Assembly: GCA_004375715.1 (NCBI GenBank) | Contig: SOKP01000016.1 | Location: 1-36,807 of the forward strand | Length of the DNA stretch: 36,807 bases | Direction of reading: 5' to 3' | Origin: Promethearchaeota archaeon | GTDB lineage: Archaea; Asgardarchaeota; Lokiarchaeia; Sigyniarchaeales; SOKP01 | Shown: positions 1 to 36,807 of the stretch, piece after piece | Position numbering within the stretch: position 1 is the stretch's first letter | Layout of the letters: the number at the start of each line of letters is the position of its first letter | Notes under the pieces: model-generated | The model's input: the letters and a program-made list of their open reading frames with translations, nothing else | The model's database searches: none | What the model was told of the DNA's origin: nothing | Position numbers and translations under genes: made by a program

Positions 1-54
1 AATATGTTAAATGTAAATATTAAGGATTAAAAAAAAACTTTCTGATACATATCG

Positions 55-729
55 TTATAAAATATCGTTAGCAATTTCATAGAGAGTGATAACTCTACTT
101 AAAACAACCCACGCATCTAGCGAATAATGAGAAATGGATATAAGTCTATTGCTAAGTTCCAAAATTTCATCCGTAAAAAAGCCCTTTTGAAAACAACCAA
201 TTATAACTATGAAATCTTTAGATAAATTACTATCAAATAATAGGAGTGGATTTTCCGCTAGTTCTCCTTTATTAGAGAGAAGTATAACTTCCGAATTATC
301 AATGGAGTTTACTAATTCTCTTAAAGTACCTTTAACTTCTGAAATTAATTGGAGGTTTTTAGTTTTTATTTCATTTTCTATCAACAATTTTGCCATTAAA
401 CCTTTAAATCTATTATAATTTCTGGCTATTTTTATATCTGGGTTTATCTCGAATATTTTATTTTCGAATGTATGAAGGTATATTTTTAGGTTACCACTTT
501 TATTGGCGGTTGACCCTAAGGCATTAAGAAGGCAAGCGTGAGTAATATCGGGGCGCCCTCTTTGTTCAGCAGCTTCTAACTTAACCATAGCTGAATGGTG
601 AATTGCGTTGTCAAGGAGTTTAGAAGGATAAGAATCTTTCTTTAAATTTTTTTGAATGGAAGGATGTTTCCTAATTTCGAATGGAATGAGTTCTAACCCG
701 CATTCCACGAATATTATTGTTAAAGGCAT
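55..729 (-). CDS. nep1: Nep1/Emg1 rRNA pseudouridine N1-methyltransferase
   Basis: The 224-aa product matches the SPOUT-class Nep1/Emg1 family, which N1-methylates a pseudouridine in the small-subunit rRNA helix 35 loop and assists 30S assembly. Recognised segments are LLDNAIHH near residue 40, the family signature RGRPDITHACLLNALGS (about 57-73), a YLHT strand near 84 and ARNYNRFKGLMAKLL (about 102-116). Length fits archaeal members. It is the third gene of a minus-strand cluster after the YhbY-like and RNase P genes, 33 nt downstream of the latter. The ATG at 729 has no clear Shine-Dalgarno. RNA-processing neighbours support the call. Confidence 0.9.
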   Translation of the reverse strand: MPLTIIFVECGLELIPFEIRKHPSIQKNLKKDSYPSKLLDNAIHHSAMVKLEAAEQRGRPDITHACLLNALGSTANKSGNLKIYLHTFENKIFEINPDIKIARNYNRFKGLMAKLLIENEIKTKNLQLISEVKGTLRELVNSIDNSEVILLSNKGELAENPLLLFDSNLSKDFIVIIGCFQKGFFTDEILELSNRLISISHYSLDAWVVLSRVITLYEIANDIL

Positions 730-762
730 TTTATATTGAGATGATTATAATTTTTATTTCAC

Positions 763-1095
763 TCATTGCTTGATCTTAATAAAATATCGAGTTGTATGAT
801 TACAATCTAAACATGTTGAAGATACATGAGAACCTTTACCCTTTGAATGAATTCTGGTTCTGTTATTAATACCGGGGTAAAGAAACTTCTTGCATTTGTG
901 ACAGATTCTCTTTTTCCATATCGAAGGAATTTGAATCTTTGCTCTTTGTGCATATCGTCTCGCTAGATACACATATCTATTAGCTAATTCTCTATTTTGT
1001 GGAAATATTTCATGTGCTTTCTGAAATAAATATTGCATCCTAGTATCTGCTATTCGTTTGACGATATTCTTATTTCTCCTTTTATTTTTCACCAT
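763..1095 (-). CDS. rnp4: RNase P protein component 4 (Rpr2/Rpp21 family)
   Basis: This 110-aa basic protein has the Rpr2/Rpp21 layout: an N-terminal helical region (RIADTRMQYLFQKAHEIF, then ELANRYVYLARRYAQRAKIQIP) followed by a zinc ribbon with CHKC near residue 65 and CLDC near residue 96. The family binds the RNase P RNA specificity domain with Rpp29 and takes part in tRNA 5-prime maturation. It lies 21 nt after the YhbY-like gene and before nep1 on the same strand, so the three are probably cotranscribed. The ATG at 1095 is the natural start (MVKNKRRN). No RNase P RNA gene was found in the window. Confidence 0.9.
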   Translation of the reverse strand: MVKNKRRNKNIVKRIADTRMQYLFQKAHEIFPQNRELANRYVYLARRYAQRAKIQIPSIWKKRICHKCKKFLYPGINNRTRIHSKGKGSHVSSTCLDCNHTTRYFIKIKQ

Positions 1096-1116
1096 TGTGG
1101 ATACGTCACATTATAT

Positions 1117-1389
1117 TTAATTCCCTTTGTTGATTTTTTTCTTCGATATGATAATTGTTTTTCCTCTGACATCCAATAAGATAGAATTTGTGGAGTTTGT
1201 TATTTGTTCAGCAATACTTCGGATATTAGTTTTTGTTGCGATTGATTTTAACATCTTAATTTTGATTATTTTATATTTCTTGAGTAAATGCTGCACATGT
1301 AATATAAATTCTTCTGTAATTCCCTTCTTTCCTAATGTAGCGTGTGGTGATGATAATAATACTTTTTTAAACTCGTTTTGATGACTCAT
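1117..1389 (-). CDS. YhbY/CRM-domain RNA-binding protein
   Basis: The 90-aa protein is a single CRM (CRS1-YhbY) domain. It shows the loop LGKKGITEEFI at about residues 19-29, the helix and strand HVQHLLKKYKIIKIKML, and a final strand ILLDVRGKTIIISKKK. Bacterial YhbY binds pre-50S ribosomes; archaeal forms sit in ribosome-biogenesis clusters, as here next to RNase P and Nep1 genes. It is the first gene of the minus-strand cluster and is divergent from the eS19 operon across about 90 AT-rich nt. The ATG at 1389 is the only good start. Confidence 0.85.
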   Translation of the reverse strand: MSHQNEFKKVLLSSPHATLGKKGITEEFILHVQHLLKKYKIIKIKMLKSIATKTNIRSIAEQITNSTNSILLDVRGKTIIISKKKINKGN

Positions 1390-1469
1390 TGCCTTAAATT
1401 ACTTCATTTACCATAAAATTTTTAATCTAAATAATCTTTTCAAATGTATCATATAATATTAAAATTCTT

Positions 1470-1473
1470 GGTG
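1470..1473 (+). promoter_or_regulatory. Shine-Dalgarno GGTG deciding an ATT start for eS19
   Basis: GGTG lies 7 nt before ATT 1481 and matches the archaeal 16S 3-prime end complement (GGUGAU). The eS19 frame is closed by TAA at 1460-1462, and no ATG, GTG or TTG occurs in frame between that stop and GTG 1688, which is far inside the conserved domain. Confidence 0.6.
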
Positions 1474-1480
1474 TAATATA

Positions 1481-1900
1481 ATTAGCATATATATCGTTGA
1501 ACCAGAGAAGCTTATTAAAATCTTAGCAGAAAAATTAAGAGAATTTCCCGAAATCAGCCCACCCGAGGGATCCGAATTTTGGAAGACTGCATTTTTTAAG
1601 GAATTAGCTCCTATCGATCACGAGAATTTCTGGTACATTAGATGTGCCTCACTTTTAAGAAAGATAAAGAAGATTGGTCCGATTGGAGTGAATAAACTCA
1701 GAAAACACTACGGAGGAAAAAATAGAAAAGGTCCAGGTAGACACCATAGTGCTAAAGGGAGCGGAAAGATCATACGCGTCGCATTACAGCAGTTAGAAGC
1801 CGCTAATCTAATAATGAAGCAAGAAAAGGATGGTAAAATAACTACACCAGAAGGAACTAGCCTTATAGAAAGAACCGCATATGGGATTTTAAGAAAGTAA
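1481..1900 (+). CDS. rps19e: Ribosomal protein eS19 (S19e), ATT start
   Basis: Translating upstream of the first canonical start (GTG 1688) gives a complete 139-aa eS19. It reads SIYIVEPEKLIKILAEKL, then the aromatic segment FWYIRCASLLRKIKKIGPIGVNKLRKHYGG, then the winged-helix end GSGKIIRVALQQLEAANLI. A start at 1688 would delete the first 69 residues, including most of the fold. With TAA at 1460 closing the frame, the best initiator is ATT 1481, preceded by GGTG; ATA 1478 is possible. It heads the operon eS19-PDCD5-eL39-eL31 and is divergent from the YhbY gene. Confidence 0.88.
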   Translation: MSIYIVEPEKLIKILAEKLREFPEISPPEGSEFWKTAFFKELAPIDHENFWYIRCASLLRKIKKIGPIGVNKLRKHYGGKNRKGPGRHHSAKGSGKIIRVALQQLEAANLIMKQEKDGKITTPEGTSLIERTAYGILRK

Positions 1901-1932
1901 TTTAAACAAACAATACTTCTTGGAGTTTAACT

Positions 1933-2271
1933 TTGAGCGACGAGGAAGAATTAGAAGCTATTAGGAGAAGGAAATTAGAGCAATTGCAACAGCAGGCAGT
2001 TCAACAACAAGTAGCAGCACAACAACAACAACAGTATACCAACCAAAAATACCAAATAATGCGAAAGATATTAAGTCAAGAAGGACGTCAGCGATTAGAA
2101 AACATTAGAATAGTCAAACCACAATTTGCTGAGCAGATTGAATTACAATTAATACAGTTATTCCAATCTGGAAAATTGCGTGGAGCTACACCGTTACCCG
2201 ATACAGAGTTTAAAAAAATTTTAGAAAAAATTACAGCAGGGAGCAAAAAAGAATTTAATATTAAAAAATAA
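1933..2271 (+). CDS. PDCD5/TFAR19-family DNA-binding protein
   Basis: The 112-aa product has the PDCD5 architecture: an acidic and basic N-terminal helix (SDEEELEAIRRRKLEQL), a glutamine-rich linker (residues about 20-36), and a C-terminal three-helix core with ILSQEGRQRLENIRIVKP and FQSGKLRGATPLPDTEFKKILEKI. Archaeal members are small chromatin- or translation-associated proteins that bind double-stranded DNA in vitro; the exact role is unsettled. The TTG start at 1933 has GGAG 7 nt upstream. It lies 32 nt after eS19 and 17 nt before eL39, the conserved archaeal order. Confidence 0.88.
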   Translation: MSDEEELEAIRRRKLEQLQQQAVQQQVAAQQQQQYTNQKYQIMRKILSQEGRQRLENIRIVKPQFAEQIELQLIQLFQSGKLRGATPLPDTEFKKILEKITAGSKKEFNIKK

Positions 2272-2288
2272 AATCTGAGATTAAGAAA

Positions 2289-2450
2289 ATGGCACGCAAT
2301 AAAGATTTACCTTCAAAATTACGAAGAGCTAAGAGCATGAAACAAAGTCGTTCAGTTCCAAACTGGGTTGTTCGGAGAACCGGGGGAAAAGTTAGATCAA
2401 GCCCTAATTCTAGAAGAGAATGGCGAAATAGTAGATTAAAGAGAGATTAA
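2289..2450 (+). CDS. rpl39e: Ribosomal protein eL39 (L39e)
   Basis: A 53-aa, very basic ORF starts at ATG 2289 and stops at TAA 2448-2450. It contains the eL39 hallmarks LPSKLRRAKSMKQSRSVPNW and a C-terminal SRREWRNSRLKRD. eL39 is the smallest 50S protein and lines the nascent-chain exit tunnel. The length is typical. It starts 17 nt after PDCD5 and stops 2 nt before eL31, consistent with translational coupling in one operon. Confidence 0.95.
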   Translation: MARNKDLPSKLRRAKSMKQSRSVPNWVVRRTGGKVRSSPNSRREWRNSRLKRD

Positions 2451-2452
2451 GC

Positions 2453-2893
2453 ATGGCAAAAAAAAAATCAAAAGAAATCAGTTTAGACGATTTAGAAGAA
2501 GAATTAGCTGAAGAGGAAATTAAAGAAATCGACGAATTCAGTTTAGATGACATATCTGAAGAAGAGGAAGTTAGCGAAGTTTTTGAAGAAGAACTTGAGG
2601 GATTAGAAGAAATAGAAGAAGAAAAACCCCCCGAAGAAGAAATTATAGATGAAAGAATATATGTTATACCATTAGCTAAAGCACGACACGGTCCAAGGAA
2701 TAAACGGGCTAAAAAAGCGGTTAGATATCTTAGAGAATTTATGGAGAGACATTTTAAACCCGAATCTTTAGTCATTTCGCAAGAAGTTAACGAGAAGATC
2801 TGGTCAAGAGGAATCCAAAAACCTCCAAGAAAAATCAAGATTAGAGCAACTAAGAACATTGATGGGCTAGTAGTCTGCTATCTGGCTGAATAA
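2453..2893 (+). CDS. rpl31e: Ribosomal protein eL31 (L31e) with acidic N-terminal extension
   Basis: The C-terminal part (about residues 65-146) is a full eL31 domain: DERIYVIPLAKARHGPRNKR, KAVRYLREFMERHFK, and ending KIKIRATKNIDGLVVCYLAE. eL31 sits at the polypeptide exit of the 50S subunit. The first 64 residues are an unusual extension, very rich in Glu and Asp after a short lysine patch (MAKKKSK). Typical archaeal eL31 is about 80-95 aa, so this 146-aa form is long. The ATG at 2453 follows the eL39 stop by 2 nt. A start at a later residue is unlikely because the acidic segment is continuous and in operon spacing. Confidence 0.93.
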   Translation: MAKKKSKEISLDDLEEELAEEEIKEIDEFSLDDISEEEEVSEVFEEELEGLEEIEEEKPPEEEIIDERIYVIPLAKARHGPRNKRAKKAVRYLREFMERHFKPESLVISQEVNEKIWSRGIQKPPRKIKIRATKNIDGLVVCYLAE

Positions 2894-3023
2894 ATCATTA
2901 ATCTCAAAATCTTCTTACACCTTATTTTAAAAATTTAGAATTTTTTATAGTCTTCGTCTTTTAATATATACACGTTTTACTTAACATATATCAAAATTAA
3001 ATTTATTGGTATTAATTCAGAAA

Positions 3024-3028
3024 GGTGA
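3024..3028 (+). promoter_or_regulatory. Shine-Dalgarno GGTGA before an ATT start
   Basis: GGTGA(T), a six-base match to the archaeal anti-Shine-Dalgarno, is 6 nt before ATT 3035. Its own TGA (3026-3028) closes the BRCT reading frame, so translation must begin after it. The alternative TTG 3050 lies 21 nt away, which is a poor spacing. Confidence 0.6.
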
Positions 3029-3034
3029 TTAATT

Positions 3035-3271
3035 ATTGCTGATTTATCTTTGATCAAATTTTATTTTTCAAATGATCTAAAAAAAATAGACAGAGACGAA
3101 GCAAAAAAAAGAGTTCTTAAAAATGGAGGACTTATTAGAGAAGAAATTTCTAACGATTTATGGTATTTTGTTACAAGTAATCCTAATGCAAGCTCTGAAA
3201 AGTTTAAAAAAGCCAGAAAACTTGGTGTAACTTTTATCGATGAGCTTGATTTTTTAAAAATGATTGAGTAA
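3035..3271 (+). CDS. Stand-alone BRCT-domain protein, ATT start
   Basis: The frame encodes about 78 aa that look like one BRCT domain and nothing else. After ADLSLIKFYFSNDL, residues show AKKRVLKNGGLIREEISNDLWYFVTSNPNASSEKFKKARKL as strand-helix-GG-turn-strand-helix, ending GVTFIDELDFLKMI, the usual last strand and helix. BRCT domains bind phosphopeptides or DNA ends and are typical of NAD-dependent DNA ligases and eukaryotic repair proteins; single-domain archaeal forms are uncommon. It has its own promoter region (TATA-like run near 2957-2971) and sits alone between eL31 and a convergent hydrolase. The ATT start is inferred from GGTGA spacing; TTG 3050 would remove five residues. Confidence 0.7.
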   Translation: MADLSLIKFYFSNDLKKIDRDEAKKRVLKNGGLIREEISNDLWYFVTSNPNASSEKFKKARKLGVTFIDELDFLKMIE

Positions 3272-3298
3272 TTTTTAGTATTTTTCTTTTTTCGTTCT
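3272..3298 (+). terminator. T-rich terminator after BRCT gene
   Basis: Three runs of T (5, 5 and 6 long) follow directly after the BRCT stop codon, in a convergent gap. Archaeal RNA polymerase terminates at such oligo-T runs without a hairpin. Assigned by composition only. Confidence 0.35.
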
Positions 3299-3328
3299 TC
3301 TTAGCTCGTCTCAATAAAAAAAAAAGAA

Positions 3329-5584
3329 CTAATATATTGTATGTGTGCTACTCATATTAACTAATCTGGGTAAGATGATGCTTGAATTATATAGCGGGCC
3401 TACAATAAGGGTATTATTTGCAATGTATGAGGTCAAATAATCTCTTGCTAATGGAGCTCCAGTATTAGGATTTGCCGCAAAACGGGGATAATTAGAACTC
3501 GAGATTACAACTCTAATCTTGTGTCCAGGCGCGAAAGAATAAGCCGATGACCAGCAATCAATCAATAATTCGTAAACATCATTTTGATTTCCTGACATAA
3601 GAACTTCAGATGTATAATTGTATCTATATCTAACAGTTAAGGATCCATCAGTAACCAACATTGATCGCCCATCGGGATATACATCGGTTAGTTTTATTGT
3701 GAAGTCTGTGTCCGTACAATTTGACGAAACGAATAAATTGCCCCAAATTCTTCCTACAGTCTCCACCGTTTCAGTTAATGTAGGAGTCTCAAATACCAAT
3801 ACATCGGATCGACTTTCTATCGATCTTTGATCCATGGGACCTGCTAAATCGAACGGTTGATTTTGGCCTCCTAAATTTGGAACAAGGTATCGAGGATCGT
3901 ATGAATAAGAGTAATTTTTATTTATTAAGCCAGCAGAAGTTTTACTTAATCCTCCATCAGCAGTAAAATACCAAGCATCGTCTATATGATCTAATGGCCA
4001 ATCGTATGCATATCTCCAATAATTCCAATCTTCGGAGTCATCGTCAACATCACCCATTAGATAATATGCAACTCTCGCTCCAGTCCAATCCGCCGGTATA
4101 CCTAACAATGCTTCGTCGAAAATTTCGGTTTCCCAACCGAGTAATAAATCAAACCCATTAGAATTATCAGGATATAATAACTCTCCTTGTTGCCCACCAT
4201 AAATCGAACCATGAGTCCATGGACCCATTACTAATTTTTGATGACCTCGTGCTCTGGTTGCTCCAAAATCGTCGTAACCGACATAACCATCAAGTGTTCC
4301 CTGCAAAAAATGATCGTACCAACCACCAACATGAATTCCATAGACTGAAACATTAGAATAATGTGGTCCAATTGGAATTGAGAGCGAGGTTGAATTGTAG
4401 AGTATTTCGTTTTTAGGAATCGTTTTAGAAAAAAGCGTATCTACTTGATACTCCCAATTTAATGGAGATGTGCTCTTTATCCACGTTTCAACCGAGGATT
4501 TATGATAGGACCCTTGAAAAATAGCGTGATCAAACATTTCAGGCGTGCCAAACCATAACTGTTGAGCAAGCAACCCTTCAGGACCCATTCCAGCGTAATA
4601 GTATTGGTTAAGGCATAAAGCTGATACACCAGCGCTTGCGATTTTTTTATTACACCAGCTTTGATTCATCAACCATTCAATTGTATCAACGCCATCGTTG
4701 TAGGAATTAATAAATAAAAGAAAATTATTTCCCCCTTCAGAATCATAAGTGCCCCTTAAGTCTTGAATAACTAAATGGTAATCCTGAAGTAAATATATAG
4801 GAGAATATAAATCCTTTGCCCAACCAGATTTACCATAAGGCGTTCTTATTAAAATTACAGGACGCGGGGCTCCAAATGATCCAGGAGCAAAGTAAACATC
4901 TGTAGCGAGATTAATATCGTCTCGCATTGTGACCATAAAAGTTTGTTTTTCTTGAACTTTATAAACTCCAGTACCGATAATCACTGTCGATGGAAAGGCT
5001 ATTAGAAAAATTAATAGAATATATTGGAGAACTTTAGGTATTTTCGCAATACGCCTTCTTTGATATTTTTCTAACAGTTTTTCTGTAGATAACAACGAAA
5101 TTTTTAGTCCATAATGTAAAAATGCACCAATACTTACGCCTATAGCAGCAATAGAGTAATAATCCAGTGAGATGAAAGTATACCAGAGAATTCCAAATAA
5201 GGGTGATGTAATATTGATTAGTTTTCCTAATAATACTAAATACTTATTTTCCCTATTTTCAGCTTGGATTTTAATGTAATTCCCGCTCGCCATTAATGAA
5301 TAGAATGATATGAAAACAGCAAAAGGTAAATAAATCGTTCCAAAGAGTATTACTATTACTTGTTTTAGGGTAAAATAAACAACCTCTTTTTGAGTAAATA
5401 GAGAATTTACACCGTCTGGAATACCACTACGATTTTTGTAATAATTAAGCACATAAGTGAGACAGTAGAAACCCCTACAAATCAACAAGATTGGAAGATT
5501 CTTTGTCATCATGTCTTCAATTTTCAAAAAACCTAGCTCTTCTAAAAAGAAAAAGAATAATATAACAAAATTTATCATATGCAT
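3329..5584 (-). CDS. Membrane-anchored CocE/NonD (X-Pro dipeptidyl-peptidase S15) hydrolase
   Basis: The 751-aa protein has about 210 N-terminal residues with five or six hydrophobic segments, then a CocE/NonD alpha/beta-hydrolase. The catalytic half begins MVTMRDDINLATDVYFAP and continues VILIRTPYGKSGWA, VIQDLRGTYDSEG, the probable nucleophile motif ASAGVSALCLNQ (Ser near 318) and GPWTHG with the probable His near 456. A C-terminal jelly-roll-like beta domain (about 600-751) contains the typical GHKIRVVISSSNYPRFAANP. Family members cleave esters, amides or X-Pro peptides; the substrate is unknown. Topology suggests an extracytoplasmic active domain. The nucleophile context GVSAL differs from the usual GxSYxG. 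It interrupts the conserved eL31-aIF6 order. Confidence 0.85.
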   Translation of the reverse strand: MHMINFVILFFFFLEELGFLKIEDMMTKNLPILLICRGFYCLTYVLNYYKNRSGIPDGVNSLFTQKEVVYFTLKQVIVILFGTIYLPFAVFISFYSLMASGNYIKIQAENRENKYLVLLGKLINITSPLFGILWYTFISLDYYSIAAIGVSIGAFLHYGLKISLLSTEKLLEKYQRRRIAKIPKVLQYILLIFLIAFPSTVIIGTGVYKVQEKQTFMVTMRDDINLATDVYFAPGSFGAPRPVILIRTPYGKSGWAKDLYSPIYLLQDYHLVIQDLRGTYDSEGGNNFLLFINSYNDGVDTIEWLMNQSWCNKKIASAGVSALCLNQYYYAGMGPEGLLAQQLWFGTPEMFDHAIFQGSYHKSSVETWIKSTSPLNWEYQVDTLFSKTIPKNEILYNSTSLSIPIGPHYSNVSVYGIHVGGWYDHFLQGTLDGYVGYDDFGATRARGHQKLVMGPWTHGSIYGGQQGELLYPDNSNGFDLLLGWETEIFDEALLGIPADWTGARVAYYLMGDVDDDSEDWNYWRYAYDWPLDHIDDAWYFTADGGLSKTSAGLINKNYSYSYDPRYLVPNLGGQNQPFDLAGPMDQRSIESRSDVLVFETPTLTETVETVGRIWGNLFVSSNCTDTDFTIKLTDVYPDGRSMLVTDGSLTVRYRYNYTSEVLMSGNQNDVYELLIDCWSSAYSFAPGHKIRVVISSSNYPRFAANPNTGAPLARDYLTSYIANNTLIVGPLYNSSIILPRLVNMSSTHTIY

Positions 5585-5963
5585 AATTGCTATGACTTAA
5601 CTTATAAAGATTTTTCCATAGAATTTCTTAATAAGAAGAGGTGTAGTCCTCCACTCGCTTTCTCCTTTAATTGCTAAGCCCTTTGTGAAAATTTTGTTCT
5701 TCTTTTGAAGTAGCATAGCATCTTTGTGAGCTTTTAGGAATCTTTTTTTTTTTCGTTGAAGGTTTTTTTATTAAAAATGATTAAGTTTACAATTATAACG
5801 ACTAAAAAGAAATCCAGGATTGTCTTAGGCTTTGGGAGGAGATTTGCTAAGAATAAAAATTCTAAATGGTTTGTAGTAGACCTACTAATCCTACGCATTT
5901 TTAATAAAATATTTATGATTTGAAACTTTATCCAACACATAAAATATAAGTTAGTTTTGTTAA
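5585..5963. other. 379-nt intergenic region between divergent hydrolase and aIF6 genes
   Basis: No convincing gene was recognised. A 46-codon plus-strand ATG ORF (about 5778-5918) and a 68-codon minus-strand ORF overlap each other and resemble nothing known. The segment has a small hairpin GAGG-TGTAGT-CCTC near 5637-5650 and a near-palindrome TAGTAG-AC-CTACTA at 5874-5887. It must hold promoters for both flanking genes. The 5640-5720 part is less AT-rich than the surroundings and could hold a small RNA. Confidence 0.4.
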
Positions 5964-6644
5964 ATGACGATTTTAAAGTATCAGGTTTTTGGAGGGAATT
6001 CGGTAGGTGTTTACTTAGCTGTAAATAACTCTTATGGTTTGTACCCTCCTACTCTAATCGCACCAACCATTGAAAAAATTAAAAGAACATTCAGCGAACC
6101 CTTTTTTCCTATTTCAATTAACAATTCAAGCTTAATAGGAGTATACACCGCAAGTAATAAAAATGGAATAATCGTTCCACACATAATTAGAGAGGAAGAA
6201 CTTCAAAATTTAAAGAGGTATACAAACAATTTAAACAGTGATTATCAAATAGGAGTTCTTAAATCTAAAGATAATGCATTTGGTAATTTAATATTATGTA
6301 ATGATAAAGGTGCGATAATCTCTTCTTTCTTAAAGGAGTACAAGAACTTAATTGAAGATATTTTAAAGGTTGAAACCATAGTTTATGAATATGTAGATAT
6401 GAATCTTCCCGGATCGATTTCAGTTGCTAACAATAAAGGCTGTCTGGTGCATCCGTTAACAACCGACGACGAGATCGAAATAATTACCGAAATTTTAAAA
6501 GTTAATGAAACGGACGTATCTACTGTAAACAGAGGTATACCTTATCTCTCTTCAGGTGCGGTTGTCAACGATCGAAGTGGCATCTTTGGTCATCAATGCA
6601 CGGGTCCTGAAATGATGCGTTTAACTAATGTGTTAATGCTATAA
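5964..6644 (+). CDS. eif6: Translation initiation factor aIF6
   Basis: The 226-aa protein is aIF6, a pentein-fold ribosome anti-association factor that binds the 50S subunit at uL14. Repeats of the pentein unit are visible: FGGNSVGVYLAVNNSYGL, LIGVYTASNKNGIIVP, GNLILCNDKGAIIS, PGSISVANNKGCLVHP and the final GAVVNDRSGIFGHQCTGPEM. Length fits archaeal aIF6 (about 220 aa). The ATG at 5964 has no clear Shine-Dalgarno. In many archaea it directly follows eL31; here a BRCT gene and a reversed hydrolase intervene. Confidence 0.95.
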   Translation: MTILKYQVFGGNSVGVYLAVNNSYGLYPPTLIAPTIEKIKRTFSEPFFPISINNSSLIGVYTASNKNGIIVPHIIREEELQNLKRYTNNLNSDYQIGVLKSKDNAFGNLILCNDKGAIISSFLKEYKNLIEDILKVETIVYEYVDMNLPGSISVANNKGCLVHPLTTDDEIEIITEILKVNETDVSTVNRGIPYLSSGAVVNDRSGIFGHQCTGPEMMRLTNVLML

Positions 6645-6751
6645 TTCTTACTATCCAAAAGTTATCTTTAGTTCTATTAAAAAAGCAAAATTTAATATTT
6701 TTAAAATTATTATCATGTTCAACTTCATTGATGTATTGGAAGTGTTAACTT

Positions 6752-6985
6752 ATGTCAGAAAGTGAAATTAAGATTTTCAGGATTATAGGAACTTATAATA
6801 AGAAGTACAAGAAATATTTATTTCGGAAGGAGGTTCGAGCTTTAAGGGAGAAAGATGCCTTAGAAAAAGCTTTAACTCAAATCACCTCGATAGGTATTTT
6901 AAGAAGGCAAATTAAAATTCAAGAAGTAAAAGTAATATCTCCTGACGAAGCTCAAGATTATCTAATACGAGAATTATCTAAATAG
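6752..6985 (+). CDS. rpl18a: Ribosomal protein eL20 / L18Ae (LX)
   Basis: A 77-aa protein with FRIIGTYNKKYKKYLFRKEVRALREKDALEKAL and the C-terminal IKIQEVKVISPDEAQDYLIREL is the archaeal LX (eL20) 50S protein. The length is typical for archaea. It lies between aIF6 and prefoldin alpha in the standard archaeal order. The upstream 107 nt contain an AT-rich TATA-like run near 6690-6710, and AGTG lies 7 nt before the ATG, so it may have its own promoter in addition to readthrough from aIF6. Confidence 0.93.
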   Translation: MSESEIKIFRIIGTYNKKYKKYLFRKEVRALREKDALEKALTQITSIGILRRQIKIQEVKVISPDEAQDYLIRELSK

Positions 6986-7013
6986 ATAATTTTTAAAAAA
7001 AAAGTAGATTTGT

Positions 7014-7427
7014 ATGGAAAATAACCAAAATTTTGAACAACAATTAAATCAGTTTAGATATCTTAAAGAACAAAGAGATGTGTTTCAAGGTCAATTCGAA
7101 ATAATAAATGCTTCTCTTGGAAATATTTTTACTACTAAACGAACTTTGGAGAGTCTTGAAGGCGTTAACGAAAACGACGAAATATTAATCCCCATTGGAG
7201 GATTGGCAAGCATAAAAGCAACGATTAAGGATACCAAAAATGTTCTTGTGTCTGTAAATCAAGATACGGTTATTGAAAAAACTAGTGAAGAAGCCATTGA
7301 ATTTTTGAATAAACTTATTGAACAACACAATAACCAATTAAAATTTCTCAAGGAAAGAATTTTTGCGTTAGATACGAATCTTCAAGGAATGAATCAAATG
7401 CTTCAAAACAGGATGAGTCAACAGTAA
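7014..7427 (+). CDS. pfdA: Prefoldin alpha subunit
   Basis: This 137-aa protein has two long coiled-coil arms (about residues 5-45 and 90-135) flanking a short beta region with ENDEILIPIGGLASIKATIKD and VLVSVNQDTVIEKTSEEAIEFL, the prefoldin alpha signature. The alpha-2 beta-4 hexamer hands unfolded proteins to the thermosome. It starts 28 nt after eL20 and is followed at once by ftsY. This eL20-pfdA-ftsY block is widely conserved in archaea, supporting the assignment. Confidence 0.93.
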   Translation: MENNQNFEQQLNQFRYLKEQRDVFQGQFEIINASLGNIFTTKRTLESLEGVNENDEILIPIGGLASIKATIKDTKNVLVSVNQDTVIEKTSEEAIEFLNKLIEQHNNQLKFLKERIFALDTNLQGMNQMLQNRMSQQ

Positions 7428-7459
7428 TTTATGGTAAACTCTTTTTTGTGATTAAATCG

Positions 7460-8362
7460 ATGAAAAAATTAGGTAATATTTTCTCTACTTTTGTTAAAAA
7501 AACACTGACATCCGATAATTTAGAAAGCACATTAAATGAACTTAATTTACTTTTAATCAGCAATGATGTAGCCATAGAAACTGCTGATGCTCTATGCCAA
7601 AAAGTTAGCGAATCTCTGAAAGGTGAACAAATAAGTCGTTTAACATCAAAAAAAAAAATTCTTCTTGATATTTTAAGAGAAGTGGTTAAAGAAATTTTAA
7701 CTCCAGAAAGAGAGATCAATTTAATTGATGAGATTAGGAACGTTAACAAGCAAAATAAACCTTATGTTATGTGTTTTTTAGGAGTTAATGGAACTGGCAA
7801 AACAACAACGATTGCAAAGATAGCTCATTATCTAAAAAAGAATGATATATCTTCTGTAGCAGCAGCAGCAGATACTTTTAGAGCTGGTGCTTTAGAACAA
7901 CTATCCTACCATATGCAGAATGTTGGAATTAGAGTTATTAAACACGCATACAAATCTGATCCTGCGAGTGTTGCGTTCGATGCAATTCAACACGCGAAAG
8001 CAAAAAATGTTGATGTCGTTTTAGTAGATACCGCAGGGAGACAAGTTAGCAATAAGAATTTGATGAGAGAAATGCAAAAAATTGTGAAAGTGGCTGAGCC
8101 AGATCTAATATTGTTTATTGGCGACAGTCTTGCGGGTAATGACGCATTAACTCAAGCAAAAGAATTCAATAAAAGCGTGGGAATCGACGCAAATATCCTA
8201 ACTAAATTTGATGCTGATGCGAAGGGAGGATCCGCATTGTCAATTTCATACGAAACAAAAAAACCTATTCTTTTTATAGGAGTTGGACAGGGCTATGATG
8301 ATCTGGAACCCTTCAACATTCAAGTATTCATTTCTAATATACTAGGCATAAAGGAAAATTAG
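7460..8362 (+). CDS. ftsY: Signal recognition particle receptor FtsY
   Basis: The product is an SRP-type GTPase receptor limited to the N and G domains (about 300 aa). Motifs: G1 FLGVNGTGKTTTIAKIA, ADTFRAGALEQL (G2/I-box), G3 VLVDTAGRQ, G4 TKFDADAKGGSAL and closing GVGQGYDDLEPF. FtsY docks ribosome-nascent-chain-SRP complexes at the Sec translocon. An upstream in-frame GTG at 7448 is part of GTGAT, a plausible Shine-Dalgarno 7 nt before ATG 7460, so 7460 is preferred. It follows prefoldin alpha by 32 nt. Confidence 0.95.
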   Translation: MKKLGNIFSTFVKKTLTSDNLESTLNELNLLLISNDVAIETADALCQKVSESLKGEQISRLTSKKKILLDILREVVKEILTPEREINLIDEIRNVNKQNKPYVMCFLGVNGTGKTTTIAKIAHYLKKNDISSVAAAADTFRAGALEQLSYHMQNVGIRVIKHAYKSDPASVAFDAIQHAKAKNVDVVLVDTAGRQVSNKNLMREMQKIVKVAEPDLILFIGDSLAGNDALTQAKEFNKSVGIDANILTKFDADAKGGSALSISYETKKPILFIGVGQGYDDLEPFNIQVFISNILGIKEN

Positions 8363-8419
8363 AAAACGAATTACCAAACTAATAGTTAAATTTTTTAAAT
8401 ATTTATTTTTAATCTATTT

Positions 8420-8674
8420 GTGTCAAATAATTATCCTAAATATGATCAATATTCAAAATACGAAAAAAAGGGGAAATTATCCCTTTACGAGCGCATAGGC
8501 CTCTTTTTTCAAAATTCGAGAAGAATTATGAAAATTGCTAATAAACCGGGAAGGAAAGATTACTTCTTAGTGTTTAAAATATGTGCTATTGGAATATTAG
8601 TGTTAGGAGTTCTATCTTATGTGATTCAACTTATCTGGACTTTGATAAATGGTCTTTTAGGAATTGGTTCCTAA
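8420..8674 (+). CDS. secE: Preprotein translocase subunit SecE/Sec61 gamma
   Basis: The 84-aa protein has the SecE/Sec61 gamma pattern: an amphipathic helix (ERIGLFFQNSRRIMKIANKPGRKDYF) followed by one transmembrane segment (about residues 53-80). It clamps the SecY channel. The 30-residue polar N-terminus, rich in Tyr, Lys and Asn, is a small extension. The GTG start lies about 20-25 nt after a TATA-like TTTTTTAAATATTTATT (8390-8406), so the message may be leaderless. Its position after ftsY groups two protein-export genes. Confidence 0.85.
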   Translation: MSNNYPKYDQYSKYEKKGKLSLYERIGLFFQNSRRIMKIANKPGRKDYFLVFKICAIGILVLGVLSYVIQLIWTLINGLLGIGS

Positions 8675-8734
8675 AAGTTTAAAATTAAACATCTTCTCAT
8701 CTTTAATTAAAATAGATTTTTATTGTTGAGTTTT

Positions 8735-9154
8735 ATGAAAGTAGCGTTAACCTATAATAAAGACCTTCATTTCAAAGCTTCTGTAAGAAATTTTAAAGAT
8801 TTTAATGTTGACGAGCCTGATTCATTTCATGGAACAAATTTAGGACCAAGCGCAGTAGAATATTTATTAGTTGGTATTGGAGGCTGTTTAGGAACAACAT
8901 TTATCTATTGTCTTCAAAAAATGAACATAGAATTAAATGAATGTAACGTGGTAGTTGATGGTAAATTATCTCATATCGGTCCTAAAAAACGTTTAAAATT
9001 AGTTAATGTAGATGTTGAGATGAATTTTTCTGTAAAGGAAACTACTACAAAGGAAAGCATTAATAAATGCGTAAAAGATTTTAAAGAAAATTGTATAGTA
9101 ACAAGCTCAATAGCAGATGGATTACCTATTACAGTTAATTGCAACCAAATTTAA
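8735..9154 (+). CDS. OsmC/Ohr-family protein
   Basis: The 139-aa protein has the OsmC fold signature: FHGTNLGPSAVEYLLVGIGGCLGTTFIYCLQKM, with the first conserved Cys in GGCLG near residue 50, and a second Cys before VTSSIADGLPI near residue 125, where the family usually places its resolving Cys. OsmC/Ohr proteins reduce organic hydroperoxides; some relatives lack this activity. ATG 8735 (MKVALTYNKDLHF) is preferred over TTG 8723. It may be the last gene of the run from ftsY. Confidence 0.85.
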   Translation: MKVALTYNKDLHFKASVRNFKDFNVDEPDSFHGTNLGPSAVEYLLVGIGGCLGTTFIYCLQKMNIELNECNVVVDGKLSHIGPKKRLKLVNVDVEMNFSVKETTTKESINKCVKDFKENCIVTSSIADGLPITVNCNQI

Positions 9155-9225
9155 TACTTAATTATAAGGATAATTAATTATAGAAATAGAATAATAGAAA
9201 AAAAGTAGTAAAAAACTTTTTAGGT

Positions 9226-10407
9226 TTAAAAGAAATAAACTACGACTTGATCTGGTACTCGTAATTCTTCCTCTTTGTTCTTACATGCGATAAATTTTAC
9301 TTTCATCTTTACAATTAGTGAGACCAATCGTTTAGAGAGAATTCCGTCAATAATAAGAAATTGTGTGGATTTAAACTCTTCAATTTTTTCAAAGACTTCT
9401 CCTACTGGGAGTTCAAATAATTTCTCCATACTCTTATTAAATCCTATGCTATGTCCGGGTTCTATTTTCTCGAGGCTATCGATTATCGCTTTTGGATTTT
9501 TTACCTTTAACTTCTTAAGCAATTTCTGCAACAAAGTACCTTTTCCAGTATCTTCCTTTTTCACTTTGCTATAAGATGTTTTTTTATCCCTTGCTGGTTT
9601 TTTGTTCTGTAGAGCCTTAATCATCTGTTTACGAGTAAGTTCCTCGACTTCTGAGCCTTCAGGTGCCCTAGCTACGAAATCAATTTTTGCTAATTGCATC
9701 AATTCACTCAAAATAATCGATCCACCTCTATCCCCATCTAGAAAAGCTATCACGGGACTTTTGGTCTTTATTAATTTTACAACTGATTTTGGTACGTGTG
9801 TGCCCTGGGTTGCAATGGTATTTTTAACTCCTATTCGTAAGAGGTTTAAAACATCTGCTCGACCTTCAACGATGATTAATTCTTGGGCAGAATCAACATT
9901 GGGACCTGCGGGTAAGTTCTCCGGACCCCAAGATGTTATTTCTCCAAGTTTAATACCTGCATCGATTTTTTCTTCGATCTCGCTCGATTCTAAAGAATTC
10001 TGATCCCATTTTTTTAATAATTCTGCAGCACGCTCAATAATTTGTTTACGCTTAGATTCTCTAACATCACGAATATCTATTAATTCGATTTCAGCCTCAC
10101 AAGGGCCTACACGAGAAACAGTTTCTACAGTCGCCGCTAACAGAGCAGTCTCTTTACGAGTTAGGCTAGAGGGGATTTTAATTATTCCTTCGGATATCCC
10201 GTCCTTAGATTCGTTATCAACCTCAATCCTCCCGATTCGTCCAGATTTTTGAAGATCACGTAAATCCAAGTCTAAGAGCAGCCCCTCAGTTTGTCCAAAG
10301 ACTGCTCCCACTATGTCTGATTGTGCAACGACACCTTTAATTTTGAACTTAACTTCTATAACATATTTAGTAGTAAAATCTACTGTATTAGATGTAATTT
10401 TCATCAC
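9226..10407 (-). CDS. dnaG: Archaeal DnaG-like protein (Toprim, exosome-associated)
   Basis: The protein matches archaeal DnaG: N-terminal TKYVIEVKFKIKGVV and DIVGAVFGQTEGLLLDLDLRDLQKSGRIGRIEV, then a Toprim domain (about 170-255) with the catalytic Glu in LIIVEGRADV and the DxD in VIAFLDGDRGG, then a lysine-rich linker (about 275-300) and a C-terminal domain. Archaeal DnaG binds the RNA exosome and has primase activity in vitro. In-frame GTG 10407 and ATG 10404 both lie inside a GGAGTGAT Shine-Dalgarno-like motif, so ATT 10398 is a better-spaced alternative start. A 500-nt AT-rich region lies upstream. Confidence 0.92.
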   Translation of the reverse strand: MMKITSNTVDFTTKYVIEVKFKIKGVVAQSDIVGAVFGQTEGLLLDLDLRDLQKSGRIGRIEVDNESKDGISEGIIKIPSSLTRKETALLAATVETVSRVGPCEAEIELIDIRDVRESKRKQIIERAAELLKKWDQNSLESSEIEEKIDAGIKLGEITSWGPENLPAGPNVDSAQELIIVEGRADVLNLLRIGVKNTIATQGTHVPKSVVKLIKTKSPVIAFLDGDRGGSIILSELMQLAKIDFVARAPEGSEVEELTRKQMIKALQNKKPARDKKTSYSKVKKEDTGKGTLLQKLLKKLKVKNPKAIIDSLEKIEPGHSIGFNKSMEKLFELPVGEVFEKIEEFKSTQFLIIDGILSKRLVSLIVKMKVKFIACKNKEEELRVPDQVVVYFF

Positions 10408-10919
10408 TCCTTTTTTCTATTTAATATTTGATTTTATCAAAGAATCAAAATTAATTATAAACTTATAAAAAGAAGTAAAATCCAACTAATGGATAAGATC
10501 TAAGGTTTAATTGATTATTTCTAACCAAGATCTTGAATACTTTATCTCTTGGAATTGTTTTGTTTACCTATATTAAGCCTGAATTAGGGATACTTCCTTT
10601 ATATCGTTATAAGTTTGAATAATAATTTTTATTTAATTCTTTGATTGAATTTTTTTTTTGATTGATTTATTTGATTTTGTTGTTTAATTGATAATATATA
10701 TTGAAAATTTTACTTATTCGATTAAAATTTTAATGTATTAATATGAATTGTAAATTTAATTTGTAATAAATAATCAATATTTTATTGATAATTAGTTTAT
10801 AAGAATAATTTATTAGATTTATCTTTTGTCAATTTAAGAATAAAATAAGAATTGACCTTCATAGTTATATTATCTCCATAAAATGTGATTTTTTATTTCA
10901 TGATTAGAATTTTACTTGT
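10408..10919. other. 512-nt AT-rich intergenic region
   Basis: No gene was recognised in either strand. The stretch is extremely AT-rich, with several TTGATT copies between 10630 and 10700 and long A/T runs. The one clear structure is the inverted repeat at 10495-10534, listed separately. It must contain the promoters of dnaG (minus) and of the small ORF at 10920 (plus). Confidence 0.5.
10495..10534. repeat. Inverted repeat upstream of dnaG
   Basis: AAGATCT-AA-GGTT (10495-10507) pairs with AACC-A-AGATCTT (10523-10534): 11 base pairs with a small internal loop and a 15-nt apical loop. It lies about 90 nt upstream of the dnaG start. It could be a transcription-factor site or a 5-prime leader hairpin. 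Confidence 0.45.
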
Positions 10920-11102
10920 ATGAGTCTTTACTGGAACGGAAAACTAGTAAGGAAATTTTTTGCAAAAAATGCAAAAAAAAGAACTAAATACCGAATCAAT
11001 ACTGATATTGGGAGATTTTATTTTTATTTCGAGGAAAATAAGAATGCTGAGCAACCCTCTATTTCTGGAAGGTTAGTTTTTTTTCCCAAAAATATTCAGT
11101 AA
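10920..11102 (+). CDS. Small hypothetical protein
   Basis: A 60-aa ORF (MSLYWNGKLVRKFFAKNAKKRTKYR then a beta-like stretch) starts at ATG 10920. The family is not recognised. It is strongly basic in the first half, and GRFYFYFEEN and GRLVFFPKNI look like beta strands. No Shine-Dalgarno is visible; a TATA-like run about 30 nt upstream would suit a leaderless message. It lies alone between a long AT-rich region and the Get3 gene. It could be spurious. Confidence 0.4.
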   Translation: MSLYWNGKLVRKFFAKNAKKRTKYRINTDIGRFYFYFEENKNAEQPSISGRLVFFPKNIQ

Positions 11103-11202
11103 ATTGAAGTCGAATTATTAAAATTCTTGAATTTATTTTATATAATTATTATTGGTCATTTTTATTTAATTTTCGATTTCAAAGGCATTTAGTGAGAGAA
11201 TT

Positions 11203-12240
11203 TTGGTTTTAGAGAAAATAGTTGTGTTAGGTGGGAAAGGTGGGGTTGGAAAAAGCTCTATAAGTGCTGCTACTGCAGTATTATTATCAGATTTATTACC
11301 AGAAAAGAAGATCCTTCTCATTTCTTTTGACATGGCACATAATTTATCAGACCTTATATCAAAGGATATTGGAAACGCGATTACTCCAATAACGAGTAAT
11401 CTTTGGGCGATTGAGCCGGATGCAAATGTATACGCTGAAATTTATACCAAAGATTTGGTCAATAAGATGAAAACTCTTATGAAGCAGATGCCTTTAGTTG
11501 GTAGAATCCCACAAATTGAAGAATTTATCGATACTACTTTTACATCAGATTCTATACCCTTGGCTTTAAAAAATGCCATGTTTTTTCAAAAAATCTTGGA
11601 CGCAGAGGACATTAATTCTCAAGAATTACAATTTGATATTATTATAGCTGATTTTCCTCCGACTGCCAATATGATCACTCTTTTTGAAATCCCTGAGGAT
11701 CAGGTCAAAGTGGTTCTAAAATATTCATTAAATTTCTTTAACTCTATTAAAGGCGCAATGCAGAATTTTTCGAAAATGTTTAGACAACTTTTTAAACCTT
11801 TTGATAATGATTACGAAAAAAGAAAAGAACTGGGTAAAGAGATATTTGATATGATGGTTGTTTTGGAAAAGCGTGGCGAGAGAATCTCAGAATTGATCCA
11901 TACCGTAGGGTCATTAAGGCTAGTTTCAATTGCTGAGAAACCAAGTTTTGAAGAAGTCAAACGAGCTAGAGATTTGACAAATAAATATATTAACCTAGAT
12001 GCCATTCATATCAACATGATAATTCCCAAGAAACATGCGAAGAAGTGCGACTTTTGCGGTCAAATTTCCACAATTCAGCAGCGATATTTAGTTGAGATTA
12101 AAAGCGAGTTCAAAAGTGAAAAAATATGGGAGTCTAATAGACTTAAGGAAGAACCTATTGGATTGGATGGATTAAGAAAATTAGCGAGAGAAATTTACAA
12201 CGATGCTTCAGCTAGTGATATTTTAAATCCTAAACAATAG
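11203..12240 (+). CDS. ArsA/Get3-family ATPase
   Basis: The 345-aa protein is an ArsA/Get3 SIMIBI ATPase. It has the deviant Walker A GGKGGVGKSS near residue 10, switch I FDMAHNLSDLI (usually DPAHxLSD), a Walker B/switch II region IIADFPPTANMI (usually DTAPTGHT), and a CDFC pair near residue 283 at the place where Get3 dimers bind zinc. Get3 delivers tail-anchored membrane proteins; archaeal homologues bind such clients in vitro, while ArsA exports arsenite. No arsenic genes are nearby, so Get3-like targeting is favoured. The Met in place of Pro in switch I and the altered switch II are deviations. TTG 11203 has GTGA 7 nt upstream. Confidence 0.85.
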   Translation: MVLEKIVVLGGKGGVGKSSISAATAVLLSDLLPEKKILLISFDMAHNLSDLISKDIGNAITPITSNLWAIEPDANVYAEIYTKDLVNKMKTLMKQMPLVGRIPQIEEFIDTTFTSDSIPLALKNAMFFQKILDAEDINSQELQFDIIIADFPPTANMITLFEIPEDQVKVVLKYSLNFFNSIKGAMQNFSKMFRQLFKPFDNDYEKRKELGKEIFDMMVVLEKRGERISELIHTVGSLRLVSIAEKPSFEEVKRARDLTNKYINLDAIHINMIIPKKHAKKCDFCGQISTIQQRYLVEIKSEFKSEKIWESNRLKEEPIGLDGLRKLAREIYNDASASDILNPKQ

Positions 12241-12316
12241 AATAATAAAAGAAATAAGAAAAAATTAAAAAATTTTTAAAAAGTATTAAAATTTAGAGAG
12301 GTTTTAAGTTCCTTCT

Positions 12317-13585
12317 TCATGTACCCTCAAGATAGCCGTGGATGTAGTTATATTGTTCTTCATTGAGCTTATCTATTTCTATACCCATTGCTTGAAGTTT
12401 CAAGAATCCAACTCTATCGTCAATTTCAACGGGAACCTCTACCATTCCAGGTTTCAATGAATTTTTGTCCTTGACGATGTATTCAGACATGAGAGATTGT
12501 AAGCCAAATGACATGTCCATAACTTCTGCAGGGTGTCCTTCAGAAAGCACTAAATTGGCTAATCTTCCTTTAGCAAGCAGATATATTCTTTTACCATCAG
12601 GAAAGGTGATTTCTTCCACATCTTTTCTTATAGGCTTGATTTCCTTAGCATACTCGTAAATCTCCTTGGTTGGGATCTCAATGTCGAAATGTCCTAAATT
12701 GCCTAAAATGACCCCATCCTTTAAAGCATCAAAATTTTCTTTAGTAGGTAATATTACATGCTTACAACCCGTAGCAGTTAGGATAATATCCGCGTAAGGC
12801 AATGCTGTTTCTATAGGCATAACATTAAAACCAGCAAATTTAGCTTGAAGAGCTTTTATCGGATCAATTTCAGTCACTGTAACATTGGCACCCAAACCTC
12901 GAGCTCTAAGGGCCATTCCTGAAGAACAATGGCCATATCCTGCTATTACTACATTTTTTCCTGCGAAAAGTACGTGCATCCCATAGATGGCAGCGACAAT
13001 TCCTTGTCCTGTACCTAACTCGTTATCAAATTGATTTTTACATCGGGCATCATTTACAGGAAACAATGGGACTTTTAGATCGCCTGCGGCATCCATTGCT
13101 CTGAATCGTTTTACCCCGGTAGTAGTTTCTTCTTGACATCCGATTATTACACCATCCGTAATTAGTTCAGGAAATTCTTTATGTGCTGTAACGATCATAT
13201 CAGCACCATCATCAATAAGGATATTTGGTTTGGCTTTTAAACATTCTCGAATACACCAGTAAAATTCCTCATCTGTATTACCATGCCACGCAAATGTATT
13301 AATTCCATCTTTAACCATAGCTGCCGCTACATCATCTTGAGTTGATAAGGGATTACTTCCACATAACCAAACATCAGCGCCTCCTGCCTTTAAAGTTCTG
13401 GCAAGATTAGCAGTTTCTTTTGTGATATGAAGACAGCCCGCAATTGTGATTCCTTCTAAAGGTCTTTCCTTAGCGAATCGTTCTCGAATTGTTTTAACAG
13501 TAACAGGCATTCTAGATTCAGCGATGTATATCGCTTCTTTGCCTTTTTCAGCTAAGTTTTCATCTGCAACTTTATAATTTACCAT
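12317..13585 (-). CDS. ahcY: S-adenosylhomocysteine hydrolase
   Basis: The 422-aa protein is adenosylhomocysteinase, which splits S-adenosylhomocysteine into adenosine and homocysteine and so relieves inhibition of methyltransferases. Motifs include GCLHITKETANLARTLKAGGADV, GCQEETTTGVKRFRAM, the NAD-binding GKNVVIAGYGHCSSGMALRA with GYGxxxxG, ATGCKHVI, NLGHFDIEI and GHPAEVMDMSF. The C-terminus YNYIHGYLEGT is the short archaeal type. Transcribed away from a tandem Lrp-type regulator across 134 nt. Several SAM users in the window (Nep1, TrmY) would make its product load. Confidence 0.96.
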   Translation of the reverse strand: MVNYKVADENLAEKGKEAIYIAESRMPVTVKTIRERFAKERPLEGITIAGCLHITKETANLARTLKAGGADVWLCGSNPLSTQDDVAAAMVKDGINTFAWHGNTDEEFYWCIRECLKAKPNILIDDGADMIVTAHKEFPELITDGVIIGCQEETTTGVKRFRAMDAAGDLKVPLFPVNDARCKNQFDNELGTGQGIVAAIYGMHVLFAGKNVVIAGYGHCSSGMALRARGLGANVTVTEIDPIKALQAKFAGFNVMPIETALPYADIILTATGCKHVILPTKENFDALKDGVILGNLGHFDIEIPTKEIYEYAKEIKPIRKDVEEITFPDGKRIYLLAKGRLANLVLSEGHPAEVMDMSFGLQSLMSEYIVKDKNSLKPGMVEVPVEIDDRVGFLKLQAMGIEIDKLNEEQYNYIHGYLEGT

Positions 13586-13719
13586 AATAACTCAATTTAA
13601 AATATTTTTGTTGATATAGTGAATAATTTAAATTGTAATTTAAATATATTATTGGTTAAAGCGTAAAAAATTTCTTAAAAATATTAACATTTAAATAATA
13701 TAAGTTTTGTTATATTCTT

Positions 13720-14706
13720 ATGAGCAAAGAAAAAGATGAATTTAAAAACCGTAATCTTATAAAAAGTTTCAATAGTGAATCTAAATATGTAATAACCAAG
13801 CTTACACAGATTTTAGGTTATACTAGACAGACACTTAAAAAACGATTTGATGATCTGAAGATAGAAAAAATAATTAGTAATTTTACAATCAATATTAATC
13901 CGAACATTCTTCCCATTAATTTAAAGTATGTATTGTTAGAGATAAAAACCAACCCCAACGAACCAGAACTTTTAGAAAATTTGTTAAAAATCTCCCAATT
14001 AAAAATTCTTGATGGCGTTTTAGGAGAATATTCTTTATTTGCGTTACTCATATTTCATTCATCTGAGGAGTATTACCAGGTTTTAAGTATAATCGATAAT
14101 ATAATGGCTCAATCATATTTTAAGAAATACCAAATAATTGAGACTATTAAAGTGTTCAAAACTAATGGAATTGAATTAGATGACAACAAAATTGATCCAA
14201 ATTTCGAAATTGATAGCATTGATTATGTCATTTTAAAAATAATGCAAGAAAACCAGAATTTAAAGCCAATCTCGACTTACGAGATTAAAGATATAATTAA
14301 AGAGAAGTACAAAGATTTTTTAAACGAAAGGAACAGACAAGAAATCTCCCAATCTACAATTCATAATAGAATTAAAAAGCTTGAAAAAAAGAACATAATT
14401 CTTAACTATGCGCTTAACTTTTGTCCTAAAAAAATTGGATTTAAAGGCAAATATCTCGTAAGAATTAAACCTAAGGATCCTTCAAAATATAATGAAATTG
14501 CCTTAAATTTAGAAAAAAATAGCTTTATAACCGATCTTTTCAGGATAGGGGAACAACATGGTTTATTTGCAATAGTACGTGTTAAAAAGGTCGAAGATTA
14601 CGCGAAATTCATAAAAATTTTGTATCAATCCGATGAAATTGAAGATACATTTACTAGTTTTGTTCTAGATGAGCTTAAGACTTATACAAATTTTGTTCTA
14701 TATTAA
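13720..14706 (+). CDS. Tandem Lrp/AsnC-type transcriptional regulator
   Basis: The 328-aa protein appears to be two Lrp/AsnC modules in one chain. The first HTH (about 10-60: SKYVITKLTQILGYTRQTLKKRFDDLKIEKII) is followed by a RAM-like domain (about 68-150: YVLLEIKTNPNE to FALLIFHSSEEYYQVLSIID). The second HTH (about 165-235: IDYVILKIMQENQNL to STIHNRIKKLEKKNII) is followed by a second RAM-like domain (about 245-325). Normal Lrp proteins are about 150 aa and dimerise; this one could be a built-in dimer. The ligand is unknown. Divergent placement beside ahcY suggests control of sulfur-amino-acid or methyl metabolism, or autoregulation (inference). A TATA-like run near 13690-13703 suits a leaderless ATG. 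Confidence 0.75.
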   Translation: MSKEKDEFKNRNLIKSFNSESKYVITKLTQILGYTRQTLKKRFDDLKIEKIISNFTININPNILPINLKYVLLEIKTNPNEPELLENLLKISQLKILDGVLGEYSLFALLIFHSSEEYYQVLSIIDNIMAQSYFKKYQIIETIKVFKTNGIELDDNKIDPNFEIDSIDYVILKIMQENQNLKPISTYEIKDIIKEKYKDFLNERNRQEISQSTIHNRIKKLEKKNIILNYALNFCPKKIGFKGKYLVRIKPKDPSKYNEIALNLEKNSFITDLFRIGEQHGLFAIVRVKKVEDYAKFIKILYQSDEIEDTFTSFVLDELKTYTNFVLY

Positions 14707-14838
14707 CCTGAGAGCATTTCGAATCTTAAGTTCATTATTAATCACTCTCTAATAATTTATATTACATTTCAAATACCTTTTTCTTATTAAGACTAATATC
14801 AATATTATAGATTAAATTAAACAAAATCGTATCCTTGT

Positions 14839-14844
14839 GGGGAG
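14839..14844 (+). promoter_or_regulatory. Shine-Dalgarno GGGGAG before a non-canonical start
   Basis: GGGGAG is 6 nt upstream of ATC 14851 in the exonuclease frame. That frame is closed by TAA 14818-14820 and has no ATG, GTG or TTG before the catalytic motif I at about 14905. Confidence 0.5.
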
Positions 14845-14850
14845 TTTTAC

Positions 14851-15438
14851 ATCTTTCGCGATATTGTAGACTTTATCAAAAAACCAAATTATGAGAAAAT
14901 TGCGATAATTGATATCGAGACTACGGATTTAAAACCAGATAATGGTTTAATTATCGAGATAGGTATTGTTGAACTTGATTTAATTACGGGAGCAACTAAA
15001 ATTCTTTTTGATTCATTTGTGAAGGAACCTGAATTTGGGGAAGAACATAAGAATGCATGGATTTTCAATAATTCTGATTTAAAATTTGAAGATTTTGCTG
15101 ACGCACCTGATTTAAACAATGTAAAAAATCAAATCCAAGAAATTTTCGATCATTATTCATTGACTGCATATAACACTTCGTTCGATTTTAGATTTATGGA
15201 ATCAAGAGGTTTTGTTATCAAAAAGGATATCCCAGATATTATGGCAGTAGCGAAAGAGACATGTAAAATTATGCGTGCAAGAGGAGGTTATAAAATTCCA
15301 AAGATGCAAGAAGCTTGGGATAATCTTTTCCCTAACACAAATTATATAGAGAAACATAGAGCAGTAGACGATGCAATTCATGAGGCTAAAATGCTTTTTG
15401 AAATGTATAAGCGAGGAAATTATAAAGTTGAACCATAA
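14851..15438 (+). CDS. DnaQ-like DEDD 3'-5' exonuclease, non-canonical start
   Basis: The frame encodes about 195 aa of a DEDDh exonuclease. Motif I is AIIDIETTDLKPDNGLIIEIG with the catalytic DxE, motif II is the YNTSFDFRFME segment near residue 112, and motif III is KHRAVDDAIHEAKML with His and Asp. Such enzymes proofread DNA or trim RNA 3-prime ends. The first canonical start in frame (GTG 15019) would lose motif I, so initiation must be upstream. ATC 14851 behind GGGGAG is the best candidate; ATT 14863 is possible. It stands alone between the Lrp regulator and arcS. Confidence 0.82.
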   Translation: MFRDIVDFIKKPNYEKIAIIDIETTDLKPDNGLIIEIGIVELDLITGATKILFDSFVKEPEFGEEHKNAWIFNNSDLKFEDFADAPDLNNVKNQIQEIFDHYSLTAYNTSFDFRFMESRGFVIKKDIPDIMAVAKETCKIMRARGGYKIPKMQEAWDNLFPNTNYIEKHRAVDDAIHEAKMLFEMYKRGNYKVEP

Positions 15439-15515
15439 CAAAGCTAGTTTTTAGTTAGAATTGGTTTTTAAAAGAAAAATAAATTAATTTAATTACCTAA
15501 GAATAATATCTTTAA

Positions 15516-17603
15516 TTGGAAAATATGAATTATTTTTTTGAATTAATTACAAAAGGTGTAGGGTTTTCAAGAATCGGGAGAATTATCTGTTCGAAAGAAT
15601 CTAAAAGGTTTATTTCAACTCCAAACATAATTATTCCGATGAAAAAAAGTTTAATGAACAATTTAAAATTTCTTGAGGAATTTGAAGATCATGAGATATT
15701 TTTAATTTTAAAAGATTTCTATTTACAAATTGGATTCTTACGAGACAAATTTAAAAAGACTGGTTTTATCTATACGCATAATGGTTCAATGGAATCTTTT
15801 AAGGGAATATTAGCGTCTAATATTGATATTTTTACAGAAGACAACATTATCCCTTCCATTCCATTCAACACTCCAACAACAGTTATAAATAAAGAATTTG
15901 CTGAAGAGGAAATTAAGATTTTTATAGAAGAATCTAATCATATCTTACAACAACATAATAATTTAGATTTTGGTTTATCTATTAAAATATATGATTATTC
16001 TGAACTATTTGATCTATACATTCCTATAATTAAGAACAATAAAAATGTAAGAATATTAAATTTAGTAGATCTCTTTGACAATTTTAATAATTTCAGGAAT
16101 ATTATAAAAATAATATTTAAAATCAAACAAGAGCTCGATAATAATTTAGTGTTAATGGTTTCTGGTAGAATTATTCCGAAATTTTATCCGATTTTAATAT
16201 ACTTGGGGGTCGACCTAATTGATAGTTCTTACTTATTATATCTATCTGCAGAAAATTTCTATGATACAATCGAATATTTACTTCCAATTTATAAAATTAA
16301 ATATTTTCCGTGCCCATGTACGATTTGCCAAAGAGATTTAAAACATAGTTTAACGGACAAATACTCTTCTGAAAAGACAGCTCAGTTAACTCTTCATAAC
16401 ATTATCTCAGCATATACTTATATGAATAAAATCAAGTTGTATATGAGAATGGAAGATTTTCGCGGTTTTATTGAAAAATCCTCATTTGACGACATGAATA
16501 TAATTTCTACATTGAGAGTGCTTGATAATCAATATTTCAATATTTTGAAATATGAAACCCCATTAACTCAAATAAATAAAGTTATTAATTGTCATGGCGC
16601 ATTATCGTATAATAGACAAGATTTCCAAGGGTTTCGGGAGAGATTGATTAATAGATTCACGCCTGAATCATGGACAAAGTTGATCATTATACTTCCATGC
16701 TCTGCGAAGAAACCATACTCAGAATCGCGATCTCATAAAAAATTTCATAGCGTAATACGGAATTATCACGATTTTCCTGATTTCCAAGAAATCATTTTAA
16801 CATCTCCTTTAGGGGCTATTCCAAGACAACTAGAAGATATTTATCCCGTGAATTCGTATGATATATCTGTTACCGGGGAATGGGATAACGAAGAAATTAC
16901 TATCGCCTCAAATATGCTTATCTCCCTTTTGGAAAAGTTTGACGAGAGGATACCTATATTGTGTCATGTAAAAGATTTGGGATACTTTAAAATTATTGAA
17001 AACGCTCGTTCAAAAATAAAGAATAAAATCTACTTTACTGAGGTTAAGAACAATCTTACTAGCAATGAATCTTTGCTTTCTTTAGAGGAGAAAATAAGCG
17101 AACTTAAAGATTCATACAATTTAGGCGATGTAATTCCTGAAAATAAAAACTTTCTAAAAACTTTAACTCGTAAGTTTTTTAAAATTATTGATTATCAATT
17201 TGGACTTAATACAGGCAACAAAATATTTTGCAATGGAATTAAAACTTGGAGAAATAAAAGAAGTCATCAAATAGAAATAAGCGACTTGTTAACTCGAGAA
17301 AAATTAGGCAAATTTAATGCTAGTTCTGGACAAATAGAATTGAATCTTAAAGGAGCAAATAGAATGCTGCCTTTTAGCGAAAATTCGAACTATATTGTTT
17401 TTGACGGTCAAAAAATTAATGGAAATACCTTATTTCGTCCAGGGATAGTTAGTTTTAGTCCAAGCCTCGTTCCAAAAGATATTGTAGTGATTTTTGATAA
17501 AAACAAGGAAAAAATTATAGGATTAGGAAGCCTAATCGTTGGATCTAATTATATAAAAAATTCAATAACAGGGAAAATTGTAAATGTCTACGAAAAAATA
17601 TAG
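15516..17603 (+). CDS. arcS: Archaeosine synthase subunit alpha ArcS
   Basis: The 695-aa protein has the ArcS layout. An N-terminal TGT-like domain (about 1-300) ends in a zinc site CPCTICQ (about 265). Next is the ArcS-specific core with the signature LPCSAKKPYSESRSHKKF near residue 393, then a C-terminal PUA domain (about 620-695) with EISDLLTREKLGKFNASSGQIEL before it. ArcS adds lysine to preQ0 at tRNA position 15; its radical-SAM partner then releases archaeosine. The next gene encodes that partner and overlaps by 20 nt. The frame opens directly at TTG 15516 after a TAA; ATG 15525 is an alternative start. Confidence 0.92.
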   Translation: MENMNYFFELITKGVGFSRIGRIICSKESKRFISTPNIIIPMKKSLMNNLKFLEEFEDHEIFLILKDFYLQIGFLRDKFKKTGFIYTHNGSMESFKGILASNIDIFTEDNIIPSIPFNTPTTVINKEFAEEEIKIFIEESNHILQQHNNLDFGLSIKIYDYSELFDLYIPIIKNNKNVRILNLVDLFDNFNNFRNIIKIIFKIKQELDNNLVLMVSGRIIPKFYPILIYLGVDLIDSSYLLYLSAENFYDTIEYLLPIYKIKYFPCPCTICQRDLKHSLTDKYSSEKTAQLTLHNIISAYTYMNKIKLYMRMEDFRGFIEKSSFDDMNIISTLRVLDNQYFNILKYETPLTQINKVINCHGALSYNRQDFQGFRERLINRFTPESWTKLIIILPCSAKKPYSESRSHKKFHSVIRNYHDFPDFQEIILTSPLGAIPRQLEDIYPVNSYDISVTGEWDNEEITIASNMLISLLEKFDERIPILCHVKDLGYFKIIENARSKIKNKIYFTEVKNNLTSNESLLSLEEKISELKDSYNLGDVIPENKNFLKTLTRKFFKIIDYQFGLNTGNKIFCNGIKTWRNKRSHQIEISDLLTREKLGKFNASSGQIELNLKGANRMLPFSENSNYIVFDGQKINGNTLFRPGIVSFSPSLVPKDIVVIFDKNKEKIIGLGSLIVGSNYIKNSITGKIVNVYEKI

Positions 17604-18684
17604 CGATAACAACCTCATCGTTGAAAAAATAAAGAAATTTAGATCAAAGGCTATTAAACAGAAACATAACTATGAGGAAAAACAATTAGATAAACCAATA
17701 AGCTTCTGGATAAAAGAAGATCGTTTACTAAAGAAAAAGGGAAAGGAATTCACGATTATTTTAAGAACTAAAGGCTGTAGTTGGGCTTTAGGTCCTGACG
17801 GTGGATGTTCTATGTGTGGATATGTCCAAGATTCTACTTTTGAAAAAATCGATCAAGCTCACATAAAAAACCAAATTAATTACGCCTTTCAACAAAAACT
17901 CACGGAAATTGAAGAAGATAAGGAAGATTATGTGCTAAAAATTTATAATTCCGGGAGTTTCTTTGATGATGATGAAATTTCTGAAAGCACTCGTGATTTT
18001 ATATACAAAAAGATAGCGAAAATACCGAAAATTAAAGAACTCGTTATAGAGTCTCGAGTGGACTATATTACGCAAGAAAAATTAATAAAAATGAGAAGTT
18101 CTTTAGACATATATATAGAAGTAGCAATAGGTTTGGAAACGGTTAATGACCACATTAGAAATGCCTACATAAATAAAGGTTTATTTTTTAAAGATTTTTT
18201 AGAAGCGATTCACCTTTGCAAAATAAATGATATTGGCGTGAGAGCATACTTGCTGTTTAAACCTCCGTTTCTAAATGAGCAGACAGCTATCGACGATTGC
18301 GTTAGTTCTATTCTCAAATTAGCGGAACTAAAGGTGAATACCATTTCAATTAATCCACTCAATATCCAAAAAAATACGCTAATTGAGTATTTATTTTATC
18401 AGAAGAGATACCGTCCTCCCTGGTTCTATTCTTTGTTCAAATGCATTGTTAAAGCGTGTCACGAAAGAGATATATTAAAAGAAGTGAGGATTATATCATC
18501 TCCTTCTGGCGCAGGTTCTAAACGAGGAATTCATAATTGTTTAAAAAGAGAGTGTAATGAAGTTATGATAAAATCTTTAAGAAATTTTGTTTTGACTCAA
18601 GACATTAACCATTTAATAAGAAGTGATAAGGATTATTCGTGCGATTGTCTTGTGAAATATCACCTTCAAAAACGCTATATTTAG
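17584..18684 (+). CDS. raSEA: Radical SAM archaeosine synthase subunit RaSEA
   Basis: The 366-aa protein is the radical-SAM partner of ArcS. It has the atypical cluster motif CSWALGPDGGCSMC (C-x9-C-x2-C) near residue 65 following TIILRTKG, then the strand VLKIYNSGSFFDDDEI and VIESRVDYITQEKL of the TIM barrel. A C-terminal region has further Cys (NCLKRECNEVM, YSCDC) that could bind a second metal site. RaSEA lyses the preQ0-lysine adduct to form the archaeosine amidine. Overlap of its ATG with the arcS end means cotranslation is likely. Family identity is by motif and context. Confidence 0.92.
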   Translation: MSTKKYSDNNLIVEKIKKFRSKAIKQKHNYEEKQLDKPISFWIKEDRLLKKKGKEFTIILRTKGCSWALGPDGGCSMCGYVQDSTFEKIDQAHIKNQINYAFQQKLTEIEEDKEDYVLKIYNSGSFFDDDEISESTRDFIYKKIAKIPKIKELVIESRVDYITQEKLIKMRSSLDIYIEVAIGLETVNDHIRNAYINKGLFFKDFLEAIHLCKINDIGVRAYLLFKPPFLNEQTAIDDCVSSILKLAELKVNTISINPLNIQKNTLIEYLFYQKRYRPPWFYSLFKCIVKACHERDILKEVRIISSPSGAGSKRGIHNCLKRECNEVMIKSLRNFVLTQDINHLIRSDKDYSCDCLVKYHLQKRYI

Positions 18685-18695
18685 GTTTCAAAATC

Positions 18696-18727
18696 AGAAT
18701 GATCACCAAGAATTTTTCTATCATTCT
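18696..18727 (+). terminator. Hairpin after raSEA
   Basis: AGAATGAT (18696-18703) and ATCATTCT (18720-18727) form a perfect 8-bp stem with a 16-nt loop containing TTTTT, 12 nt after the raSEA stop. It could end the arcS-raSEA message or protect its 3-prime end. Confidence 0.4.
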
Positions 18728-18746
18728 TATTAACACAAATTAACAA

Positions 18747-18762
18747 AGTAGTGTTCACTACT
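18747..18762. promoter_or_regulatory. 16-nt inverted repeat upstream of gar1-tfb
   Basis: AGTAGTG-TT-CACTACT is a perfect 7-bp inverted repeat with a two-base centre, about 40 nt upstream of the TATA-like box for gar1. Dimeric archaeal regulators bind sites of this shape. It is not part of any ORF. Confidence 0.45.
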
Positions 18763-18802
18763 GCTAAACCATACACTATAATATTCCTTTTTAAATAAAG
18801 GG

Positions 18803-18816
18803 TATATTTAAATATT
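18803..18816 (+). promoter_or_regulatory. TATA box of the gar1-tfb operon
   Basis: TATATTTAAATATT is a strong archaeal TATA-like element. A start about 25 nt downstream would give a short leader holding the AGGGT ribosome site before TTG 18865. Confidence 0.45.
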
Positions 18817-18864
18817 AACCATCAATTCACTATTCTAAGTTTTAAAAATAGTTAGGGTCGTTGT

Positions 18865-19113
18865 TTGCAAAAATATATTAAATTGAATCTGTTCTATCTC
18901 GGAAAATCTAAAAAACATCAGATTTTTAGAACAACAAAGTGGGACAAAAGTTTAGAAAAGCTAACTAACAGATCCGTTTTTACTGAAGAATTTGACGAGA
19001 TAGGTAAAATTATAGAGATCTTTGGCCCAGAAGAACTACCATTCATTTCGATGAAAATTTCTCCAAAAAAGGAATTTAACCCGAATGACAATTTTTATGC
19101 TAAAATGAGATAA
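18865..19113 (+). CDS. gar1: H/ACA snoRNP protein Gar1
   Basis: The 82-aa protein has the Gar1 beta-barrel core, seen as TEEFDEIGKIIEIFGPEELPFISMKI. Gar1 binds Cbf5 and helps substrate turnover in H/ACA-guided rRNA pseudouridylation. The TTG start at 18865 has GGGT 6 nt before it, and the frame is closed by TAG at 18853. It is 46 nt upstream of tfb; a gar1-tfb pair is a recurrent archaeal arrangement, which strengthens both calls. Confidence 0.85.
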   Translation: MQKYIKLNLFYLGKSKKHQIFRTTKWDKSLEKLTNRSVFTEEFDEIGKIIEIFGPEELPFISMKISPKKEFNPNDNFYAKMR

Positions 19114-19148
19114 ACCTTCTCTAATTTCCATTAAAAAAAGATATTCAT

Positions 19149-19153
19149 AGGTG
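19149..19153 (+). promoter_or_regulatory. AGGTG ribosome binding site before tfb
   Basis: AGGTG overlaps the in-frame GTG 19151 and sits 6 nt before ATT 19160. The same GGTG-to-ATT spacing is seen at the eS19 and BRCT genes, so the GTG is more likely part of the ribosome site than the start. Confidence 0.45.
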
Positions 19154-19159
19154 TTATTT

Positions 19160-20122
19160 ATTTCAAGTTGGAATCAAAGCGATGCCACCGTAGAAAATAA
19201 TGCGGTGCTAAGTCAAGATAATTGTAGTGAATGCGGTAAAAATATTTTATTTGATCAAAATAGAGGTTTATTAGTTTGTGAAAAATGTGGTTTAGTTCAT
19301 TCCGAAAAACACATAGATCAGGGTCCAGAATGGCGTGCTTTTGATTCGGATCAAAGAAAGAAAAGGACAAGAACTGGTGCTCCTATGACATTGATGATCC
19401 ACGACAAAGGCTTGAGCACTATGATTGATTGGAAGAATAAAGATATCTTTGGCAAAGAAATCTCGGCAAAAATCAGAGGGCAGATATATCGTTTGCGAAA
19501 GTGGCAATCCCGAATTAGAGTCTCAGATGCCACCGAAAGAAACTTAACCTTTGCACTAAGCGAGTTAGATAGAATGTCTTCGAATCTCGATCTTCAGAAA
19601 AATCTCCGCGAATGTTCAGCTAAGATATATAGAGACGCCGTTGAAGCTCACTTAATTCGGGGAAGGAGTATCGAAGGAGTTGCGGCTGCAAGTTTATATG
19701 CTGCATGCAGAATGTTTAAAGTCCCGCGCACTCTAAATGAAATTGCTGAAGTCGCTCGTGTTAATAAAAAAGAGATAGGGCGATCTTATCGATTTATCTC
19801 AAAGGAGTTAGAACTAAACTTAAATCCCACTAAGCCCTTAGATTTTCTTACTCGCTTTGTTTCAGAACTTGAATTATCCACTGAGTGTCAGAAGATCGCA
19901 AAAAAAGTAATCAAGATGGCTGAACTAAGAGGCCTTACCTCTGGACGTGGTCCAACTGGAGTGTGTGCCGCAGCTATTTATGCCGCGAGCATCATTGCTA
20001 AAGAGAGGAGGACGCAACGCGCAATAGCTAAGACGTCTCAAGTCACAGAGGTAACCGTAAGAAATAGATTTAACGAGTTAGTAGAAAACTTAGATTTGGG
20101 AATTAAAGGAAAGGAAACATAA
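19160..20122 (+). CDS. tfb: Transcription initiation factor B (TFB/TFIIB)
   Basis: The protein of about 320 aa is TFB, which bridges TBP-bound promoters and RNA polymerase. It has a zinc ribbon with CSECGKN and CEKCGLV (about residues 21-42), the B-reader/linker [11 protein letters not shown], and two cyclin folds (about 125-215 and 220-315) with [17 protein letters not shown] and [17 protein letters not shown] as the repeated helices. The length is normal. GTG 19151 is in frame but lies inside an AGGTG Shine-Dalgarno, so ATT 19160 is a probable start. T-rich tracts downstream (20168-20250) probably terminate the message. Confidence 0.94.
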
Positions 20123-20286
20123 AATTACTAATAACGAACAAAACCCTATTTCTTTTGACTAAATGCGATTTTTTTTCGTTAATTGTTTTTACTTGAACTT
20201 GAATAATATCACGATATCACACGTTTTTTTCAATTCTTTTTTTTAACTTTTATCTATAAATCAATTGATTTTGTAGGTTATTTGTT

Positions 20287-20640
20287 ATGAAACAGGAAAT
20301 AAGATTGATAAATCAAAATGAAGTTAATTATTTTTTACACAAGATTAAAATTAACTTTCCTAACTTTGTTGCGGGCGTTATTACCGATAAAAATGGATTT
20401 ACAATAGGTGCAGATATCTCAAAACGACTTTGGATTCACGAAAACAAATTAGCTTTATGGGCAATCTCAAAAAATAAAGAAAATAAAGAAATATTAAACG
20501 ATCCAAACCTTGTCCAGCTAAAGATTGACCTCGATAAAGACAAGAAGTTTAAACTATTTATATTACTCGAAAAATCGAAACATAACAAAAGTGGAAAAGT
20601 CGGATTAAAAAATTTAATTCGTTCACAAAAGTTGTTCTAA
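20287..20640 (+). CDS. Probable Roadblock/LC7-like small protein
   Basis: The 117-aa protein starts with a helix (NEVNYFLHKIKINFPN) and then FVAGVITDKNGFTIGADI, the strand-turn-strand typical of Roadblock/LC7 and profilin-like folds, followed by IHENKLALWAISKNKEN and LVQLKIDLDKDKKFKLFILLEKS. Roadblock proteins form dimers and often regulate small GTPases; Asgard genomes are rich in both. No GTPase is adjacent. AGGT lies about 9 nt before the ATG. The family call is moderate; a longin-like fold is an alternative. Confidence 0.55.
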   Translation: MKQEIRLINQNEVNYFLHKIKINFPNFVAGVITDKNGFTIGADISKRLWIHENKLALWAISKNKENKEILNDPNLVQLKIDLDKDKKFKLFILLEKSKHNKSGKVGLKNLIRSQKLF

Positions 20641-20788
20641 TTCTCAGTAAATTAAGTTTTTATAGCTTAACTTTTATTTTATATTAAAGAAAGTAAGTAG
20701 AGTTTACTTTAAATAAATTCTTTTTAAAATAATAAGACGCACTTTAGAAGAAGGAATATCGCTCAAAAAGAAGGTGTATTGAAGATCA

Positions 20789-21268
20789 TTGAGTTATTCA
20801 AATGATGAACGCATTTTAAAGAAAATACTTAAGGAAATTATTAATAGCACGCCCGGCTTGAAATATGCTATAATCATAGATGATACAGGGATTACTATAA
20901 TGAGCGAATCAAAATTCATTTTAAAGTCTCCTACCGAAGAAAATATTTCTGTTGAAAAAATAGGTGCGATTGGAGGAGCTGTATTTACGGCTGGCGAGGA
21001 ACAAGGATATATCTTAGGGTATGGAAAGATACATCTACAAATAACTGAATATTTTAAAGGTATGATCTTTTCGCTAAAGACTGGAAAAGGCATCCTATGT
21101 ATAGCAACTGATAAAAATATTCAAATAGGACTCGTGAGAGCAATTATGAACAAATACTCACAAAAGATTGCTTCAGTTCTAAAAAGCTATCTTCAACAAG
21201 AAGATCAAGGAGAAATTAAAAAAGAATTAGCAGAACTTTTTAGTTCAGATTCGATAAGTCTTTTATAG
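20789..21268 (+). CDS. Roadblock/LC7 domain protein
   Basis: The 159-aa protein has a Roadblock/LC7 pattern: helix ERILKKILKEIINSTPGLKYAIIIDDTGITIMSES, then ISVEKIGAIGGAVFTAGEEQG helix, YGKIHLQITEYFKG, MIFSLKTGKGILCIATDKNIQIGLVRAIM, and a C-terminal helical tail. Such domains dimerise and can act as GTPase-activating or scaffold subunits. It is 148 nt after the smaller related gene, on the same strand. The TTG at 20789 is the only start in the open frame (TGA at 20780). Confidence 0.8.
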   Translation: MSYSNDERILKKILKEIINSTPGLKYAIIIDDTGITIMSESKFILKSPTEENISVEKIGAIGGAVFTAGEEQGYILGYGKIHLQITEYFKGMIFSLKTGKGILCIATDKNIQIGLVRAIMNKYSQKIASVLKSYLQQEDQGEIKKELAELFSSDSISLL

Positions 21269-21365
21269 ATCGCTATCTTCTTTTAAATCAGCATAGATTG
21301 TTGCCTGAGAACACTAACACACATTTATCATCTTATGGTCATACCATAAACATCAAATATATTCT

Positions 21366-21545
21366 CTCGTGCTAGGCGGTAATTTCTATGCCTTTTTGGG
21401 GCATAATCATATCTGCGTGCTGGGTCTGACTCCAATCTCATCGCAAGGTTATACCATAACTTGATTAAGAGCCCATTTTTGACGCAGTAAGTTGTTGATT
21501 AATAAACTCAGGATGTAAGCAAAAGTTTGCACGCCTAATCACGGG
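21366..21545 (+). ncRNA. Candidate structured RNA
   Basis: The gap between two convergent genes holds a nested structure and is less AT-rich than its flanks. The closing helix joins CTCGTG-C-TAGGCG (21366-21378) to CGCCTA-AT-CACGGG (21532-21545), 12 pairs with one small internal loop. Inside are a hairpin TATGCC/GGCATA (21387-21405), a long arm with CTGCGT/ACGCAG (21413-21418 with 21482-21487), TGGGT/GCCCA (21421-21425 with 21471-21475) and an apical CAAGGTTAT/ATAACTTG hairpin (21444-21463), and a hairpin GCAA/TTGC (21519-21530). Two G-U pairs are possible only on the plus strand. A TATA-like TTTTAAAT lies at 21281-21288. No SRP, RNase P or tRNA signature was found, so the family is unknown. 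Confidence 0.5.
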
Positions 21546-21654
21546 TTATCATAAGCGTCCTCGAATATGCTAATGTTCCTTCATCATTTTCCCAAGTACT
21601 AATATAAAAAACAAGTTAAAAAATTTATTCAATTTATTTTAGTGGAAAACTAAA

Positions 21655-22407
21655 CTATTTTTGGTTAATAAGAGTTAAGAGTTCTTTATACGACCCCAAT
21701 AATTGCTTGATTTTGGGATGATTTAATCCATCATTAGGAAGGCCTTCAAATATAGCCGTGCCATCATTTAATACAAGCATTTTATCTGCCCAATTTTCTA
21801 TAAAAAAAAGATTGTGAGTGGTAAATAAAATTGTCATCTTTTGTTCTTTTTTAAGGGTTTTAAAAATTTGTAGGTGGTTATAAATTGATTTAAAATCAAG
21901 ATTTGCGAAGGGCTCGTCTAATATTAATAGTTTAGGCTTCATTACTAATAGCCCTGCTAAAGCAGCTCGTTTTTTCTGTCCCCAAGATAAATCGTATGGC
22001 GAACTTTTAGCGTATTGCGATAAATTAACAGCTTCGAGCGCCCATTCAACTCTTTTGTTCACTTCAGACTCTTCAAGACCGAGATTCCTTGCTCCAAATC
22101 CTACATCCTCTCCTATTGTTGGGGCAAATAATTGATCGTCTGGGTTTTGGAATAAAAATCCGATTTTTTGCCTAAGTCTCCATAGTTGTTTTTTATCTCT
22201 AGTCAAGAGTTCGTTGAAAATTTTAATAGTTCCAGACTTAGGTTTTAGTAAACCAACTAACAATCTAAGAAATGTAGTTTTACCAGACCCGTTATTCCCT
22301 GTTAAAGCGTAGATCGAATTTTCTTTTATGGTTAACGATAAATCGTTAAGAGAAAAATTTGAATTATACTCAAAATTTAAATTTTCGACTTCAATTAGAC
22401 TAATAAT
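21655..22407 (-). CDS. cbiO: ECF transporter ATPase CbiO, ATT start
   Basis: Reading past TTG 22263 gives a full ABC ATPase of about 250 aa: IEVENLNFEY, Walker A LTGNNGSGKTTFLRLL, Q-loop FLFQNPDDQLFAPTIGEDV, signature LSWGQKKRAALAGLL, Walker B LLILDEPFANLD and the switch His in LFTTHNLFF. Starting at 22263 would lose the Walker A. The open frame has no ATG, GTG or TTG in the preceding 150 nt; ATT 22407 sits 6 nt after GGGGGT within the cbiQ end and is the best start (ATT 22404 is an alternative). It overlaps cbiQ by 13 nt. It powers the Ni/Co importer with CbiQ and CbiM. Confidence 0.9.
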   Translation of the reverse strand: MISLIEVENLNFEYNSNFSLNDLSLTIKENSIYALTGNNGSGKTTFLRLLVGLLKPKSGTIKIFNELLTRDKKQLWRLRQKIGFLFQNPDDQLFAPTIGEDVGFGARNLGLEESEVNKRVEWALEAVNLSQYAKSSPYDLSWGQKKRAALAGLLVMKPKLLILDEPFANLDFKSIYNHLQIFKTLKKEQKMTILFTTHNLFFIENWADKMLVLNDGTAIFEGLPNDGLNHPKIKQLLGSYKELLTLINQK

Positions 22408-23198
22408 TGTAAAACCCCCATGTATATCTGTTCTAGATTGATAAAATAGATGAAAGAAATCATAATAAACACAAACATCATTACTATTAGTATATCCGCT
22501 AATTTTACCTTCTTCGAAGAAAAGGTAATTTTACCTGAAAATCCCCTCATTTTTAAACTCTCGTATAACATTTCGCTTCTTTCCATATTGTGTACTATAT
22601 TTTTTCCCATTATGAATCCGTGAGTTTTAAGCCTTTGCCAATACGATGTAAAGTTTTTTCCTCTTAAATCTTGTGCTTCCAGTACTTTTTTGTTAGATCT
22701 TGCGAGAATTGGGATGTAATGAAGCATGATAATTATACTCCCTACAAAAAACGAGGGAATTGCTCTTAGTTTAGTTAATGCTTCAATAAATTCAGAATAC
22801 GTTAAAGATGTTAGAAAGGTTAAGAATACAAATGCCGCCCCTATAATTCGAAAAAATAGAGTTAAGGCGTAAGCTAATCCTTCTACATAAACATTTATGG
22901 GAATTTCAAGGTTCAATTGAAAGAGTACGGTGTTTCCAATGTAGAATGGAACAAAAATTGTAATAAGAAGTATGAAGGGAATTAACGCTTTAAGTTTTGA
23001 AAAAATCTTTAATAGATGTAAACGAGACACCAAATTAAAAAATATAACAAAAATAATAATCGTAATTACTAAATAAACATCATTTATAATAAGAAAAGGT
23101 ATAACTAAGATAAACGGGAGAATAAATCGAATTAATGGATGAATCTTATTTAAAAAATTTTTCTCATCTTCGTGTTTGAAAGGTAATTCGATGTCCAA
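22395..23198 (-). CDS. cbiQ: ECF transporter transmembrane protein CbiQ (EcfT)
   Basis: The 267-aa protein has five or six hydrophobic segments and the EcfT coupling-helix motif EAQDLRGKNFT (about residue 177) with a second motif YESLKMRGFSG (about residue 216), the two A-R-G-like signatures that contact the ATPase. It starts at TTG 23198 after a GAGAGAAAATAA leader. It is transcribed with cbiO and divergently from cbiM. The substrate metal, nickel or cobalt, cannot be decided from sequence. Confidence 0.9.
   Translation of the reverse strand: MDIELPFKHEDEKNFLNKIHPLIRFILPFILVIPFLIINDVYLVITIIIFVIFFNLVSRLHLLKIFSKLKALIPFILLITIFVPFYIGNTVLFQLNLEIPINVYVEGLAYALTLFFRIIGAAFVFLTFLTSLTYSEFIEALTKLRAIPSFFVGSIIIMLHYIPILARSNKKVLEAQDLRGKNFTSYWQRLKTHGFIMGKNIVHNMERSEMLYESLKMRGFSGKITFSSKKVKLADILIVMMFVFIMISFIYFINLEQIYMGVLQLLV
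22414..22419 (-). promoter_or_regulatory. GGGGGT ribosome binding site before cbiO
   Basis: GGGGGT in the last codons of cbiQ (ATG-GGG-GTT) lies 6 nt before ATT 22407, fitting internal initiation of cbiO by coupling with cbiQ. Confidence 0.4.
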
Positions 23199-23396
23199 TT
23201 TATTTTCTCTCTTTTATTTTCTATTAATTAGCGAAGTCTATAAGATTAATCTTTATATGAAACTCAAATAGCTCCAAATTGATACTTCATATTAATTTAT
23301 AAAATTATCATATCGTTTTTAAATAATACTAAATTATGATAAAATATTATTCATACCAAAAAAATTAATCGATAATAAAATATTGGTGAATAAAAA
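23199..23396. promoter_or_regulatory. Divergent promoter region of the Ni/Co importer
   Basis: The 198-nt space between cbiQ (minus) and cbiM (plus) is AT-rich with several TATA-like runs (for example TTTTTAAATAATAC at 23318-23331). An imperfect inverted repeat around ATGATAA and TTATTCAT (23336-23354) could be a metal-regulator site. No NikR-type GTATGA/TCATAC pair is present, only a single TCATAC. Confidence 0.35.
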
Positions 23397-24068
23397 ATGC
23401 ATCTACCTGATGGTTTATTAAACCCTATAACAACTATCGTGCTCTGGATTGTTACAATTGCGATTATGATTCTAGGATATTTTAGAATGGGCAAAATGTT
23501 TGAAAAAGAAGATTCTGAAAAGATGATTCCCTACATTGGAGTATTGGCAGCAATTATTTTTGCGTTTCAATTTGTTAATTACCCCGTTCCAGGAGGAACT
23601 TCTGGCCATTTGGTTGGAGGTACTCTAGTAGCTATTATACTTGGTCCTTGGGCGTCTGTTATAGTATTATTTTTGATTTTAGTTATTCAAAGCCTTTTTG
23701 GGGACGGAGGAATTACCGCTTTAGGACCAAATGCCTTTAATATGGGGATAATATGTGGTATTGTGGGATTTTATATAGTGGTGTTGCTTGTAAGGATTTT
23801 TAATAAAACATCACTGAAAAAGGAATTAAAAGTTACAATCGCAACTGCTATTGGATCTTATATATCCATCGTCTTAGCCGCTTTCATTTGTGGTATTGAA
23901 ATTGGTATTAGTGGCACAATTCCAATTGAAATTGCTGTCCCGGCTATGGTTTTCTGGCATATCCTAATAGGCATAGGTGAAGGTTTAATTTCTGCTTTAA
24001 TTGTATATTATATTTATAAAACTAAGCCTGATTTTATTACTTCTGAATCAATACTGAAGGTGAAATAA
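23397..24068 (+). CDS. cbiM: Ni/Co-binding ECF component CbiM
   Basis: The 223-aa membrane protein begins MHLPDGLL, whose N-terminal amine and His2 coordinate the metal in CbiM/NikM. Further family motifs are FAFQFVNYPVPGGTSGHLVGG, GPWASVIVLFLILVIQSLFGDGGITALGPNAFNMG and WHILIGIGEGLISALI. It has about six or seven membrane segments. GGTGA lies 7 nt before the ATG. CbiM replaces the S component in this transporter class. It is followed after 2 nt by the PDGLE subunit. Confidence 0.95.
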   Translation: MHLPDGLLNPITTIVLWIVTIAIMILGYFRMGKMFEKEDSEKMIPYIGVLAAIIFAFQFVNYPVPGGTSGHLVGGTLVAIILGPWASVIVLFLILVIQSLFGDGGITALGPNAFNMGIICGIVGFYIVVLLVRIFNKTSLKKELKVTIATAIGSYISIVLAAFICGIEIGISGTIPIEIAVPAMVFWHILIGIGEGLISALIVYYIYKTKPDFITSESILKVK

Positions 24069-24070
24069 AA

Positions 24071-24379
24071 ATGAGTATAATAAAAAGGAATAAATGGCCT
24101 TTAATCACAATTCTAATAATAGTCGTTGCTCTAATGACTGTTATAGCAGTAGGTTTTACAATTGGATTTCTCTCTGAAAATCCTGATGGGTTAGAAAGAG
24201 TTTTAATAGATTACTATGGTGAAGAATGGCTTGAAAATCTGTTTTCTCCCTGGATTCCTTTCTTAAGTTGGATTACTAACGATTATGTGGCAGGAATCGT
24301 CGGAGTTGTTCTATCTATAACAGTATTGATGGGCACATTTTATCTCATTACACGCTTCAAGAAAAAAAAATTAGAATAA
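24071..24379 (+). CDS. PDGLE-domain subunit (CbiN/NikN-like)
   Basis: The 102-aa protein has an N-terminal transmembrane helix (about 8-34), the loop FLSENPDGLERVLIDYY with the PDGLE signature, a FSPWIPFL segment and a C-terminal transmembrane helix (about 72-95). PDGLE subunits accompany CbiM/NikM and are needed for metal loading. GGTGA is 7 nt upstream of the ATG, in the end of cbiM. Organised with cbiM as an operon. Confidence 0.88.
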   Translation: MSIIKRNKWPLITILIIVVALMTVIAVGFTIGFLSENPDGLERVLIDYYGEEWLENLFSPWIPFLSWITNDYVAGIVGVVLSITVLMGTFYLITRFKKKKLE

Positions 24380-24488
24380 ACAGGTATTTCAGAGATGAAC
24401 TCACATCTGAAAAACAAAAAATTTATTCATATGGTCTACTCTCTGGTTTATAATACCAATTTAAATTTAATAGTTTCATCTTAAATTA

Positions 24489-25088
24489 ATGAACTTAATT
24501 TTCTTCATAAAATCAGAAACAGTAAACATTAGCAGGTATACGATTAAAGATATCCCCGGATCATCTGGAAGACTTGACGTAATCTCAAGATGTATTTTAT
24601 CGGCAATTATAAATGGAAACAACCTTGAAGAAAATATTCAGATATGGGTTTTTCTGGATAAGTATGGAACTTTTGTCTTTGACTCTGATCTGTTCAATGA
24701 TGAGTCTTTCCCAAAAAACGAAATTCTTTTGACAGATTTTTTTGTTGAATTTATTAAAAAAACGAAAAAAGGAGAAAATTATCCCGAAACTCCATTGGAC
24801 TCAATAAAATACTCAACATTAGATATTTTTGACGCTATTAAGAACTTCATTGAAAAAAAATATAAAGTTTATACATTAAATGAGGAGGGAATGGGTTTTA
24901 AAGAAGTATTTGAGGAACTGAATTCAAATGATAATTTGCTATTTGTTTTAGGAGATCAGAGCGGTGATCTTCTAAACGATAAAGAATTGAAGAAGTTGAA
25001 TTTGGTAGATGTAAGTCTTGGAAATCAGTCTTATTTGGCTTCATCGACGATCCGATTAATTAAAATGAATCTGCAATTATTAGTATGA
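24489..25088 (+). CDS. trmY: TrmY tRNA pseudouridine-54 N1-methyltransferase
   Basis: The 199-aa SPOUT protein has the TrmY signature KDIPGSSGRLDVISRCILSAI (about 20-40), IQIWVFLDKYGTFVFD and the C-terminal knot FVLGDQSGDLLNDKELKKL with LGNQSYLASSTIRLI. TrmY methylates pseudouridine at position 54 of archaeal tRNAs, in place of ribothymidine. The window also carries Nep1, the rRNA counterpart of the same reaction. The ATG lacks a clear Shine-Dalgarno and may be leaderless. Length is typical. Confidence 0.92.
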   Translation: MNLIFFIKSETVNISRYTIKDIPGSSGRLDVISRCILSAIINGNNLEENIQIWVFLDKYGTFVFDSDLFNDESFPKNEILLTDFFVEFIKKTKKGENYPETPLDSIKYSTLDIFDAIKNFIEKKYKVYTLNEEGMGFKEVFEELNSNDNLLFVLGDQSGDLLNDKELKKLNLVDVSLGNQSYLASSTIRLIKMNLQLLV

Positions 25089-25152
25089 TAAATTTTTTAT
25101 TTTAGAGTACTTTTAAATTTTATTATCGTTAAAACTTAATAATGATTAAATA

Positions 25153-25836
25153 TTGAGCAAAATAGAACAAGCCACTAATAAAAGGAGCAATCAGAGAAGA
25201 ATTTTAGAAATATTTGTCGAGCTCCCGGCTAAAAAGTTAGTTAAATGGGGATTTACACCAAATATTCTTTCATTTTGTGGCTTTTTCTGTTCAATAGCTG
25301 TCGCTATTTTACTCTCATTAGGAGGGTTACATTTTCCCTTTCCTATAGCTTGGATCGTCCCATTTTTGATGTTCTGGGCGGGTGCTTTTGATGTATTCGA
25401 TGGAGAAATAGCCCGGATGACTCAGAAAATTTCCATTTCAGGAGCGTTTTTAGATTCGAACTTAGATCGCCTTTCTGATGCCATTATAGTCTTTGGGTTA
25501 ATAATAGGCGGATATTTTAATTACTTAATTGGATATGCGATACTATTCTTAATTATCATGATTTCTTATATTCGCTCCAGAGCTGAAAATGAAGGTATCG
25601 ATATGAAAGGCGTAGGCTTTATGGAAAGAGCTGAAAGATTAATCATCTTATGGTTCGCTTTTATCGCAGAATTTTGGATCTATTTCTTGACAAAACTATT
25701 TTATGGAGCTCCTTTCGAATTATTTTTCCCGATATTCACTATAATCTTTACAGGACTACTAATTTTGACAATAGTACAAAGATTAATATTCTCTTTTAAA
25801 GAATTAAGTAAAATTGAAACGCACGATAAAAAATAA
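25153..25836 (+). CDS. CDP-alcohol phosphatidyltransferase
   Basis: The 227-aa integral membrane protein has the CDP-alcohol phosphotransferase active site DVFDGEIARMTQKISIS followed by GAFLDSNLDRLSD, fitting DGx2ARx8Gx3Dx3D. About six membrane segments are visible. In archaea such enzymes join CDP-archaeol to inositol phosphate, serine or glycerol phosphate to form polar lipid head groups; an archaetidylinositol-phosphate synthase-like role is likely but the alcohol cannot be fixed from sequence. It starts at TTG 25153, 64 nt after trmY. Confidence 0.88.
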   Translation: MSKIEQATNKRSNQRRILEIFVELPAKKLVKWGFTPNILSFCGFFCSIAVAILLSLGGLHFPFPIAWIVPFLMFWAGAFDVFDGEIARMTQKISISGAFLDSNLDRLSDAIIVFGLIIGGYFNYLIGYAILFLIIMISYIRSRAENEGIDMKGVGFMERAERLIILWFAFIAEFWIYFLTKLFYGAPFELFFPIFTIIFTGLLILTIVQRLIFSFKELSKIETHDKK

Positions 25837-25975
25837 CCACTTCTGCTTGTAAGAAAACATTAATAGAGCGAATATTAGCTAATTTTCTAAGTGAAAGAAA
25901 AAATTTTTAAAGTTTGTCTTATTTAAAGGACATAGAAATAGAACATAATTACATATAGAAAAAAGCTGATTTTTT

Positions 25976-26248
25976 ATTCCTAAGAAGAGAAGAAGTGGCG
26001 GTAAAACCGGCTCAAGTAAGGGAAGTTATAAAACTGTTCAATGCAGTAAATGTGGACGAAGGGTTCCTCGGAGTAAGGCTAAGGCAGTAACGAGGCGAAC
26101 ATCTCTAGTTGATGGGCGGATGTTCATGGAGCTTAAAAAGACTGGAACGATCATTATGTCTGGAAGTACGAAAAAATATTATTGTATAAGTTGCGCTGTT
26201 CATAGCCATCAAGTTAGTCAACGAAGTAAAGCTTCAAGAAAGTTTTAA
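25976..26248 (+). CDS. rps26e: Ribosomal protein eS26 (S26e), ATT start
   Basis: The 90-aa protein reads PKKRRSGGKTGSSKGSYKTV, then CSKCGRRVPRSKAKAVTRRTSLVD and YYCISCAVHSHQV with two CxxC zinc pairs, matching eS26. Family members start MPKKRR; here the codon at that position is ATT 25976, and an in-frame TGA at 25967-25969 leaves only TTT TTT ATT before the Pro, so ATT is the only sensible start. GCTGAT lies 5 nt upstream. A TATA-like AAATTTTTAA is at 25901-25910. eS26 is found in TACK and Asgard archaea and eukaryotes and binds the mRNA exit region. It ends 1 nt before the convergent PIN-TPR gene. Confidence 0.93.
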   Translation: MPKKRRSGGKTGSSKGSYKTVQCSKCGRRVPRSKAKAVTRRTSLVDGRMFMELKKTGTIIMSGSTKKYYCISCAVHSHQVSQRSKASRKF

Positions 26249-26249
26249 G

Positions 26250-28256
26250 TTATATATTTAGAGCCTTAAAGAAAGAGGGCAACGAATATATAATCTCGCA
26301 TTCATTTTTAGTTACAACTTCAATAACAGCTCTAATTAAATAAGTATCTCTCAAAGTTTCGCTTGGATTGTATATTTTCACTTTAGTGGTGGGCTTGAAC
26401 TTCAGAGTATAGTTTTCAGCGATACCGATAACATTATCGTCAGTTTTTAGAATGATACCTAACAAACCCAATTCATAATGAGAGACAATGAAAAGATATT
26501 TTGGAGTTTTAGTGTTTTTTACCTTCTCAAAATGAACTACTTCTAAGTAGTCTTCTTGAAGCTCTTTAGGAAGTTTGATATAAGGAATTATTTTCTTTTT
26601 TCCAGAAATGTAAGGAAAGGGCGTGTAGAACAGAATGTTAAAACTGGAAATTTTCTTGATTTGCTCGTTGTATTTCTCTACATCTTTTACTGAGTAGGCC
26701 TTACTAAGTAAAACATCTAATTTATCAACCATGATATCTTCAGTTGAATAGCCATTTAGCACAGTAGCAATATACGATCTCTTTAATTTTTCTATTAATA
26801 TATCGCTTCTAATTTTCAATTTATAGTCAATACTTATCTCTAACGCCTCGTTGTAAAGATTTGCAGCTAATTGTGAGTGCCCTAAAGCTAAGAAATAATC
26901 GCCCAGTTCACTGAAAACGATAATAGTATCTAGGAAATTCTTTTCCATATCCATGTTAGCAATTTCATCCATAATCGCCATAGCAGTCTCACTATCATCT
27001 CCTTTAATATAAAGAGCAATAGCTTTTCCAATCGCGCATTTAAGTTTAAGTCTTTCGTCGTTATATATATCAGCAAGCTCTTCTGTAAAATTATACGCCA
27101 TAATCGCGTTGTTGTATAGCCCATGAAATAATAGGATTAACGCTTTTACATAATTTAAAGTTAAACATGTTTGGTGATTATGAATTATTGTAGAAAATAA
27201 AGCTGCTCTTTCTAAAGAGTCTATAGCATTATTAACCCTCCCTAAAGAGATTAATATAAAGGCTCTTAGGAATTCCATCTTAGAAATCTCGCTACAAATC
27301 AACTTTTCAACAATATCGTATTCTTTCAAATTAGTTAGTTGACCTGAAGCAATCTGCAAAAGTGAGATCAAGAAACCATTACCTTTCTTTAGATATATTA
27401 CCGCATTCTTAGAATCGTGCTTTTCAATTGCTTTACGAGCTTTCTTTACGTATTCACGAGAGATTTTTAAGTTTTCAAGGAAATTTAATATCCCCGCTAT
27501 TAACTCTTCTTCACTATTTGCTAGACTATGGTTTTCAATATATTTTTCGCAAATTGCTATTTCTTGTTCGTATTTGCTTGCTCCAATTTCAAATTTTACG
27601 GGACCTTTTTGGCTATCAATATAATGTGCGTCTTGAGTTAAAATAGAGTCTTGTGTTACACTTATTGCCTTCTCTATTAACCATGTTATCTTTTCTTCAG
27701 CAGGGTAAATTTTAGAACGCTCTATCATATACGATAAAGTGTAGTTTAAACTCTTTTTCCAAATATTTTTAAAATAAGTCCGTAACTGCTTATTGGAGAT
27801 CGTTCTGTGAATTTTTAGTAAAAAACTAGAGAGCGATAAAATATTGATTTTGCCGCGAAAGTATAAATTAGCGTTTTTAGCAAGCTTAAAGTCGTCAGAC
27901 ACCATGCTAATATGAATAGGTCGATTATTTTTTTTATCGAGCAATTTCTGCGATAACGATAGCAAAGATAAATCGGGATCTTGAGCAGGAAACCGAATGC
28001 CTTGTGAACTAAGATTATTTTTAACAACTTTTATTTCAGAATCGGTTATTTCCTCAACATGTATGATTTTCTGGAATTTTTCACGGAACGTATGAGGGGC
28101 TTTAATTTCTTCAAATACAACGGTGCTAATGTAATACTCAAAACCTAAATCAGACGCAACGCTATCGAGGTTTCCAAGCAAATTTTTAGCTCTAATCGAG
28201 TTCATACAAATAAAGAAATTTGCATCAAATACTATGATTTCTCTCATTTTTGGCAT
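26250..28256 (-). CDS. PIN-domain protein with TPR-like repeats
   Basis: The 668-aa protein begins with a PIN nuclease domain (about 1-165). Asp in VFDANFFICM, Glu in STVVFEEIKAP and Asp in ISMVSDDFKLAKNANLYF match the acidic PIN residues that bind divalent metal. Residues about 240-520 form helical pairs typical of TPR repeats (for example YLKKGNGFLISLLQIASGQL, YVKALILLFHGLYNNAIMAY, GDYFLALGHSQLAANLYNEAL). The last 110 residues are beta-rich and unrecognised. A protein-scaffolded RNA endonuclease is plausible; the target is unknown. ATG 28256 follows GGG by 4 nt; a second ATG lies three codons on. Ends 1 nt from eS26. Confidence 0.75.
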   Translation of the reverse strand: MPKMREIIVFDANFFICMNSIRAKNLLGNLDSVASDLGFEYYISTVVFEEIKAPHTFREKFQKIIHVEEITDSEIKVVKNNLSSQGIRFPAQDPDLSLLSLSQKLLDKKNNRPIHISMVSDDFKLAKNANLYFRGKINILSLSSFLLKIHRTISNKQLRTYFKNIWKKSLNYTLSYMIERSKIYPAEEKITWLIEKAISVTQDSILTQDAHYIDSQKGPVKFEIGASKYEQEIAICEKYIENHSLANSEEELIAGILNFLENLKISREYVKKARKAIEKHDSKNAVIYLKKGNGFLISLLQIASGQLTNLKEYDIVEKLICSEISKMEFLRAFILISLGRVNNAIDSLERAALFSTIIHNHQTCLTLNYVKALILLFHGLYNNAIMAYNFTEELADIYNDERLKLKCAIGKAIALYIKGDDSETAMAIMDEIANMDMEKNFLDTIIVFSELGDYFLALGHSQLAANLYNEALEISIDYKLKIRSDILIEKLKRSYIATVLNGYSTEDIMVDKLDVLLSKAYSVKDVEKYNEQIKKISSFNILFYTPFPYISGKKKIIPYIKLPKELQEDYLEVVHFEKVKNTKTPKYLFIVSHYELGLLGIILKTDDNVIGIAENYTLKFKPTTKVKIYNPSETLRDTYLIRAVIEVVTKNECEIIYSLPSFFKALNI

Positions 28257-28295
28257 AATTCCCTAAAACATCTCCTTATATCAAAAGCTAATCTT

Positions 28296-28384
28296 TAGTA
28301 ATAATATAAAATGAAAAATATATAATATTTTTCAAGTTCTTATCTCTAGTAATAATATAAAATCTAGTATTTTTCAAGTTCTTA
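28296..28384. repeat. Duplicated promoter-like block
   Basis: TAGTAATAATATAAAAT occurs at 28296-28312 and again at 28347-28363, and TATTTTTCAAGTTCTTA at 28326-28342 and 28368-28384. This is a tandem duplication (offset 51 then 42 nt, with a 9-nt difference) in the divergent space between the PIN-TPR and mobB genes. The AATATAAAAT core is TATA-like. Confidence 0.8.
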
Positions 28385-28400
28385 GAATCTGTGATTAATA

Positions 28401-28904
28401 ATGAAAGTTATTAGTGTGATTGGTTATTCAGGCTCTGGTAAGACTCATCTAATTGAGTTTCTTATCAAGAAATTTAAAACCGAACATGACCTTGAAGTTA
28501 GCGTTGTAAAATACATTCATGAACATAGAATAGACGAAGAAGGAAAAGATTCTTTTAAATTTTCTGAAGCCGGTGCGGTTTTTTCTGTTATAAAAAATAA
28601 GTTTAATCAAAACGCTATTTATCTCAATAAAAAAATCAGCGTAGACGATTTAATAAACTGGCTCAAAAAAAGCCCTTATAAAGTTGATCTTATAATTATT
28701 GAGAGTTTCAGGGATGTATCGTACCCTACCATTTTATGCGTAAAAGAATTACAGGATATTCAAGTCCAACTAAACAAAAATGTTAAATTGATATCGGGAT
28801 TAATCACTCTAAATAAACTCAGCAAGGAAAGAGAAGATCAGGTTCCGATTTTTAATATACAACAAAATTTTGAAAGATTTACTAATATTTTTAATGTACC
28901 TTAA
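28401..28904 (+). CDS. mobB: MobB-like P-loop GTP-binding protein
   Basis: The 167-aa protein has MobB features: N-terminal MKVISVIGYSGSGKTHLIEFLI (Walker A), VVKYIHEHRIDEEGKDSFKFSEAGA with the family His and the GxDS-like site, and VDLIIIESFRDVSYPTI (Walker B). MobB binds GTP and aids attachment of the guanine nucleotide to molybdopterin by MobA. No other molybdopterin gene is present here. ATG 28401 is preceded by GTGA at 6-nt spacing, within a segment containing a duplicated promoter-like block. Confidence 0.85.
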   Translation: MKVISVIGYSGSGKTHLIEFLIKKFKTEHDLEVSVVKYIHEHRIDEEGKDSFKFSEAGAVFSVIKNKFNQNAIYLNKKISVDDLINWLKKSPYKVDLIIIESFRDVSYPTILCVKELQDIQVQLNKNVKLISGLITLNKLSKEREDQVPIFNIQQNFERFTNIFNVP

Positions 28905-28916
28905 AAACTAATAGAG

Positions 28917-30848
28917 TTAATCAGCATTTTCCCAAAAATCTGCGATTTGTTTACAAACATAGTCGATATCTTGTAGATTTTCTATGTGTTCAACATCAGC
29001 AATAAAGTAGTTTCTTAATATCTCATATATCTCCGTTTTATTTCCATCGTTTTTTATCAAATCACGAATTTCCGATATAAAAGTGATAATTGGAGTGATA
29101 AGCCCAGTGATTAACCACTCTTCGAATAGTATCTGTCCTTTTGGGGACTGAAAATTAAACGTAATAACAAACCTAGCGATGTCTTCATATCGATAGAAGT
29201 ATTTTTGTGGTATATTTACTTTGAATTTTTCTAAATCCTTTAGTAAAGCATCTTTATTCATCGATATAATGTAATCAGGCCAAACATCATCAGAAACATT
29301 CAAATCACTAAAAACAAACAACTCTAATACCCTTAATGCGATATTTTTCCCAACATACCTACTTCTTGGGTCGATAAAGTTTTTGGATGCTTGGCTTGGA
29401 AGTTTTCTGAGAAAGATTTTGTCGATAAGTGTGTAGAGCATTCTACAAATATGATCTACTACTATTTTAAAATTTAATAGTTCATTACTCGGATCTTCTT
29501 CTAAAGTCTTATTCTCAATCTCAATCAAACGCAATATACTCGAATTCAAACTAAGTAAAAATGCTTTAAAGAAATCGTAATTTAGCTCTGAGATTTCTTT
29601 GTTAAATATTTTTTTAAAAAAGATATCTGGGTTCTCGATGTTTGTCAAAATCGAGAGAGTATCTAAAAACTCTTGAACTTCGCTAATAGTGTTAGAATTA
29701 ATTACATTTTCCGTTTTTGAATTATAATCATTTAATTTTAATTTGAATTCACTGGGTAAAAACAAGAGATCACTTACTTCTAAAGCTTCTAAACTCCCAC
29801 TTCCGAAATAATATTTGGTGTAGAGAAGAAATAAATTAAATTGACTCTTTTGTGAAGGTAAATTATTCGCCTGGAACGTCGAGTATAGAGTGGATTTAAA
29901 ATCAATAAAATCAAAAATTCGCAATAGAGCGTTCTTTTTTTCATCAGTATAATCGAAATTCCGCAGGAATTCTTTTCTGATTATATCTAGCTTTGGAAAC
30001 ACCGAATCCTCTACTCGCGAGCATACAAAATTTAAAAAATCCAATATCGGAGAAAAATTTCCTAACAAGTTACATTTCTTATAAAAATAATACATTAGAT
30101 CAACGAGGTTCTCTTTAGCACTAGAATACTCGTCAAGAGCTATTTGATACACCCTTTCCCTTCCAGCCAATAATTTATCAAAGTATTGTTCAGGAACCTC
30201 TTTAAAATATTTTAAAAAATAATATAAATTTGATAAATAATAGTTATCAAAAAATTCATCTTTACTATTTTTAATAACAATTAAGAAATTCAGAGCATTA
30301 CTTTCACCGTTCTTTAAGACAACGCCGTCTAAAACGATGTAAAACTTTTCGCCTAATAGTTTTCTTAGAACTACCCCCAGTATTGTAATTACCATATAGA
30401 GATAGCCTGATGGAGAGGCGGATGGAGAGGTTATACCATCAACATTATCTTTATAATTCTCAGCAAATTCGTTAAAAACTTCCTTTTCTTCGGGAGATAA
30501 ATTATAACTGTACTCTAAAAATAAACTTTTGTCAGATATCTTCTCTTTTACTATTAAATTTAGATAATTAGTATCGTATCCACAGAAAGTTTGCAAGTAA
30601 AATGTAAGAAGTTCGTCGAAATGTTGAAAAAAGAAAGAACTGTAAGTTTTTTTAATTACGCGATTCTTATTTTTTAATTTAAATTCCTTCCAATCTTGGT
30701 TAATTTTTTCTTTAAATTTATCAAAAACAATACTTTTGGCTTCCAGTATTTCAAAAAAAACGTGCGAATTCAATTTAATGGTTAAATCTCTTCCCTTGGA
30801 ATGCTCTCCAATGGATTTTAGAATGCTACGTAATTCTTTATTAACCAC
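28917..30848 (-). CDS. Large hypothetical protein
   Basis: A 643-aa protein of unrecognised family. It is soluble except perhaps one hydrophobic patch near residue 150 (YLYMVITILGVVLRKLL), mostly alpha-helical and rich in Lys, Phe, Leu and Asp/Glu. There is no P-loop, zinc pair or obvious catalytic signature. It starts at GTG 30848 without a clear ribosome site and ends 12 nt from the convergent mobB stop. An ATACGT/ACGTAT inverted repeat lies 70-90 nt upstream. No function is assigned. Confidence 0.75.
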   Translation of the reverse strand: MVNKELRSILKSIGEHSKGRDLTIKLNSHVFFEILEAKSIVFDKFKEKINQDWKEFKLKNKNRVIKKTYSSFFFQHFDELLTFYLQTFCGYDTNYLNLIVKEKISDKSLFLEYSYNLSPEEKEVFNEFAENYKDNVDGITSPSASPSGYLYMVITILGVVLRKLLGEKFYIVLDGVVLKNGESNALNFLIVIKNSKDEFFDNYYLSNLYYFLKYFKEVPEQYFDKLLAGRERVYQIALDEYSSAKENLVDLMYYFYKKCNLLGNFSPILDFLNFVCSRVEDSVFPKLDIIRKEFLRNFDYTDEKKNALLRIFDFIDFKSTLYSTFQANNLPSQKSQFNLFLLYTKYYFGSGSLEALEVSDLLFLPSEFKLKLNDYNSKTENVINSNTISEVQEFLDTLSILTNIENPDIFFKKIFNKEISELNYDFFKAFLLSLNSSILRLIEIENKTLEEDPSNELLNFKIVVDHICRMLYTLIDKIFLRKLPSQASKNFIDPRSRYVGKNIALRVLELFVFSDLNVSDDVWPDYIISMNKDALLKDLEKFKVNIPQKYFYRYEDIARFVITFNFQSPKGQILFEEWLITGLITPIITFISEIRDLIKNDGNKTEIYEILRNYFIADVEHIENLQDIDYVCKQIADFWENAD

Positions 30849-30917
30849 GATTGATCAAATTTTAAATTATTAAGATAGACAAATAAATTCCTTACAACCC
30901 TTAATTAAAAAAATATA

Positions 30918-30936
30918 ATACGTATATATAACGTAT
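30918..30936. promoter_or_regulatory. Inverted repeat upstream of the 643-aa protein
   Basis: ATACGT (30918-30923) and ACGTAT (30931-30936) flank a 7-nt AT core, about 70 nt upstream of the GTG at 30848. It has the shape of a dimer-binding operator, but the central TATATA means it may only be promoter DNA. Confidence 0.35.
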
Positions 30937-30974
30937 TTTTCAGAAATAAAAATCTTGGTATTTAAATAATTACA

Positions 30975-31047
30975 TGATTTCGTCTACTTCAGAAGTTTTT
31001 TAGGATGTAAGAAATTTAAACTATTTTAGTGATTTCATCTACTTCAG
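30975..31047. repeat. Short duplication of a gene 3-prime end
   Basis: An 18-nt segment (TGATTTCRTCTACTTCAG) occurs at 30975-30992 and 31030-31047 with one mismatch, 55 nt apart. The second copy encodes TEVDEIT near the end of the AIR-synthase-like protein; the first lies beyond its stop and reads SEVDEIM in the same strand. It looks like a small duplication of the coding tail. Confidence 0.7.
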
Positions 31048-32050
31048 TGTAAATCATAGTCTTTTCTTTATTATTCCCATCTAGTAGGAGATATTCACCT
31101 TCATCTTTTGTAAATTTTCCGATCGCTTGTGACGCAATCCCTTTCTTAGCTAACAAATTAATTAAGTCTCTAGCGAATTCGGGATTAATTGAAATTAGTA
31201 GAGATCCCGAAGATATTGTGCTATAGGGGTCAATGTTAAAAAGTTTGCTCAATTCGCTCGGCTCTGGTAAGACATTAATTTTGTCCTTATTAACCAGTAC
31301 TCCTAGTTTTGAAGCAATCGCAGTTTCAGCAATACCACAGAATAAACCTCCTTCGGTTATGTCGTGCATTGATGTTACTGTAAAGTTGTTATTGGATACA
31401 ACGGCTTCTTTAAATATGCTAATCCCGGGATTGTATAGGTAATTTTTACATTTTTCGATAAATTGGCTACTATACCCTTTCTCTTTTAAGAAATTTTCTT
31501 TTTCTCGAGCTATAATACAAGTACCTTCAATAAAAATCCCCTTTGTTAAGATTATCAAATCATCTTCTTTAGCCCCAGAGGATAATACTAGTTTATCTTT
31601 ATCAACTTCGCCAAGTAAAGACCCTATCACCATAGGTCTATCAAGAGCAGCTGTAATTTCGGTGTGACCTCCAATCACAGTTATTCCTAAGGATTTACAC
31701 GTATCATGGATATTCCTAAAAATTGTTTCAATTAAATCCTCATCAGTATGCTTAGCAGGTAATAAAATAGTTGATTGGAACCATTTTGGTGTAGCCCCCA
31801 TGCAAACTATGTCGTTGACATTTACGTTAACAGCATAATATCCGATTTCGTCAGTTACAAATGTTATAGGATCTGTCTTTGCGACTAGATATTTATCTCC
31901 CATGTCTATTACGGCTGCATCTTCGCCGATACTAGAACCGACAACAACTCTATCATCTATTAAATGAGTGGGTGATACAAACTCACTTAGCATTTTCTCG
32001 AGTAACTTATGCTTAAGTTTGCCAATTACAAATTTTTTTTGTTTTTCCAT
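31016..32050 (-). CDS. AIR synthase-related (HypE-like) ATP-grasping protein
   Basis: The 344-aa protein belongs to the AIR synthase/PurM superfamily, closest in look to HypE-like proteins. Motifs are VGSSIGEDAAVIDMGDKYLVAKTDPI, YYAVNVNVNDIVCMGATPKW, ITVIGGHTEI, DITEGGLFCGIAE and a final ISINPEFARDLINLLAKKGI with AIGKF. The superfamily uses ATP to activate amides or phosphates. HypE proper ends in a Cys that carries the cyanide precursor; this protein ends EVDEITKIV without Cys, so a classical hydrogenase maturation role is doubtful. ATG 32050 follows GTGATGAG. Confidence 0.82.
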   Translation of the reverse strand: MEKQKKFVIGKLKHKLLEKMLSEFVSPTHLIDDRVVVGSSIGEDAAVIDMGDKYLVAKTDPITFVTDEIGYYAVNVNVNDIVCMGATPKWFQSTILLPAKHTDEDLIETIFRNIHDTCKSLGITVIGGHTEITAALDRPMVIGSLLGEVDKDKLVLSSGAKEDDLIILTKGIFIEGTCIIAREKENFLKEKGYSSQFIEKCKNYLYNPGISIFKEAVVSNNNFTVTSMHDITEGGLFCGIAETAIASKLGVLVNKDKINVLPEPSELSKLFNIDPYSTISSGSLLISINPEFARDLINLLAKKGIASQAIGKFTKDEGEYLLLDGNNKEKTMIYTEVDEITKIV

Positions 32051-32206
32051 CTCATCACTAATAGAGATTCGTTTTTTATTAGATTTAGTAAAATATGATA
32101 TTTAATTTTTAAGTTAAATAAATTTAAATAGCCTTTCTTTTCTATTTTATACATAGTATTAATTAATTAAATAGTAAACACAAATTTATAAAAAGGATGA
32201 TTATAG

Positions 32207-32725
32207 TTGGGACTTGGAAAAGCTCTCGGATTTAGCTTGCTCGCGTATATTGGCTTGAACTTTTTGTTTGTAATTATAACGCAAACCATCATTGGCGATT
32301 TAAACTTATTATTTAGTAATATTACTAGTGATCCACTAATAATCTTAATAATATTCTTCGGACCTATTACAATGATGCCCGGTACCGTTGTAAATACGTT
32401 ATCTATGCAGATTGCTTACGGGACATTTGATGCGTCTTTGATTTCAACCATTGGACTTATCGTAACGCCATTTTTAGCGTCTATCGTAGCAGGTCGTACT
32501 GGTGGAAGTAAAGGAGCAAGTTTCGGTGGATGGATGATAACTTGTTTAATCGGTTCTTCAGCTTTAGCAGTGTTAGCATTCATTAACCCTGTTACTCTGT
32601 TATATTATGGTATTATAGTATCAAATCCAATTGTATTATTAATCGCAATAAGTGTAAGCGCTGCGGTTAACGGTGTATTTTACGGATGCTTCGCGCTATT
32701 ATTTACTAAAACCGAAATGTACTAG
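32207..32725 (+). CDS. Four-helix membrane protein of unknown function
   Basis: The 172-aa protein has four or five hydrophobic segments (about 8-30, 42-62, 80-97, 105-128, 137-165) with a Gly-rich loop AGRTGGSKGASFGGWM. The family is not recognised; it has no charged intramembrane motifs. The TTG start at 32207 is preceded by GGATGA at 6 nt. It is convergent with the tiny membrane protein on the minus strand, whose stop lies 9 nt away. Confidence 0.65.
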   Translation: MGLGKALGFSLLAYIGLNFLFVIITQTIIGDLNLLFSNITSDPLIILIIFFGPITMMPGTVVNTLSMQIAYGTFDASLISTIGLIVTPFLASIVAGRTGGSKGASFGGWMITCLIGSSALAVLAFINPVTLLYYGIIVSNPIVLLIAISVSAAVNGVFYGCFALLFTKTEMY

Positions 32726-32734
32726 TTTATTTTT

Positions 32735-32884
32735 TTATATTTTTTCTTTCTTTTGTTTGTGGACCAAAATTGAATGTATTCCGAAGAGTAGATTGAAGAA
32801 TACAAAGATAACAAATAGTCCTCCTGCTTGTAGGATTTGCATCTCTTCGTCAACAACTTTCGGAACGATTTTTGACACGGACAT
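32735..32884 (-). CDS. Tiny single-span membrane protein
   Basis: A 49-aa ORF from ATG 32884 to TAA 32735 encodes a polar, negatively charged N-terminus (MSVSKIVPKVVDEEMQILQA), one transmembrane helix (about 22-41, GGLFVIFVFFNLLFGIHSIL) and a lysine-rich tail VHKQKKEKI, obeying the positive-inside rule. The family is not recognised. The overlapping plus-strand ORF has no comparable order. It faces the four-helix membrane protein gene. Confidence 0.55.
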   Translation of the reverse strand: MSVSKIVPKVVDEEMQILQAGGLFVIFVFFNLLFGIHSILVHKQKKEKI

Positions 32885-33108
32885 AAATCTTCATTATAAG
32901 TTATTAATCTGTTAATATAGAGAACACGCTGAGTTTAATAGAAGTAAAACAATAATATATGCAAAATTGAGAATATAGGTGTATTAAGCCTCTAAATTAG
33001 ACATTTAAGTATGCATTTATGAAAAATTCCGACAAAATTAGAAACAACACATCAGTTACAGAAAACAAGCAGTTTAATAACATAAAATTTTAGATTAAAG
33101 TGATCAAA

Positions 33109-33390
33109 ATGAGTTCGGGTAAAGCTGGTATTACTTATTCCATTGAAATTCTCGGCAATATTGATGATATAAGCGTTCCCGTTTTACCCGTTCTTGAGAA
33201 AAAATATAAATTTACACTAAATGAAAACTATTTAGACCACAAACTCACTAAATGCTATGGCAAAATAGTAAATGTCCACTCATTCTTACTAAATAACGAG
33301 GAATTAACAAATACCCAGAAGTTGGATTACTGCAGCATGGAACGATATTTTATGAAAGCGTATCTCAAAGAAATGATGAAGAAAGTTTGA
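33109..33390 (+). CDS. Small hypothetical protein
   Basis: A 93-aa protein (MSSGKAGITYSIEILGNIDDIS then EKKYKFTLNENYLDHKLTKCYGKIVNVHS) of unrecognised family. It looks beta-rich in the first 60 residues and helical at the end (MERYFMKAYLKEMMKKV). GTG 33100 lies within GTGATC, a likely Shine-Dalgarno, so ATG 33109 is preferred. Convergent with the acyl-CoA synthetase gene, whose stop is 32 nt away. Confidence 0.55.
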   Translation: MSSGKAGITYSIEILGNIDDISVPVLPVLEKKYKFTLNENYLDHKLTKCYGKIVNVHSFLLNNEELTNTQKLDYCSMERYFMKAYLKEMMKKV

Positions 33391-33422
33391 GTTACCAAAA
33401 ATCCTTATTTTGAATGTTTACC

Positions 33423-34850
33423 CTAACGGGAGTTTAAAAACTCAATATAATCGCAATATAAAGATATGCTTTTTGCTGCGTCTCTTAACGAAAAAAAATA
33501 CAAGATCCTTTCATTGTGGAGTGTTTTTTTGACCGTAGAAAACCGGTTTGCGAGCTCCGATGAGTCAGCAATGCTTGGTAGACAAAACATAAATGGCTTC
33601 TTTGTTGATTTTTGGATTTTAATCATCTGTTTAAACACGTGATTGTATATAAAGTGAGGCCATAAAGGAATTACGATAATATCGATATTTGGATCGTTTA
33701 CGACAACCTTAATACAATTTACAAATACTTCTACGACGAAACCAAGTGCTCCTAAATCTACAGGGTTCCTCACATTTACGTTTTCATATGGAAGTATTTC
33801 ACTAAGTTTCTTTTGAGAATCTAATGTTAATTCCGGAATTTTTAAATTGTGAAAATTGAATAGATCGGTTGTATTCACGCTAGAACCGCCCCCAGGAGTA
33901 ATTATTCCTATATTTCTCCCCTGAGGGACATATTTTGGATATAATAATTCAAATGTCTTAATAGTGTTCCAAAATTCTTCGTTATCTTTAACTATAGTTG
34001 CACCGGTTTGCTTAGCCATTGAATGCCACAATCTTAAATCACTTACGATGGCGCCAGTGTGGGAAAACGCTGCTCTCGAGCCATCTTCAGTATAACCTCC
34101 TTTCCATATAATAACCGGTTTGTTTTTTGTAGTTTTTTTCAATTCTAAAAAGAATTCGTGGCCTGTAGCAGAACCGAACGACTCTAGATAGGCAGCAATT
34201 ACTTGAGTTGTGGAATCTTTGTGATAGTGTTTCAGGAAGTCAACGCAATTCAGGTCGATTTGATTTCCAAATGAAACACCATACCTAAACCTAATATCTC
34301 TTTTATATCCTATATCGATTAACTGACTCATATGCCCTCCAGATTGAGACATGAAAGAGACTTGTCCAGGGGTATTCGTTTTTGCGCTGAACGAAAACGC
34401 CATACCATCAGCCGCATTAAATGGTCCCAAACAATTTGGACCAATTACTCTCGTATTTGATTTTGATAAAATTTGCTTTAATTCTTTTTCTAACTTTAAT
34501 CCTACCGGATCTCCCGTTTCAGAAAACCCAGATGCAAACACAATTACCCAAGAAATATCCTTTTCTACGCATTCTTTTAAAACTTGCGGAATGTATTTAG
34601 TTTTCACAGAAATATACGCAGTATCTATTTGAACCGGAATATCTAAGACTGATTTATAGCATTCCCAATCGAGAATTTTATCGTATTTTGGATTTACGGG
34701 ATAGAAAGTGTCTTTCCATTTCGAAGTTTTAAACGCGGATAAATACAACATAGCCCCAAAAGCAGATCCTTCGCTAGCTCCGATGAAGGCTATATTGATC
34801 GGGTGAAACAAGGTTTCGAACTTTTCAAAATCGAGATCTTTAACTGTCAT
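33423..34850 (-). CDS. NDP-forming acyl-CoA synthetase, alpha-type subunit
   Basis: The 475-aa protein matches ADP-forming acetyl/acyl-CoA synthetase alpha subunits. The CoA-binding Rossmann domain (about 1-135) has NIAFIGASEGSAFGAML and VIVFASGFSETGDP. RVIGPNCLGPFNAADGMAFSF and SFMSQSGGHMSQLID belong to the ligase domain, and the phosphohistidine is probably His in SHTGAIVSD near 258. It then has the third domain with GIITPGGGSSVNTTD and NVRNPVDLGALG. Such enzymes make ATP from acyl-CoA. The beta (ATP-grasp) subunit is not encoded in this window. The ATG has no clear Shine-Dalgarno. Confidence 0.88.
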   Translation of the reverse strand: MTVKDLDFEKFETLFHPINIAFIGASEGSAFGAMLYLSAFKTSKWKDTFYPVNPKYDKILDWECYKSVLDIPVQIDTAYISVKTKYIPQVLKECVEKDISWVIVFASGFSETGDPVGLKLEKELKQILSKSNTRVIGPNCLGPFNAADGMAFSFSAKTNTPGQVSFMSQSGGHMSQLIDIGYKRDIRFRYGVSFGNQIDLNCVDFLKHYHKDSTTQVIAAYLESFGSATGHEFFLELKKTTKNKPVIIWKGGYTEDGSRAAFSHTGAIVSDLRLWHSMAKQTGATIVKDNEEFWNTIKTFELLYPKYVPQGRNIGIITPGGGSSVNTTDLFNFHNLKIPELTLDSQKKLSEILPYENVNVRNPVDLGALGFVVEVFVNCIKVVVNDPNIDIIVIPLWPHFIYNHVFKQMIKIQKSTKKPFMFCLPSIADSSELANRFSTVKKTLHNERILYFFSLRDAAKSISLYCDYIEFLNSR

Positions 34851-34971
34851 TTAGTATTCATGTAAGAAAAAATATCAACCGATTTATTATTTTTGAAAAT
34901 TTTGGTTGATTTAAGCTTTTACAAGTTTGTCTCAGTGTTTTACGACCAAAACCAGTTAGAAACTTGGAAAA

Positions 34972-36807
34972 TTACGAATCTAAATCGTATTTCTTTTTTC
35001 CAAAAAACAGATCAGGATACACCGGCTCAAAATTCTCGTTAAACAATTTATGATTCCGCCATTTATTGTCTTTATCGTTCCAAATTAGGTTGGTCAAAGG
35101 GTTGTATGTCTCTAAAAATTTCAATCCCTTGAATGTGGATTTTATTAAATTCTTTCCATCAACCAAATCGTTTAAGATTAGATAGTGGTCAATTTCCATG
35201 TACTCAAAAAGCAAATCAAAAAGTTTTTCGAATTGATCGACTTGACAATCGGGGAAATATAGTTTAATCATTATGCCGTTCTCAAATTTCACTACCTCAT
35301 CAAATCCATGAATGTAATATTCTCCTTCCATCTCGTAGATGAACCCTATGTTGAAAAAGCTAAAAATCTTAAGAATTGACTCGTTGTGTTCTTTTTTAAC
35401 ATCTGGTAAAATGATTGTAATCTCTTCCACAACATCTAAATTCTTTAAAGAAAGAAAAGGTTGGATCAATCCTTTTTTTAATAATTCAGTTATACTATTA
35501 TTTATCTTAAAGTAACGTCTCGTTAAGTAGGATTTAAGATCTAACGATTTCCAGCTATATATCTGAGATAACGCTTTAAATTCAGATGAATTGGGACCAA
35601 AATAATTTGAACTGTTCAAATCACCAATGTTGAACTCCTTTAAATCAGGAATTTGGACTTTATAATCGGGATTAAACAATATATTTTGGAAATATATTTT
35701 AAATCTATTAGGGTCGAGATCCCAACCTTCTGAACTTAGATTGTAATTGAAATGTAATATCTGATAAACCTTTTTAGTGAAAAACAAACAGTATTCTGAT
35801 ACGATTTTTTTTGACTTGGTGAGCCAATTTATATATGGCGATATCCCAGGATTACGATACGGATAAATGTATTGGACCAAAAATGAATTAGAATTATCAA
35901 TCTGTGCGGGATAGCTAATTGATTGGAATGCGTTACTCAGTAAAAGTTTGAAATCAATTTGATTAATATCGGTGGGATAAAAATAAAGTGAATACGGACT
36001 CAACCCGAAATCCTTAAATGAGGGAAGAAAATTGATAGCCTTAACATAATTTTTAAAAAAAAGCTCCTCTTGAGAGCGTTTAAATTTGTCAATGTTCAAT
36101 ATATTCTCTTCTAATTCCGTGCTGAACTCAAGGACACGATGTAAATTATTTATATCTAGATCAATATTTTCGCTTTTAATACGATCCTCAACTTGTTTAA
36201 TCAAAGCTGTAATGTTTTTCTCTTCTAAATAAAATTTTTCGGGAGGTTTGTTTGGAAATTCAATAATTTTATTAGATATATCACCTAAAGTTTTTGTTAA
36301 AAAGATATAATATTGTTCAAAAAGGTCTTTGGTATAAAAGAACTCCTCGCGTTCAAAATCAAAAAAATCTTTTCTTGTAAATGCCTCGAAAAAACCACTC
36401 CAATAATATCTTTTAAAACTTATAATATTTTTTTTAAATAAAGTAAAAATTATTGTAAGTAGTAATTGTTTCTCCTCATTCCTTAAGTTAGGGCTATAAA
36501 TTTCTATAAAAAAAAGCTCATCATGACTTTTTATATCTGAAATCTCGAGAATAATAATTTTTGGAAACAGAAATTTTAAATGGTTGAGTTTTTCTAATGT
36601 TTCAGAGTTACGCCTAATAATTAACACAGGAATATAGATATGAGGTGTATTTATGGTACTTAGAAGGATTGGCTGAATTATAGGGGGATCGTGATATATG
36701 AACTTATTTAAGATCGTGTCAAAAATCTGATTTGTTACATTATAATTCGTAAAATTTTCGTACGAATTTCTTAATTTTTCTTCTTTTGATTTATATATGT
36801 TTTCTAT
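34972..36807 (-). CDS. Large hypothetical protein, 5-prime partial
   Basis: The frame stays open from the stop at 34972 to the right window edge, giving at least 611 residues; the gene starts beyond 36807. A GTG at 36627 is merely internal. The family is unrecognised. The protein is rich in Phe, Tyr, Asn and Lys. A central part (about 150-350 residues from the GTG) reads as helices with NIDKFKRSQEELFFKNYVKAI. The end has LLKKGLIQPFLSLKNLDVVEEITIILPD followed by alpha/beta-like strands, which could be a winged helix plus ligand domain. No catalytic motif is visible. Confidence 0.7.
   Translation of the reverse strand: MENIYKSKEEKLRNSYENFTNYNVTNQIFDTILNKFIYHDPPIIQPILLSTINTPHIYIPVLIIRRNSETLEKLNHLKFLFPKIIILEISDIKSHDELFFIEIYSPNLRNEEKQLLLTIIFTLFKKNIISFKRYYWSGFFEAFTRKDFFDFEREEFFYTKDLFEQYYIFLTKTLGDISNKIIEFPNKPPEKFYLEEKNITALIKQVEDRIKSENIDLDINNLHRVLEFSTELEENILNIDKFKRSQEELFFKNYVKAINFLPSFKDFGLSPYSLYFYPTDINQIDFKLLLSNAFQSISYPAQIDNSNSFLVQYIYPYRNPGISPYINWLTKSKKIVSEYCLFFTKKVYQILHFNYNLSSEGWDLDPNRFKIYFQNILFNPDYKVQIPDLKEFNIGDLNSSNYFGPNSSEFKALSQIYSWKSLDLKSYLTRRYFKINNSITELLKKGLIQPFLSLKNLDVVEEITIILPDVKKEHNESILKIFSFFNIGFIYEMEGEYYIHGFDEVVKFENGIMIKLYFPDCQVDQFEKLFDLLFEYMEIDHYLILNDLVDGKNLIKSTFKGLKFLETYNPLTNLIWNDKDNKWRNHKLFNENFEPVYPDLFFGKKKYDLDS

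Follow-up and report, generated by a model that had tools for sequence, protein, structure and literature searches.

In a clade of Lokiarchaeales, the codons AUU, AUA, and AUC (collectively AUH) very probably form a regular minority class of translation starts, which depends upon Shine-Dalgarno (SD) sequences and extends to the gene of the initiation factor aIF1, where feedback is probable. AUU starts are a textbook rarity in prokaryotes; in mitochondria, AUU, AUA, and AUC starts are recurrent, and one chloroplast paper reportedly describes non-AUG starts. The present case resembles that of the organelles in the recurrence of unusual starts, but it concerns an archaeon that lives freely and whose SD pairing is intact. 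Our literature search found no report of such AUH starts in Lokiarchaea. Across 36 groups of prokaryotes, the change from AUG to AUU has been inferred once in 61,358 ancestral AUG starts, and the role of the SD is greater in genes with non-AUG starts (PMC5622118, in the accessible part of its text).

Start Codons in the Window

The window, a stretch of 36,807 nucleotides from a Lokiarchaeales metagenome-assembled genome (MAG), contains six genes that start with ATT (eS19, BRCT, TFB, CbiO, eS26) or ATC (exonuclease), as listed in table 1. For all of these except TFB, the first-pass annotation had proposed such a codon behind an SD-like motif, in a frame where any NTG (ATG, GTG, or TTG) is unusable or poorly placed. 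Each start was checked against orthologues and found to be as described: either stops lie close upstream, or relatives have ATG, TTG, GTG, or another ATH codon in the same column. An Rfam search of the window gave no match.

Table 1. Start codons and SD sequences in the window (duplex energies with the anti-SD in kcal/mol)
Feature	Position	Strand	Remarks
SD core GGTG, eS19	1470..1473	+	Duplex -5.4
ATT start codon, eS19 (ribosomal protein S19e)	1481..1483	+	Genus column ATG/ATT; PF01090 from residue 3
SD AGGTGAT, BRCT gene	3023..3029	+	Duplex -10.8
ATT start codon, BRCT-domain protein	3035..3037	+	In-frame TGA immediately upstream; genus column ATA/ATG/ATT; PF00533
ATG start, aIF6, no SD	5964..5966	+	Duplex +0.8
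GTG start, secE, no SD	8420..8422	+	Duplex -0.8; GTG/ATG at the same place in close relatives
Candidate ATT start, DnaG	10396..10398	-	Rival GTG at 10405-10407
SD GGGGAG, exonuclease gene	14839..14844	+	Duplex -6.7
ATC start codon, exonuclease (RNase_T family)	14851..14853	+	Relatives ATA/TTG; PF00929
SD AGGTG, TFB gene	19149..19153	+	Duplex -6.3; its GTG in frame, not a likely start
ATT start codon, TFB	19160..19162	+	ATT in 6/6 genus species read; PF00382
ATT start codon (second ATT), CbiO (ABC ATPase)	22402..22404	-	ATT in 7/7 species; PF00005
SD GGGGGT, CbiO gene	22414..22419	-	Duplex -9.6; relatives GGAGGT or GGT
SD-like GCTGAT, eS26 gene	25965..25970	+	Recurs in genus; one anti-SD mismatch; duplex -3.5
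ATT start codon, eS26 (ribosomal protein S26e)	25976..25978	+	Column ATG/TTG/GTG/ATT; residue 1 aligns to PF01283 position 1

The start column of eS19 has ATT in 11 and ATG in 9 of the 20 rows from the own genome and its genus; within the close clade, the ATT rows possess an SD while the ATG rows are without a comparable one, and the frame is bounded by a stop in G019, G030, and G034. ATT is the expected eS19 start also in Harpocratesius and in the records of Prometheoarchaeum that were read. BRCT has ATA in 10, ATG in 4, and ATT in 3 of its 17 own and genus rows, and the SD duplexes of these rows all lie between -7.4 and -17.0 kcal/mol. For the exonuclease, four of the five alignable relatives have ATA and one has TTG, a sixth (G010) having been left out for want of alignment at the start. 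The eS26 column contains ATT in 10, ATG in 4, and TTG in 2 of 16 own and genus rows, and solely ATG, TTG, GTG, or ATT in 29 rows among the matches listed (30 of 34 had loci and were read); outside the order, an ATH start is found in 1 of 52 eS26 genes, the phylum set having 13 of 70 loci unparsed or wrongly parsed. The eS26 motif had been taken for an SD; it recurs in relatives, though with its one mismatch it makes a weak SD. Both codons of the start set initially proposed, AUU and AUC, are real in several genes of the clade; AUA, which was missing from that set, serves as well, not only in BRCT and the exonuclease but also in uS8 (ATA 9, ATG 5, and TTG 3 of 17).

Could these genes start instead at an ordinary ATG, GTG, or TTG situated upstream, inside the SD, or downstream, the ATT being just an isoleucine codon? 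An in-frame GTG does overlap the SD in TFB, DnaG, and the second form of aIF1 (see below), and in uS8 an inner Met codon follows seven codons after the start. In TFB, however, an in-frame stop separates the GTG or GAG of the SD from the ATT in three of the six genus species (G006, G018, G021), and the ATT start is thereby resolved within the genus, to which the count is confined, six order-level relatives being unalignable at the start because their N-terminus differs. DnaG, for which the same pattern as in TFB had been claimed, is another matter: most readable relatives have both GTG and ATT in frame, which leaves its start ambiguous between the two. Moreover, several species have an in-frame stop at a distance of one to three codons ahead of the ATH in eS19, BRCT, CbiO (in G011, a TAA two codons before the ATT), and aIF1; in 16 genomes of the genus, aIF1 has no ATG, GTG, or TTG before its zinc finger; and ATG or TTG occupies the ATH column in relatives. 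We consequently consider starts elsewhere to be improbable. The CbiO comparison excludes an eighth match (G019, 43% identical) as another member of the family.

Nearly all the sequences come from MAGs, and one may suspect that assembly errors, pseudogenes, or RNA editing have produced ATT from ATG. Yet the same codons recur across separately assembled genomes, in genes for ribosomal proteins whose frames are intact, and they do so at the start and together with an SD; an origin of this kind is extremely unlikely.

Association with SD Sequences

Raw frequency was dropped as evidence, because ATH codons are found in start columns (81 of 1284) as often as in internal Met columns (91 of 1496). The spectrum of the other codons is counted among the evidence in favor; these are TTG 98, GTG 84, TTA 6, GTT 2, and GTA 1 in start columns, and TTA 37, TTG 22, GTT 7, GTA 6, and GTG 5 in internal Met columns.

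The SD context was analyzed in 67 ortholog clusters, 18 of the original 85 having been dropped for want of a clear start column (a preliminary run had skipped nine clusters as paralogous); their 1270 rows with context became 1076 after merging identical contexts, and 16 of 54 ATH contexts were removed for having an NTG within one codon. An SD of -3.5 kcal/mol or lower precedes 37 of the 38 retained ATH contexts, which belong to 10 genes, the sole exception being eS26 of G021; among ATG contexts the figure is 408 of 765, and among random internal ATH codons it is 196 of 502. With the threshold at -5, the values become 30 of 38, 272 of 765, and, for the internal in-frame ATH codons, 108 of 502, so that ATH codons at aligned starts exceed the chance level for their association with an SD. 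Retained and random internal ATH codons differ in SD with a Mann-Whitney p of ~1e-14, the rows not being independent; a test at the level of genes (10 ATH clusters vs. 60 with ATG) gives p 4e-4. The species behind the ATH rows are related to each other, and four of the 10 clusters (BRCT, eS19, eS26, uS8) supply 45 of the 57 retained rows. The 16 dropped contexts mostly have no SD (median -0.9; one at -5 or lower), and ArsA, aIF6, eL31, and one uS3 row were rejected as ATH cases, since an ATG adjoins.

Start codon had been proposed to vary with SD score, and it does so in this ortholog set. The idea that SD-led messages tolerate AUU is borne out insofar as AUH starts nearly always have an SD and codon and SD covary in eS19; an SD allows for AUH without imposing it. 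UUG starts are SD-associated too (55 of 85), and the likeness extends to the SD compensation of GUG and UUG in archaea and bacteria at large, but the AUH contexts of the clade are about half as many (38) as those with UUG (85) or GUG (72). These counts do not include TFB, CbiO, the exonuclease, and aIF1, which were read separately and contribute nothing to the 67-cluster ATH counts, because genes with mostly ATH escape a search in which NTG defines the start column.

The rule had also been envisaged as genome-wide. It applies to several genes of the clade, about a dozen unrelated ones among those read using AUH, whereas its scale in the genome has been estimated from 0.53 Mb out of a 3.07-Mb draft, where ATH codons at SD spacing are in excess by ~30 across 447 gene models. 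The underlying census of in-frame codons versus out-of-frame expectation (ATT 31/14.2, ATA 23/13.8, ATC 7/3.0) is noisy and was not relied upon, for GTA (8 vs. 2.6) and TCA (12 vs. 5.6) rose too; GATC and GGAG were weak as SD anchors. In other Lokiarchaeales families, 2 ATH rows out of 142 were retained and one of these, eS26 of G038, is convincing, so that the evidence for frequent ATH use is confined to the close clade; the error level of the pipeline amounts to 2 unconvincing ATH rows in 105, from Methanoperedenaceae-type loci.

16S rRNA and Initiator tRNA

The 3' end of 16S rRNA, the comparison of which had been recommended, is intact; it ends with GGATCACCTCCT and is complementary to the SD sequences a few nucleotides before the starts. 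In mechanistic terms, the SD would dock the 30S subunit so as to place a near-cognate AUH codon in the P site, where the ordinary initiator tRNA (CAU) would pair with the first two bases (A and U) and tolerate a mismatch at the third position, so that Met is presumably inserted at AUH.

For a CAU anticodon to serve AUU, AUA, and AUC alike would be unusual, which might suggest that these codons are read by a special initiator tRNA whose anticodon is altered or modified (GAU, for example). The initiator pattern GGGCTNATAACCC matched in 20 of 39 relatives, a search in which interrupted genes can be missed: 15 matches have CAU, all in tRNA-like context, and five with another base at position 34 were read, none of them in such a context (two further non-CAU matches, in G011 and G029, were left out of the reading). 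ARAGORN found tRNA-Met in 3 of the 20 pattern loci. The own genome has no match to the initiator pattern, and ARAGORN named none with CAU among the loci of 19 matches from a tRNA search of that genome. With only CAU seen in tRNA-like context among relatives, we give little credence to a special tRNA, even if a modification would be invisible and an interrupted gene could be missed.

The Gene for aIF1

Among the matches listed (30 of 37 had loci and were read), 16 of the 19 same-genus genomes read start the aIF1 (SUI1) gene with an ATT preceded by an SD, all 16 in a stop-bounded frame, and the other three likely use ATT too. The SD duplex of the ATT is -7.9 kcal/mol in all 16 first-type genes and between -11.7 and -15.9 for the second form, while the spacing is ~8 nt versus ~5 nt at most other genes (both by eye); another in-frame ATT stands directly before the first Cys. 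The start is ATA in G028 and G032, which form part of a sister family, and ATG in all four f4 rows read. A search of the own MAG, which is 84% complete, found no aIF1 match.

One may then ask if AUH starts, though real, have come about merely because selection is relaxed and mutation is biased towards AT, without any role in regulation, the AUU of aIF1 not excepted. The window has 31% GC, the changes from AUG to AUA or AUU are single steps towards A+T, and the codon flips between close relatives, as in BRCT, which has ATA in G007 and ATG in G008 behind identical upstream bases. Against this, all 16 first-type aIF1 genes read in the genus keep ATT, in contrast to the flipping codons of other genes, and AUH is nearly confined to SD sites, features which argue for constraint without proving regulation. 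We consider mutation bias a serious possibility, albeit one falling short of an even chance.

As read from these sequences, a poor start codon is conserved on the gene of a fidelity factor. Eukaryotic eIF1 (SUI1) autoregulates through an AUG in poor context and thus offers a homologous factor whose own gene has a suboptimal start; it differs in that eIF1 has an AUG in bad context and scanning, whereas aIF1 of the present archaea has AUU or AUA with an SD. aIF1/SUI1 is not known to be homologous to bacterial IF3. The infC gene of Escherichia coli, encoding IF3, has an ATT start with autoregulation, with ATC in Streptomyces (PMC5472188, from an excerpt), and Sulfolobus aIF1 favors discrimination against noncanonical starts (PMC6237735, likewise from an excerpt). 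Both infC and aIF1 present AUU on the gene of a factor that rejects non-AUG codons; the clade, however, spreads AUH over unrelated genes, and feedback on aIF1 is predicted only. By analogy with infC, the ATT start suggests autogenous control of aIF1, according to which high aIF1 would probably repress its own AUU start and tune the other AUH genes. Extending this, there could be an enlarged start set (NUG plus AUH) that is gated by the SD and governed by aIF1 via its own AUU, the third independent feedback of such a kind beside IF3 and eIF1; we advance this tentatively, at close to an even chance.

According to the published view, in the accessible parts of two papers, SD sequences are not prevalent in Lokiarchaea (PMC7531240; PMC12993045). 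Standard gene finders allow only ATG, GTG, and TTG and therefore probably misplace the AUH starts of this group, hiding SD sequences that bear on that low prevalence. Should the enlarged start set be true, the published rarity would partly reflect NUG-only annotation, and feedback by a fidelity factor would exist in archaea akin to the one from which eukaryotes arose. Through aIF1 and its AUU, the fidelity of start-codon choice can be put directly to the test in these archaeal relatives of eukaryotes.

Genes without SD

Messages without SD would have no anchor of the above kind and would keep AUG or GUG; they may well be leaderless, as the first-pass annotation had suggested, and secE and aIF6 of the window are possibly so. 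As an indirect sign, TATA-like hexamers are modestly increased upstream of ATG starts that have no SD, in the region from -35 to -26, with 0.21-0.24 per 5-nt bin versus 0.09-0.15 in the other bins at -16 or further upstream. But ATH rows also rise to 0.21 at -30 to -26, besides having their peak of 0.37 at -45 to -41.

Start Codons of Individual Genes

Each start was tested by the codon standing at the homologous start position of relatives, and Pfam matches confirm eS19, eS26, BRCT, TFIIB, ABC ATPase, RNase_T and uS8. The first-pass annotation had claimed ATT starts for eS26, eS19 and BRCT, and the claim holds, for the start columns (aligned start positions in ortholog clusters) contain ATT beside ATG, TTG or ATA in the window genome and its same-genus relatives. 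For eS26 (29 of 30 loci parsed), 16 such rows have ATT 10, ATG 4 and TTG 2, and the 13 rows from elsewhere in the order have ATG 9, TTG 2, GTG 1 and ATT 1; no other codon occurs in the column among these 29 rows. Its Shine-Dalgarno (SD)-like motif in the window has one mismatch to GGTGAT, and GCTGA is repeated in most genus rows read.

The eS19 gene has, in 20 own and genus rows, ATT with a GGTG SD in 11 (anti-SD duplex -5.4 to -5.9 kcal/mol, the unit used throughout) and ATG without SD in 9 (-2.4 to -3.1). The 45 named close Lokiarchaeota loci, which overlap partly with these genomes, have ATG in 37 (-0.1 to -3.9), ATT in 7 (-5.4 to -5.9) and TTG in 1 (-1.9). A further group of six has ATT in Harpocratesius and two Prometheoarchaeum records (SD near -7.5) and ATA in another Lokiarchaeota record (-6.9); loci L315 and L314 show ATC and GTA at the column, but with ATG three and five codons upstream, respectively. 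BRCT has an SD in all 17 own and genus rows (-7.4 to -17.0), its starts being ATA 10, ATG 4 and ATT 3; relatives G007 and G008 have ATA versus ATG behind 24 identical upstream bases. In uS8, 17 genus rows have ATA 9 (motif in the table), ATG 5 and TTG 3.

The non-canonical starts claimed for CbiO (ATT) and the exonuclease (ATC) also stand, and for TFB, where a GTG inside the SD had been noted as in frame too, ATT is the likely start in the genus. All 6 readable genus species carry ATT in TFB, and three of them (G006, G018, G021) have an in-frame stop between the GTG/GAG of the SD and this codon; the N-termini of six order relatives fail to align at the start region. CbiO has ATT in 7 of 7, with TAA two codons ahead of it in G011, while the exonuclease has ATC in the window, ATA in G006, G007, G008 and G012 and TTG in G013, with GGGGAG or GAGGAG ahead of every start read. 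DnaG keeps two candidate starts, GTG and ATT, both of them in frame in most readable relatives.

Altogether, 6 of 33 located starts in the window are ATT, ATA or ATC (ATH), the ATG, GTG and TTG (NTG) starts there being assigned by us and the count made without ftsY, which was not located, and seven of 41 frames, DnaG included. The source genome comprises 3.07 Mb in 320 contigs and is 84% complete. In 0.53 Mb of it (447 gene models), in-frame ATH at SD spacing exceeds the out-of-frame expectation by about 30 codons, a crude figure of roughly 7%. Its 16S rRNA, to which the first-pass annotation had pointed, terminates in GGCTGGATCACCTCCT, and thus the anti-SD is intact. The 643-aa protein listed in the table has no Pfam match at E 0.01.

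Features of the window and of relatives' loci
Feature	Location	Start or motif	Found in
aIF1	L119-L123, L129, L131-L138, L140, L141	ATT, no NTG before zinc finger	16 same-genus genomes
uS8	L193 4141-4521 and orthologues	ATA behind GAGGTG	
eS19	L327, just ahead of match at 10001	ATC behind GGAGGT	Candidatus Sifarchaeum, outside Lokiarchaeales
eS26	L435	ATT behind AAGGTGA	G071, Asgard of another family
eS26 SD-like motif	25965-25970	GCTGAT	window
643-aa protein	28917-30848	GTG; relatives ATT/TTG/GTG	window

Start Codons and Shine-Dalgarno Strength

From all close-clade loci, 85 ortholog clusters were built, and in 67 of them the start column is clear (1284 rows), with the codons ATG 918, TTG 98, GTG 84, ATT 43, ATA 34, ATC 4, TTA 6, GTT 2 and GTA 1, the rest (TCA 16, AAA 13, AAT 10 and fewer of others) being, by our reading, alignment slips. 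The 87 internal Met columns (1496 rows) hold ATG 1262, ATT 43, ATA 37, TTA 37, TTG 22, ATC 11, GTT 7, GTA 6 and GTG 5. The raw ATH rate is therefore equal at the two (81/1284 versus 91/1496), and provides no evidence for ATH starts. Leu and Val codons at start columns are nearly all TTG and GTG, a start-codon pattern, whereas TTA leads at internal sites.

Merging identical contexts left 54 for ATH. Sixteen, with an NTG within one codon, were rejected as alignment slips (median SD -0.9; ≤ -5 in 1 of 16). The 38 kept (ATT 19, ATA 16, ATC 3) have a median SD of -8.0, with ≤ -3.5 in 37 and ≤ -5 in 30. The corresponding medians are -3.8 for ATG (≤ -5 in 272 of 765), -6.1 for TTG (55 of 85), -2.0 for GTG (19 of 72) and -2.9 for random internal in-frame ATH codons (108 of 502). 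By gene, 10 ATH clusters differ from 60 ATG clusters at p = 4e-4, although p values are guides only, because species are related and four genes (BRCT, eS19, eS26 and uS8) make up 45 of 57 undeduplicated ATH rows.

At SD-less ATG starts (291 rows), TATA-like hexamers reach 0.24 per 5-nt bin at -30 to -26 and 0.21 at -35 to -31, against 0.09-0.15 in the remaining bins from -16 upstream. These positions are suggestive of leaderless genes, the effect being small and the rows not independent. The 38 ATH contexts peak at 0.37 at -45 to -41, as expected if a leader separates promoter from start, but also show 0.21 at -30 to -26. It had been proposed that SD-led messages tolerate AUU and that leaderless ones need AUG or GUG: the first part is upheld, as in eS19 (ATT with SD, ATG without), while the second may hold, the TATA-like rise of SD-less ATG starts being partly shared by ATH rows.

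The Fidelity Factor aIF1

The start-codon fidelity factor aIF1 (PF01253) was read in 30 loci of relatives; a search of the window's own draft genome gave no match. Sixteen of the 19 same-genus rows share one frame: TGA, three codons, ATT, AAA, then GAC/GAA twice, towards the zinc finger. They carry no NTG ahead of the first Cys, and each has an SD of -7.9; a second ATT, more distant from the SD, immediately precedes that Cys. A second gene form (G003, G012, G018) has ATT after GAGGTGA (-11.7 to -15.9), its sole NTG being a GTG within the SD. Within another family of the order, ATA stands at the start in G028 and G032 (-4.8), which lack any NTG; G036 has ATA (-8.3) with GTG in the SD, and G030 has either ATA CCA behind GGAGTGA (-5.9) or a TTG lying three codons downstream. 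G034, G037 and G038 start with TTG, and the four f4 rows (G027, G029, G033, G035) with ATG. The core motifs RKWGR and ASGGT look intact to us.

This situation mirrors that of infC, a fidelity factor's own gene with an AUU codon: the ATT start of infC/IF3 (ATC in Streptomyces) yields autoregulation (PMC5472188), and Sulfolobus aIF1 promotes discrimination against non-canonical starts (PMC6237735). By analogy, aIF1 of the clade may be subject to feedback through its own start codon.

Distribution and Literature

Outside the close clade, AUH (AUU, AUA or AUC) starts can be demonstrated only for single genes, namely eS19, aIF1 and eS26. An eS26 match occurs in 196 of the phylum's 227 genomes, and 57 of 70 further Asgard loci were read: five of the same family have TTG (4) or ATG (1), and 52 outside the order have ATG, TTG or GTG save the one ATT of G071. 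Among eS19 outgroup rows, no ATH start is convincing except the ATC of Candidatus Sifarchaeum. In nine Methanoperedenaceae-type loci the cluster pipeline reported ATH in 2 of 105 rows, both unconvincing, and it kept 2 of 142 in other Lokiarchaeales families, one convincing (eS26 of G038).

No description of AUU or AUA starts from Asgard archaea, or of such starts on aIF1, was found among the matches listed from the open-licence PMC literature. Across 36 prokaryote groups, 61,358 ancestral AUG starts yielded a single inferred change from AUG to AUU (PMC5622118), and SD in Lokiarchaea is, according to reviews, not prevalent or rare (PMC7531240; PMC12993045). If the underlying SD analysis relied on gene models restricted to NUG starts, some AUH genes led by an SD would have been given wrong starts.

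Initiator tRNA

The search for the initiator tRNA, by a stem pattern allowing any base at position 34, gave matches in 20 of 39 relatives; 15 matches read have CAU in tRNA-like context and 5 another base outside such context, two more of the latter kind lying outside these counts. In several of these genes the T arm seems to be interrupted, and consequently missing matches in other relatives mean little. ARAGORN recognised a tRNA-Met at 3 of these 20 loci. In L354-L359, L361 and L362, of which it called one of eight, TTCAA is followed by non-tRNA sequence, which looks like an unusual intron position.
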